Source of the DNA: Macrosoma leucophasiata
Lineage: Eukaryota > Arthropoda > Insecta > Lepidoptera > Hedylidae
Length of the DNA: 64,000 bases
Direction of reading: 5' to 3'
Assembly (NCBI GenBank): GCA_036365455.1
Contig: JAWQUS010000022.1
Coordinates: forward strand, 7,998,001 to 8,062,000
The translations under genes and the position numbers were made by a program. The stretch's first letter is position 1. Every line of letters starts with the position of its first letter. Below are positions 1-64,000 of this stretch, in pieces. The notes under the pieces are model-generated. The model was given only the letters and a program-made list of their open reading frames with translations, ran no database searches and was not told where the DNA came from.

Positions 1-346
1 ACCGCATTACCTAATCTATCTGCCGCCAAATTATAGTGTTCAGCACTATCGTGTTCCGGTTAGATGGTAATGTATGACCCCGTAATAACTATCACAGAGA
101 CATTACAACTTAGATCTGAGGGGCAACGCATCTGAATTATGACCTCCGGTCTTTGTGTAGATGTCTATAGACTGCAGTCATCACCATCCATGGGACGGCT
201 CTGTAATATATATTACCTAATGCCTCAGGAGTGGCAGCGCATCTGCATTTTGAACTCTGGTCATTGTGTGGGTGTCTATAGGCTGCAGTCATAACTTAAC
301 ATCAATGTGAACTGCATGCTTGTTTGCCACATTCGTTACAAAAAAG
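1..346 (+). repeat. rep-A copy, 5' truncated by the window edge
   Basis: The rep-A consensus, pieced together from the copies here, runs from CTGGTGGTAGAGCTCCAGTG through TAGTGTTCAGCACTATCGTG and TATAGGCTGCAGTCATCACT to CTTGTTTGCCACTTCCATTA and an A-rich tail. This copy begins in the middle and contains a short internal duplication of the CTGCAGTCATCAC segment. The A-rich 3' tail and frequent 5' truncation suggest a retroposon. I see no clear pol III A/B boxes, so SINE versus LINE 3' end is open. Confidence 0.75.
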
Positions 347-413
347 CAAACTGGGAACATTTTCGCAGGAAGACAGCGATGTGGTATTCATAGACGCATA
401 CTTTCATAATTAA

Positions 414-669
414 CAAGCTGACCCGGCAAACTGCGTATTGCCTCAGAATGAAATAATGTGTCAAAGGTTTGATAGATACGGACTATTTGTATGGGAGAAT
501 GAAATTGTGGTTTTTACTATTCCTCTTCAATGCCTTCATATTTTCTTACCTGTTTAACCTTCTCTGAGCTTCCAAAAATCATTCAAAACCAAAATTAGCC
601 AAATCGGTCCACCCGTTCTCGAGTCTTAGCGAGACTAACGAGCAGCAATTGATTTTTATATATATATGA
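414..669 (-). mobile_element. HEL-K, LEP1-type non-autonomous Helitron
   Basis: The left end reads AGCTGACCCGGCAAACTGCG, the reverse of the GGGTCAGCTAG Helitron 3' end. The right end is a TTTTTATATATATATG block, the reverse of the 5' end. The interior CCAAATCGGTCCA motif is shared with the copies at 23799, 44799 and 63593. Confidence 0.7.
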
Positions 670-671
670 AC

Positions 672-866
672 TAACTCTACCATGCGCGCGTTGCTACGCC
701 ACCAACTTTAAAATCACAGTGGCGCCATCTGACGAATTTTCCAACTCAGAAAACTTCGTGGGCTCATGCACAACAACTTTGCTTAAGATCATCACATGAT
801 CAAATGCGTAGTTTACGATTCTTTAAAGGACATACTGACAAACACTCATTTTTATATATAAAGATA
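672..866 (-). mobile_element. HEL-J, Helitron-like repeat
   Basis: Shares CAGTGGCGCCATCTG, GGGCTCATGCACAACAACTT and CATTTTTATATA with the copies at 25253-25437 and 59919-60092. Those copies have a CTAG terminus, so this is probably a diverged LEP1-type Helitron. Confidence 0.6.
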
Positions 867-928
867 GAGTTAGGAATAGTACGTACTTAGTTTAATTTAA
901 TTGTTTTTCTATCTAGTTATATAATAGT

Positions 929-1310
929 AAATTTGGAGTTTTGGCGGGAACCTCGAAAGAGGCGTGTGGTGCTCTTATTTTATTTCGTTTTCTTGATGTA
1001 TTTTTAAGTTATGTATATTAAATAAAGTTGGTGGCATTTTGTTTGATATAGGTTTATTACAGTGCCCGTGTAAATTGAAATAGAATAACAGTGCGAAAAC
1101 ACGGCCTATCAGGTTGCCTTCAAAACTTCATTGTAAATGTTTTGGTAAAGTAGCCATCGCTTTACTTGAATTACTGACTGTGACTCTGACTGACTCATAA
1201 ATTGACTGACTAACTCTGACTTATACGCTGCTTATTACGAATACGAAATATCGTTTTACTTGATACTGGCAGTATGCGTAAAAGCGATGCCATAAGAATA
1301 AAAAAAAACA
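929..1310 (+). repeat. rep-H copy (about 370 bp, A-tailed)
   Basis: Begins GGAGTTTTGGCGGGAACC and ends GCGATGCCATAAGAATAAAA followed by A-rich sequence. Three other copies start at 20663, 33964 and 62926. The interior has CTGACTGACT-like tracts. No protein-coding potential is seen. The A-rich end suggests a retroposon or LINE 3' end. Confidence 0.7.
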
Positions 1311-1564
1311 ATAAATTTAATTCATTTAATAAAATTTTATTTAAAAGAAAACCAGATTAAAACTTGCGAAGTCTGTTATAAATGCCCTCATCCTGCACCG
1401 AACCTAACTCCCCCGAAGGTCGGCCCCCCGCTACACTACAAGGGTTTCGCTGCCATACATTTTACCATTTTATTGGTACCTTATTCAAATTTTTAGCGTG
1501 TATGTCTAAAATGGATTGTATACATTAGATTATTTTATTTAAAGAAAAATGGAGAGAAAAATTT

Positions 1565-1640
1565 GACTTCAGGCGAGACTCGAACTCGCGGCCTACTGGG
1601 AATCTAGTCCAGCCGCTCTTCCAATTGAGCTACTGAAGTC
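1565..1640 (-). tRNA. tRNA-like sequence in tRNA-FB left arm (pseudo-tRNA)
   Basis: On the minus strand: a perfect 7-bp acceptor stem (ACTTCAG with CTGAAGT), a D arm GCTC/GAGC with box A TAGCTCAATTGGAAGAGC, and a T arm GCGAG-TTCGAGT-CTCGC as box B. The anticodon stem GCTGG/CCAGT encloses a 9-nt loop instead of 7. This is probably not a functional tRNA, but it may serve as a pol III promoter. Confidence 0.5.
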
Positions 1641-1756
1641 CTGCCCGATTTGTCAAATCTTTCCTTGCCTAATTAGCATAGTTGGCAATAGACTGCGCTG
1701 CTGCTACCATAAAGCAATGCAATAAATGTGAAGGAAAGATTTGACAAATCGGGCAG

Positions 1757-1832
1757 GACTTCAGTAGCTCAATTGGAAGAGCGGCTGGACTAGATTCCCA
1801 GTAGGCCGCGAGTTCGAGTCTCGCCTGAAGTC
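1757..1832 (+). tRNA. tRNA-like sequence in tRNA-FB right arm (pseudo-tRNA)
   Basis: Mirror image of 1565-1640, with the same acceptor, D and T stems and the same 9-nt anticodon loop. Since both arms carry promoters pointing outward, a transcript of the whole element could fold into a long hairpin. Confidence 0.5.
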
Positions 1833-2033
1833 AAATTTTTCTTTCCATTTTTCTTTAAATAAAATATATTTCACAAGCATGTGTTAATGCGAAATAATAT
1901 AAAACAATTACATTAGATTATGGCCAAAACTTAATACTCCAGTCAGGTGGTAATATACGGTCCTGTAGTTTTTGACATAGTGGCATAACACCTTAGGCCT
2001 CGAGAGTGATAACTCATCTTCATGGTGTTTACT

Positions 2034-2270
2034 GGTGGTAGAGCTCCAGTGACGGAGCTCGTGGGCGTAGGCACCGCTTTACCTAATATACTTGCCGCTA
2101 AATGGTAGTGTTCAGCACTATCGTGTTCCGATCAGGTGTAACGTATACATATAAATAACAGGGTAACGCATCTGCATATTGACATTGGTCTGTGTGTGGG
2201 TGGTCTTGGTCATTGGTTACCATCAATGTCAACTGTATGCTTGTTTGCTACATTAATGTCATAAAAAAAT
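2034..2270 (+). repeat. rep-A copy
   Basis: Starts at the canonical CTGGTGGTAGAGCTCCAGTG and ends in an A-rich tail after CATTAATGTCAT. A central part covering the ACGGCCCTG region is deleted. Confidence 0.75.
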
Positions 2271-2590
2271 GATGCCATTATGCTACTAAAATCACAATAT
2301 TACAATATTAAGTTTTGACCACTTTGTTTTTCATTTTTATGTGTCACTTGTAATTGTCATGAGCTTTTTATTTAATCCTAGAAAACCCAATGTAAATGAA
2401 CCCTCAGACGAAACCCTTCTGGCAAGATGCAAGCCTTTAAACATGTCTTTGCCAAATAAATTATGCAGAATAAGCAAGGGGATGACACTAGGGTAGTCAT
2501 TAATTTGTCAGTTATTCACCCTAAGGCGTTTGAACATGACATATCCATGAATGGCATCAGTAATGAAGTAAAAAAGTGTATTTTTAATGT
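2271..2590. other. No recognisable feature
   Basis: About 320 bp of AT-rich sequence without an open frame, tRNA motif or match to the other repeats in this window. Confidence 0.5.
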
Positions 2591-2593
2591 CAT

Positions 2594-2810
2594 ACTAGCT
2601 GTAGCCCGCGACTCCGCCCGCTTGTAGGTCGCTTTTCGCGTAGCCTGTGGAAACTCATTAAATCATACCCATGGCATCTCACAGGAACATTATTTCGGGA
2701 TATAAACTACCCTATGTGTTAATCCGAGTTACCATCTATGTGTGTGCCAAATTTCATGAAAATCGGTTCAGCAGTTTTTGCGTGAAGGAGTTACAAGCAT
2801 ACAACTAGTA
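2594..2810 (-). mobile_element. LEP1-type Helitron copy
   Basis: Begins CTAGCTGTAGCCCGCGACT, the reverse of a Helitron CTAG 3' end. It contains AATTTCATGAAAATCGGTTC, the reverse counterpart of the block seen in the copy at 55944-56184. Confidence 0.65.
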
Positions 2811-2811
2811 C

Positions 2812-3151
2812 ATACTGGTGGTAGAGCTCCAGTGATGGAGCTCGCGGGCGCAGGCACCACCCATAGAGTAACACCGGAGGGGAGTAGCCATATGCAGGAT
2901 TTCCCCTCTGTCAAAGTACAAGCCCAAATGGGCCTATACCTGTCATGTGTGCTTGTAGTTGTTTCTGTATTTTGTTAAAGTCAAGGTGTGAGTTTCGTAG
3001 TAATAGACGGCACAGAGGCATAACACCTTAGGCCTCAGGAGTGGAAACACATCTACATTTGACCTTGGTCTTCGTGTAAGTGTCTATAGGCTGCAGTCTT
3101 AACAGCAATGGGCTTAACTGCATGCTTGTTTGCCACTTCCATTAGGCAACC
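2812..3151 (+). repeat. rep-A copy interrupted by rep-R
   Basis: The 5' end (CTGGTGGTAGAGCTCCAGTG) and the 3' half (from GGCACAGAGGCATAACACC) belong to rep-A. Bases 2868-3003 between them carry rep-R, with GGAGGGGAGTAGCCATATGC and CTCTGTCAAAGTACAAG. This segment recurs reversed at 29415-29600 and in part at 52497-52545. Confidence 0.6.
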
Positions 3152-3170
3152 GGCGAATCGAGAATGTTTG

Positions 3171-3202
<32 letters not shown>

Positions 3203-3207
<5 letters not shown>

Positions 3208-3482
3208 AATAAAAGTGGCAAACAAGCATGCAGTTCACATTGATGTTAAGTGATGACTGCAGCCTATAGACACCCACATAATGACCAGAGGTCAAAATGC
3301 AGATGCGCTGCCACTCCTGAGGCCTAAGGTGTTATGGCCTCTGTGCCTGAAATTACAGAGCCGTACATTACCACCTGACCGGAACACGATAGTGCTGAAC
3401 ACTACCATTTAGCGGCAAGTATATTAGGTAATGCGGTGGTGCCTACGCCCGCGAGCTCCGTCACTGGAGCTCTACCACCAGT
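3203..3482 (-). repeat. rep-A copy, near full length
   Basis: A full-length reverse copy with GAGCTCTACCACCAG at its right end. Together with the copy ending near 3151 it forms an inverted pair meeting at a poly-T tract (3176-3203). Confidence 0.8.
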
Positions 3483-3483
3483 A

Positions 3484-3547
3484 AAATGCTTGAATGCATT
3501 CACCTCTGCCTACCCCTTTGGGGATTACATGCGTGAAGTTACGTTTC
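3484..3547 (+). repeat. SINE-B 3' end fragment
   Basis: Contains only the 3' part, CTCTGCCTACCCCTTTGGGG and GTGAAGTTACGTTT, of the tRNA-derived SINE-B (see 11057-11378). Confidence 0.6.
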
Positions 3548-3788
3548 AATCGAAATAACGCGACCGAGATGACCCAAAAGTCTTACTTGTTCAAATAGTA
3601 AAAACAAAATACATCCCTCATTTTATCCCAGATTAAAGATACGATCTTAAGTTCTTTTTATACGTATAAGAATTAACTTTTTAAACGACCCCCTTTCTAA
3701 GCTCGCGACAGGACACGTCACCCTGATGAAAATGACGTGATCAGAAAAGCATCCACCTACTTTTTGGGAATCTAATGACTGCTGTCAT

Positions 3789-4692
3789 GATGTTGGTGGT
3801 GTTGGTGGTGTTGGTGGTGTTGGTGGTGTTGGTGGTGTTGTAGGTGTGGTAGGTGTTGGTGGCGTTGGTGGTGTTGGTGGCGTTGGTGGTGTTTGTGGTG
3901 TTGGTGGTGTTTGTGGTGTTTGTGGAGTTGGTGGTGTTGGTGGTGTTGGTGGTGATGGTGGTGTTGGTGGTGTTGGTGGTGTTGGTGGTGTTGGTGGTGT
4001 TGGTGGTGTTGGTGGTGTTGTAGGTGTGGTAGGTGTTGGTGGCGTTGGTGGTGTTGGTGGCGTTGGTGGTGTTTGTGGTGTTGGTGGTGTTTGTGGTGTT
4101 TGTGGAGTTGGTGGTGATGGTGGTGTTGGTGGTGTTGGTGGTGTTGGTGGTGTTGGTGGTGTTGGTGGTGTTGGTGGTGTTGGTGGTGTTGGTGGTGATG
4201 GTGGTGTTGGTGGTGTTGGTGGTGTTGGTGGTGTTGGTGGTGTTGGTGGTGTTGGTGGTGTTGTAGGTGTGGTAGGTGTTGGTGGCGTTGGTGGTGTTGG
4301 TGGTGTTTGTGGTGTTTGTGGTGTTGGTGGTGATGGTGGTGTTGGTGGTGTTGGTGGTGTTGGTGATGTTGGTGGTGTTTGTGGTGTTTGTGGTGTTGGT
4401 GGTGTTGGTGGCGTTGGTGGTGTTGGTAGTGTTTGTGGTGTTGGTGGTGTTGGTGGTGTTGGTGGCGTTGGTGTTGGTGGCGTTGGTGTTGGTGGTGTTG
4501 GTGGTGTTGGTGGCGTTGGTGTTGGTGGTGTTGGTGGTGTTGGTGGCGTTGGTGGTGTTGGTGGTGTTCGTGGTGTTGGTGGTGTTGGTGGTGTTCGTGG
4601 TGTTGGTGGTGTTGGTGGTGTTGGTGGTGTTGGTGGTGTTGTAGGTGTGGTAGGTGTTGGTGGCGTTGGTGGTGTTGGTGGTGTTCTTTTTT
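3789..4692. repeat. GT-rich minisatellite, 9-bp unit GGTGGTGTT
   Basis: About 900 bp of GGTGGTGTT units with TTT, GAT, GCG and CGT variants. The + strand has almost no C. A longer block starting GTTGTAGGTGTGGTAGGTG recurs near 3837, 4017, 4261 and 4639, showing a higher-order structure. It is open in several frames on both strands (Gly-Val, Val-Leu, His-Gln, Pro-Thr repeats), as expected from a stop-free repeat, so I do not call a gene. Confidence 0.9.
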
Positions 4693-4697
4693 GACGA

Positions 4698-4955
4698 AAT
4701 GAAGGTGGCACACTAGCATGCAGTTCTCATTGATGTTATGTCTATAGGCCGCAGTCATCACATAACACCAATGAGAACTGCACCCACTGAGACCTTAGTT
4801 GTTATGTCTCTGTGATAATTATTACGGGTCTATACATTACCATCGAACCGGAACACGATAGTGCTGAACATTATAATATAGCGGCAGCTAGATAAGATAA
4901 TGCGGTTGTGCCTACGCCCTCGAGTCGCTACACTGGAACTCTCCCAACAGTAAAA
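4698..4955 (-). repeat. rep-A copy inside the minisatellite tract
   Basis: A reverse copy with an internal inverted duplication of the TAGGCCGCAGTCATCAC segment. Triplet-rich sequence continues on its other side (4966-5115), so it appears to have inserted into an older, longer array. Confidence 0.65.
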
Positions 4956-4965
4956 ATACATCAGT

Positions 4966-5115
4966 TGTTAGTGGTATTAGTAGCTTTGGTGGCGTAAATG
5001 GCGTTGATGGCGTTTATGGCATTAATTGAGTTAATGGCGTAAGTGGTGTTAGTGGCGTTAATGGCGTTGGTAGTGATCGTGGTGATGCTGATGATGGTGA
5101 GGGTAGTGCAACAAA
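4966..5115. repeat. Decayed continuation of the GT-rich array
   Basis: Degenerate GGCGTTAATGGCGTT-like triplet repeats, less regular than 3789-4692 and probably its older flank. Confidence 0.6.
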
Positions 5116-5157
5116 ACAAACGCATAACGCACAACGTTAATTTCTTTTTTTTTTGCT

Positions 5158-5453
5158 TTTTATGTAATGGAAGTGGTAAACAAGCATGCGGTTCACATTG
5201 ATGTTAAGTGATGACGGCCGCCTCAAAACACCCACACAAGGACCAGAGGGTAAAATGCAGACGCGTGACTACTTCTGCAGCCTCTGTGCCGGAATTTACC
5301 TTACCACCTGACCGGAACACGATAGTGCTGAACACTACCATTTAGCGGCAAGCCATTTAGGACGTAGGCACCACCGCAAAATTATATAAAACAATATGGT
5401 AATGCGATGGTGCCTACGCTCGCGAGCTCTGTCACTGCAGCTCTACCACCACT
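5158..5453 (-). repeat. rep-A copy
   Basis: A reverse copy with a duplicated 5' segment, as the GCGGCAAG-to-ACCACCGCA region appears twice. It ends AGCTCTACCACCAC. Confidence 0.7.
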
Positions 5454-5455
5454 AA

Positions 5456-5760
5456 GGTTATACTCAAGGTTTCACTGCTGCCGGCACTCCCGGAGTGCAA
5501 CCCGTTATTTTTTTTTTATCAATAAAAACTAGATTATTATCAGACAGGACACCCGGATTTTTGAATTGTATGGGAGGTAATGGAAAAAAAAAAACAAAGT
5601 TAATATTGAAAGTATCCGACCATGTCTTAGTATAATATTTGGATTCTTTATGATCGAGACACCACTCGCAACGGGCCGAAAAAATGGTCAAGACAGATTC
5701 TACGGAACCCGACCTTTATTTCTACAAGATGACAGGTGCCACACTGGACATAATAATATA
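5456..5760. other. No recognisable feature
   Basis: About 300 bp with T- and A-runs. The short open frame here has no splice context or recognisable motif. Confidence 0.5.
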
Positions 5761-5768
5761 TTATATAA

Positions 5769-5980
5769 CTAGCGGCCCGCCCCGGCTTCGCCCGCGCTGC
5801 TCTGCTCCTATTAGTCATAGGGTTAGTTAATGTAGTAGGTTAATGTAAGCTATCCTATCTCTCAAGTTGGATCAAACTGCACATGGTGTGCGAATTTTAT
5901 TATAATCGGTTAAGTGGTTTAGGAGTCCATTGAGGACAAACATTGTGACACGAGATTTATATATATTAAGATAGGTATTT
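5769..5980 (-). mobile_element. LEP1-type Helitron copy
   Basis: Begins CTAGCGGCCCGCCCCGGCTT and ends in TATATATATTAAGATA, the reverse of a TC-initiated AT-rich 5' end. It contains the GTGTGCGAATTTTATTATAA block. Confidence 0.65.
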
Positions 5981-5989
5981 TTTTTTTCT

Positions 5990-6330
5990 GGTAGTAGAGC
6001 TCCAGTGACGGAGCTCGCGGGCGTAGGCACCACCGCATTACGTAATATACTTGCCGCTAAATGGTAGTATTGTATCTTCACGCCAGATCTAAAAAAAAGG
6101 TAAAACAAAAACTTATTTTCGAGCCCTTTTTTTTTAGTTTCTATGATATAACAATAAAATGGATGGCCCCCTAATAACTTTCACAGAGACAAAACAACTA
6201 AGGTCTCAGGGGTGCCAACGCGCAATTTTGACCTCTGGCCTTTTTATACGTGTCTATAGACTGCATTCATCACTAATCATCATTGTTAACTGCAAGCTTT
6301 TTTGCCACTTCCATTACACAAAAAAATACC
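5990..6330 (+). repeat. rep-A copy with internal insertion
   Basis: The 5' part (CTGGTAGTAGAGCTCC) runs to about 6070. Roughly 90 bp of unrelated A/T-rich sequence follows, then rep-A resumes near 6160 and ends CTTCCATTACACAAAAAAA. Confidence 0.65.
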
Positions 6331-6455
6331 GAGCCTGAATAAGAAGCCTCAAAAGAATGTTACTTTTCTTAATTAGTTTGTAAATAAACCATGATTTCAA
6401 TAGATCTATTATGATGTATGTCGGTTATTTTATACTTAAATAACTGTTATTATTT

Positions 6456-6715
6456 GTTTTATATTATTTCGCATTAACACATGCTTGTGAAATATATTTT
6501 ATTTTTAAAGAAAAATGGAAAGAAAAATTTGACTTCAGGCGAGACTCGAACTCGAACTCTTCCAATTGAGCTACTGAAGTCCTGCCCGATTTGTCAATAT
6601 ATTATTATTATATTATTATTTATGGTAGCAGCAGCGCCATCTATTACCAACTATGCTAGTTAGGCAACCGATATAATAGACTTTTCAGGTTATTGAATAT
6701 CGTAAAGAAGTCGCT
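6456..6715 (-). mobile_element. tRNA-FB, single-unit form
   Basis: Only one arm of the family is present, running from the GTTTTATATTATTTCGCATT terminus to AAGAAGTCGCT. It is flanked by the exact 11-bp repeat TGTTATTATTT (6445-6455 and 6716-6726). The tRNA-like part has lost its anticodon arm. This copy shows that the non-palindromic unit is also mobile. Confidence 0.75.
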
Positions 6716-6726
6716 TGTTATTATTT

Positions 6727-7480
6727 TTTCACAAAAAGAAATCAATTTGAAAACACAGAGCTAATTATAGGTTCCTCGCGAATATAATACAAATTACTAT
6801 ATTTTAAGTGTGAGAACACAACTGCACATCAAACTAAATCGACATCTACGCACCCCATACAAGAGAAAGCTTAAATAAATGCATAAAGTATTTTAACAAG
6901 AAAAAAAATTTACAAAATTAAATTATTATAATCTGAAATAAACTAAAAAACACGCCTTTAAAAGTATAAAAAAAAATTAAATTACTTTTGTTTTCAAACT
7001 GTAACTTATTTTTAATTTTTTTGTTAAGATTTATTTTTATTATTGCATTGTAATCGGACCTTGAGACGTGTGAAAAGTTTCAAGTTGATCAAACGTCTAT
7101 AAACAGTCGAAAATTAAATTTAAAAAATCCGTTACATATGTACATAGCGTGTTTAATATCAAGCTTTAAGACATTTAATAATTAGCTTTAAGACAATTTA
7201 GTCACTACATTCTTGAAATGAATGGTATTTTGAAAAGGTCCAATTTACAAATAGTGTTGCGGTACCCCAAAAACCAGTAAGCCATGTCCTTAAAAACCGC
7301 GCGAGCGGGACAACAACAAAAGTTCAAGCGCACGAGCGAAACAAAACATGTCTTTTTTGTGTTTAAAAAATATGTTTCTTTTTTAATAAATATACGTCGC
7401 ACGCAGAGAGACTAATGTTACCCATACGTTTGGCGGTACAGTCGGTCACATTAGTGTTATGTCACCATATTTTTTTTATT
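6727..7480. other. AT-rich stretch without a feature
   Basis: About 750 bp of AT-rich sequence with A-runs. The 65-codon open frame near 7205-7402 (-) has no supporting context. Confidence 0.5.
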
Positions 7481-7600
7481 TTAATGGTAGAGCTCCGGCG
7501 ATGGAGCTCGTAGGTATGCATCATCTCTGTCGCACTCTACCCTTGTGATGTTTGTCAGTCGTTAATCAATTGCGGCCGAATACTGTCGTGTCTAAGTTCA
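7481..7600 (+). repeat. rep-A 5' fragment, degenerate
   Basis: ATGGTAGAGCTCCGGCGATG is followed by diverged rep-A sequence. The 3' half is missing. Confidence 0.45.
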
Positions 7601-7729
7601 AATATATTACGTTGCTGTTAAAACCCCCAAAAATATTATTTTATGCTATACAATGACATATTTAGGAAAAACCGGTCAAGGGCGTGGAGGAACATGTGCA
7701 AAAAAAACATTTAAATATAAATTAAGAAG

Positions 7730-8059
7730 CGCGCATGGCCCCGCAGCTGATGTAGATCGTAAGCGATCTACTCGGTTAAGCATTATGGGTGCGGTCGGGT
7801 ATGTGATGGGTGACCACTAGTGACAAATTAAAAATGCGCCTTTTCGTGCTTCCGGTTGCTATCGATAGGTACAAGTCGTTAAACCTTGTCGGATGCCTGA
7901 TGGGCGGTTTGAAAACATCCGACATCGGGTTGGCCACTAACCCGTATCTCCACCAATCCGCATTGGAGCAGCGTGGTGGAGTAAGCTCCAGGCCTCCCCC
8001 CAAAAAGGGGAGAGACTCGTGCCCAGAAGTGGGACGTATAATGGGTTGCCATTATTATT
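7730..8059 (+). mobile_element. SINE-5S, 5S rRNA-derived SINE
   Basis: The 5' region (about 7741-7835) resembles 5S rRNA through its internal promoter: CTCGGTTAAGCA (box A-like), GGGTGCGGTCGGG (intermediate element-like) and GATGGGTGACC (box C-like). A body ending CGTATAATGGGTTGCC and a short ATT-repeat tail follow. The exact 15-bp direct repeat ATATAAATTAAGAAG flanks it (7715-7729 and 8060-8074). It is a retroposon transcribed by pol III from a type 1 promoter, not a 5S gene. The open frames inside it are not genes. Confidence 0.85.
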
Positions 8060-8428
8060 ATATAAATTAAGAAGTCGAATACAGTAAACAAAAAATCCTG
8101 AACCAATCAGTTTATCTCGCTGACTGTACTCAAATCTATCCACAGCACCTATCCCTTATCACCAACGCCATAAAGTCGGTTTTCTCACAAATTTCATTAC
8201 AAATTGCTTAATGTGTTTGATATTGGGTCATTTTGGACATGATCTTGAATGTTTGCAGATTTGTAGTTTTTTATGTTTTTTTTTTTGTTTCAATGCGATA
8301 AGTATTTATCTATATAAATAAAAATTAATCATCTAAATGCATAACATACAGACGACTGCACCAAATTGGATAAATCTTTCTTACGAGTTCGGTGTTGGCA
8401 GGAGAATGTTGTATTAAAAAATATTAAA

Positions 8429-8740
8429 ACATAACTTCACGCCTGTAATCCCCGAAGGGGTAGGCAGAGGTAAAATGCACGCATTCAAGCATACATGCAA
8501 ACACCCACGACTCGCCGGTTACGTTTTGGCCCATGTAACAGGTGGCGAACCTGTTGCCATCTCCGGGCATATTACCAAACTCCGAGGTACTGGGAAACTG
8601 CCAGAAAATGGAAAAATCCCAATAGAACCAGAGATAAAGGATTTTAAACCGTTATCTCTGATAGTCACCGACCCGGGAATCGAACCCAGGACCTCAGTGT
8701 AGTAGTAGTGGCCTGCTACCACTACGCTACTGAGGCAGTT
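8429..8740 (-). mobile_element. SINE-B, tRNA-derived SINE
   Basis: A full-length reverse copy. Its right end holds the tRNA-like head with box B GGGTTCGATTCCCGG and box A near GGTAGCAGGCCACTAC on the minus strand. A TAAAAAATATTAAAA-like sequence on both sides is a probable target duplication. Confidence 0.8.
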
Positions 8741-8771
8741 AAAAAAATATTAAAATATAAAAGCATTTTTT

Positions 8772-9596
8772 TACTGGTGGTAGAGCTACAGTGACGGAGC
8801 TCGCGGGCGTAGGCACCACCGCATTACCTAATATGCCGCTAAATGGCAGTGTTCAACACTATCGTGTTCCGGTCAGGTGGTAATGTACGGCCCTGTAATT
8901 TCCAGCACAGAGGCATAACTCTTTGGTTGTGGGTTGCTCCCTTCCCTTCAAAATGGAAATGGCTGCCACATGCGTCATACTCGTGAACGGGTGCTGATTG
9001 TGGGGACTGGTCTGTTGTGATTTGCGGGTGTTATTTTCTATCACGATATTAAGCTGTTGATGGGTATTTGCGTATGTGTTTATATGCAAATATTTATATG
9101 CCATGGACGTTCACATTATCTTTATTTTATTTAATAATATTTGTATTAAATCTAAGGTTTTGACAAAAGAGCAACACGCTGAGTTTGTTGGGTAGCGGAG
9201 TTCTTCTCAGTAGTGCCTGCACTTGGAACTCTGCTAAGTGAATGACTATGATTATGACGAATTGATTTTCCTTTTTCTTCTATGAAGGAATTGAATAATT
9301 TGATGATTTACATATCGGTTAAATTTTATTATTAAAAATTGGTATTCATTATTATCTATTGGATTATTATAAATCATTCACTATAGGTAGCTTGTAACCC
9401 GACAATGCGAAAGACTAATTTGAAATAAATTATTTCTATTTCTTTTTTTTTTATTTTAACACATTAAGCCACAGGAGTGGTAACGCATCTGCATTTTGAC
9501 CTTGGTATTTGTGTAGGTGTCTATAGGCTGCAGTCATCACTTAACATCAATGTGAACTGCATGCTTGTTTTCCACTTCCATTACATAAAAAAAAGA
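8772..9596 (+). repeat. rep-A copy split by rep-P
   Basis: The rep-A 5' part is 8772-8925 and the 3' part is 9463-9596, ending CCATTACATAAAAAAAA. The two parts are continuous in rep-A coordinates, so rep-P (8926-9462) inserted later. Confidence 0.7.
8926..9462 (+). mobile_element. rep-P, probable LINE 3' end
   Basis: About 480 bp recur in reverse at 30055-30530 with high similarity (GGGTAGCGGAGTTCTTCTCA, ATGGACGTTCACATTATC). The 3' end reads GAAATAAATTATTTC before a T/A-rich tail, like a polyadenylated LINE end. No reverse transcriptase part remains. Confidence 0.55.
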
Positions 9597-9599
9597 TCT

Positions 9600-10237
9600 C
9601 AATTAGCTCATACAAATTTGTATCTGCTGATGACGTCACACACTTGTATTGTACCTACGAAATCAATGACTTATTCAAGAAATCTTAAAAGATCTTTGTT
9701 AATATTGCGCTTTTGTAAATATTTAACATTGTAAAAGTTGTTGGGATTAATACAAGGAATCTAACACTCTCATTATTTAAAAAAAAAACTTTTTTATTTC
9801 TCTTTTTTTTTAATTTTTCTTTTTTTCCAATTTTTATAACTTTTTTACACTTGCACATTTTAATATTTCGGACTAAGTCATTTAAAACAAAAAGAAAAAT
9901 ACGCATTGTCAATTTAGGCTAGAGCGCCTTCTGCGCTCGCCGATTGCCCGGTGAAGTAGACTAGTGCCGTCTCGAGACAGGCCCGCCTTCATAAAAACCG
10001 ATAAAAAAAAAAAATACGCGTTGTCAAATACCCTATATAAACATTGTGAAACTGTGCCAACAGTGCGTTGTAATCTTTTGAAAGCACATTTGAGCCTATA
10101 AAAGATTTCAACGCACTATTGAATAAAATATCATAGCATTTCCATTTTGGTGAATTTGGGATAGATCGACAGATCGACACAACCTACCCTTTTCACCATT
10201 TTACAACAGGACAACAAGGAGAACAATTCAAAATTCC
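9600..10237. other. AT-rich stretch without a clear feature
   Basis: Contains T- and A-runs. A short segment near 9915-9990 (CGTCTCGAGACAGGCCCGCC) has a weak echo at 33470-33500. No gene is supported. Confidence 0.4.
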
Positions 10238-10556
10238 ACAACCAACCCATTATACGTCCCACTGCTGGGCACGAATCTCTCCCCTTTTTGGGGGGAAGCC
10301 TGGAGCTTACTCCACCACGCTGTTCCAGTACAGATTGGTGAAGATAAGGGTTAGTGGCCAACCCGCTGTCGAATGTTTTCAAACCGCCCATAAGGCCTCC
10401 GACAAGGTTTAACGACTGCTATCCATCGATAGCAACCGGGACCGACGGCTTAACGTGCCCTCCGAAGCACGGAAACGCGCATTTAATTTGCCACTAGCGG
10501 TCACCCATCACACACCCGACCGCTTATGATCATCAAGAGCCGCGGGGACACGCGCG
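10238..10556 (-). mobile_element. SINE-5S copy
   Basis: A reverse copy. Its left end CCCATTATACGTCCCACTGC is the SINE 3' end. The 5S-like head at the right is recognisable as GCGGTCACCCATCACACACC and then degenerates. Confidence 0.75.
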
Positions 10557-10557
10557 T

Positions 10558-10765
10558 TTTAAATTCCATACATCCATACTTAATTTGGTCTCTATTACAC
10601 AGACATCAATCAGTGACGTGTATTTACACGTGCACCTGTGTGCGTAGCACGTAGAGAATATCAACCGTCGCCGATAAGAAGGGAGGAGGCTGGGTGAGGC
10701 GGGGAAATCAAGCGGGATGTCGAAGTGTCCATTCTATACGTAGTATTATTACATATTCTCTGCCG
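10558..10765 (+). repeat. rep-M copy
   Basis: Shares TTAATTTGGTCTCTATTACA, GTGCACCTGTGTGCGTAGCA and TACGTAGTATTATTACATAT with copies near 22665, 33657, 44290, 49560 and 58650. The family is short and non-coding. I see no terminal inverted repeats. Confidence 0.65.
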
Positions 10766-11056
10766 CTACTGCGTTCGGGTACTTACACTTCCTGCCTACC
10801 CCCTAAAAACTTATAGTGAAAGACAACCACGAATACGGAAATAACATACTAAATTAACACAAAATGATTTGAATGGTACATTAATGCGTTTTAAAACATA
10901 TAATTTTGTTAAAAACACATTGAGATTTTCGATTCAATATCTGATCGATCGATAATGTCAATATTCAGACCGAATCTTAAGCGTATATTAAAGGCACGTT
11001 TATTTTATGAAGTACTATCTTTTGCCCGTGGCTTAGTCCCCGTGTACTTTAATTAA
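10766..11056. other. Spacer holding one of two 43-bp direct repeats
   Basis: No gene. Bases 10919-10961 are identical to 11394-11436 (key core CTGATCGATCGATAATGTCA). The pair brackets the SINE-B copy at 11057-11378. Confidence 0.7.
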
Positions 11057-11378
11057 CTGCCTCAGTAGCGTAGTGGTAGCAGGCCACTACTATTACGCTG
11101 GAGGTCCTGGGTTCGATTCCCGGGTCGGGGACTATCAGAGATAACGGTTTAAAATCCTTTATCTCTGCTTCTATTGGGATTTTTTCAATTTTCTGGAAGT
11201 TTCCCAGTACCCCGGAGTTTGGTAATGTGCCCGGAGATGGCAACAGGTTCGCCACCTGTTACATGGGCCTAAAACGTAACCGACGAATCGAGGGTGTTTG
11301 CGTGTATGATTGAATGCATGCATTCATTTACCTCTACCTACCTCTTCGGGGATTACAGGCGTGAAGTTACGTTTTTTA
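11057..11378 (+). mobile_element. SINE-B, full-length reference copy
   Basis: The head is tRNA-like: box A in TAGCGTAGTGGTAGCAGG and box B GGGTTCGATTCCCGG. A body follows with TTTATCTCTGCTTCTATTGG and GTAATGTGCCCGGAGATGGC. The end is CTACCTCTTCGGGGATTACA and GTGAAGTTACGTTTTTT. This layout is typical of a tRNA-derived SINE transcribed by pol III. Two subtypes occur here, with a GTCGGGGA or GTAGGGGG junction after box B. Confidence 0.85.
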
Positions 11379-11447
11379 AATTATTCAAAAGATATTGAGA
11401 TTTTCGATTCAATATCTGATCGATCGATAATGTCAACACAATTAATA

Positions 11448-11712
11448 CTGGTGGTAAAGCTCCAGTGATGGAGCTCGCGTATGTAGGCACCACCGCATTA
11501 CCTAATATACTTGCCGCTAAATGGTAGTGTTCAGATGGTAATGTACGGCCACGGCCCTGTAGTTTCCAGCACAGAGGCATCACACCTTAGGCCTCAGGAG
11601 TGGTAACGCATCTGCATTTTGACCTTGATCTTCATGTGCGTGTCTATAGGCTGCAGCCGTCACTTGGCATCACTGTGAACTGCATACTTGTTTGCCACTT
11701 CCATTATATAAA
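11448..11712 (+). repeat. rep-A copy
   Basis: Near full length, with a small deletion after TAGTGTTCAG, ending CCATTATATAAAAAAAAT. A reversed rep-A 5' scrap (11713-11760) abuts it. Confidence 0.75.
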
Positions 11713-11765
11713 AAAAATAAGATAGATTAGGTAATGATGGTGACTACGCCCTCGAGTCCCTATAT

Positions 11766-12328
11766 TAGTAATTCTATTCCTTGACTTGAAAAATTAAAAA
11801 TAATAAACATCAAAAGATGCAACGATAAAACACTGTCTACCCCACAAAGCTTATCGGACGAACATACCGAACATAACATGCTCCGTGACTTTTTTGTTCA
11901 AAATACCCCGTCTTGTTCATGGTCATCAATAATATTGTGATCGTTTTGTGGTCACGACACGACGACGATACGATTTGTGTTACGATATTTTGGGCACATT
12001 GTTTATGCATGTATGCACACACTGAAAAGTAATTTTGCTTATTTATTACAGCTGCTATTTTTTTATGTATGGAAGGTGTATGCAACTCACATTGATGTTG
12101 CTATACATTTTTTTTTCTCTTTTTAAATTGTTTGGAGTATTTTGTTTTAGTTTCTACTTTTCATAAATTTTGATAATATGTAATGCATAATTAAATTTCA
12201 AACAAATTATTTTATCCGGAGGTGGGAACCTGGAGTCCTGAAATACAGGGTATCCTAGTTTAGACTCCAGACTTCACTAAACTTTTTATGACACAATAGA
12301 TGTACAATAGTTCTACTAGTGTCTCTTC
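11766..12328. other. No recognisable feature
   Basis: About 560 bp of AT-rich sequence. The 82-codon open frame (11837-12085, -) lacks splice context and recognisable motifs. Confidence 0.45.
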
Positions 12329-12600
12329 TGGTGGTAGAGCTCCAGTGATGGAGCTCGCGGGCGTAGACACCATCGCATTACCTAAGATACTTGCCGCTAA
12401 ATGGTAGTATTCAACACTATCGTGTTCCGGTTGGATGGTAATGTAATAACTATCAGAGGCATAACAACTTAGGTCTCAGGGGTGGCAACGCATCTGCATT
12501 TTGACCTCAGGTTATTGTGTAGATGTCTAAAGGCTGCAGTCGTCACTTAACATCCATGTGAACTGTATGCATGTTTGTCACATTCATTACATAAAAAAAT
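12329..12600 (+). repeat. rep-A copy
   Basis: Full length with a small internal deletion, ending CATTCATTACATAAAAAAAT. A short inverted rep-A scrap lies at 12640-12690. Confidence 0.75.
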
Positions 12601-12879
12601 GTATCATTTAAATAGAATTTAATACGTAAGTTAAAACTGGTTGTAGCTCTACCACCACATACATGGAGCTCTCCAGTGACGAAGCTCGCGGGAGAAAGCA
12701 TAAAATAGGCAACTTACAATGCGAAAGCTATATAGAATAATACAGTATTAATCATTATCGAACTAAATAGGTACCTCAGTCATCTTTGTTTCGTGGACCC
12801 TTTGCCTAATAAATGCTTTTCTATGTTTTTATTCCTTAAATTGTGTAAATATTATTATATTATTATTTTATGTGTTAAT

Positions 12880-13080
12880 TTTTTTTTAATTTTTTTGTTA
12901 GATCATATATTTGTATTCTTTACATTAAGTTTTCTTTATTCATAAGTTGTAACACTTACCACAATATCTCATCATGATGAGGGTTGACTGGTAGAGAATG
13001 CTTCTAGGCATGATGTCCGCCCTTTGTTTTAACTTGTATTCAATGTTAAATCAATAAAAAATAAATAAATAAAATAAAAT
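12880..13080 (+). mobile_element. Probable LINE 3' end
   Basis: CTGGTAGAGAATGCTTCTAG, CATGATGTCCGCCCTTTG and a terminal AATAAAAAATAAATAAATAA resemble the 3' ends of common lepidopteran LINEs. No coding part is retained. The family is inferred from memory of typical ends. Confidence 0.4.
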
Positions 13081-13358
13081 AGTCGTATATTGTAAAACCG
13101 CGACCTTTTTAATGTCAAAATCTGTTACCTCCCTGGTGACTTATGAGTTTCGGTGGCGGAATACTTTTATCTCTTATCTCACCACCACTGAATATTTTAT
13201 GTTTGTATTAAATATATATTTTAATTCAAAGTAAACGGCTTCATACACTTGTGTATTGAATGCTTTTGATTGATTCATTTATGTTTTTACATTGTATCGT
13301 CGCGTAATAACTCTTAAAGCGACATAACATTTGAATTGACATGACGATTGCCAATTGA

Positions 13359-13568
13359 CGACCCGGTTAGTCCAGCAGTGTGAGATGACCGTTTGATTCG
13401 AAGGGTCGCGGGTTCGATCCCCGCACCGGGACAAATATTTGTATGGCCTACAGATATTTGTTTCGGGTCTGGATGTTTGTGTATATGTTGTATGTGTACA
13501 ACGGCACCCACGACACAGGTTTATACCTACTGTGGGGCTGTGAGTGTAAGCGTATTTTATTTATTTGT
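13359..13568 (+). mobile_element. SINE-C, tRNA-derived SINE, reference copy
   Basis: The head GACCCGGTTAGTCCAGCAGT to GCACCGGG folds like a tRNA: acceptor CCCGGT/ACCGGG, T arm GCGGG-TTCGATC-CCCGC, and box A around TTAGTCCAGCAGTGTGAG. The body contains CAGATATTTGTTTCGGGTCT and CGGCACCCACGACACAGG. The tail is GCGTATTTTATTTATTT. The open frames crossing it are not genes. Confidence 0.85.
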
Positions 13569-13582
13569 ATATATATTTTTTT

Positions 13583-13712
13583 AACAACTTAGGTGTTAGT
13601 GGTGGCAATGCATCTGCATTTAACTTTTGGTTTTTGTGGTTTTTGTGCAGATGTCTATAGGCTGGAGTCATCACGCATGCTTGTTTGCTACCTACGTTAC
13701 ATAAAAAATAAT
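13583..13712 (+). repeat. rep-A 3' half
   Basis: Directly follows the SINE-C tail and ends CCTACGTTACATAAAAAATA. Confidence 0.6.
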
Positions 13713-13736
13713 GTGGAATAGTACGTTAACTTCGTA

Positions 13737-13870
13737 AAAACGTAACTTCACACCAATCCCCGAAGGGGTAGGCAGAGGTAAATGCATGCATTCAATCATA
13801 CATGCAAACACTCACGATTCTCCGGTTACGTTTTTGGCCTGTGGCGAGCCTATTGACATATCTGCTCTCA
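13737..13870 (-). mobile_element. SINE-B 3' part
   Basis: A reverse copy truncated before the tRNA head, with CCCCGAAGGGGTAGGCAGAG at its 3' end. Confidence 0.65.
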
Positions 13871-13889
13871 CATTACAACTATAAATTAA

Positions 13890-14101
13890 TAAATAAATAA
13901 AATACGCTTACACTCACAGCCCCACAGTAGGTATAAACCTGTGTCGTGGGTGGCGTTGTACACATACAACATATACACAAACATCCAGACCCGAAACAAA
14001 TATCTGTAGACCAAACAAATATTTGTCCCGGTGCGGGGATCGAACCCGCGACCCTTCGAATCAAACGGTCATCTCACACCGCTGGACTAACCGGCTCGTC
14101 A
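13890..14101 (-). mobile_element. SINE-C copy
   Basis: A full-length reverse copy, with tRNA head CCGCTGGACTAACCGG at the right end. It is inverted relative to the copy at 13359, giving a SINE-C inverted pair about 320 bp apart. Confidence 0.85.
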
Positions 14102-14103
14102 AA

Positions 14104-14190
14104 TTGGTGTTAAGTGATCTCTGCTACAGTCATAATTTAACATCAATGTGAACTGCATGCTTGTTTGCCACTTCCATTACATAAAAAAGG
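14104..14190 (+). repeat. rep-A 3' end fragment
   Basis: Carries only the last 80 bp, ending CCACTTCCATTACATAAAAA. Confidence 0.6.
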
Positions 14191-14317
14191 CCTATTTCAC
14201 CGTAAAACGTGTTTTGCGTTCTTAAACGAGTTCAATAACACTGTTTAGATTTCACTTACGAAATTTGTTTGTAATAAGGTTGAAATTCGATGCAAATTTT
14301 AAGCTAAAACAAATGGT

Positions 14318-14552
14318 GTTTTTTTTATGTAAGGGAAGCGGCAAACAAGCATGAAGATCACATTGATGTTAAGTGATGACTGCAGCCTATAGACACCCAC
14401 ACAAAGACCAAGGTCAAAATGCAGATGCGTTTCCACTCCTGAGGCCTAAGGTGTTATGCCTCTGTGCCGGAAATTACCGAGCCGTACATTACCACATGAC
14501 CGGAACACGATAGTGCTGAACACTCCCATTTAGCGGCAAGTATATTAGGTAA
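14318..14552 (-). repeat. rep-A copy lacking the 5' end
   Basis: A reverse copy that stops at GCGGCAAGTATATTAGGTAA, before the CTACCACCAG end. Confidence 0.7.
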
Positions 14553-15133
14553 ATAATAAATAAATATACCTTACTCCCTAAATACAGGGGAGACCGGGGA
14601 TGGTAGACTAACCTTTGACTTAAGCCCGTATATCTCTGATGTTTAACTTAATATGACAAAAACAACAATTGCTATAGACAGAAGAACTATTCAGGTACCT
14701 AAAATACTGTAATATGACCTATATATTTTTATATTGTAAACGGGACTTAATCGCGTACTATTTTAATCGAAGTATTTACCTCGACACTCGACGTTTCGGC
14801 CGTAATGCGACGGCCGTGGTCACGAGTAGACTATATATTCATATATTCATCACTCTAATACTTATTTAGCCGATTTTATAAACCTCTGACGTTTGGTCAA
14901 CCTACCCCATGTCCGGGGTAAGTTGACCATAAGCATAGGGTAGGTTGACCTAGTCAGTAATTGTAGTAAATAAAGAGGATTAGTATAAAATAAAATATCA
15001 AAATTTACTAAATGATAGATACATTTTATTTAAAATAAACAAAATCAATTTTGCGATCCATTCTCCGTTCACAAATAATTTTAACAATCTTAAATTGTTT
15101 TACTTTTAAAATAACAATAAGTAAGATTAATTT

Positions 15134-15504
15134 AAGCGAAGCGCGCATGGCCCAGCGGCTGGTGTAGATCGTAAGCGATCTGCTCGGTTCAGCACTACGG
15201 GCGCGGTCGGGTAGTGTGATGGGTGACCGCTAGTGGCAAATTAAATGCGCGTTTCCGAGCTTCGGAGGGCACGTTAAGCCGTCGGTCCCGGTTGCTATCG
15301 ATGGATAGCAGTCGTTAAACCTTTCGGAGGCCTTATGGGCGGTTTGAAAACATCCGACAGTGGGTTGGCCACTAACCCACCCACCTCCACCAATCCGCAT
15401 TGGAGCAGCGTGGTGGAGTAAGCTCCAGGCCTCCTTCCAAAAAAGGGGAGAGACTCGTGCCCAGCAGTGGGACGTATAATGGGTTGCCATTATTATTATT
15501 ATTA
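15134..15504 (+). mobile_element. SINE-5S, full-length copy
   Basis: The 5S-like head (CTGCTCGGTTCAGCACTACG, GGGCGCGGTCGGGTAGTGTG, ATGGGTGACCGC) is better preserved than at 7730, and the tail is ATT repeats. TAAGATTAATTT at 15122-15133 recurs at 15655-15666, beyond the adjoining RTE fragment. Confidence 0.85.
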
Positions 15505-15512
15505 TAAGATTA

Positions 15513-15654
15513 GGAATCGGCGTGCATGTATGAAGAGAATGATGAAGGTAGACGAGGCACGACAGGTTTGTCAGAACCGGGATGTCTGGCGCTCTACACT
15601 CTCTGCCTACCCCGTTAGGGACCTGGCGTGAAGACACATACATACACACATACA
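15513..15654 (+). mobile_element. RTE-like LINE 3' end fragment
   Basis: Matches the last roughly 140 bp of the RTE ORF copy at 25543-26352 (GCGTGCATGTATGAAGAGAA, CTGCCTACCCCGTTAGGGAC) plus a CATACATACA tail. TAAGATTA lies on both sides, so it probably inserted into the 3' target duplication of the SINE-5S. Confidence 0.75.
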
Positions 15655-15769
15655 TAAGATTAATTTCATTGTAATTTCTGTTCCAACCTTAATTGTAACT
15701 TCGATTATTGTAATAAACCGCTAATCACATTGCTGCCATATTAATATTATTTAACATACATAAACATTG

Positions 15770-16098
15770 CGTGTCTCATACGGTGTTAATCTATAGTAAA
15801 TATCAGCAGCCGTCTTCGAATGAGGTACCAGTTTGTTTTCTTCATCATCGCTAAATATCTGCCTATCTCTTATGTACCCAGTCGTATCCAGGGTCAAATC
15901 AGCTCTGCTAAGGTTGGGATTTCTTTCTAGCTTTTGTCTTAGTTAACTTACATAACGATGCAACGTTTAATATGGAATTTCGTATTTATTTGATGTAGCG
16001 TTTACGCTGTTATTATCGAAGATTACTGCGTGGCAAGCTCTTTCTAAGATAACTTTTGGAGCATTACCCCTTTCAGATTTTCTTTTGTACGTCTTCAT
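15770..16098 (-). pseudogene. pogo-like transposase N-terminus, broken
   Basis: Minus-strand reading from the ATG at 16098 gives MKTYKRKSERGNAP, then ILERACHAV, NKYEIPY, stop, TLHRYV and a further stop. After that come GYIRDRQIFSDDEENKLV and TAADIYYRLTPYETRNV. This order matches the N-terminal psq-type helix-turn-helix and following linker of pogo/Tigger/jerky-like transposases. At least two in-frame stops and loss of the DDE catalytic region make it dead. Its position inside the inverted-repeat element at 14586-17067 fits. The family is assigned by motif memory, not alignment. Confidence 0.65.
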
Positions 16099-16704
16099 TG
16101 TTTGAAAAAAAACAACTGTTAATTAGTATGTAACAGAAGACTATAAAAGTGCTTACATTGATGATGTATCACACATTAATTATTCTTAAAAATAAGTAGG
16201 TATAAATTGTCGAAGAAATAATATATTATTTATTTAATTACTCACAGAGTTAAAATTGTTAAAAGTACAAAAGTTTTCCATCATTTTAAACAACTTTTAC
16301 TTACAGTAGGATCAACTGGAGTTGGTTGACTTATTAGTCTACCTACCCCGAACAAAATTCGTCAACCAGTCCCTGACGCCATTTTGAATTTTACCTGCTC
16401 ATTATATGCAAACTCTGGTACTAACATAGAAGCAATACTGTGTTATATATTATAGAACTACTATATTTTAATTTGGCATAAGAACAACATTTGTTCTAAC
16501 GGATTTATAGGCACAATAACAAAAAAAGTCCAAACGAAAAAAGTTATTTACCGAGACCAAAAACACAACATGTGATCTCACTGTCGAACGCCTTGCGGCT
16601 GCAGTGGCTCACTTCGCACAAGTTCGCGGGTCACGAGGAGGCATCGACACTCATGATTTGTTGATCAATCATGCTATGGTGACGAGTTATTTTTGTTTAG
16701 TCTA

Positions 16705-17017
16705 AAAAAAACGTAACTTCACGCCTGTAATCCCCGAAGGGGTAGGCAGAGGTAAATGCATGCATTCAAGCATACATGCAAACACCCACGATTCGCCGGT
16801 TACGTTTTGGCCCATGTAACAGGTGGCGAGCCTGTTGACATCTCCGGGCACATTACCAAACTTTGAGGTACTGGGAAATTTCCAGAAAATGGAAAAGTCC
16901 CAATAGAACCAGAGATAAAGGCTTTTTCACCATTATCTCTGATAACCCCTACCCGGGAATCGAACCCAGGACCTCAGCCTAGTAGTAGTGGCCTGCTACC
17001 ACTAGGCTACCGAGGCA
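16705..17017 (-). mobile_element. SINE-B copy with target duplication
   Basis: A full-length reverse copy of the GTAGGGG subtype. It is flanked by the exact 10-bp repeat GTTTAGTCTA (16695-16704 and 17018-17027). Confidence 0.85.
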
Positions 17018-17403
17018 GTTTAGTCTACCTGCCCCTATAGCCAACCATACCCGGTCTCCCCTACCTTGGGACCTTCACAACAACTAAATTCGATTAATTT
17101 TGCAATACTGTTGTGTAAGACTAATTCAAAATGAATAAAGCATTTTTACTTATCCTTTTTCGCAAATTATATTTTGAACACTATTGTATTTCTGACAATA
17201 TTCCCTTTAAATTTGTTTCGCGATAATTATTGTTATATTAATGAAAAATTGGCACTTCGGACCCCAGGACAGACAGACAGACAGATATAAATGACGTGAT
17301 TTTGACTTTAATTAATGAGTTAAGGCGAAGATATGTTGACTACAGTACCTAACAAGAAATATTCCACATCGACCTTAGGAAGAAAACTTCGATTTATTTC
17401 GAG

Positions 17404-17680
17404 TCTTTTTTTATGTAATCGAGGTGGCAAACAAGCATGCAGTTCACATTGATGTTAAGTGATGACCGCAGCCTATAGACACCCACACGAAGACCAAGTT
17501 CAAAATGCAGATACGTTACCATTCCTGAGGCCTAAGGTGTTTTTCCTCTGTGTCAAAAATTACAGGGCCGTACATTACCACCTGACCGGAACACGATAGT
17601 GCTGAATTCTACAATTTAGCGGCAAATATCTTAGGTAATGCGGTAATACCTACGCTCGCGAGCTCCATTACTGGAGGTCT
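17404..17680 (-). repeat. rep-A copy
   Basis: A near full-length reverse copy with a diverged 5' end (GGAGGTCTACCT). Confidence 0.75.
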
Positions 17681-17737
17681 ACCTAATCGAACCCCAAGCG
17701 TAGAAGGTAAGGAGAGACGTTTCAATATATATGGATA

Positions 17738-18350
17738 TTTGGTCCGCACCTTGTACACTATATTGAGAGAAGAAGCATAAAATACTGAATCATTTTCAGC
17801 TATTATAGTATTCAAATCGTTTATTATGCCTTCAATTAATTGTCGTAAGTATATTTCAACAGCCTCAGTAGCGTAGTGGTAGCAGGCCACTACTATTTCG
17901 CTGGAGGTCCTGGGTTCGATTACCGGGTCGGGGACTTTCAGAGATAACGGTTTAAAATCCTTTATCTCTGCTTCTATTGGGATTTTTCCATTTTCTGAAA
18001 GTTTCCCAGTACCCTGGAGTTTGGTAATGTGCCCGGAGATGGCAACAGGTTCGCCACCTGTTACATGGGCCAAAACGTAACCGGCGAGTCGTGGGTGTTT
18101 GCATGTATGATTGAATGCATGCATTTACCTCTGCCTACCCCTTCGGGGATTACAGGCGTGAAGTTACGTAAGTATATTTCAAAAACAAGAATGTCTTAGA
18201 TGCAATGTGGTGACATCACATTGTTGTCATATAAAAATGATATTAAATAAATATTTCCGACAAAAATACAACTAAGTATTCAAATTATTTCTTGAGTATT
18301 TTTCGTTATCTTTTGATATAGTGTACAAGGTGCGGGCCCAACGTGGATAA
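17738..18350. mobile_element. MITE-S, inverted-repeat element split by SINE-B
   Basis: The ends GGTCCGCACCTTGTACACTA (left) and TAGTGTACAAGGTGCGGGCC (right) are inverted repeats of about 20 bp. Removing the SINE-B at 17860-18166 leaves an element of roughly 300 bp. A second copy lies at 54087-54316. No transposase is present. Confidence 0.65.
17860..18166 (+). mobile_element. SINE-B copy with target duplication
   Basis: A full-length copy of the GTCGGGGA subtype. CGTAAGTATATTTCAA occurs at 17844-17859 and again at 18167-18182, a 13-16 bp duplication, as part of it may be the SINE tail. The 171-codon open frame crossing it on the minus strand is not a gene. Confidence 0.85.
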
Positions 18351-18528
18351 TGTCCTATTACCTTCACAATTTATATAATGATTTCATGTTAAGAACTTCG
18401 CCTTATTGAAAATTTTCAAACCAGTTCGCCTTTATGCCCTCCACATTAGCATTGTATGAAATTACTCTTCATATTTGGAAAGTACGTAGGTATATTGGCA
18501 TACTCTAAAATAATTATTATCTTACTAG

Positions 18529-18560
18529 CTGTGCCCCGCAGGTTCGGCCTCATGAAAGCA
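18529..18560 (-). mobile_element. Helitron 3' end scrap
   Basis: CTAGCTGTGCCCCGCAGGTT, only the terminal part of a LEP1-type element. Confidence 0.4.
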
Positions 18561-18599
18561 TTTTTTTTTGTCATATAAGTGATCACTAGGTAATGGAAA

Positions 18600-18970
18600 G
18601 GCGCCCGGTTTAAACTTGATCACAGGTGAAGTAGAAGAAAAGAAAGAAAGAAAAAAACATTTATTGGCGCAGCCGATCAGGTACTGCATAAAAAACAATA
18701 GAAAAAAAATCACATTTAAAATATAAGTAGGTAAGTACGAACAAAAGAAAAAAAACATTTATGAAAGGGTTGACAATAGAACACAAAAAAAGGAAGAAAT
18801 GTATAAAAAAAAGTACCTTGTTCCAGTAGAAAAAAAAAACAAGATCTCACGGCTGCACCAAATAGTTCCCAGTTCAGCATAATGTCAAGCCGGAGCCCGA
18901 CGCTGGTTTTCAACTGGAAACTACTCGGTGGGACACGGATATCAGTCCTAAAAGTCGATATCAATATAAT
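18600..18970 (-). mobile_element. rep-O, probable LINE 3' end
   Basis: The reverse of the copy at 28970-29395, sharing CTCACGGCTGCACCAAATAG, CAGCATAATGTCAAGCC and ACATTTATTGGCGCAGCC. In forward sense it ends CGCCAATAAATG plus T/C-rich sequence, like a polyadenylated LINE. Confidence 0.55.
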
Positions 18971-19135
18971 AAATTCTTACTAGGAATAAACCTATACATA
19001 TGGGCAAATAAATATTACATATTATTATATTAGTGTAAGTACTGAAACAATTGCCAACAACCCATTGTTTTCCTAACAATGCTATGTAATGCCATTATGA
19101 GAGTGCAATACTATCCCAAATTGTGAACCTAAACC

Positions 19136-19725
19136 TGGAAAAACACAGAGCCTAATTCATACCGACCAATCAGCCTTCTTCCAACAATGTTCAAACTCTT
19201 TGAGAAAATTTTCTTGAGTAGACTAAAGCCAATCCTGGATGAAGAGGCTGTAATTCCAAACCATCAATTTGGATTCCGTGAACAGCACTCCACAGTTGAG
19301 CAGGTGCATCGTGTGGTGTAATCACGTTACGTTCCAAAGATTGCCTAATCTTCTTAGATTAGGCAATCTTTGGAACAGAAAGAATACTGTACTGCAGTCT
19401 TCTTAGATATCAAACAAGCATTTGACAGAGTCTGGCATGAAGGATTACTATATACGCTCAAAACCTTATTACCAAACTCGTACTACATGGTATTCAAATC
19501 ATACTTGCTGGGCAATTCCAAGTTAAGTTTGGTGATGAAGTGTCTCAGCTAGACAACATTGGAGCATCTGTACCACAAGGCTCTGTGCTCGGTCCTGTCC
19601 TATACTCAGTAAATACAGCCGACCTACCTTGCAGCGATAATGTAGTAACAGCAACATATGCAGATGATACTGCCTGGCTAGCAAGCCACAATGACCTGGC
19701 TGTGGCAGCAGAAATCCGTCCATGA
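19136..19725 (+). pseudogene. jockey-clade LINE reverse transcriptase, frameshifted fragment
   Basis: Reading from 19136 gives NSYRPISLLPTMFKLFEKIF and NHQFGFREQHSTVEQVHRVV. Then EYCTAVFLDIKQAFDRVWH appears at 19370-19552 and SVPQGSVLGP plus the catalytic YADD at 19540-19725. This is the order of jockey-type reverse transcriptase blocks (palm, FLDI aspartate, YADD box). At least two frameshifts and an inserted hairpin (19331-19376) break it. Endonuclease and thumb parts are missing, and a SINE-5S follows directly. Confidence 0.8.
19331..19376. repeat. Perfect 20-bp inverted repeat inside the jockey remnant
   Basis: GTTCCAAAGATTGCCTAATC at 19331-19350 and its exact reverse complement at 19357-19376 are separated by TTCTTA. 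The right arm belongs to the LINE reading frame, so the left arm looks like a copied inverted duplicate. Confidence 0.9.
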
Positions 19726-19742
19726 AAAACAAGGAAACAAAA

Positions 19743-19950
19743 TCCGTTGATGGCAGTCGTTAAACTTTGTCGGAGGCCTTATGGGTTTGAAAACATCCGA
19801 CAGCGGGTTGGCCACTAACCCTTATATCCACCAACCCGCATTGGAGCAGCGAGGTAGAGTAAGCTCCAGGCCTCCCTCCAAAAAGGTGAGAGACTCGTGC
19901 CCAGCAGTGGGCCGTTTCAAAGGTTGCCATTATTTATTATTATTTTATTT
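19743..19950 (+). mobile_element. SINE-5S, 5' truncated
   Basis: Lacks the 5S-like head. It runs from GGCAGTCGTTAAACTTTGTC to GGTTGCCATTATTTATTATT. Confidence 0.75.
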
Positions 19951-20301
19951 TATATTTAAATCTACGTGTGCCTATTGCCAATACAGACATGAAATAACGT
20001 ACCAAACTGTATCCCTCGATTTTGTGTTTTTCAACTCACCTCCCACTAAGGAAAGATATTAAAAACGTCTCAACTTCAAACCACAGTTACCTCTGTCTAC
20101 CAGTTCGTCGACATTGCAACAGACGTACCACCAGCGAGAATGCGTTTAAGACGGTATAAAAAAACGCTTTCTTATTTAAGGTTAAAAAACGCGAAGTATT
20201 TTGTCAACTGTTGCTTCATATTTGGTTTTGGAGACACGAATAAATGGAGGTGGTCCTGCAACTTGGCTTACCCGACTTTTGCTAAGATATTTATGTTCTG
20301 A

Positions 20302-20360
20302 AGGCCTTTCTTTTTTAATGAATGTGGTAAACAAGCACGCAGTTAACATGGATGACTGCA
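20302..20360 (-). repeat. rep-A 3' scrap
   Basis: GTGGTAAACAAGCACGCAGT and GATGACTGCAGC only. Confidence 0.45.
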
Positions 20361-20370
20361 GCTTAAATAA

Positions 20371-20538
20371 TAGCAACCCTTGATACGTCCCACTGCTGGG
20401 CACGAGTCTCTTCCCTTCTTGGGAGGAGGCCTGGAGCTTACTCCACCACGCTCCTCCAATGCGGGTTGGTGGAGATTAGGATTAGTGGAAAACCCGCTGT
20501 CGGTTGTCTTTAAACCGCCGATAAGGCCTCTGACGTTT
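20371..20538 (-). mobile_element. SINE-5S 3' half
   Basis: A reverse, 5'-truncated copy from CAACCCTTGATACGTCCCAC to AAGGCCTCTGACGTTT. Confidence 0.7.
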
Positions 20539-20662
20539 TAGCTAGAGAATGCTTTGTCTTTGTCAGTTGCATTGTCAAATGTGCAGGATAGATAAAGACA
20601 AAGGAGAGATTTGCAACACTTTAGCTTAAATACGTTTATGAATAAGGGGGTAAGTCTATAGT

Positions 20663-21057
20663 AGAGTTTTGGTGGGAACTTGAAAGAGGCGTGAGATGCT
20701 CTTAATTTATTTTATTTTCTTGGTACATTTTAGAGTTATATTAAAGAATTGGTGGAAAAATATTGGTGGCATTTTGTTTGATATAGGTTTATAACAGTGC
20801 CGGTGTATAGTGAAATAGAAAAACAGTGCTAAAACACGGGTTTTCAGGTTGCCTCCAAAACTTCATTGTAAATGATCTGGTAAAGTAGCCATCACTTTAC
20901 TCGAATTACTGACTGTTACTCTGACAGACTCCGACTGACTCACTGACTGATAATTGACTGACTGATTCTGACTTTTACGCTGCATAAGAATATTAAATAT
21001 CGTTTTACTTGACACTGGCAATATGCGTAACAGCGACGCCATAATAAAAAAAAAGTC
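20663..21057 (+). repeat. rep-H copy
   Basis: Begins GAGTTTTGGTGGGAACTTG and ends AGCGACGCCATAATAAAAAA. Confidence 0.75.
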
Positions 21058-21117
21058 GTATTTAGGGTAACATGGGAAATTACTAATAATTGCCGTTTTA
21101 CTTTTAACAGTAATAAA

Positions 21118-21182
21118 TAATGGCAACCCATTATACGTCCCACTGCTGGGCACAAGTCTCTCCCCTTTTTGGGGGGAGGTCT
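21118..21182 (-). mobile_element. SINE-5S 3' scrap
   Basis: AATGGCAACCCATTATACGT to CCCCTTTTTGGGGGGAGG only. Confidence 0.65.
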
Positions 21183-21185
21183 TTT

Positions 21186-22090
21186 ACTATTTAATAAACT
21201 TTAGTATTTCCATAATTGGCTATAATATGTTAATGCCAAAAGTAATTTCGAAAATCTCCCGAACGAAAGATCCTGATCAAAATTTAAAAACTAATATATA
21301 TCACTTACATTGTAAAACAAAGTTGCATAATAACTCTAAGCTTTCGTATCTCCACGTACTTTCCAAATAATACTTAATAAGAAACAATGAAAAAAACGTT
21401 AAAATACCGACGCGCAGTGCAAAATGACTCTAATTGCGACCAATCGTAAATGACAGTCGGTTGAAAAGCGGTTTCGGCGACGAAAATCGGTTGAAAACCC
21501 CACTCTATTGCGTCGAACCGAAAATACAGGTTAGTTTTTAACAGACGCGCAATCGTTTTGCATCCGCATTACTCTGTGGCAACGCCTACAATGCTTTTTT
21601 TTTGGTAAAAGGCGGACCGTCGTAAGTCCACGCCCGTTTAATTTGATAAGAAAATTTGGAATTTGCGAAATTACGTTCCTTTTTTCGTTTGCCATTTTTT
21701 TCGTCTTAAATGCATTTAATAAGTTCAACATAAAGTGTAATTAAGAAATAATGTTTATTACCCTCAAAGCTCGTATTAACGATGTTCCAAATTTAATATT
21801 TGGCATTGATCTTTTGAGGTCTTTATGAGACGCCATTTTTTAGAGCTGTCATTTGTTTTTTTTAATTTCGTGTGCCTTGTGAAAATCACAAGAGATTGCT
21901 ATTTTGGGGGGTCTGTCTGTGTCTGTTTTAACTATTGATACAGTCAGAGAGAGGTCTCGCCTAATATAGCCCATTACAAAGTAGATCAAAATTCTCTAAA
22001 GGGCCTCTACGTGTTGGAGCCCCTATGTCCGCGCGGAAGCCTGACAAAGGTCCGGAGTTCAAATTGGACCCCGTGCTGACGAGAGACATA
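21186..22090. other. No recognisable feature
   Basis: About 900 bp. A 66-codon open frame at 21531-21731 (-) has no splice or motif support. A GTCTGTCTGTGTCTG tract lies near 21910. Confidence 0.45.
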
Positions 22091-22096
22091 ATAATA

Positions 22097-22440
22097 ATAA
22101 TGGCAACCCTTGATACGTCCCACTGCTGGGCGCGTCTCTCTCCTCTTCTTTGGAGGAGGCCTGGAGCTTACTCCACCACGCTGCTCCAATGCGGGTTGGT
22201 GGAGATACGGGTTAGTGGCCAACCCGCTTTCGGATGTTTTCAAACCGCCCATAAGGCCTCCGACAAGGTATAACGACTGCTATCTATCGATAGCAACCGG
22301 GACCGACGGCTTAACGTGCCCTTCGAAACGCGATAACGAGCATTTTAGTTTGCCACCAGCGGTCACAGATCACGCACCTGACCGCGCCCGTATCGCTTAA
22401 CCAAGTAGATCGCTTCCGATCTACACCAGTCGCGGTTCTT
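22097..22440 (-). mobile_element. SINE-5S, near full length
   Basis: A reverse copy with the 5S-like head at the right (GCGGTCACAGATCACGCACC, CTACACCAGTCGCGG). The long open frames here on both strands belong to the SINE. Confidence 0.8.
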
Positions 22441-22445
22441 TCTCA

Positions 22446-22660
22446 AGCCTGAATACCTAATATACTTGCCGCTACATGATAGTGAATGGTGGTAACAAAG
22501 ACCAGAGGTCAAAATGCAGATGCGTTACCACATCTGAAGCCTAAGGTGTTATGCCTCTGTGCTGGAAATTACAGGACCATCTAACCGGAACACGATAGTG
22601 CTGAACACTTCCATTTAGCGGCAGATAGGTAATATAATGCAGTGGTGCCCACACCCTCGA
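22446..22660 (-). repeat. rep-A, rearranged copy
   Basis: A short forward piece (CCTAATATACTTGCCGCTAC) is joined to a longer reverse copy (22490-22660). Confidence 0.55.
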
Positions 22661-22808
22661 GTCCTTACCAGAGAATATGTAATAATTCTACGTACAGAAT
22701 GGACACTTTGCCGTCCCGCCCGATTTCCTCCTCCTCTCTTATGGGCGACGGTTGGTATTTTGTACGTGCTACGTACACAGGTGCACGTGTAAATACACGT
22801 CACTGATT

Positions 22809-23120
22809 GTTTTATATTATTTCGCATTAACACATGCTTGTGAAATATATTTTATTTTTAAAGAAAAATGGAAAGAAAAAATTGACTTCAGGCGAGACTC
22901 GAACTCGCATACCTAACTAGCCTGCCTAACTAGCATAGTTGGTAATAGATGGCGCTACTGCTACAATAAAGCAATGCAATAGATGTGAAGGGAAGATTTG
23001 ACAAATCGGGCAGGGCTTCGGTAGCTCAATTGGAAGAGCGGCTGGACTAGATTCCCAGTAGGCCGCGAGTTCGAGTCTCGCCTGAAGTCAATTTTTTCTT
23101 TCCATTTTTCTTTAAAAATA
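22809..23120. mobile_element. tRNA-FB, palindromic form with shortened left arm
   Basis: The left arm starts GTTTTATATTATTTCGCATT and stops inside the tRNA. The right arm keeps a whole tRNA-like sequence (23018-23093, +). AAATACACGTCACTGATT on both sides (22791-22808 and 23121-23138) gives a target duplication of 15-18 bp, because the leading AAA may belong to the element. Confidence 0.8.
23018..23093 (+). tRNA. tRNA-like sequence in tRNA-FB
   Basis: Same arms as at 1757-1832 but with GCTTCGGTAGCTC at the 5' side, so the acceptor stem carries mismatches. Confidence 0.4.
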
Positions 23121-23190
23121 AAATACACGTCACTGATTTGATGTCTGTGTAAAAGAGAATTTTGGCGGAGTGTCCTTACATTGGAACTCT

Positions 23191-23505
23191 ACCACCAGTG
23201 ACAATGTTTGAGCAATACTGCTCTATCATTACTTACTGACACGAGAAGGTAACAGACAGACAGACAGAGTTACTTTCGCATTTATAATATTAAGTAGGGA
23301 AGTAGGGATTGTATACCAATTCTCAACCATTTATTTACCTTGAAACTTCCACCTCCTATTTTAGGGAGGTGAGGACATATAACTGAACAAAAAGTAGCCT
23401 ATGTCACCAGACCTTCAACTATCCTTGTACAAAACAATTAAAAAAGAAACACATCAATCCGTTGCTCCGACTTTACGTGAAAGACGGACAAACAAACAAT
23501 TTTTT
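23191..23505. other. No recognisable feature
   Basis: Contains GACAGACAGACAGAG and decayed Helitron-like text. No gene is supported. Confidence 0.4.
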
Positions 23506-23778
23506 TTATGTCTTGAAAGTGGCAAACAAGTATGCAGTTCACATTGATGTTAAGTGATGACTGCAGCCTACACCCACACAAAGACCATAGGTTAAAATGC
23601 AGATGCGTTACCACTTCTGAGGCCTAAGGTGTTATGCCACTGTGCCGGAAATTACCGGACCGTGTTACCTCCTGACCGGAACACGATAGTGCTGAACACT
23701 ACCATTTAGCGGCAAGTATATTAGGTAATGCGGTGGTGCCTACGCCCGCGAGCTCCTTCACTGGAGCTCTACCACCAG
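23506..23778 (-). repeat. rep-A copy, near full length
   Basis: Ends in the canonical GGAGCTCTACCACCAGT on the right. Confidence 0.8.
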
Positions 23779-23798
23779 TTTCACATTTATAATATTGC

Positions 23799-24059
23799 TG
23801 GCTGACCCGGCAAACTTCGTATTGCCTCAGAATTAAAATATGACATGTGTCAAAGGTTTGATAGATACGGACTATTTGCATGGGAAAATGAAATGGTGGT
23901 TTTCACTGTTTCCCTTCAATTTCTTCATATTTTCTTTACCTTTTAAACATTCCCTGGACTTCCAAACATCATTCAAAATCAATATAAGCCAAATCGGTCC
24001 AGCCATTCACGCGTGATGCCGTGACCAAGGAAAACGGGTTGCATTTTTATATATATAGA
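23799..24059 (-). mobile_element. HEL-K Helitron copy
   Basis: GGCTGACCCGGCAAACTTCG at the left (3' end reversed) and GCATTTTTATATATATAGA at the right (5' TC reversed). Confidence 0.75.
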
Positions 24060-24064
24060 CTAGA

Positions 24065-24275
24065 AGAAGAAGAAAAAAAAGAAGAAAAATATTTATTTTC
24101 ATGGCACATACACAACAACCAATAATAATAAAGTTAAAAACAAGTAAAACAATGGTTACATATTTGGTTGTGGGAAGCCAAGAAAAACGGCACCCACCTC
24201 AGCTGATTGCTGCAGAGTGACTGCAGCGCTGATATTCTGGTGGGTCCTAGTGGCATCACGAACTTCAAGCTGCCA
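24065..24275 (-). mobile_element. rep-N, probable LINE 3' end
   Basis: Shares ACATATTTGGTTGTGG, CCTCAGCTGATTGCTGCA and GCGCTGATATTCTGGTGGGT with 52245-52425. The left edge is GAAGAAGAAAAATATTTATT, which reversed is AATAAATATTTTTCTTCTTC, a typical LINE terminus. Confidence 0.5.
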
Positions 24276-24940
24276 GGCAATGCCTGAACCTCTTAAACAA
24301 ATAGCCAGAAAGAAATAGACTTCTTATATATTATTCATATTTAAGTAAACTACCATCAATACATATATATATTACACTACGATAATAAAATAATAAACAT
24401 ATGTACCTAAAATAAAATAAGTTAAAAATACCTATATACCTATAAAGCTTAGAAATAAAATTACGTAAATAGCCGCAATAGTGGAAATTGAAAAGAATAC
24501 ATAAATACTCAAACCAACAGATAAATAAAATAAAATATTAAAATATTTATAAAAACAATTAAAAAAAAATAATAAAAAATAATAATAATAATAAAGGAAA
24601 AAATAATAATAAAAAGAGACAGTCGCATAAACGGAATGCAGCTACCACCACCGTCCGCCATTTTGTTTACTGTCACTGTCGTGAGTGACGTCAAGTGACT
24701 TGTCAAGTGTCATAATATGGTGAGAAAAGAAATTATGTACCTACATACCTGAAAAATTAAATAAATGTTCCACGTGGCACGCAACGTGGTTGGTAAACTT
24801 GATAACTATAGCGTCGTACCAGGGAATCCATTTATATCAAGTATATTTGTGAGTCCCGTGAAATTAAATTGATCGGATAAATGGAAGTGCCGGCTACACA
24901 ACGCCCACGTGAGGTGTCTTTACGAGAGTGAGTAACTGCA
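24276..24940. other. AT-rich region with weak 5'-exon-like signals
   Basis: Mostly A/T low complexity to 24620. Two short stretches look like transcript starts on +: CCGTCCGCCATTTTGTTTAC before ATATG|GTGAGA (near 24711), and an ATG at 24881 opening MEVPATQRPREVSLR before a GTGAGT donor (near 24925). No matching downstream exon was found, so these are only candidates. Confidence 0.2.
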
Positions 24941-25249
24941 TTACATTACTTCGGACTTCTGTTCATTTAACAATATATTTTTGAATCTGAGTTTAAATGT
25001 GTTTTGTGTTTTCAGAGCTCGCAAAGGGGGCGGAAGATCATTCCAGCAACGGGTGGCGGCAAACTTGAAGCTACCCCGGAAAGCTGCTGTTCTATGTTTC
25101 GGCATGATCAGAGGTTTGGTTGTGGCTCTGAGACATTGTCGGTCGCGATCCCGTGCCCAAGATAGTTTCTTAAAGAGATAATCGGGTCTACCAGTTTGCA
25201 CAATGCCGAAGAGTAAAGTGGCTAAATGTAATTTCCTACGATTGTCCAT
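24941..25249 (-). pseudogene. LINE C-terminal fragment (CR1/jockey group)
   Basis: The 102-codon frame contains RRKLHLATLLFGIVQTGRPD, YLFKKL, HRTAAFRGSFKFAATRCWND and LPPPLRALKTQNTFK. This pattern (RR..H, P.YL, R...F..SF...A...WN.LP..LR) is the usual C-terminus of CR1/L2/jockey-type LINE proteins. The reverse transcriptase core is absent, so it is a 5'-truncated insertion. Confidence 0.65.
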
Positions 25250-25252
25250 TTT

Positions 25253-25437
25253 CTAGCTGTACGCTGCTTGCGTTGCTACGAAATAAAAAATGACAGTGGC
25301 GCCATCTGTCGAATTTGCCAACTAAGAAACCTTTGTGGGCTCATGCACAACAACTTTGCTAAAGATCATTACATGATCGAATGCGTAGTTTACGATTCTA
25401 TGAAGTGCATACAGACAAACATTCATTTTTATATACA
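25253..25437 (-). mobile_element. HEL-J Helitron-like copy
   Basis: Starts CTAGCTGTACGCTGCTTGCG (reversed CTAG 3' end) and ends CATTCATTTTTATATA. Confidence 0.65.
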
Positions 25438-25542
25438 ACGTGTAACAGGATTAAATGTACAACCCGAAACTAATTAGTTCAGAATCGATAACCGAATCGA
25501 TTTTAGGCATTTTTGATATAATATATTTTGTCCCAAAATTAA

Positions 25543-26352
25543 TTACAAAAATTTGTACAACAGGTCCCTAACGGGGTAGGCAGAGAGTGTAGAGCGCCAG
25601 ATATCCCGGTTCAGACAAACCTCTCGTGCCTCGTCTACCTTCATCATTCTCTTCATACATGCACGCCGATTCCTAAGACTTTTGACCCCACCATCAGACA
25701 GAACTCGACCTATTTGGTCATGGTAGGTCAGCCTTGGTCTTCCTGGGCCTCTGCAACCATCCACATTCGCATTGTTTATCTGTTTAGTCATTCGCTCATT
25801 CGACATTCTTTCTATATGCCCGAACCATCGGAGCATGCCTTTTTTCATTTTTACACCGATACTATCATTCACACAAAGTCTCTTTCTTACATCTTCATTA
25901 CGAACGCGATCGGTGAGTGATACACCGCAGATCTTGCGCAAAGATCTCATCTCGACCGCGTTCAACTTACTTTCATGCTCTTTCCTGCATACCCAGCTCT
26001 CGCTTCCATATAAAAGCGTTGGAGTAAGTACAGCATTATGTACGGCTAGTCGAGCCCGCTGGCTGAGATGTTTAGATTCTAGCAGCTTACCCAACGCTCC
26101 ATTCACGCAATTCCCAGCAAGCACTCTTCTTTCTATGTCAGTGGTGTACCTACCATCCTTGCTAAAAGCACATCCAAGATATACAATTTCATCAACCTGT
26201 TCTAACACTGCATCATCTACTACTACCCTTGCATTTGTTCTCTGTTCATCTCTTTCAAATACTAATACTTTAGTTTTATCCACATTCAATTTTAAGCCTT
26301 TCTCCATACAATCCTCTTTCATGACTGTGACTAGTGCTTGTAGCCCAGTTCA
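25543..26352 (-). pseudogene. RTE-like LINE, C-terminal part of the reverse transcriptase protein
   Basis: A 259-codon frame, extended upstream by about 10 codons (LQALVTVMKEDCMEKGLK). Visible blocks in order: GLKLNVDKTKVLVFERD, DEIVYLGCAFSKDGRYTTDI, LTPTLLYGSESW, MRSLRKICGVSLTDRVRNED, MLRWFGHIERMSNERMTKQI and GCRGPGRPRLTYHDQI. This is the thumb and C-terminal region of RTE-type LINE polymerases. The catalytic YADD block lies upstream and is missing, so the copy is 5' truncated although its frame is intact, suggesting a fairly recent insertion. Shorter copies sit at 15513, 32843, 35075, 50452 and 57566. Confidence 0.8.
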
Positions 26353-26439
26353 TGTATTATGATTATAACTTGTTTTTTTAATCGAGGTGTTTAAGAGTGG
26401 GCATTTTTTCCCCTTACATGTTGTATAAGAGAAGAAGAA

Positions 26440-26504
26440 AGAAGAAAAAGATAGTATAGTATGGATGCTACCCGTACTAAGCCGGGGCGGGTCGCTAGTA
26501 ACAA
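26440..26504 (+). mobile_element. Helitron 3' end fragment
   Basis: GCCGGGGCGGGTCGCTAG followed by T, only the terminal part. Confidence 0.45.
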
Positions 26505-26531
26505 ATAAAATGCAATATTCAACCTAAACCT

Positions 26532-26866
26532 TTAATCCAAATCAACATTAGACAAATCATCAGTAATCTGCTTTACTTCTTCTTCTGTTCTCTTCTGTGT
26601 CATTCTTTTTGCTTCTTCTTTCTTCTGACCGTATAATCTTTTTAAGCCGTCCAGAACATACTGCGGCATGTACCCTGGCTTTGGTTGGTGGATTTCATAT
26701 TCTCCTTTCTCGTTCTTGACCAGTTCTACCATAGAATCTTCTAGATTTTGAACGTCACCAGGTTTGGAGAGGGGGCGTTTGTATTTTGGCGGGTTTTTCA
26801 TCTTCTGCGCCCATTCTTGGAGGTAATTGCCGGCGTCTGATTGGAGGAACTGTAAGAATATTTTTC
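26532..26866 (-). CDS. Candidate terminal coding exon, unknown protein
   Basis: On the minus strand an acceptor AAAATATTCTTACAG precedes an open frame starting FLQSDAGNYLQEWAQKMKN. It continues with PPKYKRPLSKPGDVQNLED, GEYEIHQPKPGYMPQYVLDG, a charged stretch KKEEAKRMTQKRTEEEVKQ and DLSNVDLD before the stop. The composition is lysine/glutamate-rich with a probable C-terminal coiled coil. It matches no repeat in the window and looks like real protein. An open frame continues upstream to an ATG at 26919, but that part reads like intron. Reading phase is 0, unlike gene 1, so it probably belongs to another gene whose upstream exons I could not find. A processed pseudogene fragment is the alternative. 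Confidence 0.5.
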
Positions 26867-27351
26867 GATTTAAAGAGTTGCCTTTATTGCGTTTATTGGG
26901 GCAGTCCTGAGGCATGGCCACATAAGAGTGAAGCTACATAAATTCAGATCAAGCTGAATATTAGTGAAATTGTTCAAAACATAATTACACAGACTATATA
27001 ATAAATAGCCTAGCAAGAAGAATGGTACAATGCCCATACTATAACTATTGTGCACCTATATGTCAATTTGTTCTGAAATATGTACCTATTCTAATAATTG
27101 TACTACATATGTTAACGTCAAATTTTTTTTTTTTTATAATCTCGGGCTCAAAACAACTAATGTGTCATGAGCGGTAACGCATTTCTTTTGCGTAGGTAAT
27201 GTCTACGTAGCTATTTATCTTGATAGATATAGGACATAGTATTAATTTATTTACCATAAATATCTACTCATACATTTTAATAAAGTTGGTATTTATGAAT
27301 TTTAGGTATGCTCTTTAAATAGAACATATATATCGGCATGAGGGCCTCCAG

Positions 27352-27440
27352 TCAGGACATGTAAGTAGTATTGTGGGCGTGTCTTTCCATAAGCCGACAT
27401 GTTACTCGTGTTTGTGGGCATCTGTAGGTGGGTACTCGAG
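27352..27440 (-). CDS. Gene 1 exon 4 (terminal)
   Basis: The acceptor CTTTATTTCATCATCAG precedes codons that, after the split ACT, read RVPTYRCPQTRV, CRLMERHAH and stop. Phase 1 matches exon 3. TR..TYR and RVT.R echo gene 2 exon 4. An ATTAAA hexamer lies downstream on this strand near 27280. Other frames are open here too, hence moderate confidence. Confidence 0.45.
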
Positions 27441-30400
27441 CTGATGATGAAATAAAGCACAGGTTGGCAGAAGAAAGTCATATATTGCCAAAGATCCGCC
27501 CATTCGATTACTTCCGGCAGGGAAGAACGGGCAAGACACCCTTCGGACCGGGAAACCACATTTACCAGGATACGATACTACTACTATCACTAGTCTTCTG
27601 CACATTTGATTCAGAACTACCCGCGTTATATCATTTTAATATCACTGACGTTCACTGTTCTAACTGGCAGCATAACTGCCCTATAATAATTCGATTCAAC
27701 TGTGTGACTGTGACTCATCGACTGTTACTCTATGTCTGACCGTCATGAACTATTTTCTAGCCTTTATAAACCCGATATCGGCTAGTAACTATCCCCTCTA
27801 AGATAACAATTTCAAGAACCTACGCCGACAGTGGCGCCACCTAGAATTCTCTATTGAACAATCTACCCTAGTCATAATTAGGTTACGTCTCCGATAAACT
27901 AGATGGCGCTAGTAGTCACATTTAGGTTCCAATCCGACATATATATAATTATCAACGAAACATCTAATTAAACTCCCCGTCGTTCCTATTTAGGGAAATA
28001 GAATACTCGAGGTCAAAGGTTAAAAAAACTTTATATTCGCAATTTTCATCTAAACGGTATATGTTTCAACGTAAAATAATCTTAGAAATATTAGATCTCA
28101 TACACGTAGAACTAAAGTAGTATCGTTTTATATTATTTTGCATTAACACATGCTTGTGAAATATATTTTATTTTTAAAGAAAAATGGAAAGAAAAATTTG
28201 ACTTCAGGCGAGACTCGAACTCGCGACCTACTGGGAATCTAGTCCAGCCGCTCTTCCAATTGAGCTACTGAAGTCCTGCCCGATTCGTCAAATCTTTCCT
28301 TCACATCTATTGCATTGCTTTATGGTAGCAGCAGCGCCATCTATTGCCAACTATGCTAGTTAGGCAACCGATATAATAGACTTTTCAGTTTATTGAATAT
28401 CGTAAAGAAGTCGCTTTACCCTTAATAATTGTTTTATATTATTTCGCATTAACACATGCTTGTGAAATATATTTTATTTTTAAAGAAAAATGGAAAGAAA
28501 AATTTGACTTCAGGCGAGACTCTAGCGGCTGGACTAGCTATTCCCAGTAGGCCGCGAGTTCGAGTCTCGCCTGAAGTCAAAATTTTCTTTCCATTTTTCT
28601 TTAGTAGTATCGTTACAAACCGCAGTGGTTTTTAGATGCACTGTAATTATTTGCCAAGTGTATGTTCTTTCTATTTGATCATAAAGCAACTCGGCCCACC
28701 GGTCGCGGCGGACGATGGGGGAGTAGCCATAGCGTTTATTACCGATGCAAAACAGTCTGTCTGTCAGAAATACGTGTGACACACACTCACACAGAGATGG
28801 AGATAGATGACATCTCGGCGCACTTGTATGCGCTCGTATAAGTATATTTATATACCTATATATTTATACATTTTTGTACGTTTTATTTTATATTATGTAA
28901 TATTTTATGTAATTTGTTGGTATTCAAGTACGTATAATTATTATTTTTTTTGTTTTTGTTTAGTTATATATATAATATAATAATATATAATATAATAATA
29001 TGTAACATTTATTTGCACTTATGTATCGGTTTATTCCTAGTAAGTATTTATTATATTGATATAGACTTTCAGGACTGATATCCGTGTCTCACCGAGTAGT
29101 TTCCAGTTGAAAACCAGCGTCAGGCTCCGGCTTGACATTTTGCTGAACTGGGAACTATTTGGTGCAGCCGTGAGATCTTGTTTTATTTTTCTACTGTTAC
29201 AAGGTACCTATTTTTTTTTATATTAATAGTGTTCTTTCTTTTTTTTGTGTTAAAATGTCAATGCTTTCATAAATGTTGTTTTTTTTTGTCGTACCAACCT
29301 ACTTGTTTTTTAAATGTTTTTTTTTCTATTGTTTTTCTATGCATTATTTGATAGGCTGCGCCAATAAATGTTTTTTCTTCTTCTTCTTCTTCACATTACA
29401 AAAATCGTCTATTACCATGAAACTCACACCTTGACTTTATCAAAATACTCATACAATTTCTCGTACACTATTAAATATCTGGGCGATAGGCGTAGGACGA
29501 TTTGGTCTTGTACTTTGACAGAGGGGAAAGCCTGCATATGGCTACTCCCCCTCCGGCCTGCGGCGGCCAGCGACATGTATTGCCCTATGTATTTGATAAA
29601 TAAAATTAAAAAAAGAACAGACCATAGACACAAATCCGGATCCGAATTTATGTCGCTTGGAACGTCTACATTGATCGGACTGAAATATCTATTAAAAAAT
29701 ATATTCAAATCATTTATTTCAAACTAGCTGTGCCCGCAACTTCGTCCGCGTCAGAATGTATGATTGTTCAGTATTTACCCGGACGAAGTCGTGGGCGCAG
29801 CTAGTATTAAAGTAGCCTTAGTTACTCCTTATTACATCAGCTATCTGCCAGTGAAAGTCCCGTCAAAATCGGTCTAGCCGTTCCCAAGATTAGCTCCGCC
29901 AAACAGACAGACAGACAAAAATTGACAAAAATGTTGTTTTGGTATAATATATGTACCGTGTATACATACAGTCGCATTTAGTAAAAAGCGGATATTTTAA
30001 TATTACAAACAGACACTCCAATTTTATTTATTTGTATAGATTGGTCAACAAGGACACTTTTGCATTGTCGGGTTATACTACCTAGAGAGAATGACGATTT
30101 AATAATTATATTTAACCGATATGGAAATAATCAAATTTTTCAATTCCTTCATAGAAGAAAAAGAAAAATCTGTTCGTCATAATCATAGTCATACACTTAG
30201 CAGAGTTCCAAGTGCAAGCACTACTGAGAAGAACTCCGCTACCCAACAAACTCAGCGTGTTGCTCTTTTGTCAAAACCTTAGATTTAATACAAATATTAT
30301 TAAATAAAATAAAGATAATGTGAACGTCCATGGCATATAAATATTTGCATATAAACACATACGCAAATACCCATCAACAGCTTAATATCGTGATAGAAAA

Positions 30401-33400
30401 TAACACCCGTAAATCACAACAGACCAGTCCCCACAATCAGCACCCGTTCACGAGTATGACGCATGTGGCAGCCATTGCTCTCCTCGACCATTTTGAAGGG
30501 CAGTGAGCAACCCGTCACACGACGCCGCCGAAGGCAACACCATTAAAGTGAGCATGACTGTTATGATTACCAGTGCAAAATTGTTCAGTTTCTATTTAGT
30601 TTAATATGTGCTTTTGATTATTATTAGTGGTTATACTCTAGGTTAGTTTAAAAAAAAAATATGTAAAAGTGCTCTCCAGGAGCCTAATTATATGAAATAA
30701 ATGAATAAACTGAATAAACTGAGTGCATAGTGCTATATACATTATGCTAATGTTTGGCCATGTCTCACGGCTGCACCAAATGGATTCCATTTCAGCATTA
30801 TGCTGATTAGGTTAGGATCCTACTGCAGAACTATTTCGTTCATCCAGATATGCTGCAAACCTTATTTTTACGCATATTTATAATTTAGATAATATACAGG
30901 GTTAAATATATCTAACGCATAAATCGTCAAAGGTGAGTTAGGTACGTTAAGACTAACAACTTTTGTTCTATGACTTTTGCCAAAACGCAGTACATCTCAA
31001 GATAAGAAATAAAATCGTTTCAAATGGGACTTCTATCAATTGTTAGCACTACGTTTTATAGGTATATTTTTACATAGGTACAGACGTTAGCTGTTTACGT
31101 GACGTGAAGTTAAGAAGTATTAGAACTGCAAATTCTTTTTTTTTTTTGTATGGTAAAAAAAATATTCAATTAGAAAAAGTTGTTCAACAAAAGTGTTAGG
31201 CTTGATGAGCCTAAGCATCCCCTTAAGAATTATGCGCTGGTTACAAATAACCCTGTATATCCACTAGGTTGCCTATCAAAATTTGATCGCAATATGGGGG
31301 AATATGAACTTACTTTTTCTTTGTTTTTGTTAATTTTCTGCGGGGGTGAAGATGGTGCTTGCCTTTTTTTATTCGTCGGGTATGTTTGACCAGCTGAAAA
31401 ATTAAAAATAAAACAAATTATTGTCCGTTCGTAATATATAACGTACGTGATTTCACGCCTGTAATCCCCGAACGGGTAGGCAGAGGTTAATGCATGTACC
31501 TTTTCAAGCATAAAACACCCACGATTTCACGAATCGCCGGTTAAGTTTTGGCCCATGTAACAAGTGGCGGCGGGCACATTACCAAAGTCTGAGGTACGGG
31601 AAAACTTTTTTTTATACGTAATGGAAGTGGAAAACAAGCATGCAGTTCACATTGCTTTTAAGTGATGACTGCAGCCTATAGACACCTACACAAAGACCAA
31701 GGTCAAAATGCAGATGCGTTACCACTCCTGAGACCTAAGGTGTTATACCCCTGTGCCGGGAATTACAGGGCCGTACATTACCACCTGACCGGAACACGAT
31801 AGTGCTGAACACTATCATTTAGCGGCAAGTATAGCGGTAATGCGGTAGTGCCCAGGCCCGCAAGCTCGATCCCTGGAGATCTACCACAAGTAGAACCAGA
31901 ATCAGTTTATCGAAGCTGTTACCAAACCCGCGTTATTATATTTACTACCACCCAATTAGAATGGTTTGACCGCATTTGTTCGGTAGACTGACTTCACTTG
32001 TCCTGCGATTCTCTTACGCTAGTAGGCGGTGGGTCATCACGTCCCGACCCTTCGGTAGACTGTCTTCACTAACGCTAGTAGGCGGTGGGTCATCACGTCC
32101 CGACCCTTCGGTAGACTGTCTTCACTAACGCTAGTAGGCGGTGGGTCATCACGTCCCGACCCTTCGGTAGACTGACTTCACTTACGCTAGTAGGCGGTGG
32201 GTCATCATGACCCGACCCTTCGGTAGACTGACTTCACTTACGCTAGTAGGCGGTGGGTCATCACGTCCCGACCCTTCGGTAGACTAACTTCACTTACGCT
32301 AGTAGGCGGTGGGTCATCACGTCCCGATCCTTCGGTAGACTGACTTCACTAACGCTAGTAGGCGGTGGATCATCACGTCCCGAACCTTCGGTAGACTGAC
32401 TTCACTAGTCCTGCGATTCTCTTACGCTAGTAGGCGGTGGGTCATCACGTCCCGACCCTTCGGTAGACTAACTTCACTTACGCTAGTAGGCGGTGGATCA
32501 TCACGTCCCGAACCTTCGGTAGACTGACTTCACTAGTCCTGCGATTCTCTTACGCTAGTAGGCGGTGGGTCATCACGTCCCGACCCTTCGGTAGACTGAC
32601 TTCACTGGTCCTGCGATTCTCCTACACTAGTAGGCGGTGGGTCATCATGTCCCGACCCCTTCAAGCATTACAGCTAAATAAAGAAAACTTACTCAGATTT
32701 AATGTGTTGGTCTGTGGTCCCAATTCGAACATGACCTGGAAGTCCGCATGGTTGCCGAAAGCGAAGCCGAAACCAACTCGCGAGTCTGTGCCTAAAAAAA
32801 TTATAAGTAGATTTCGATAAAAAATATGTAAGAATATGTAAGATGTAAGAAAGAGGCTTTGTGTGAATGAAAGTATCGGTGTAAAAATGAAAAAAGGCAT
32901 GCTCCGATGGTTCGGGCATATAGAAAGAATGTCACATGAGCGAATGACTAAACAGATACAATACGAATGTGGATGGTTGCAGAGGCAGAGGAAGACCAAG
33001 ACTGACCTACCATGACCAAATAGGTCGAGTTCTGTCTGATGGTGGGGTCAAAAGTCTTAGGAATTGGCGTGCATGTATGAAGAGAATTATGAAGGTAGAC
33101 GAGGCACGAGAGGTTTGTCAGGACCGGGATATCTGGCGTCCTACTCTCTCTGCCTACCCCGTTAGGGACCTGGCGTGAAGATACATACATACGTAGATAA
33201 AAAATACTCATAGTAGAGTTCTAGTGTAAAGACTCGAGGGCGTAGACATCACCGCATTACCGTATCTATCTGTCGCCAATTTGTTTTTATGAAATAAATA
33301 GAACATACACTTGGCAAATAATAACAGTGCATCTAAAAAACCACAGAGGTTTGTAACGATACTATTTTATTTCTTTATTACTGGTGGTAGAGCTCCAGTG

Positions 33401-36400
33401 ACGGAGCTCGTGGGCGTAGGCACCACCGCATTACCTAATATACTTGCCGCTAAATGGTAGCGAATTGGACGGTCTCAAGACGGGCCGCCTGCATGAGTCC
33501 ATTAAATAAAGAGAATAAGAAGATAAAGAGAGAAGAAGAGAATATTTTCTGGAAGTTTTTCTTTTATGTAATGAAAAAGCAAATTACAGGGCCGTACATT
33601 ACCGCCTGACCGGAACACGATAGTGGTGAACACTACCGTAATGCCGTAGTGTCTACGGCCACATCGCGGACACTCGGCCAAAATTCCATACAAACACTTA
33701 ATTTGGTCTCTATTACGCAAACACTAGACAGTGACGTGTTTTATGACGTGATTTACACGTGCACCTGTGTGCGTAGCACGTAGAAAATACCAACCGTCGC
33801 CCATAAGAGGGGAGGAGGTTGGGTGAGATATTTCCATTGTGACATAACATACCTTTCTTAATCGGCGGTATATTGGAATAAGCGACGGACAGCAACGAAG
33901 GCAACTCCTCGGGTATGATCACTGAGCAGGCCCCTGAAATCACAAATATAATTAAATTAAAAACAGGAGTTTTGGCCGGAACCTTGAAGGAGGCGTGTGG
34001 TGCTCTTAGTTTATTTCATTTTCTCGGTTTGAGTTATCTATACAAATAAATAAAATTGGAGTGTCTGTTTGTAATATACAAATAACCGCTTTTTACTAAA
34101 TGCATATGTATGTATACGGTACATGTACCAAAACAACATTTTTTACAATTTTTGTCTATTTGTCTGTCTGTTTGTTCCCGCTAATCTCGGACCGATTTTG
34201 ACGGGACTTTCACTGGCAGATTATGTAATAAGGAGTAACTTAGGCTACTTTTATACTATCTGCGCCCACGACTTCGTCTGTGTAGATACTGAAAAATCAC
34301 GCGGACGAAGTCGCGGGCAGAGCTAGTATTAAATAAAGTAGGTGGCATTTTGTTTGATATAGGTTTATTACAGTGCCCGTGTATAGTGAAATAGAATAAC
34401 AGTGCGAAAACACGTCTATTTAAGTTGCCTCCAAAACTTCATTGTAAATGTTCTGGCAAAGTAACCATCCCTTTACTCTGATTACTGACTGTGACTCTGA
34501 CTGACTGACTGACTCTGACTTTTACTGCTTTAACGCTGCTTATTACGAATACGAAATATCGTTTTACTTGACACTGGCAATATGCGTTAAAGCGATGCCA
34601 TTATATACAAAAAAAGGAGCAATTTCTCTTCTTCTATACCTATACTTTTTATTAATCTGCCTCAGTAGCGTAGTGGTAGCAGGCCACTACTACTACGCTG
34701 GAGGTCCTGGGTTCGATTCCCGGGTAAGGAGTTATCAGAGATCAGAGATAACGGTTTTAAAATCCTTTGCCTCTGGTTCTACCATTTTCTGGAAGTTTCC
34801 CAGTACCTCGGAGTTTGGTAATGTGCCCGGAGATGGCAACAGGCTCGCCACCTGTTACATGGGCCAAAACGTAACCGGCGAATCGTGGGTGTTTGCTATA
34901 TGCTTGAATGCATGAATTTACAACCACTTATTTGGAACACGATAGTGCTGAACACTACCATTTCGCGGCAGATAGATTAGGTAATGCGGTGGTGCCTACG
35001 CCCTCCACTCCCTACACTGGAATTGGCAGTAAAAACATCAAAACTACATTTATGTTCAAATCACAAAAAAATATATGGAATCCGAATGTAGATGGCTGCA
35101 GAGGCCCAGGAAGACCAAGATTGACCATAAACAAATAGGTCGACTACTGTCTGAGGTAGGTCAAAAGTCATAAGAATAGGCGTGCATGTATGAAGAGAAT
35201 AATGAATGAAGATGAAGTACGGGTGGTGTGTCAGGACCGGGATATCTGGCGCTCCACACTCCCTGCCTACTCAGTAAGCGACTTGTATTGAAGATACATA
35301 TTATGAAGAAAAAAATCGCTTGGATAATGTATAACAATGTGAATTACAAACTTGTTCGTCAGATTTAGATAAAGGAGATATATATTTTTTTATGTCAAAG
35401 GATTGACAGACACGCAGACGGGCCACCTGATGGAAAGTGGTCACCGTCGCCTATGAACATTTGCAACACCAGGGGAGTCGCCAACGCGCTGTCAGCCCCG
35501 AAGGACGCTTTTGACGCCATTTTTGAAGAACCCCATATTGTAGCACCGAGGGAACACCTCAGAGGGAAGTTCATTCCACAATTTACACGTTCTGGGCAAA
35601 AATGAACGTGAGAACCGCACCGTTGAACATTGCCAAATGTCCAGTCGGTGAGGGTGAAACTTATCTCTTCGGCGGGTAGTGCGGTGTAGGAAAAGAGACG
35701 GTGGCACCATGTCGAACAGTTCGACAGAGCACTCGCCATTGTAGAGACGGTATAAAACGCATAGACTCCCAACGTCTCTGCGCAGGCTCAGATGTTCGAG
35801 CCTGTCAGTAAGTCCTGGGTCGTTAACAATACGAACGGCGCGTCTTTGTAGGGAGTCGAGTGGACCAAGTTGGTATTTGGGGGCTCCCGCCCACAAATGA
35901 GAGCAGTATTCCAGATGGAGCCGCACTTATAAAGCTGTAAAAGCTGCCCCGATGTGAAATACTGCCTCGCTTTGTTAAGCACCCCTAGTTTTCTGGATGC
36001 CAACTTGGTCTTACACTCAATGTGACTCCTAAATTGCATTTCGTTCGATATGTCAACGCCCAGGATACCGATACTCTTACCAACGGCGAGCGGAGTGCCC
36101 TGGAACTGTGGTGCTACAACGAATGGGGTTTTTTTTGCGGTGAACGCGCAAACTTGTGTCTGCGCGTTCACCGCTAAAAAAGATACCTGGCATCCTGTTA
36201 CCTCCACCAAATCTAAGATTTCGATTGTTTTCACTTTACGTCCTTTCTAAGTATTTCATAGTAGTAGAGTAGTCCATTCTTGAGTAATTTTTCACCTTCA
36301 TTTTTGAGAGAATCAAACGTTTTTGAAAAGGACGCGGCATCATGGGTCAAGAGCGTGTCAGATATTCTGAGAGGGTGTAAAATGTGCCCAAACATTGCTC

Positions 36401-39400
36401 CTATCCGAAATTCAGACGATTCGGCAGATGAGTAAGATCATAGCGACCTTTCAATTTTTTTAAGTGCTATCCTTCGGGCGCGGCCCTTAATACAAACTTT
36501 AGTTTTAGTGGAGGTAACCAATAGGGTGCAAGGTATCTCCCATATCTTAAACCGATGCGCTCGAGTTAATACAAAAGTAGCATCCTGGACTATAATAATT
36601 GGTGCATCGAGCTCTATATCTTGAGCTCAACCACCAGTAAGAATCAGAAACTCATTTATTCATTTAGGGTGACAGGCACCTCTTATGACACGTCAAAAAC
36701 AAACAAAATAAATTAAAGTGAATAACAATTGATATACATGTCAAACAAGATAAAAAATATATGTAAAGTCAAGAATATCACTAAGATAAAACTAAATGTA
36801 ATAAACGAATGTAAAAAGTATATCAGTAGAATGTCTCATTTCCCCTTTACAAACTGATAACAAAGAGTAAAAAGAAAAGAAAAAGAGTCATCCTTTGTCA
36901 TTCACCGGCAAAGTTCCAAAGGATGATCTGAGAAAAATATGCCAGAAAAAACTCAGTCGGCTCTTTTAAAAAAAACAAGCTGGTGTTCACCAGCTCTATC
37001 AGTAAACACAACGATGTATACTTCAAGATAATAAGCAATAATGACTTCGTAATGTATTACATAATCCAACCGCACTGTTACCCTGACCCGAGTTGGGAAA
37101 TGTACACATTTATTGCGTGTGTTTAACTTGGGACATCTTTACCTGCGAGAAAACAGTAAAGTCCACCTTTTTAAGGTTCCGTATATCATGTACGTCTGTC
37201 TGTCTTTCATAGATTTTCGCCGAAAGTACTGCTCTGTAATTTCCGCCACAGACGCCACCTTAGGAGTGGAAACCGATCTGCATTTTGACCTTGGTCTTTC
37301 TATGTGTGTCTATAGGCTCAAACTCAAACTACAAAATTTATTTAATCACTTGGAAATAATCGAATTTGCTTGAGATAGGTCAAATTACAAACATAAAATT
37401 AAGGCGAATAACAACTGGTACGTTGATTAATATGTCAAAGTAAACAAAATATAATAAATAATGGTCCAAAAATACTTAATAATTAAAATACATAGGTATC
37501 AATAGAATGTTCCATACTCTCTTTTACAAACGGCAAGATAAGACTATACAAAAACATATGGCACATTCTTTGTCATTCACTGGCAGTTCCAAAGCCCACA
37601 TTACTGAGAAAAAATTCTGCGAAAACAAAAACTCAGTAGGGTCTTTTCAAAATATTATATATTATGTTCCACAATATGACACTTATAACTATGTTTTACA
37701 ATATCAAGAACAATGCACATTCATTTCACAAAATTATTGTATCAAGTCTTGTAGGGCTAAAGCAGCATTTGTCCAGGCATCTTTGCAGTTATCACTTAAC
37801 ATTAATGTGAACGGCATGGTTGTTTGCCACTTCATTTACATAAAAAAAACTAGACTGCCTACACTACACGTTTATGTAAGACATAAACGTGCAACATCAG
37901 CAAGAAATAATGCACATCGAGCTTATGAAAGAGACAATCGGCTAGTTTCGACTTCGTAGAGCGTTATCTCTGTTGCACACTGCCTACGTAAGCAGTTAAG
38001 CACTGACATTCCGGTATTGGTCAAAATTTGGTCAAAATGGCAGACAAACGTCATAGGTTTTTACGTGTAGAGCTCCAATGACGGAGCTCGCAGGCGTTGG
38101 CACCACCGCATTACCTAATCTATCTGCCGCTATATGGTAGTAACTTCACGCCTGTAATCCCCGAAGTAGTAGGCAGAACACCCACGATTCGCCGGTTACG
38201 TTTTGGCCCATGTAACAGATTACGAGCCTGTTGACACATCTCCGGGCACATTACCAAACTTCGAGGTACTGGAAAATTTCCAGAAAATTGAAAAATTCTA
38301 ATAGAACCAGAGATGAAGGACTTTAACACCATTATCTCTGATAGCCCCCTACCCGGAAATCGAACCCAGGACCTCAGCGTAGTAGTATTGGCCTGCTACC
38401 ACTAGGCTACTGAGGCAGTCATGTCGGTCTAAATGGTAGTGTTCAGTACTATCGTGTTCTGGTTAGATATGGTATGGCTCCGTAAAAACTATCACAGAGA
38501 CAGCAGCTAAGGGTCTCAGGGGTGGTAACGCATCTGCATTTCGACCTCTGGTTTTTGTGTAGATGTCTATAGGCTGCAGTCATCACTTAACATCAATGTG
38601 AACTGCATGCTTGTTTGCCACCTTCTCCTTTTGTCTTTCTATTAGAAAGACACAGCGACATACCTAATGACAATCTAAAGTTTATTTCTGAGAATAAATC
38701 GGAAAACCCAAAAAACACAACTTAATTCTGCATGCTTAGTAACTAAATAGCATAAAACCGGTCTTGCATATGCTTAAATGGAAACAGTTTTTTTTTTTTC
38801 GCCAAATATAACCTTTTTGGTAAACCAAGGCTGTCTACTTTCTGTGCGGTTAAGTTCAAATTAATAAATCAGTTAAGGCTTTCCGTAAACTAGGTTTAAA
38901 GTAAGTTACCATGAGTTGAAAAATAAAGAAATAGAACATCTGGTGGAAGAGCCAAATATCATCAGCCAATTTTTTTCTTGTAATGGGAGTTATAAACAAG
39001 TATGCAGTTCACATTGATGTTAAGCGATGACTACAGCCTATAGACACCCACACAAAGACCAAGGTCAAAGCAGCGTAACCACTCCTGAGGCCTAAGGTGT
39101 TATGCCTCTGTACCGGAAATTACAGGGCCGTACATTACCACCTGACCGGAACACGATAGTGCTGAATACTACCATTTAGCGGCAAGTATATTAGGTGATA
39201 TTATTTAGGTGTCCCAAGGTGAACATTCGCTCCAATGCGGTTTTTTCAGTTTTTTCAACTCCAAATTGTAGAACAAACTATGCTAAAAATAGATTTTTGG
39301 TCAGAGCTTGCAACATACATAATAAACGATATAATCACATTGACATGTTCAACTGCGAACTGTGTAATTTTACTCTATCTGTAAAAAAAGTTAATACCTA

Positions 39401-42131
39401 ATGTTTACTTTTTGTCATGTATTTTTCATGTATTGTATATACACAAAATAATTATTTGTATTAAAATTTTTTGAATGTACTTAAACTTATTCAAAATTCT
39501 GTAGTCTTCGCTATGTAATTTTGGCTAATGAATTATTCATGTCCTACCATTACCATATGTATTACAAAAGCTGTAAGTTTCCTTAAATAAATAAATAAAT
39601 AAATAATGCGATGCTACGCCCGCGAGCTCCGTCACTGAAGCTAACCAGTAAAAAAATGTCTATCCATATTAAAGTTTACGAGTAACCTTATTATTAAAAT
39701 TACAATTACTTTGCTAAAATTATAATAATATATTCAAGGTTATAATTCATGTTAGCAGGAAATAACTGTAATAAACGTAACTTCACGCCTGTAATCCCCG
39801 AAGGGGTAGGCAGAGGTAAATGCATGCATTCAAGCATACATGCAAACACCCACGATTCGCCGGTTACGTTTTGGCCCATGTAACAGGTGGCGAGCCTGTT
39901 GACATCTCCGGGCACATTACCAAACTTTGAGGTACTGGGAAATTTCCAGAAAATGGAAAAATCCCAATAGAACCAGAGATAAGGGCTTTTTCACCATTAT
40001 CTATGATAACCCCCTACCCGGGAATCGAACCCAGGACCTCAGCGTAGTAGTAGTGAAACTGTAACTGATAACTGTAATGCAATATTAAATATGAGATTTT
40101 GACTGACTGGTGGTAGAGTTGCAGTGTACGAGCTCGAGGGCGTAGGCACCACCGCATTACGTAATTTATCTCCCGCTAAATGGTAGTGTTCAGCACTATC
40201 GTGTTCCGGTTAGATGGTAATGTATGGCCCCGTAATAACTGTCACAGAGACATAATAACTAAGGTCTCAGGGGTGACAACGCATCTGCATTTTGACCTCT
40301 GGTCTTTGTGTGGGTATCTTTATGCTGCAGTCATCACTTAACATCAATGTGAACTGGATGCTTGTTTGCCACCTTCATTACATAAAAAATAATAAATTAA
40401 ATAAATAAATAAAATACGCTTACACTCACGGCCCCACACTAGGTATAAACCTGTGTCGTGGGTGCCGTTGTACACACACAACACATACACAAACACCCAG
40501 ACCCGAAACAAATATCTGTAGGCCATACACATAGTAGTCCCGGTGCGGGGATCGAACCCGCGACCCTTCAAATCAAACGGTCATCTCACACCGCTGGACT
40601 AACCGGGTCGTCGAAATGATGTCGAATGAATAAACATGCAAACAGCCACGATTTGCAGGCTAGGTTCGTTTTTGGCCCCATGTCTCCGGGCACATTACCA
40701 AACCCCGAGATACTGAGAAACTTCCAGAAAAGATATTAACTATAAAACTATATTAACTGCTTCGGTAGCCTAGTGGTAGCAGGCCACTACTACTACGCTG
40801 AGGTACTGGGTTCGATTCCCGGGTAGGGGGTTATCAGAGACAATGGTGTAAAGTCCTTTATGTCTGGTTCTATTGGGATTTTGCCATTTTCTGGAAATTT
40901 CCCAATACCTCAAAGTTTGGTAATGTGCCCGAAGATCTCAGGCTCGCCACCTGTTACATGGGCCAAAACGTAACCGGCGAATCGTGGGTGTTTGCATGTA
41001 TGCTTGAATGCATGCATTTACCTCTGCCTACCCCTTCGAAGATGACAGGCGTGATGTCACGTTTTAGGTTTTTATTTCTGATAGTCCCGACCCGGGCATA
41101 GAACCCGCCTAGGGTCCTCCATAGCGTTTCTATTTAGTTATAGCCTGCTACCTAACTTTTAAGTTAAAATTATTATAATATAAAAATACCTAGGTAGTTA
41201 TTTATGCCTTTGTATATTATATCTATACATATTTCGTGAAACCAAGAGTGGTGGTAGTATTCCAATAGTGTAGAAAGCTTACACATTATTACATAAAACA
41301 GTATAGGAATACAGAACACAATAAAACACAGTGTCAATCGCGTCGACGATTGGTTAGCTCTGTTTCATTTCCTGGAATTTTTATACAAATAAATAAAATT
41401 GGAGTGTCTGTTTGTAATATTAAAATAACCGCTTTTTACTAAATGCATTATGTATGTATACACGGTACATACCTATACCAAAACAACATTTTTTACAATT
41501 TTTGTCTGTCTGTCTGTTTGGCGGGGCTAATCTTGGGAAATGCTGGACCGATTTTGACGGTACTTTCACTGGCAGATAGCTGATGTGATAAGGAGTAACT
41601 AAGGCTACTTTTATCTCCATACATCCGTACATACATACATACCTACATACAAATAAGTAGAATTGGAGTGTATCCGACTTTGACGGGACTTCCACGGGAA
41701 GGTAGCTGATGTAATAAGGAGTAACTTAGGCTACCTTTATCTCCATACATACATACATACCTACATACAAATCTATACAAATAATCAAGAATAAATTTTG
41801 TGAAGTAGATGCCAACTTAACTACCTACTATAATAAAAAAATTAAAGAGATATTTCTAAGGTCACATAAAAATGCGAACTTTCGCAAAATTCATATTAAT
41901 AGCTGTAATAAAATATTAAAGCCATCGCAATAAATAATCGAACCTCATTAATTATAATAAATATAGCATAAAAATCCTATTTAGTATGTCCATCACATCA
42001 GTAGATCTTTATTTAATCTGTGCTAACACTGTGTCAAGGATATAGTAAACAAACACGACTCACTAACATTTCAACACATTAAAACACTCACCAAATGAAA
42101 GTAGGAACAGGAACGGAATAAATAATATCAT
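27352..42131 (-). CDS. Gene 1: small secreted protein, four exons, 102 aa (unknown family)
   Basis: The coding sequence joins 42131-42092, 33933-33853, 32791-32693 and 27440-27352 (309 nt, ending TGA). All donors are GT and all acceptors AG, and all three introns are phase 1. Residues 1-14 (MILFIPFLFLLSFG) form a hydrophobic signal peptide, so the product is probably secreted. Exon 2 encodes ACSVIIPEELPSLLSVAYSN and PPIKKG. Exon 3 encodes VGFGFAFGNHADFQVMFELG and PQTNT. Exon 4 gives TRVPTYRCPQTRVTCRL to the stop. Exons 2-3 are clearly homologous to gene 2, with about 20 of 30 identical residues in the exon 3 core. The two genes are divergent, with starts about 6 kb apart, which suggests duplication with inversion. 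Introns are full of SINEs and LINE scraps. I know no function for this family. Exon 4 is the least certain exon. Confidence 0.6.
27441..28115 (-). other. Gene 1 intron 3, distal part, with a TATA-like motif
   Basis: No repeat is recognised between 27445 and 28115. On the minus strand TTTATAAAGG (near 27770) is followed 31 bases later by TCAGAC, a TATA-plus-initiator spacing. This might be a start site for the gene carrying the exon at 26532-26866, but no splice link was found. Confidence 0.2.
28128..28602. mobile_element. tRNA-FB, composite of one unit and one foldback
   Basis: A unit-length reverse copy (28128-28416) has a whole tRNA-like sequence at 28200-28275 (-). TTACCCTTAATAATT follows, then a shortened foldback copy (28432-28602) with most of its interior deleted. 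AGTAGTATCGTT at 28116-28127 recurs at 28603-28614, so one target duplication of about 10-12 bp encloses the whole composite. Confidence 0.75.
28200..28275 (-). tRNA. tRNA-like sequence in tRNA-FB composite
   Basis: A complete copy with perfect acceptor and T stems and the same 9-nt anticodon loop as the copy at 1565-1640. Confidence 0.5.
28970..29395 (+). mobile_element. rep-O, probable LINE 3' end
   Basis: Forward copy of 18600-18970, ending GATAGGCTGCGCCAATAAATG and a TTC repeat. A further scrap occurs at 30765-30810 (CTCACGGCTGCACCAAATGG). Confidence 0.55.
29415..29600 (-). repeat. rep-R copy
   Basis: The reverse of the segment at 2868-3003, with CTTGTACTTTGACAGAGGGG and CATATGGCTACTCCCC, extended by about 90 bp at the left. 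The function is unknown. Confidence 0.5.
29724..30040 (-). mobile_element. HEL-I Helitron, complete
   Basis: Starts CTAGCTGTGCCCGCAACTTC (reversed 3' end) and ends ATTTGTATAGA (reversed TCTATACAAAT 5' end), sitting between A and T. An inner inverted copy of the terminal GACTTCGTCCG motif lies about 50 bp from the end, as in 34037-34326. Confidence 0.8.
30055..30530 (-). mobile_element. rep-P copy
   Basis: The reverse of 8926-9462, beginning about 15 bp after HEL-I. Both loci lack any coding part. Confidence 0.55.
30531..31445. other. No clear feature
   Basis: AT-rich sequence in gene 1 intron 3. The open frames at 31180-31511 on both strands have no splice or motif support. Confidence 0.4.
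31446..31603 (-). mobile_element. SINE-B 3' part, degenerate
   Basis: TTCACGCCTGTAATCCCCGA to CACATTACCAAAGTCTGAGG, truncated before the tRNA head and abutting rep-A. Confidence 0.65.
31607..31892 (-). repeat. rep-A copy, near full length
   Basis: Canonical order, with a slightly diverged 5' end (GGAGATCTACCACAAGT). Confidence 0.8.
31979..32660. repeat. VNTR with 56- and 72-bp units
   Basis: Eleven tandem units start TTCGGTAGAC and contain CGCTAGTAGGCGGTGGGTCA and CACGTCCCGACCC. Spacing in order is 72, 56, 56, 56, 56, 56, 56, 72, 56, 72, 72. The longer units carry an extra 16 bp with GTCCTGCGATTCTC. The array ends 33 bp from the gene 1 exon 3 donor, inside intron 3. Confidence 0.95.
32693..32791 (-). 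CDS. Gene 1 exon 3
   Basis: Acceptor AATTTTTTTAG and donor CTGA|GTAAGT on the minus strand, phase 1 at both ends. It encodes TDSRVGFGFAFGNHADFQVM and FELGPQTNTLNL. It is 9 nt shorter than gene 2 exon 3 (51666-51773) at the C-terminal end and shares GFGF, FGNHAD and GPQT. Confidence 0.75.
32843..33190 (+). pseudogene. RTE-like LINE C-terminal fragment
   Basis: Encodes RLCVNESIGVKMKKGMLRWF and GHIERMSHERMTKQI, then a frameshift, then GRVLSDGGVKSLRNWRACMK. It ends CGTTAGGGACCTGGCGTGAA and CATACATAC. A 5'-truncated relative of 25543-26352. Confidence 0.75.
33209..33283 (+). repeat. rep-A 5' fragment
   Basis: GTAGAGTTCTAGTGTAAAGA to CTATCTGTCGCCA. Confidence 0.5.
33380..33466 (+). repeat. rep-A 5' fragment
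   Basis: The canonical first 85 bp only, ending GCCGCTAAATGGTAG. Confidence 0.7.
33550..33657 (-). repeat. rep-A copy with internal deletion
   Basis: Joins the A-tail end directly to GGCCGTACATTACCGCCTGA and ends near GTAGTGTCTACGG. Confidence 0.55.
33657..33832 (+). repeat. rep-M copy
   Basis: TCGCGGACACTCGGCCAAAA to GGGGAGGAGGTTGGGTGAGA, truncated about 20 bp before gene 1 exon 2. Confidence 0.65.
33853..33933 (-). CDS. Gene 1 exon 2
   Basis: Acceptor TTTGTGATTTCAG and donor AAAG|GTATGT, phase 1 at both ends, 81 nt. It encodes ACSVIIPEELPSLLSVAYSN and IPPIKK. It corresponds to gene 2 exon 2 (50645-50737), sharing the V(I/V)PE(E/D) start and an A.Y....P.I pattern. Confidence 0.7.
33964..34614 (+). 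repeat. rep-H copy split by a Helitron
   Basis: 5' part 33964-34036 and 3' part 34327-34614. Removing the insert restores GAGTTATATTAAATAAAG, as in the uninterrupted copies. Confidence 0.8.
34037..34326 (+). mobile_element. HEL-I Helitron, complete, with an inferred empty site
   Basis: Starts TCTATACAAATAAATAAAAT and ends GGGCAGAGCTAG. The host reads GAGTTA|TATTAAATAAAG, so insertion was exactly between A and T without duplication, the hallmark of Helitrons. No RepHel coding is present, so it is non-autonomous. Confidence 0.9.
34658..34922 (+). mobile_element. SINE-B copy
   Basis: Intact tRNA-like head (box B GGGTTCGATTCCCGGG). The 3' end is truncated after GAATGCATGAATTTAC. Confidence 0.8.
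34928..35035 (-). repeat. rep-A 5' half
   Basis: GGAACACGATAGTGCTGAAC to CACTGGAATTGGCAGT. Confidence 0.6.
35075..35305 (+). pseudogene. RTE-like LINE 3' fragment
   Basis: NVDGCRGPGRPRLT is readable, then frameshifts. It ends near CTCAGTAAGCGACTTG. Confidence 0.65.
35390..36180 (-). pseudogene. LINE-G, jockey/CR1-group C-terminus, frameshifted
   Basis: Minus-strand frames give QVCAFTAKKTPFVVAPQFQG, SIGILGVDISNEMQFRSHIE, KTKLASRKLGVLNKARQYF, YCSHLWAGAPKYQLGPLDSL, RRAVRIVNDPGLTDRLEHLS and FLPRTCKLWNELPSEVFPRC. This is the region downstream of the reverse transcriptase core in jockey/CR1-like LINEs. A frameshift near 35930 separates the two halves. Relatives are at 45486-46222 and 55075-55406. 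Confidence 0.75.
36129..36180. repeat. Inverted duplication at the 5' edge of LINE-G
   Basis: GCGGTGAACGCGCA (36137-36150) and its exact reverse complement (36161-36174) flank AACTTGTGTC, with A/T-run pairing extending outward. The right part is the LINE 5' truncation point. Confidence 0.8.
36181..36641. repeat. rep-Q pieces and unassigned sequence
   Basis: TGTTACCTCCACCAAATCT and, reversed, GTGGAGGTAACCAATAGGGT, GCAAGGTATCTCCCATATCT. The same text occurs at 48775-48965. A rep-A-like scrap lies at 36590-36640. Confidence 0.4.
36642..37075 (-). mobile_element. rep-L, probable LINE 3' end
   Basis: Left edge AATCAGAAACTCATTTATTC; reversed this is an AATAAATGAG end with GATTCT repeats. The body includes GACAGGCACCTCTTATGACA and TTTACAAACTGATAACAAAG, shared with 44392-44682 and 49707-50005. 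No coding is recognised. Confidence 0.55.
37218..37850 (+). repeat. rep-A copy split by a rep-L-related insert
   Basis: rep-A parts are 37218-37315 and 37784-37850, the latter ending ATTTACATAAAAAAAAC. The insert 37316-37783 (-) has the same layout as rep-L (AATTTATTTAATC edge, ACGGCAAGATAAGAC, TTTGTCATTCACTGGCA) at lower similarity. Confidence 0.5.
38065..38625 (+). repeat. rep-A copy split by SINE-B
   Basis: Parts 38065-38138 and 38427-38625. CTATATGGTAG and CTAAATGGTAG at the junctions look like an 11-bp target duplication with one change. Confidence 0.75.
38139..38421 (-). mobile_element. SINE-B copy inside rep-A
   Basis: Reverse copy of the GTAGGGG subtype with a complete tRNA-like head at the right. 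Its insertion shows that SINE-B was active after this rep-A. Confidence 0.8.
38630..38967. other. No recognisable feature
   Basis: About 340 bp of AT-rich intron sequence of gene 1. Confidence 0.45.
38968..39652 (-). repeat. rep-A copy split by a LINE 3' end
   Basis: Parts 38968-39199 and 39606-39652 (GCTACGCCCGCGAGCTCCGT). Confidence 0.65.
39200..39605 (+). pseudogene. LINE C-terminus and 3' UTR
   Basis: Encodes SVFSTPNCRTNYAKNRFLVR and ACNIHNKRYNHIDMFNC. RTNYAKNRFLVRA...YN...DMF is a common C-terminus of jockey/R1-type LINE proteins. It ends TTCCTTAAATAAATAAATAA, an AAAT microsatellite tail. Confidence 0.55.
39776..40055 (-). mobile_element. SINE-B, truncated in the tRNA head
   Basis: ATAACTGTAAT occurs just before the element (39763-39773) and just after it (near 40067), a likely 11-bp duplication. 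Box B is kept and box A is lost. Confidence 0.8.
40105..40390 (+). repeat. rep-A copy, full length
   Basis: From CTGGTGGTAGAGTTGCAGTG to CCTTCATTACATAAAAAATA. A SINE-C follows within a few bases. Confidence 0.8.
40395..40615 (-). mobile_element. SINE-C copy
   Basis: Reverse copy with an AAATAAATAAAATACGCTTA tail and intact tRNA-like head CCGCTGGACTAACCGGGTCG. Confidence 0.85.
40630..40735 (-). mobile_element. SINE-B middle fragment
   Basis: ACAGCCACGATTTGCAGG to GAGATACTGAGAAACTTCC. Confidence 0.55.
40758..41066 (+). mobile_element. SINE-B, full length
   Basis: GTAGGGG subtype with GGTAGCCTAGTGGTAGCAGG (box A) and GGGTTCGATTCCCGGG (box B), ending GTGATGTCACGTTTT. Confidence 0.85.
41228..41383. 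repeat. 156-bp direct repeat, copy 1
   Basis: Starts CATATTTCGTGAAACCAAGA and differs from 42724-42879 by one base (41375 G versus 42871 A). The two copies lie 1,496 bp apart and bracket gene 1 exon 1. Here it is joined directly to a HEL-I start. Confidence 0.95.
41384..41790 (+). mobile_element. HEL-I Helitron fragments
   Basis: The 5' end (ATACAAATAAATAAAATTGG) and the ACCGATTTTGACGGTACTTT block, followed by a partial tandem repeat of the 3' portion with CATACATACATAC tracts. No CTAG end was found. Confidence 0.65.
42092..42131 (-). CDS. Gene 1 exon 1 (start codon and signal peptide)
   Basis: The minus-strand ATG at 42131 opens MILFIPFLFLLSF. The donor is TTTG|GTGAGT, phase 1, which completes GGG (Gly) with exon 2. 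A short first exon holding only a signal peptide is also seen in gene 2. A nearby upstream ATG in the putative leader opens a short frame ending before this start. Confidence 0.6.
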
Positions 42132-42289
42132 TGTACAGCACTGGTAAGAATAAATAAGGTTTAATAAAACACTAGTAAAGCATTATCAACACTAAACTAT
42201 AGCCTCGATTTTAAAAAGTTATAGAGGAAAAAATAAGCTGTCAATGCCACAGATTTTGCCGCCAAACTGAGCTTGGAAACATAGGACTC

Positions 42290-42330
42290 GCTGATGACGC
42301 AACTTTCACTTCCAATAACGATTTATATCG
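42290..42330 (-). promoter_or_regulatory. Putative gene 1 core promoter
   Basis: TATAAA on the minus strand (42327-42322) is followed about 32 bases later by TCATCA (A at 42295), a plausible TATA-initiator spacing. It would give a leader of roughly 160 nt. This rests on motif spacing only. Confidence 0.25.
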
Positions 42331-42723
42331 AAATTAGATACAATTAAATCAAAAACTTATTTACTAAGTAATTAAGTTGAAACTCATTTGCAGTGACTCA
42401 TAACATTATGACGTTTTAGAATGCATTTGCTGGTGTTCCATGTGGTCGAAATTTGAACTCGAGTGGTGGTTATTTTGAGCCTTACCATTAAAATTCTAAA
42501 CCTTAACTTAATGAATTTAAAGTCGTTTTCAACTTAGCATGTCGTCTATATGTGTAACTGTCAATGTGTGCGTATTCCATTCACTACAAATTTCGCGTCG
42601 TTCCCACGCCAATGTGATATTTTATATCATTCTTAATTTAATTTAATCTGTAGATGTCTAAGGTTCATTTTTATTTGACGCTGTTTTGAGTTACAACCTT
42701 TTACGTCGCGCGTCTACTACTTT

Positions 42724-42879
42724 CATATTTCGTGAAACCAAGAGTGGTGGTAGTATTCCAATAGTGTAGAAAGCTTACACATTATTACATAAAACAGTAT
42801 AGGAATACAGAACACAATAAAACACAGTGTCAATCGCGTCGACGATTGGTTAGCTCTGTTTCATTTCCTGAAATTTTTA
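42724..42879. repeat. 156-bp direct repeat, copy 2
   Basis: Nearly identical to 41228-41383. It contains no open frame or tRNA motif, but a GTCAATCGCGTCGACGATTG core. Confidence 0.95.
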
Positions 42880-42959
42880 GGAGACAAATATTTGAAATTC
42901 GGTTTTAGAAAAGCATGATCGGTATATGAAATAATGTATGTTTTGATTTTTGTTTAGTT

Positions 42960-43010
42960 CATTTGCCTTGGCGATAACTACTGATACCGGGTTCGATCCC
43001 TGGGTTAGAA
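42960..43010 (+). other. Isolated box-B-like tRNA fragment
   Basis: ACCGGGTTCGATCCCTGGGT resembles a tRNA T arm, but no acceptor or D arm is visible. Probably a SINE scrap. Confidence 0.3.
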
Positions 43011-43143
43011 AAGTGCTTTTCAAATTTATTTCACACAACAACACTAATAGAAACAGCAAAAGGTGAAAAATAGCCGGTTCCGTTTTTAAAATTTGACAGA
43101 TACCTACCTATTTAAATGAGACATTTCCATGTCATCAGTCATG

Positions 43144-43452
43144 TGCCTCGGTAGCCTAGTGGTAGCAGGCCACTACTACTACGCTGAGGTCCTGGGTTCG
43201 ATTCCCGGGTAGGGGGTTATCAGAGATAATGGTGTAAAGTCCTTTATCTCTGGTTCTATTGGGATTTTTCCATTTTCTAGAAATTTCCCAGTACCTCGGA
43301 GTTTGGTAATGTGCCCGGAGATGTCAACAGGCTCGCCACCTGTTACATGGGCCAAAACGTAACCGGCGAATCGTGGGTGTTTGCATGTATTCTTGAATTG
43401 CATTTACCTCTGCCTACCCCTAAGGGGATTACACGCGTAAAATTACGTTTAC
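43144..43452 (+). mobile_element. SINE-B, full length
   Basis: GTAGGGG subtype with intact boxes A and B, ending GCGTAAAATTACGTTTACG. Confidence 0.85.
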
Positions 43453-43477
43453 GTTGTTCTATCATGTTACTATGTAA

Positions 43478-43875
43478 ATCTGTGGCAAATTGACTTCTAG
43501 AACCATGCTACCAAGGGGAGTTTTTTTTTTCATGTAATAAAAGTGGCAAACAAGAGTGCAGTTCACATTGATGTTAAGTAATGACTGCAGCCTATAGACA
43601 CCCACATAATGACCAGAGGTCAAAATGCAGATGCGCTGCCACTCCTGAGGCATTAGGTGTTATACCTCTGTGCCGGAAATTATAGGGCCGTACATTACCA
43701 CCTGATCGGCACACGATAGTGCTGAACACTAGCAGCAAGTATATTAGGTAATGCGGTGATGCCTACGTCCGTGAGCTCAGTCACTGGAGCTCTACCACCA
43801 GTGCTTTTATGTACCAGTGCACCACTATGAGAATCTGTGGTAAACCGACTTCTAGAACCATACTACCAAGGGGAG
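43478..43875. repeat. About 43-bp imperfect direct repeats flanking rep-A
   Basis: GACTTCTAGAACCAT and CTACCAAGGGGAG occur at 43478-43520 and again at 43832-43875 with about four differences. They are too long for a target duplication. Confidence 0.75.
43527..43801 (-). repeat. rep-A copy
   Basis: Reverse copy with a small deletion before GCAGCAAGTATATTAGGTAA, ending GGAGCTCTACCACCAGT. Confidence 0.8.
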
Positions 43876-43879
43876 TGGA

Positions 43880-44287
43880 TACTCCTTCTACTGCTACTGT
43901 CTAGTAAAAAGGTCAATGATTTCAATATTTCTATCGTTCTCGGAGTTTGGTAATAGGATTCAATAATGAAATTAAATTAAATTATTAAAATCTTTAATAA
44001 ACTTTATCGCTGTAATATCTCAATTAGATGACCACAATTTGCAATTATAACTTTGACATTAATTAATTATAAATATTCGAATTACAATAATAATATTTTG
44101 ACATACTATTTAGTTAAGTTTATGGATATTTTACACACCATTGTAATGGTAGAATGTGATAGTGCTATAATGTTATTACCTCACCATCTATCTCACCATG
44201 TACCTACATGTACCCACTACATTCTGGTAAATAAATGATTATGATTATGATTATGAATGTGAGATGTTGACAGGAGCGGCTTAACAT
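43880..44287. other. No clear feature
   Basis: AT-rich, ending in ATTATGATTATGATTATGAA. The 61-codon frame at 44053 has no support. Confidence 0.45.
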
Positions 44288-44289
44288 AT

Positions 44290-44798
44290 AGCACACCGCG
44301 GACACTCCGCCAAAATTCCGTACAAACGCTTAATTTGGTCTCTATTACACAGACATCAATCAGTGACGTGTATTCACAGTGACAGAATCAGAATCAGAAA
44401 CTCATTTATTCATTTAGGGTGACAGGCACCTCTTATGACACGTCAAAAACAAACAAAATAAAATAAATTAAAGTGAATAACAATTGATATACATGTCAAA
44501 CGAGATAAAAAATATATGTAAAGTCAAGAATATACCCGTAACTAAGAGAAAACTAAATAATATATAATATGCTAATGTAAAATAAAAAGTATATCAGTAG
44601 AATGTCTCATTTCCCCTTTACAAACTGATAACAAAGAGTAAAAAGAAAAGAAAAAGAGTCATTCTTTGTCATTCACATATTTACACGTGCGTAGCACGTA
44701 GAGAATACCAACCGTCGCCCAATAAGAGGGGAGGTTGGGTGAGGCGGGGAAATCGGGCGGGACGTCGAAGTGTCCATTCTATACGTAGTATTATTACA
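44290..44798 (+). repeat. rep-M copy carrying rep-L
   Basis: rep-M parts 44290-44391 and 44683-44798 (ending TACGTAGTATTATTACA) enclose a reverse rep-L (44392-44682). The same composite with the same junctions occurs reversed at 49560-50092. A HEL-K starts exactly at its right edge. Confidence 0.75.
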
Positions 44799-45059
44799 TC
44801 TATATATATAAAAATGCAACCCGTTTTCCTTGGTCACGGCATCACGCGTGAATGGCTTTACCGATTTGGCTAATATTGATTTTGAATGATTTTTGTAAGT
44901 CCAGGGAATGTTTAAAAGGTAAGAAAATATGAAGAAATTGAAGGGAAATAGTGAAAACCACCATTTCATTTTCCCATACAAATAGTCCGTATCTATCAAA
45001 CCTTTGACACATGTCATATTTTTATTCTGAGGCAATACGAAGTTTGCCGGGTCAGCTAG
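44799..45059 (+). mobile_element. HEL-K Helitron, complete
   Basis: Starts TCTATATATATAAAAATGCA after A and ends TTGCCGGGTCAGCTAG before T. The left flank is rep-M TTATTACA. Confidence 0.85.
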
Positions 45060-45485
45060 TATATTATTAAATAAATTAAATACGCTTACACTCACAGCCC
45101 CACATTAGGTATAAACTAGGGTTTTCTACCCGGGTACCCGGACCCGGGTATACCCGGGTATTTGACCTTTTTGTACTCGGGTATTTTTTACTGCCAGACC
45201 CGGGTACCCGGGCACCCACTTTGGTTCGGGAATACATCAAAATCCTCGGCAAATTACAAAATTAGAAAGTAAGGTCTAAAAAATAATACGTATTAGCAAA
45301 TGTGACACACAATAAAAATAAATCTAAAGTAGGCGTAGAGTTTTTTAGAAAAATCCAGTAAGTATGAGGTTAGATTTGGTTATGTATTATGTTCTTGTTT
45401 ACGTCGCTGTGTTTTGTTTTTGTTTCGTTGGAGTTTGATTAGAAAGTTTTATTTTCATAGGTGTTGAATACTGTCTGAATGTCGA

Positions 45486-46222
45486 CAGACAAGCAAACGG
45501 GCCACCTGATGGAAATTAGTCACCGTCGCCTATGAACATTTGCAACACCAGGGGAGTTGCCAACGCGTAGCCAGCCCTGAAGGACTCTTTTGATGCCATT
45601 TTTGAAAAACCCCATATTGTAGCACCTAGGGAACACCTCAGAAAGAAGTTCGTTCCACAATTTACACGTTCTGGGCAGGAACGAAAGTGAAAACCGCACC
45701 GTTGAACACTGCCAGGTGTCCAGTCGGTGTGGGTGGAACTTCTCTCTTCGGCGGGTAGTACGGTGTAGGTAAAGAGACGGTGGCATCATGTCAAACAGTC
45801 CAGCAGAGCACTCAGCATTGTAGAGAGGGTACAACACGCACAGACTCCCAATGTCTCTGTGCAGGCTCAGATGTTCGAGCCTGTCAGTAAGTCCTGGATC
45901 GTTAACGATACGAACGGCGCGTTTTTGTAGGGAGTCAAGTGGACCAAGCTGGTATTTGGGGGCTCCCGCCCACAAATGAGAGCAGTATTCCGGATGGGGC
46001 CGCACTTGGGCCTTATAAAGCTGTAGTAGCTGCCCCGATGTGAAATACTGCCTCGCTTTGTTAAGCACATCCAACTTTTTGGATGCCAACTTGGTCTTAC
46101 ACTCAATGTGACTCCCGAATTGCACTTCGTTCGTTATGTCAACGCCCAGGATACCGATACTCTTATCAACGGCGAGCGGAATGCCCTGGAACTGTGGTGC
46201 TACAATTAATGGTTTTTTTTAG
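45486..46222 (-). pseudogene. LINE-G fragment nested in the hAT element
   Basis: A 201-codon frame with QFGSHIECKTKLASKKLDVL, YCSHLWAGAPKYQLGPLDSL, FHPHRLDTWQCSTVRFSLSF and LPRTCKLWNELLSEVFPRCY. It is 5' truncated at nearly the same point as 35390-36180 (the TAKK codons), so the two may derive from similarly truncated sources. Confidence 0.8.
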
Positions 46223-46288
46223 CGAATGAATGAAAAAAATGGATCTAGTGGACGTATAAAATTTTACTAAACGATGGTTTACTTTTAG

Positions 46289-46660
46289 TTGGCAAAATGG
46301 ATAGATCCGTATCTGGAGTGTGAAAATATATTTAAAAAATACAGAATAAGGAATCAGTACAGTGTGCAATATGCCCAAAATATAATCTCTTATATAGGTT
46401 ATTCAACAAACGTTTCATTAAAACATTTAGATAAAGTAAGTTTACATAAAACAAAAATCGACAAAACAGAACTTTACGTCCGAAAAAGAAGTGACATTGA
46501 CATCGTTTTCTCAACCTGAATCAGAACAAAGTTTAAGCCTAGTTCCTAAAAGACCGCGGATAACAATTTTTTTCTTCTTTCTACTAAAATTTCCGAATTT
46601 GTTGCACGCTTGGTTGCGCAAGACGGTATTTCCACTCAAACTGTTTAACTGTGTGATTAT
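46289..46660 (+). pseudogene. hAT transposase N-terminus remnant (BED finger)
   Basis: Reading gives NIISYIGYSTN...LKHLDKVSLH, resembling the ..ISYKGGSTSNLKRHL...H part of a BED zinc finger with its cysteines damaged. PKRPRIT follows, then in another frame ARLVAQDGISTQTV, like the segment after the BED finger in hAT transposases. There are frameshifts, and the catalytic and dimerisation regions are missing. Confidence 0.55.
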
Positions 46661-47244
46661 TGTATATATATATATATAAATGTACTCTAAGTTAAGGTGA
46701 CTTATTGACATACTACACACACTCTTTCGTAATATACAACATAATTATAAGAAAATTGTATCTTTTTCTGTATTAATTGTAAATACCCGGGTACCCGGGT
46801 ATATCCGGGTATATGCAAAAATAATACCCGATACCCGGGTATTAAAAAATGTCGGGTATGCGAAAACCCCAGTATAAACCTGTGTCGTGGGTGCCGTTGT
46901 ACACAAACAACACATACACAAACACCCGGACCCGAAACACATATCTGTAGGCCATACAAATATTTGTCCCGGTGCGGGGATCGAACCCGCGACCCTTCGA
47001 ATCAAACGGTCATCTCACACCGCTGGCCTAACCGGGTCGTCAAATATATTCTCTGCCTATAGTCCAGGGTGTGCAATGCACACGGGCGCCGCGTCTCCCT
47101 GCATCTGCATTACATAAACAGGTTGACCAACTTTACTATCATTTGCTAAACAACACGCCACAAATAAATACTCACTTAACAAACAACGATTCACAAAACC
47201 ATAATTTCACAAACCTATAATTCCCTAAAATTGCTCATTTTATA

Positions 47245-47790
47245 AATAATTAGCTGGAGTCCGCGACTTTGTCTGCATTCACACAATCTAAATCGCCGGT
47301 TAAAAACCAGATGAACGTATGTACAATTTTGTCAATGTTGAGAAAATGACCTCCATTTCTGTTCAGTTAATTGCGTTTTCTCAACATTGACAAAATTGTA
47401 GATACGTTCATCTGGTTTTTAACCGGCGAAATCTAAACTAATATTATAAATAGGTAATATTTTTTGTTTGTTTGTTTGTAATGAATGGGCTCAATAACTA
47501 CTGGACCGATTTTAAAAATTATTTCACTATTTAAAAGCTACATTATCCACGGGTAACATAGACTATATTTTATTTTGAATAAAATAGGGTCCTTAAGATT
47601 TGGGTTTTTCAGACACAAGGTGTAAAAAATCAACTAGAAAAGTTACTTATATTGCGTACGCTGCCTAAACTATAAAAGATATCGAGGAAGACTTTAGGCT
47701 ATATCTATGTATAATCATCACGCTAAGACGAATAGGAGAGGATAGGCAACATTGCACCGCGCGAAGCCGGGGCGGGCCGCTAGTATCTTT
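47245..47790. mobile_element. Helitron-like ends enclosing a foldback
   Basis: The left side TTAGCTGGAGTCCGCGACTT looks like a reversed LEP1 3' end. The right part (from about 47440) contains CTACTGGACCGATTTTAAAA and ends AGCCGGGGCGGGCCGCTAG before T, a forward LEP1-type element. A hairpin lies at 47294-47428. Confidence 0.6.
47294..47428. repeat. 53-bp-arm inverted repeat
   Basis: Arms 47294-47346 and 47376-47428 (CGCCGGTTAAAAACCAGATG and its reverse) pair with one mismatch around a 29-nt loop. Confidence 0.9.
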
Positions 47791-48216
47791 ATAAATGTAG
47801 CCTGTGTTAATTCTAGGTACCTAACCTAGAATTATAAATTAGAATATTTGTATGAAAATAACGTTGTGTTTAACTACTTTTTAAGAAGATGACATGTTTC
47901 AAGGCTGCACTATTTATGTATGATTATTTGCCATCTTTTTGACATAATTTAAGGCCCTTGGCCTTCTCACTACAAGGCAATTTGCTATGAACCCATAAAA
48001 AAATAAAGTATGTCAAAATCGTTTAGTAATTTTAGTACCTATGTATCGAATGATTATTTTTTGCCGTGAGAAATTATTAGACAATAGTATTTTATCTCGA
48101 CTTATTGACAATGACAATTCCCACAGTGAATTTTAGTTGACTAATTGCAATTCCCTTTGGTAAAGTTTTAATTCGATGTTTGGTTCGGTAAGGAGCGGCC
48201 ATTTTGTGAGTTAGTG

Positions 48217-48259
48217 ATGGCGGGAAAATTTGTTTGTGTCGCCATTTTGTTTTTCAAAT
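48217..48259 (+). CDS. Gene 2 exon 1
   Basis: The ATG follows GGAGCGGCCATTTTGTGAGT and encodes MAGKFVCVAILFFK. Donor AAAT|GTAAGT, phase 1, completing TGT (Cys) with exon 2. GCCATTTTG occurs on both sides of the start codon, a motif common near insect promoters. Confidence 0.6.
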
Positions 48260-51200
48260 GTAAGTGATTTTTTTAACAGTTTTCGTTTCGATAAAATACC
48301 ACCCGGTTGAATAAATATAACGCCTGGAACGAAAAACGCGTGTAAAACTCAGAATGTACAAAAAAAATGCTTAATTTTACGATTAATTTATTTGCGAAAA
48401 TTATTTTATACCTACTGGCTGACCCGGCAAAAGCCATTGCCGCATAAATTTGACTGGTGGTAGAGCTCCAGTGACGGAGCTCGCGGGCGTAGGCACCATC
48501 GCATTACCTAATATACTTGCCGCTAAATTGTAGTGTTCGGTTCCTATCATGTTCCGGTAATGTACGGCCATGTAATTTTCGGCACAGAGGCATAACACTT
48601 AAGCCTCAGGAGTGGCAACGTATCTGCATTTTGATCTCTGGTCATTGTGTGGGTGTCTATAGGCTGCAGTCATCACTTAACATCAAAATGAACTGCATGC
48701 TTGTTTGCCACTTTTATTACATAAAAAAAACATAATTTTGAAAGATTCAAGCAATAGTAGGGGAGCCCAAGAGGGGATTTTCGGAGTTACTCGAACGCGT
48801 CAGAAGATATGGGAGATACCTTGCGCCTGATTGAGTACCTCCACCAAATCTTAAAGTTTATTTAAAGGGAAACGCACGTAGGGCAAATCTTTTAAAAGAT
48901 ACAAATGTCTGCCACGATCTTACTTCACCTCCGAATCGTCTGATTTTTTTTCATTTTATTCTTATTTAATGAAAAGGAACTTTTGACCACAAATGTTCAT
49001 TGTTTTATATTATTTCGCATTAACACATGCTTGTGAAATATATTTTATTTTTAAAGAAAAATGGAAAGAAAAATTTGACTTCAGGCGAGACTCGAACTCG
49101 CGACCTACTGGGAATCTAGTCCAGCCGCTCTTCCAATTGAGCTACTGAAGTCCTGCCCGATTTGTCAAATCTTTCCTTCACATCTATTGCATTGCTTTAT
49201 GGTAGCAGCAGCGCCATCTATTACCAACTAATAAACAAAGCAATAGATGTGAAGGAAAGATTTGACAAATCGGTCAGGGCTTCAGTAGCTCAATTGGAAG
49301 AGCGGCTGGACTAGATTCCCAGTAGGTCGCGAGTTCGAGTCTCGCCTGAAGTCAAATTTTTCTTTCCATTTTTCTTTAAAAATAAAACAAATGTTCATGC
49401 CAGTTCCATCGTTGTCTGAATTTTGAATAGGAGCTTTGTTTTAACACCTTTTTAACCCTCTTAGAATATCTGGACGATGTTGATGCTGTGCGCTTTTCGG
49501 AAAGATACGATTCTTACAAAAATGGAGGTGACAATTTCATTACCATCTAACCGGAACACGATAGCAGAGAATATGTAATAATACTACGTATAGAATGGAC
49601 ACTTCGACGTCCCGCCCGATTTGCCCGCCTCACCCAACCTCCTCCCCTCTAATGGGCGACGGTTGGAATTTTCTACGTGCTACGCACACAGGTGCACGTG
49701 TAAATATGTGAATGACAAAGAATGACTCTTTTTCTTTTCTTTTCACTCTTTGTTATCAGTTTGTAAAGGGGAAATGAGACATTCTACTGATATACTTTTT
49801 ATTTTACATTAGCATATTATATATTATTTAGTTTTATCTTAGTTACGAGTATATTCTTGACTTTACATATATTTTTTATCTCGTTTGACATGTATATCAA
49901 TTGTTGTTCACTTTAATTTATTTTATTTTGTTTGTTTTTGACGTGTCATAAGAGGTGCCTGTCACCCTAAATGAATAAATGAGTTTCTGATTCTGATTCT
50001 GTCACTGTGAATACACGTCACTGATTGATGTCTGTGTAATAGAGACCAAATTAAGCGTTTGTACGGAATTTTGGCGGAGTGTCCGCGGTGTGACGATAGT
50101 GCTGAATCCTACTACTATTTGGCGGCAGAAATATGAAGTGATCCAGTGGAGCCTACATCGTCAGACTCCGAAACTGGAAGTCTACCTAACTCTACCGACA
50201 GTTCGCTCAAAATGAGAGTGTTAAAACTATTTAACACCATTTTAAATGACCCGGTTAGTCCAGCGGTGTGAGATGTCCGTTTGATTCGAAGGGTCGCGGG
50301 TTCGATCCCGGGACAAATATTTGTATGGCCTACAGATATTAGTTTCGGGTCTGGGTGTTTGTTGTGTATGTGTTGTATGTGTACAACGGCACCCACGACA
50401 CAGGTTTATACCTACTGTGGGGCTGTGAGCGTACGCGTATTTTATTTTTTTAAAAAGGTCGTACTGTCTGATGGTGGGTTCAAAAGTCTTAGGAATCGGA
50501 GTCTATAATATGTATGAAGGTAACGATGAAGGTAGATGAGGCTCTGGAGGTGTGTCAGGACGGGGATGTCTGGCACTTAACACTCTCTGCCTTCCTCTTA
50601 GGGACCTGGCGTGAAGATATATACCTTTTTAAAACTTTTCGCAGGTTTTCCAACAACTGGACTATTCCTGGTGGTACCAGAAGACGTCGGCACTGGCTTC
50701 GCAGCCATTTATGGATTCACACCTCGCATAGTTTTTGGTAAGTCATCATAAAATCAGTAATGTGGTCCATCAAACTATGACTAGAGCGAACGTTGCACTG
50801 CACCTTTTTTATGTAATGTAAGTGGCAAACAAGTATGCAGTTCACATTGATGTTAAGTGTACAGGTGCTGCGTCGGGATTCTCACCAAAAGGAATTGAAA
50901 TTCACTATTTTTATGTAATAAAAGTGGCAAACAAAGATACAGTTTACATTGATGTTAAGTGATGACTGCAGCCTATAGACACACACACAACGACCAGAGG
51001 GCAAAATACAGATACGTTGCCACTTCTGGGGCTTAAGGTGTAATGCCTTTGTGCCGGAAATTACAGAGCCGTACATTACCACCTGACCGGAACACGATAG
51101 TGCTGAACACTACCATTTAGTGGGAAGTATATCGCATATGCCTCATATTTGAAGACGAATTTCACTTTAAGAGCCGAGTGGTTGCAGTCGCGTCATAAAG

Positions 51201-54200
51201 TTTTTACTAGTGGAAGAGCTCCAGTGACGGAGCTCGCGGGCGTAGGCACCACCGCATTACCTAATTTACTTGCCGCTAAATGGTAGTTTTCAGCACTATC
51301 GTGTTCCGGTCAGGTGGTACGGCCCTGTATTTTCCGGCACTGAGCCATAACACCTAAGACCTCAGGAGTAGTAACGTATCTTGCCCTCTGGTCGTTGTGT
51401 GGGTCTCTATAGGCTGCAGTCATTACTTAACATCAATGTGAACTGCATGCTTGTTTGCCACTTCTTCGTCCGCGTAGATGCGTGGATGCGCGCAACAGCT
51501 AGTTATTAATAAATAAAAATCTCTTTTCCGGGCAGCTGCTGGAGCACAGACCTCAGCGGTCGCGGGTTCAACTCCCGCCTGAAGACAAATTTCTCATTGC
51601 ATTTTTCTTTAAAAAAAAATATCATCCAAATCCATTAAAATAAAATAAATAAAATTATTTCTCAGGTCAAGACCATCGCTTCGGGTTCGGATTTCGATTC
51701 GGCAATCACGCTGATCTCCAGATTATGTACGAATTTGGACCGCAGACATCTACGAAGCCTCTTCAACCGATACGTAATTATATTTCTGTACTAGCTGACC
51801 CGGAAAACGTCGTTCTGTCAGAGAATATGTAATAATACTACGTATAGAATGGACACTCAGACGTCCCGCCCAATTTCCTCGCTTTTAAAAAAAGGTTGCA
51901 ATTCGCACATGTTAGCCTTAAAAAAAATTCATAAGAGACACTGTATAATTTGACGACTCGGTTAGTCCAGCGGTGTGAAACCATCGTTTGATTCGAAGGG
52001 TCGCGGGTTCGATCCCCGCACCGGGACAAATATTTGTATGGCCTGCAGATATTTGTTTCGGGTCTGGGTGTTTGTGTATGTGTTGTATGTGTACAACGGC
52101 ACCCACGACACAGTTTTATACCTACCGTGGGGCTATGAGTGTAAGCGTATTTTATTATAATGCTTCGTATCTCATTTTCTTATGAATTTATATGTCTGTT
52201 TCTTTTTATTGTCGGGTTTTCGTTTCATCGACTTTCAAATCACAAAGAAAGAAAAATAATTATTTTTTTGGCACGCACACAACATCGAATAATAAAAATA
52301 TTAAAAACAAGTTTAAACATTTTTACATATTTGGTTGTGGAAAGCCAAAAAAAACGGCACACACCTCAGCTGATTGCTGCAATAGTGGCTGCAGCGCTGA
52401 TATTCTGGTGGGTCCAAAGATGCTTAAGGTTTCACTTCAGAACATTATCATTATAAAGCGCAATACACACTGGCATAGAGCAACACGGGCCACCGGCCGT
52501 GACGGACCGGAGGGGAGTAGCCATATGAAGGCTTTCTCCTCTCCTAATATAAAAATAATCATGGCAACTGGCACCCGCGCGTGTTGCCCGTTGACATGTT
52601 GGCGGCTTGCGGACGTACCGACGTACGCTCAGTTGTAGGCGTGAGAGAAACGTCTCACCTTTGTGATTGAAACATTAGCATCTGAAACACTTAACTGTTC
52701 CGAATCTTAGTATGCATCATTTCGAACATTTGGAACAGTGCGTCAAAGATCTACTGTCGCGAAAGTCCAAAACAAACAACTCGGCTCATAAAAGTAAAAT
52801 AATGCAAACGAAAAACGCCATATATATAATTATAAAAATATTATTCGTCTTAGAAACGCCATAGTCGTCATTATCACGTGCATAAGGTACTTTAAAGGCG
52901 CAACGGAATAAAGTAACAAAATATCATCTCATTTGGTATCCCACTCTCACTTGCTTAATATTGTATTGTTATCTCGCTCTCACGCTTCGGTAGCTGATTC
53001 AGATTCAAATGTTTTAAATGTCAAGTGATAGGTAGCGGTCATGCGGTCACACGCAATCACTCAAGCGACATGAACGTGCTAAACAGAGAGCAATGCATTT
53101 GAAATATTATTGGTATTCCAATCTTTGGGAACATCGAAATGTTTCGGAACAGTGAATCAGAACAGTAAAGAGTTACACACGTGTACAACCGCCAACTTAC
53201 CCGCCGACATAGGTCGGCGGCCCGGCGGGCTCAGTGTGTATTGTGCTTTATAGCATAAAAATAGCTTCTTTCTTGGAGCAAAGGGACCTTTTTCGAGACA
53301 GAAAGTCTAAGAAACTAAAATCATAGCTTAAAGCATAAAAATTCTAAAATCATATGAGCACTAGATTTTTTTAATCCGTCTATATTTGATAGATTGGAAA
53401 GTTCAGACTTTCGATTGTAATTTAATTTGAAAATTGCATGTTTTGAATTACTTTGGCTTTACGTAACTTTGGATTGGTGAAATGGGGCTAGTTTTGGTAG
53501 TAACTGCACTTGGGGTATTTATTTTTATGTGATGAAATTGAAGTGGCAAGCAAGCGTGCAGTTCACATTGATGTTAAGTGATGACTGCAGGCTATTGACA
53601 CACAAAAAGACCAAGGTCAAAATCCACATGCGTGACCATTCCTGAGGCCTAAGGTGTTATGCCTCTTTGCCGGAAATTACAGGGCCGTACATAAGCACCC
53701 GACCGGAACACGATAGTGCTGAACACTACCATTTAACGGCAGATAGGTAGGTTTTGCGGTGGTGCCTACGCACGCGAGCTCCGTCACTGGAGCTCTACCA
53801 CCAGTAGCGTAATTTTTCTTTTAGTTTAATTTTAGAGTCGCCATTAAAACATAATTTTATGCAACCCAATATAAACCCAGATGGGGACCGTGGGCGTCCC
53901 TTACTTAACCAGGTTTTTTTGCAGACAATAGCAAATAAGCCAAAGGAAAATTAGGACAAAGAAATTTATGCAAAACGAGTTATGCCAAAGCATAATAGGA
54001 ACAACAACAATAGGTCCACTGATAATTATGGCTATAGATGTTATGCCGAATAATAAAATATGACTAAAGGACAAGTTCCACGTTGGGCCCGCACCTTGTA
54101 CACTATATCAAAAGATAGAAAAATACGTAGAATCATGGAAAAATACTCAACAAAATAATTTAAATGTTTTTTTTGTCGGAATGTTTTCTTTTTGTCATGT

Positions 54201-54983
54201 TTGTATGACAACAATATGTCACCATATTGCTACGACACTCTTGTTTTTGAAATTTGAATAGCTGAAAGTGATTTAGAATTTTAAGCTTCTTCTCTCAATA
54301 TAGCGTAGAAGGTGCAGGTGGCCCGGTGGCGGGCCAGGTCACCGGGCTAGATGGGATACAGCCCAAGCTCCATACATTTTGGAACGTCTCCTTAATGCAT
54401 CCCGAGTAGGGATGAGTAAGTGGGAAAAATATATAGATATATGTACATATATCGTATCGATAGTTTTCAAATCTATCGAACTATATCGAAAAAAATAAAA
54501 TATCGATATTTTGATATATCGATATATTTTGCCCATTATTCTATCTGTCTTGCTGTTTGGTTTGATATCGATTTTACCTGAAAACCTTTTGTTTTAGCTT
54601 TTGCGTCAGGCTACTGGACCTCCAAATGTAAGATGTTAAAAAATATATCAATTTTGATATCCGAAAAAAAATATCGAACATCGATATATCGCGAAGAAAA
54701 ATATGGACATTTTGATATATCGATTTTTTTACCATCCTTAATCCCTCAGGCCACCAGAAAAACATGACAATTGATTTCTTATTGTTCTCGAACCCAATCA
54801 GGTCCATTGCAGCTTCAGGCACTAATCCTGACCCCATACCCTTTTTCAGGAACAAGATCAACTTACCGGCAAAGAGTGACCAGACGTCGTCCCCTTCTAG
54901 ACTTTCTACTTCGGACTGGCATCATCAAAGAGACATCGTACCAATACGATGTAGTTCATGAACTGGATGAACCTCGACGATGA
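48217..54983 (+). CDS. Gene 2: small secreted protein, four exons, 125 aa (unknown family)
   Basis: The coding sequence joins 48217-48259, 50645-50737, 51666-51773 and 54850-54983 (378 nt, ending TGA). All introns are phase 1 with GT/AG borders. Residues 1-20 (MAGKFVCVAILFFKCFPTTG) form a hydrophobic signal peptide, so secretion is likely. The body reads LFLVVPEDVGTGFAAIYGFT, FGFGFRFGNHADLQIMYEFG, PQTSTKPLQPIR, then a basic C-terminus RVTRRRPLLDFLLRTGIIKE ending VVHELDEPRR. Exons 2-3 match gene 1 in length class, phase and the GFGFxFGNHADxQ and GPQTxT motifs. AATAAA lies two bases after the stop and again at 55006. Function is unknown. A chance ORF is unlikely because phases and homology agree across exons. 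Confidence 0.7.
48452..48730 (+). repeat. rep-A copy with probable target duplication
   Basis: Full length with an internal deletion. CATAAATTTGA (48443-48453) and CATAATTTTGA (48731-48741) flank it, 10 of 11 matching. This is the best evidence that rep-A is a retroposon. Confidence 0.8.
48775..48965 (+). repeat. rep-Q copy
   Basis: ATATGGGAGATACCTTGCGC, TACCTCCACCAAATCTTAAA and TCCGAATCGTCTGATTTT. Reversed pieces lie in 36181-36560. Confidence 0.45.
49077..49152 (-). tRNA. tRNA-like sequence, left arm
   Basis: Perfect acceptor, D and T stems. The 9-nt anticodon loop is as in 1565-1640. Confidence 0.5.
49278..49353 (+). tRNA. tRNA-like sequence, right arm
   Basis: As the left arm but with GGCTTCAG at the 5' side, giving one acceptor mismatch. 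Confidence 0.45.
49560..50092 (-). repeat. rep-M copy carrying rep-L
   Basis: Reverse of the composite at 44290-44798, with the same junctions (GTAAATATGTGAATGACAAA and TCACTGTGAATACACGTCAC). rep-L occupies 49707-50005 in forward sense, ending AATAAATGAGTTTCTGATTC. Confidence 0.75.
50092..50190 (-). repeat. rep-A 5' part, degenerate
   Basis: ACGATAGTGCTGAATCCTAC to AACTGGAAGTCTACCTAAC. Confidence 0.5.
50249..50449 (+). mobile_element. SINE-C copy
   Basis: The tRNA-like head has a small deletion after GGGTTCGATCC. It ends GCGTATTTTATTTTTTT. Confidence 0.8.
50452..50625 (+). pseudogene. RTE-like LINE 3' fragment
   Basis: CTGTCTGATGGTGGGTTCAA to CTTAGGGACCTGGCGTGAAG. It ends about 20 bp before gene 2 exon 2. 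Confidence 0.65.
50645..50737 (+). CDS. Gene 2 exon 2
   Basis: Acceptor TTAAAACTTTTCGCAG and donor TTTTTG|GTAAGT, 93 nt, phase 1 at both ends. Encodes FPTTGLFLVVPEDVGTGFAA and IYGFTPRIVF. The surrounding longer open frame in another phase comes from the RTE scrap. Confidence 0.75.
50803..50860 (-). repeat. rep-A 3' scrap
   Basis: TTTTTTATGTAATGTAAGTG to ACATTGATGTTAAGTG. Confidence 0.5.
50911..51135 (-). repeat. rep-A copy lacking the 5' end
   Basis: Reverse copy ending ACCATTTAGTGGGAAGTATA. Confidence 0.7.
51208..51466 (+). repeat. rep-A copy
   Basis: From CTAGTGGAAGAGCTCCAGTG to GCTTGTTTGCCACTTC. The A-tail is replaced by a Helitron 3' scrap (51467-51505, GCGCGCAACAGCTAG). Confidence 0.75.
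51520..51605 (+). repeat. Diverged tRNA-FB relative
   Basis: GCGGGTTCAACTCCCGCCTG has a T-arm and acceptor layout like tRNA-FB, and TGCATTTTTCTTTAAAA matches its downstream sequence. No palindrome is seen. Confidence 0.45.
51666..51773 (+). CDS. Gene 2 exon 3
   Basis: Acceptor TTATTTCTCAG and donor CCGATAC|GTAATT, 108 nt, phase 1 at both ends. Encodes QDHRFGFGFRFGNHADLQIM and YEFGPQTSTKPLQPI. It is the most conserved exon between the two genes. Confidence 0.8.
51792..51890 (-). repeat. Helitron scrap joined to rep-M scrap
   Basis: CTAGCTGACCCGGAAAACGT (HEL-K 3' end reversed), then CAGAGAATATGTAATAATAC to CGTCCCGCCCAATTTCC (rep-M). Confidence 0.5.
51951..52157 (+). mobile_element. SINE-C copy
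   Basis: Near complete. The tRNA-like head is GACTCGGTTAGTCCAGCGGT with the T arm intact, ending GTAAGCGTATTTTATTA. Confidence 0.85.
52245..52425 (-). mobile_element. rep-N copy
   Basis: Parallel to 24065-24275: GGCACGCACACAACATCGAA, ACATATTTGGTTGTGG and GCGCTGATATTCTGGTGG. Confidence 0.5.
52452..53254. mobile_element. TIR element of about 800 bp (MITE-like, unknown superfamily)
   Basis: Left end TATAAAGCGCAATACACACT and right end AGTGTGTATTGTGCTTTATA are inverted repeats with one mismatch. The inner right side is GC-rich (GGTCGGCGGCCCGGCGGGCT). A short rep-R-like segment lies at 52497-52545. No transposase frame. Confidence 0.6.
53520..53808 (-). repeat. rep-A copy, near full length
   Basis: Ends GGAGCTCTACCACCAGT. 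Confidence 0.8.
54087..54316. mobile_element. MITE-S, second copy
   Basis: Left end GGGCCCGCACCTTGTACACT; right end CAATATAGCGTAGAAGGTGC is a decayed inverted partner. The interior (ATTTAAATGTTTTTTTTGTC, GTATGACAACAATATGTCAC) matches the 17738-18350 copy in reverse. Confidence 0.6.
54413..54745. mobile_element. Small hAT-like element with TATCGATA repeats
   Basis: The ends TAGGGATGAGTA and TACCATCCTTA are roughly inverted, and both halves carry many ATCGATATATCGATA-like palindromes. Flanking ATCCC on both sides hints at an old duplication. No coding. Confidence 0.45.
54850..54983 (+). CDS. Gene 2 exon 4 (terminal)
   Basis: Acceptor CCCCATACCCTTTTTCAG. The split codon CGA is followed by TRSTYRQRVTRRRPLLDFLL, RTGIIKETSYQYDVVHELDE, PRR and TGA. 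Phase 1 fits exon 3. An alternative frame is also open for part of the exon but would break the phase. Confidence 0.65.
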
Positions 54984-54984
54984 A

Positions 54985-55011
54985 AATAAATTCTATTCTT
55001 ATTATAATAAA
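54985..55011 (+). terminator. Gene 2 polyadenylation signals
   Basis: AATAAA at 54985-54990 and again at 55006-55011, just after the stop codon. T-rich sequence follows. Confidence 0.55.
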
Positions 55012-55074
55012 GTTCTTTTCCTTTTAAACCTTATTTTAAAAGATATTTTAATAAAGGGGCATTTTTGTATTGGT

Positions 55075-55406
55075 GATTCGATTCCTAAATCCAGGACTTA
55101 CTAACAGGCTCGAACATCTGAGCCTGCGCAGAGACATTGGGAGTCTGTGCGTGTTTTACCGTCTCTACAATGGTGAGTGCTCTGCTGAACTGTTTGACAT
55201 GGTGCCACCGTCTCTTTTCCTACACCGTACTACCCGCCGAAGAGAGAAGTTCCACCCTCACCGACTGGACCCCTGGGAGTGCTTAACGGTGCAGTTTTCA
55301 GGTTCGTTCCTGCCCAGAACGTGTAAATTGTGGAACGAACTTCCCTCGAGAGGTGTTCCTAGATGCCACAATAGGGTTTTTCAAAAATGGCATCAAGAGT
55401 CCTTCA
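55075..55406 (+). pseudogene. LINE-G fragment, 3' part displaced by tRNA-FB
   Basis: NPGLTNRLEHLSLRRDIGSL, CVFYRLYNGECSAELFDMVP and SFLPRTCKLWNELPS are readable. The LINE text stops at AAGAGTCCTTCA, where the tRNA-FB unit inserted, and GAGTCCTTCA resumes at 55651. Confidence 0.75.
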
Positions 55407-55647
55407 CCTGCCTAACTAGCATAGTTGGCAATAGATGGCGCTGCTGCTACCATAAAGCAATGCAATAAATGTGAAGGAAAGATTTGACAAATCGGGCAGG
55501 AGTTCAGTAGCTCAATTGGAAGAGCGGCTGGACTAGATTCCCAGTAGGCCGCGAGTTCAAGTCTCGCCTGAAGTCAAATTTTTCTTTCCATTTTTCTTTA
55601 AATAAAATATATTTCACAAGCACGTGTTAATGCGAAATAATATAAAA
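55407..55647 (+). mobile_element. tRNA-FB, 5'-truncated single unit
   Basis: Begins CCTGCCTAACTAGCATAGTT and ends GCGAAATAATATAAAA. The exact 13-bp duplication CAAGAGTCCTTCA flanks it (55394-55406 and 55648-55660). Compared with 6456-6715 it lacks the AAGCGACTTC end, so truncation is opposite the ATAATATAAAAC end. This fixes that end as the 3' end. Confidence 0.85.
55500..55575 (+). tRNA. tRNA-like sequence in tRNA-FB unit
   Basis: As 1757-1832, but the T loop reads TTCAAGT, a box B change, and the acceptor starts AGTTCAG. Confidence 0.4.
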
Positions 55648-55779
55648 CAAGAGTCCTTCAGTCATACCTACTACAAAACCCATTAATACAATAGATTGTA
55701 TAACTGCTGATATTTATATATTATGGTAGTGTTCACAACTGTCTTAAACCGACTCGAAAAAAGAAGGTTCTGTGTTCGG

Positions 55780-55840
55780 CTGTATGAAGGTTACGTTTTA
55801 GGGTTCCGTGGCCTAAAAGAAACCCTACGTCTGCCCGTCC
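55780..55840 (+). repeat. Degenerate GGGTTCCGT repeat
   Basis: TTTTAGGGTTCCGTGGCC and CTGCCCGTCCGTCTACAT, a widespread kind of insect repeat text, with echoes at 37170-37215 and 60180-60295. Confidence 0.35.
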
Positions 55841-55848
55841 GTCTACAT

Positions 55849-56277
55849 CAGTGACTCCCAAAGTGATTCAGGTAGACCCCCTGGGGTCCATGGGAGACTC
55901 GATCGGGGTCTGCGTAGGCGTGAATGAAAATTGAAAATATGGGTATTACACTAATATTATGAATGTGAAAGTTTCTTTGTTTGGATGTTTGTCCGTCAAT
56001 CATGCCGAAACTACTGAACGGATTTTGATGAAATTTGTTACACAGGGTATTAGCTGACTTAGATTGTAGGATACTTTTTATCCGAAAAAATATTCCTGTG
56101 GGATGCCATGGGATGATTTGATGAGTTTCCACAGGTTACGCGAAAAACAGCCTACACGCGGGCGGAGCCGCGGGCAACAGCTAGTGTGAAGCTAAAAAAG
56201 CGGACTAATGCATATAATGATAAATGTAGCAAAAAATTGAAAGGGATCTACAAGAAAAAACACTTTGGGAACCTCTG
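55849..56277. mobile_element. hAT-type MITE with a nested Helitron
   Basis: The ends CAGTGACTCCCAAAGTG and CACTTTGGGAACCTCTG are inverted (14 of 17). Flanks GTCTACAT (55841-55848) and GTCTACAA (56278-56285) form an 8-bp duplication with one change. A LEP1-type Helitron (about 55944-56184, ending CGGGCAACAGCTAG) lies inside. Confidence 0.75.
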
Positions 56278-56447
56278 GTCTACAATAGAAAAAACTCTGG
56301 CATTAAAGTAACATAGAAAATTCCTCAATTGATCAAATCACTCAGATCACAGCGAGACAGACTCGGACTTGTTCGGTTTTTAAGTACAATAAAAATACAA
56401 ATACATTTTTCTTACTTTTATTCATCATAAAAATGTTCTTACAGCTA

Positions 56448-56630
56448 CGAACTGTACAACTTACACCAGAACCAATAGCTTATATCGGAAAGGCTTGTTC
56501 ATTGTGCTCGTTAAAGAGGATTAGTGAAGGCAGAGACGTTAAAGGCTGCAGTTGGGTAGACCCAGTTAAAGATAATGAAAGATATGACCTTCTCTTGTTT
56601 TTAAAGATATTTTTAGGAACCTATTTATAA
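56448..56630 (+). CDS. Candidate terminal exon, unknown gene
   Basis: The acceptor-like AAAATGTTCTTACAG precedes LRTVQLTPEPIAYIGKACSL, CSLKRISEGRDVKGCSWVDP and VKDNERYDLLLFLK before a stop. The region is not repetitive here and the composition is protein-like, but no partner exon was found. It does not continue gene 2 in the right phase. Confidence 0.3.
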   Translation, partial: RTVQLTPEPIAYIGKACSLCSLKRISEGRDVKGCSWVDPVKDNERYDLLLFLKIFLGTYL

Positions 56631-56639
56631 TTTCACTCA

Positions 56640-57560
56640 AAAATACAAATATTAGTCTAAAACGTATTTTTTTTTTTAATTAATAATGAATTTATTTATT
56701 TAATTAGTGTCAAGATTCAGTTGAAAACGAGTTAAAAATGCACTCCAATTTAACAATTTATTCCTGAGATTTTAAATCATTTTTAGTTCAAAAGACAGAT
56801 ACAATACAAAGAAACAAACATTTTGAAAATTACTTAAATATTCAAAAAAAAAAAGTAAAATAGATTATTTTTTTACCTAATTTTTAACACATTACTTTCA
56901 GTAAAATATTTTTTTTTTAATAACGTTTTTAATCGCATTTTTGCTTTTACAAGATTATCTCAGTTTAAACAAGTCTTTCCGATATCATCCCAAACAAACA
57001 TTGATCGTTTAATAGTTAAAAGCTAAAAAAGCGACTAATGAATATAATGATATACAAAAATAAATTAGTATATTAATATGTAAACCTAGTTACCGCGAGC
57101 TGTTCATTAAAATGAAACGATTTTTATGGATTTAAAAACGATTTTCAAAATCAATCCAGTTCAATCGCTTCTTTGTTTTCAGTTGCCCAAAAAAATCGTT
57201 TCACTTCATTTAGTTTCACAATTAGTATATTTATATTAGTATTTCGTGCAGTGTAAAGTAAAATGAACGTTAAATTATGTATCATAAATATAATTTCAGG
57301 TTAGTCACATAGAAGTTTTCCAAGTGCTCTCATTATAAATTAATCATGTCAAGAAATTTCGATTTTACAAATCAATGATTTTTACAAAAAAAAAGTAGTA
57401 TAATGGTCCTTAAAAGTTACAAAAATGGGCGGGATAGTAATTCCACCGACAGATAGATAAATAAATCAGCCAAATATCCTGCCTGATACTTAGATGTCAT
57501 GGGTTCGAGTCTGATTTTAATAATACTTAATTAACATTGTTTCCTGAAGTTACTTATTTA
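56640..57560. other. AT-rich, no gene
   Basis: AGCTAAAAAAGCGACTAATG at 57019-57053 nearly repeats 56191-56224, a 34-bp similarity of unknown meaning. Confidence 0.4.
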
Positions 57561-57565
57561 TTTAT

Positions 57566-57630
57566 ACTCTACACTCTCTGCCTACCCCGTTAGGGACCTG
57601 GCATGAAGATACATACATACTTATTTATAT
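57566..57630 (+). mobile_element. RTE-like LINE 3' tail
   Basis: CTCTGCCTACCCCGTTAGGG and CATGAAGATACATACATA only. Confidence 0.6.
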
Positions 57631-58379
57631 AAAAAAAGATAACCTAATATTTATTTGCGGTGGGTTCTACAGTGGACAGTTTAATCTCCAAGTTTATAAA
57701 TAAATTTGGTTACATCAAAATTGTCAATAGATGGCAGTGTTTCGATAGTACGAACAATCCTTGACATTTTGAGCATTCTCACAATAATTTATTAACACTT
57801 GAACCTTATTCGCATAGAAATAAGGGTGAAAATTAATTATTTTAAATCTTGGAATATTTACTCCGACATTAATGACAGAATAGGTAAATAGAACAACTTG
57901 TAAATTATCATTTACAGTAATTACCTATTTTCAAATATTTTTAAATTATAAGTTGTGAGTTTTTAATTGTTTGAATAAACTATAGGGACCAAAATGAACT
58001 ATTTCAAGTATAAAAAGAAAATGTTGTTAATGTTAGATATATTAATTATATAATGTTAATAAATCTCAACCCAATTCCTATACAAAAACAATCAAGTCTT
58101 ACCTTTTATTAAAAAAACTGCGCCATATTTTTCCTTTTCTTCCAAATTCAAATAGAATTTAAAACTCGAACCTTTAACTTTTTAAATTTATAGGTCATGA
58201 AACATTTTTCATACAGCCTAAAATTATTTCATTACGTACCTAAATGCCTAACAAATCCAAAACCTATCCCATAAAACTCCTACCTTACATCCTGGTTTCT
58301 AACAATTCCATCAAACCTGTACTTTCTAACGAACTTTTAACTAGTTTTTTTTTTTAATGCCCTATTTAAAACACGGCAA
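57631..58379. other. No recognisable feature
   Basis: AT-rich, without a supported open frame or repeat match. Confidence 0.45.
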
Positions 58380-58395
58380 TAAATGGATACAGGGT

Positions 58396-59013
58396 TAATT
58401 GAAATTAGCGCATCACCTCTTGCAGGCAGCCCCTCTACATCAATCTCAACAAAATTTTGTTCTAGGACATTTTACATATTTTGATAAATAACATAAAAAA
58501 AGCAAAAAATGTTATCAAAAGTTCAAAAGAGCATTGCCGCCGCTGCGTTACCCTGCAACCCCGCTCCGCGCTGCTTGTGACGGCATTTTGCCTAGGTAAG
58601 ATGCGTGGCATACCATACATTGGTATTTCCATACAAACATAAACAACAACAATCCGTCATACAAACACTTAAATAGGTCTCTATTACACAGACATCAATC
58701 AGTGACATGTATTTGCACGTGCACCTGTGTGCGTAGCACGTAGAGAATAACATACATCTCACATAAGAGGGGAGGAGGTTGGGCGAGGAGGGAAATCGGG
58801 CGGGATCGTCGAAGTGTCCATTATATACGTAGTATTATTACATATTCTTTGCCTACGCTCAGAGTAAATGTCAGTTCAGGAATGAAAAAAAAAAATTTTG
58901 TATAAAAAAATATTTCTAAAACTATTATTTTTGAAAAATCGTAGAACGAAAATGTTGTTGAGATTGATATAGAGAAGCTGCCTGCAAGAGGTAATACGCT
59001 AATTTCAATTAAC
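58396..59013. repeat. About 75-bp inverted repeat bracketing rep-M
   Basis: Left arm 58396-58472 (AATTGAAATTAGCGCATCAC, CTCTTGCAGGCAGCC) and right arm 58939-59013 are reverse complements at roughly 85 percent by eye. A rep-M copy (58650-58852, +) lies between. Confidence 0.7.
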
Positions 59014-59029
59014 ACTATATTTTCTAAAA

Positions 59030-59915
59030 AATAACTTTTAATATTATTGGGCGGAAAGAAATGATATGAATCGAGAAAACAAATGTATATTCTATATTCC
59101 AAACGTTCTACGTTTCCCGTTTAAAAATAACATATTTAAGCATGTGCGCTTATCAACTAATAAATAAATACAAAAAGCTGAAAAATAAAAAAATGGCACA
59201 CAAAAATATTTATCTGAAATTCAAAACAGTACTGTATACGAGGATAGACTATTTTATAAATTCTTAATATAGGTGCGAGTAAAAAAATAAAATAAAAACA
59301 AAAAAAATGCTTCAATAATAATTGTGTAATATCGTACCTAAATATTAATATATAACATTAGTCTTTTTCATACATGGCAATACAATTTTGAACATTAAAT
59401 AAATGTATTAATTATCTACATACAAATACCGGTTCAGTAACCACTTGCTAGTTAAATTACAATTTTTTTTTGTTTTTGAAAAATCACAAATATATTCCAC
59501 GTTAGTAGATATCTAGAATTCTTAAATTAGTGACAGATTAGAAATAAATTTAAAAGAAATATTACAAACAGAAAATTATTCTACACTTGTGATTTTCCAA
59601 AAGCCTAACATTTCACTCCGAAAAAAAGAAAGCTTTTTTTTTAAATGGAGTGCAATGGTAACCTATCCCCTCGTGCCTTGTCTTTATTTTAAATACATTT
59701 TTATAAAATACTGTGATCCATTACAAAGTTACGCACGATTATCCATTACAAATAACTAATTTAGCATACATTTTTTGTTATACACAGCTTTGCCTTACAA
59801 AATGGCGGATAGACGATTTTCTGGCAAATGATACCAAACTCTATTTAACTTTTGAAGGCCATTACCAAAGATCATGTTGGTCGACATTTGGCCACTATTT
59901 TTTAATATGTAGGTA
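59030..59915. other. AT-rich, no gene
   Basis: Only A/T-rich text. The 67-codon frame at 59713 has no supporting splice pair. Confidence 0.4.
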
Positions 59916-59918
59916 AGT

Positions 59919-60092
59919 ATATAAAACATAGTTTGTGTGTGTGTCCTTTATAGAATCGTAAACTATACATTTGATCATGTTGCAAGTTGTTGCGCATGAG
60001 CCCACGAAGTTTTCTGAGTTGGTACGACCAATTTTCGATAGATGGCGCATTTTTTAGCAACGCGCGCAATGTAGGGTTGCATTTATTTCTAG
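59919..60092 (+). mobile_element. HEL-J Helitron-like copy
   Basis: Forward sense: AGTATATAAAACATAG, GCGCATGAGCCCACGAAGTT, TTTCGATAGATGGCGC, ending ATTTATTTCTAG before T. Confidence 0.6.
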
Positions 60093-60719
60093 TACATTTA
60101 TTTTGTGTATAAGTTGATTAACTATTAGTCTTAGTACACCTCTTTTTTTTGACGTGATTAATGTGTATTCATGCTAAATTACATCTTTCTAGTATAAACT
60201 CCGAGCACAGCTGCGGACAAACAGACAGGCGAACGGACGGACATGGCAAAACTATGAGGGTTCTTTGTACGCTACAGAACCCCTAAAAAAGACAATAAAA
60301 ACCACCACACATCATACAATTTAAGAAATTTGATATACAAACACTTTTAAAATTAAAAGAGTTTGGTACCGAAATGCCCCGACGCCAAATCATCGACACA
60401 AATTCAAACATTGACTATTAAAAATATTAATTACAATAATTGTGACAATACGGAAGTAGCTTACAAACTAAGATAACATTGACTTACACGGACGTTAATC
60501 GATTCATAATTCTCATAATTTTCATAATTGCGATGTTATTTCGCCGACATTTCTAGAACATAGACGCGTTATATGCCAAGTCGTACATTTCGCCTCGAAA
60601 GAGAAAGAGACATCTGTTGTTAAACAGAGATTGACATATATTTTTAAACTGATGCCTGATTGGTAGTCACCACACACATTACGTTTTAATTGCGTAATTT
60701 TAGTGGCCGGTGGCCCAAA

Positions 60720-60960
60720 ATTGTAATAGCAGTAACACACGACCGGGTTTGGTTCGGAGCGTACCGAAACCGCTGTTCGCTTAGAGATATGTTTAGAAAT
60801 ATAATTAAGATATAATAAAAATTAATTTTTATTATATCTTTTAAAATAATAGGGTGGCAACCCTAATAGTCGTCACACACGTCCAGATTTGGTACGGAGC
60901 GAACAGCGCATTCGGTACGCTAAAAATACATATAACCCTTAATTTTCACAACTCCACCAG
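60720..60960. repeat. Paired GGAGCG motifs around a perfect AT palindrome
   Basis: TTTGGTTCGGAGCGTACCGA (left) and TTTGGTACGGAGCGAACAGC (right) are similar direct copies. Between them 60807-60840 is a perfect 34-bp palindrome with arms AAGATATAATAAAAATT. Confidence 0.7.
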
Positions 60961-61021
60961 CAACCCCCATTTCTTAATATTGGTATTAGAATCTCCACTT
61001 TTAATCTAATATGTAATACGA

Positions 61022-61312
61022 AGTTAATGTAATGTAATAAAAGTGGCAAACAAGCATGCAGTTCACATTGATGTTAAGTGATGACTGCAGCCTATAGACA
61101 CCCACACAATGACCAGACGTCAAAATGCAGATGCGCTGCCACTCCTGAGGCATTAGGTGTTATGCCTCTGTGCCGGAAATTACAGAGCCGTACATTACCA
61201 CCTGACCGGAACACGATAGTGCTGAACACTACGATTTAGCGGCAAGTATATTAGGTAATGCGGTGGTGCCTACGCCCTCGAGCTCCGTCACTGGAGCTCT
61301 ACCACCAGTAAA
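61022..61312 (-). repeat. rep-A copy, near full length
   Basis: Canonical throughout, ending GAGCTCTACCACCAGT. One of the best-preserved copies. Confidence 0.85.
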
Positions 61313-61899
61313 AAAGTTCATTGGGACAGCTAGTATTTCGTATAAAAAGAAAGTAACCTTAATTTACTTTCTTTTTTTATAATTTTACATCCATCCAGCA
61401 TACGTCCAGCATGCTCATCACTCAGTTTTATTTAAATAGAAACCAGCATAGTGAAACGGCTTCGCTGTACACCAAAAACACGTTATTAAAACGGAACATA
61501 CCCTTACGCTTGCACAAGTAAAACGTAAAGAATGCGATTACAATTTTGCGCAGACTCACACAAAAAAGGTCATAGCTATCTTGTGCCGCCGGCATAAGAG
61601 AATCTCCGGGCAATTACACGACTTTTCGCTTACAACGCGTCTTGTTGAATTCACATGACTTTTAATTACTCAAATATTTGAGTTCTCTTAAAGATAAATC
61701 GTTATTTACAATGAATTTCAATCGAAAATGTATTATTTTTACAGATATGTTGTAAATACTGTCAAACTACTATCATCTTCGAATAACAATGTATGGAAAT
61801 GTAACTGCATACAATCATAGTTTTCTATTTTGGTTCCATTTATGCAAACAAACTAACTGAAATCGTAACAAACACACATACACACACACACTCAACATG

Positions 61900-62140
61900 G
61901 ACAACGCTGGCATTCGATTGGTCGCGACAAGGTCATTTCGCCGAGCGGCAAGGAAACATCCAAAATCCGCGCCGCGGTGTATCCTTTTTATGCTCCGCCC
62001 ACGGTGTGTCTCTTTACGTGGAACCGTTTTTTTACTTAGTTACATGTCTTTACATTATTATTCGTTGTCTGTCATAAACAAAATATAAAGACAGATCGTT
62101 CTCATTTGAAAAATGGCTTCAACTGTTGCAAAAGTCGGTA
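61900..62140 (+). other. CpG-rich promoter-like region with candidate first exon
   Basis: GATTGGTCGCG (CCAAT-like), CCGCCCACG and several CpGs stand out from the AT-rich surroundings. Downstream an ATG at 62113 opens MASTVAKV before a possible donor GTCG|GTATTT. No second exon was found before the window ends. Confidence 0.25.
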
Positions 62141-62744
62141 TTTTTACATTTAGTTAAATTACTTTAAAATGTTTTAAAAAACACAAATATTATGTACATG
62201 TTTTCAATGGATCTTCATCACTTTACAATTCAACGTACTCTGTTTATGGTGTTATTATTTGGTGATAAAAAGGACCAATTTTGACGCAAAACCAAATGTG
62301 TTTGGGGCAAATATAATGCAACAAACACCATCGAGAAAGATACGCTCAATCAAAAAAAAAAAATCCAAAATAAAGCAATTAAGAAGTTATTAAAAACATT
62401 TATGTGATTCATTAAATCAACAATAGACGGCGTTATTAATTTTTTTCAATTTGGCAACAACAACGAATTATATTCTATTGTTAACAATATCAATACTTGA
62501 AAGAAATAAAGATTAAAAGGTATTTTTCAATCATTTTTAATTATGTTAATATTTATTCGTCTTTTTCATTATTGGAATGGTTATAGTCATGGCAACATAT
62601 TGAAAAGTGGTTTATAGAATAAGAAAACATGATTTAAAAAATTGATTATCAAAGAAAACTATTAAAAAGTAGTTAAATAATAGTAAATATTAAATATAAG
62701 TATAGTAAATTACGTTCGATTCCGTCCAGTGATAGCTTCTTTCG
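62141..62744. other. AT-rich, no feature
   Basis: No open frame, tRNA motif or repeat match. Confidence 0.45.
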
Positions 62745-62930
62745 CAATTTGGTAATGTGCCCGGTGTTGTCAATAATCTCACCGCCTATTACACGGAACT
62801 AGAACGTAATCGGTGATTCGTGAGTGTTTGCATGTGGTTCATGCATATGCAATGCATACACATGCATGCATGCATTTACCTCTCCCTCCTCCTTCAGTGA
62901 AAACTGAGTTTAAAGTTATGTTTGAGAGTT
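62745..62930 (+). mobile_element. SINE-B, old degenerate 3' part
   Basis: TTTGGTAATGTGCCCGGTGT and TGCATGCATTTACCTCTCCC with many substitutions. The tRNA head is missing. Confidence 0.6.
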
Positions 62931-63288
62931 TTGGCGGGAACTTGAAAAAGGCGTGTGGTGCTCTTATTTTATTTCATTTTCTTGGTGCATTTTAGAGTTA
63001 TATTGAATAAAGTTAGTGGCATTTTATTTGATATAGGTTTATAACAGTGCCCGTGTATAGTGAAATAGAATAACAGTGCTAAAACACGGTTTTCCCGGTT
63101 GCCTCCAAAACTTCTTAGTAAATTATTTGGTAAAGTAGCCATCGCTTTACTCGAATTACTGACTCTGCCAGACTGACTGATAATTGACAGACTGATTCTG
63201 TTCTGACTTCTACGCTGCATAAGAATACGAAATATCGTTTTACTTGACACTGGCAATATGCGTAATAGCGATACCATTATAAAAAAAA
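62926..63288 (+). repeat. rep-H copy
   Basis: GAGAGTTTTGGCGGGAACTT to GCGATACCATTATAAAAAAA, uninterrupted. It serves as an empty-site comparison for the Helitron at 34037. Confidence 0.75.
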
Positions 63289-63592
63289 AACAGTTATGTT
63301 TTTTATGTCATAAAATTCTGAAAACCACTTTCAAATATGTAGCCAGAAATAATAAATGCAAAACTATCATTAGACAAAGTCAGCTATAAAAAACATGTCA
63401 TTTAGGGTTTTTTAAATAATTATAAAATGTCACAATTTTATCAATGTACTATGTGTATTTATAAAATCGATTGTTATTTGGTTATGTTAGAATAACTAAT
63501 TAATTAAAAATTGTTTCCTTCAAAATGATTATGCCCCTTTGAATTATTTTGTCAAATAATAAGACTTTTTGGGGAAAACAATAAATGTCATC

Positions 63593-63812
63593 TATATAAG
63601 AGTATATAAAAATCAATTGCTGTTCGTTAGTCTCGCTAAAACTCGAGATCGGCTGGACCGATTTGGCTAATTTTGGTTTTGAATGATATTTGGAAGTCCA
63701 GGGAAGGTTGAAGAAATGGCCGATTTGGCTAATTTTGTTTTTTTTTTTTTGTATAGTGACTGTTTTTAAGTTATAGGTAATGGGTCAGTGCGAAGCCGGG
63801 CCGGACCGCTAG
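63593..63812 (+). mobile_element. HEL-K Helitron copy
   Basis: Starts TCTATATAAGAGTATATAAA and ends GAAGCCGGGCCGGACCGCTAG before T. GGCCGATTTGGCTAATTTTG is repeated internally. Confidence 0.7.
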
Positions 63813-64000
63813 TTATTTAAATAAGTATGATCAAAATATTTATTATTGAATTATTTATAAAATAATATGCATGTATGGTATTCTCTTTATAAGCTGCTTT
63901 TTTTTGATAAAGGATTTGTATGTTATTACGAAATAACCTGTTGAAAAAAGATGTAGAATAATTCTAAATTTTTGCATAATAAATATTAAAGGATAAAATG

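Follow-up and report, generated by a model that had tools for sequence, protein, structure and literature searches.

A head-to-head pair of snustorr snarlik family genes in Macrosoma leucophasiata: an snsl orthologue and a divergent, core-only paralogue

The founding paper on the insect gene snustorr snarlik (snsl) is said to be that of Zuber et al. (2018, Eur J Cell Biol). In the fly literature, the Snsl protein is described as extracellular and as sitting at the tips of the pore canals, a position that depends on the ABC transporter Snu; it is one of the proteins required for the envelope, the outer cuticle layer that makes the fly waterproof, and snsl mutants are reported to lose water, to die, and to let dye enter (PMC6980720, PMC6440989, PMC7423992, PMC7886070). 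No description of a lepidopteran snsl paralogue was found among the titles and abstract openings of the papers listed in literature searches. Here, we analyzed a window of 64,000 nucleotides from the lepidopteran Macrosoma leucophasiata (contig JAWQUS010000022.1, positions 7,998,001 to 8,062,000) in which two related genes, A on the reverse strand and B on the forward strand, lie head to head with 6,085 bases (6.1 kb) between their start codons. We consider it quite probable that this locus is a head-to-head pair of snsl family genes, in which gene A is an ordinary cuticle envelope orthologue and gene B is a lepidopteran, core-only paralogue that would act at the cuticle surface.

Exon structure and orthology of gene A

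The corrected gene A has five exons, which run from 42131 down to 26532 on the reverse strand, encode 205 amino acids, and are separated by introns of phases 1, 1, 1, and 0. Exon 1 (42131-42092) supplies the start codon and a hydrophobic N-terminus, aligns with Epargyreus snsl, and is followed by a phase-1 intron. Exon 2 (33933-33853; IIPEELPSLLSVAYSNIPPIKK) and exon 3 (32791-32693), the latter carrying the family core GTDSRVGFGFAFGNHADFQVMFELGPQTNT, were placed by exon joining and tblastn, and each again precedes a phase-1 intron. These three exons agree with the initial annotation, which had then closed the gene with a fourth exon at 27440-27352 on the same strand, giving a product of 102 amino acids. 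That proposed exon is an open frame behind an AG, but its 29 residues matched none of 196 relatives (blastp, E up to 10), while a control of 29 residues from the true exon 4 and the start of exon 5 matched 62 of the 196 under the same threshold. The alignment of the 102-amino-acid model with six lepidopteran orthologues stops at residues 70 to 77, with 81.6 to 87.8% identity. That last exon is not supported: its frame is open, but the relatives do not match it.

The missing exons were located by tblastn of 84 relatives against the window. Exon 4 (31393-31314, reverse strand) has GT-AG borders, precedes a phase-0 intron, and was matched by Euphydryas P0014 with 61.5% identity (E = 8e-6). Exon 5 (26849-26532, reverse strand), which encodes a YLQEW part, the tail ITDDLSNVDLD, and the stop, was matched by the same protein with 58.7% identity (E = 1.6e-35). 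Neither had been part of the earlier model. A further version, in which exon 4 was read through to a stop, was dropped because exon 5 matched relatives. The 205-amino-acid product aligns end to end with the Epargyreus clarus protein named "snsl" (P0114), with 168 of 209 columns identical (80%), and its end-to-end identity with six lepidopterans (Epargyreus, Parnassius, Vanessa, Bombyx, Achroia, and Plutella) is 70 to 80%. Corrected in this way, gene A provides the genome with a full snsl reading frame. About 650 bases of its third intron (32009-32658) are a minisatellite with units of 56 and 72 bases.

Two complete four-exon frames, of 102 and 125 residues, with the same exon count and with phase 1 at every intron, had originally been proposed. 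Only the frame of gene B (125 amino acids) is retained as described, and the exon counts differ, with five exons in gene A versus four in gene B. Phase 1 was recovered at all three introns of gene B and at the first three of gene A, whereas the fourth intron of gene A is in phase 0. At the end of gene A, reasoning from matching exon numbers and phases consequently breaks down.

Homology searches recovered lepidopteran relatives of both proteins and placed Drosophila Snsl in the family. A 100-amino-acid part of A gave 78 matches at E values up to 10 (80 candidates), and those named by organism were all insects. A 13-sequence profile gave 390 matches from 3,102 candidates, and the best 120 of these 390 were listed; among the matches listed were D. 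melanogaster Q9VR45 ("snustorr snarlik") and D. busckii "CG2837", together with records named snsl in Battus, Epargyreus, Maniola, Periplaneta, and several flies. Across the sequence and profile searches, the relatives found span Odonata to Diptera. A is 43% identical to D. melanogaster Snsl (P0174) over A residues 3 to 130 (E = 3e-30), and the forward primer for D. suzukii snsl printed in PMC7423992, which we translated, reads VELGPQ, as in the family core.

Two C-terminal motifs were followed through the family. The first, WLxxW, takes the form YLQEW in A; the pattern occurs in 18 of 20 lepidopteran A proteins and in 24 of 25 proteins of other insects, a count that includes one loose match (Homalodisca). 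By eye, the two lepidopteran A proteins that miss it have the near matches FLQNW (Ostrinia P0113) and YLINW (Euphydryas P0014, before the scanned part). The second, ITxDLxxVxLD, takes the form ITDDLSNVDLD in A and occurs in 18 of 20 lepidopteran A proteins; since it was found in only 4 of the 25 others, all of them flies, this end motif does not define the whole Snsl family.

Judged by its sequence, gene A is an orthologue of Drosophila snsl, and its role can be transferred from the fly work by orthology. A would then be a secreted epidermal protein that reaches the pore canal tips in a Snu-dependent manner, as in Drosophila, and, by analogy with the fly, it would be needed to form the envelope, the cuticle layer that prevents loss of water and the entry of foreign compounds. 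The family is accordingly not the undescribed one that it had first been taken for, being known across insects and including D. melanogaster Snsl. The label "lineage-specific" suits gene B, whose seven relatives found are all Lepidoptera; it does not suit gene A, with relatives from Odonata to Diptera.

Gene B and the homology of the pair

Gene B comprises four exons on the forward strand, from 48217 to 54983, which when joined across three phase-1 GT-AG introns encode 125 amino acids. Exon 1 (48217-48259) aligns with Achroia P0001 from residue 1. Exon 2 (50645-50737; LFLVVPEDVGTGFAAIYGFTPRIVF) was matched in tblastn by P0001, P0002, P0003, and P0006, and exon 3 (51666-51773), which holds the core GQDHRFGFGFRFGNHADLQIMYEFGPQTST, was placed by exon joining and tblastn. 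Exon 4 (54850-54983) encodes a basic tail typical of B, which ends near EPR before the stop and is matched in Anticarsia, Achroia, Phthorimaea, and Cydia. The exons, borders, and length of gene B stand as initially proposed, and its product aligns with proteins from seven further genera of Lepidoptera.

The description of the pair as paralogous, spliced, small, and divergent was likewise borne out by the joined exons, by the opposite strands, and by the alignment of A (205 amino acids) with B, in which 32 of 74 residues are identical over the alignable part (E = 4e-18). In the exon 3 core, 21 of 30 residues are identical, in agreement with an earlier count of about 20. Given these two figures, the homology of A and B holds without the exon count argument. 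Both first exons had been said to encode signal peptides, in keeping with which the N-termini of A and B are hydrophobic (Kyte-Doolittle maxima of 2.99 and 2.55, respectively, in an 11-residue window); the proteins of both genes are probably secreted.

Introns 1 to 3 are in the same phase in both genes, and intron 2 falls at the same alignment position. A phase-1 intron lies immediately before the core in both genes. Similarity is lost exactly at this border in 19 of 78 relatives (many are reading frames on short contigs), and 2 more break after KKG. Its shared position in the two genes and the breaks seen in relatives make this border look ancestral.

The window also contains repeats and mobile element-like sequences. 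A 9-base unit, TGTTGGTGG, is repeated about 99 times at 3791-4685, and the array has several open frames, on both strands. Eight tRNA-Ser-like matches (1564-1833, 23014-23090, 28199-28275, 49076-49354, 51955-52028, and 55500-55576) include some in the introns of A and B; several lie inside near-identical repeated stretches, so they are probably tRNA-derived SINE copies rather than tRNA genes. Open frames resembling pieces of LINE-type reverse transcriptases were seen by eye at 25543-26349, 35492-36246, and 45520-46218 on the reverse strand and at 19441-19725 on the forward strand; one of these is just downstream of gene A, and two are within or beside the A/B pair.

Divergence and proposed role of gene B

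B retains the core GFGFxxG.xADxQ...GPQ with its invariant columns, and it is altered at eight sites that are conserved in A and in other insects, which argues against a binding site identical to that of Snsl. WLxxW was found in 0 of 8 B proteins, as was ITxDLxxVxLD (0 of 8), with three of the eight records being short. Where A has these C-terminal parts, B carries a short basic tail peculiar to it, which ends near EPR. Without the WLxxW part, B is best described as a divergent paralogue and not as a full Snsl. If B descends from an ordinary snsl gene, the sequences support the loss of WLxxW well and that of the end motif less well. In the same six genera, core identity to the respective window gene is 61.8 to 74.0% for B versus 82.4 to 87.5% for A (with A and B taken from two different species in Cydia), showing that, at the sequence level, B changes faster than A.

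The main alternative for such a protein is that it is secreted but has left the cuticle, its core having been repurposed elsewhere, for example, in the eggshell, silk, seminal fluid, or midgut lining. The faster change of B, its eight altered sites, and the missing WLxxW would all suit a move of this kind, but the motif GFGFxFG.HADxQ...GPQ has been retained. We regard a role outside the cuticle as a serious possibility, if somewhat short of an even chance.

A Pfam search with B and six family proteins returned no family above the cutoff, and a weak match of MPM1 to D. melanogaster Snsl (E = 0.55) was discarded; the best hit of B in a sequence search of the PDB had an E value of 0.43. AlphaFold models of Achroia P0001, a relative of B, and of Epargyreus P0114, a relative of A, were poor (pTM of 0.26 and 0.23). 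Both place a short helix ahead of a core folded as a two-strand hairpin, and both have a helical N-terminus compatible with a signal peptide. Since the models are poor overall, the hairpin is only suggested.

Returning to action at the cuticle surface, the reading that we favor, we propose that the core hairpin has a binding partner in the pore canal or in the envelope as it forms, and that assembly or transport falls to the C-terminal half of Snsl. B appears to have kept the hydrophobic N-terminus and the core of about 30 residues, and not the C-terminal half with WLxxW. We infer that secretion takes B, too, to the surface of the cuticle, that the core common to both proteins would give it an Snsl-like binding site there, and that, without the C-terminal half, it would be freed from, or able to limit, the assembly step performed by A. 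A more specific and distinctly speculative version is that B represents a lepidopteran core-only Snsl class that modifies the envelope, for example, in scales, by competing with or capping full-length Snsl at the pore canals. A protein with the core but without the C-terminal half offers a natural way to separate what the two halves of Snsl do, and, if B acts in the cuticle, it becomes a candidate for the peculiarity of lepidopteran surfaces.

Origin of gene B and comparison with known Snsl proteins

A phmmer search with B gave 6 matches from 11 candidates, in Achroia, Phthorimaea, Cydia, Vanessa, Euphydryas, and Choristoneura (E = 1e-40 to 3e-22), and a seventh relative, from Anticarsia, was among the matches listed for the 13-sequence profile. 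None of the seven carries a function-type name. The searches with B depend on shared short words and the profile matches are the best 120 of 390, so further relatives of B may exist. No B was seen by these word-based searches in Bombyx, Papilio, Spodoptera, or Plutella, in all four of which A was listed, and this is not readable as loss. Likewise, no B from outside Lepidoptera was among the matches listed for the B, A-part, and profile searches.

B would most simply have arisen when snsl duplicated in tandem in the stem lineage of Lepidoptera, a timing that we infer. In a tree of 53 chosen proteins (28 lepidopteran and 25 other) over 78 core columns, all 8 B proteins group as a single clade (UFBoot 100), whose stem measures 1.7 substitutions per site. 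Lepidopteran and other proteins were separated with a UFBoot value of 94, and lepidopteran A and the rest with 85. These supports are the ones that the Newick string assigns to the splits; the display after re-rooting gave 64 and 85. Some other branches contradict accepted insect relationships, so the tree resolves little. A tree constrained to unite lepidopteran A and B reached a slightly better likelihood than the nominally unconstrained tree, and the best of the set, which indicates that the tree search was noisy. The F of the core FGNHAD, found in 20 of 20 lepidopteran A proteins, in 8 of 8 B proteins, and in 2 of 25 others, is common to A and B and speaks for a lepidopteran duplication.

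B could instead be older than Lepidoptera and have been lost or missed in other insects. Its long stem is compatible with such an age, and the AU test did not reject trees that put B outside Holometabola (P = 0.113), outside everything except Odonata (P = 0.312), or outside lepidopteran A plus Diptera (P = 0.151). However, the best trees unite B with Lepidoptera, the constrained tree has the best likelihood, the core F is common to lepidopteran A and B, and the matches listed hold no B from other insects. We consider the greater age unlikely.

A and B records lie on contigs of equal listed size in five of seven species (Achroia, Vanessa, Euphydryas, Choristoneura, and Anticarsia), which suggests that the two genes are linked there, with the listed sizes giving neither distance nor strand. 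Second A-type proteins on equal-sized contigs were also seen in Arctia (P0058/P0122), Euphydryas (P0014/P0091), and Pectinophora (P0102/P0105), suggesting that the snsl locus duplicates readily, or repeatedly, in Lepidoptera.

Two weaker explanations can be set aside. Decay of B toward a pseudogene would fit its faster change and its records in few species, three of them short, but the frame and splice sites are intact here, B is 54 to 65% identical over most of its length to proteins of four genera, and its tail is conserved, which makes decay very improbable. That the locus holds a pair of genes with four exons each, from a lineage-specific and so far undescribed family of secreted proteins, as gene B and the open frame behind an AG at 27440-27352 might suggest, has almost no probability left, given that none of the 196 relatives matches that frame, the matches of both skipped exons to orthologues, and the membership of Drosophila Snsl in the family.

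Among known proteins, those closest to B are its uncharacterized orthologues Achroia P0001 (LOC131850486), Phthorimaea P0002 (NE865_13017), Cydia fagiglandana P0003, and Anticarsia P0181 (LOC142984885), which have the tail in common with it and the identity over most of its length given above. The lepidopteran snsl orthologues of Epargyreus (P0114), Parnassius (P0085), Vanessa (P0099), and Bombyx (P0109) differ from A as species ordinarily do. Drosophila Snsl shares with A a common order of N-terminus, IVPxELPS...IPPIKKG, core, KRQ, WLxxW, and end motif, with 59.2% identity over 76 core columns; at 255 amino acids, it has a longer C-terminal half than A (205 amino acids). Compared with B, Drosophila Snsl is 33.8% identical over 77 core columns, and B, at 125 amino acids, is without WLxxW and the end motif.
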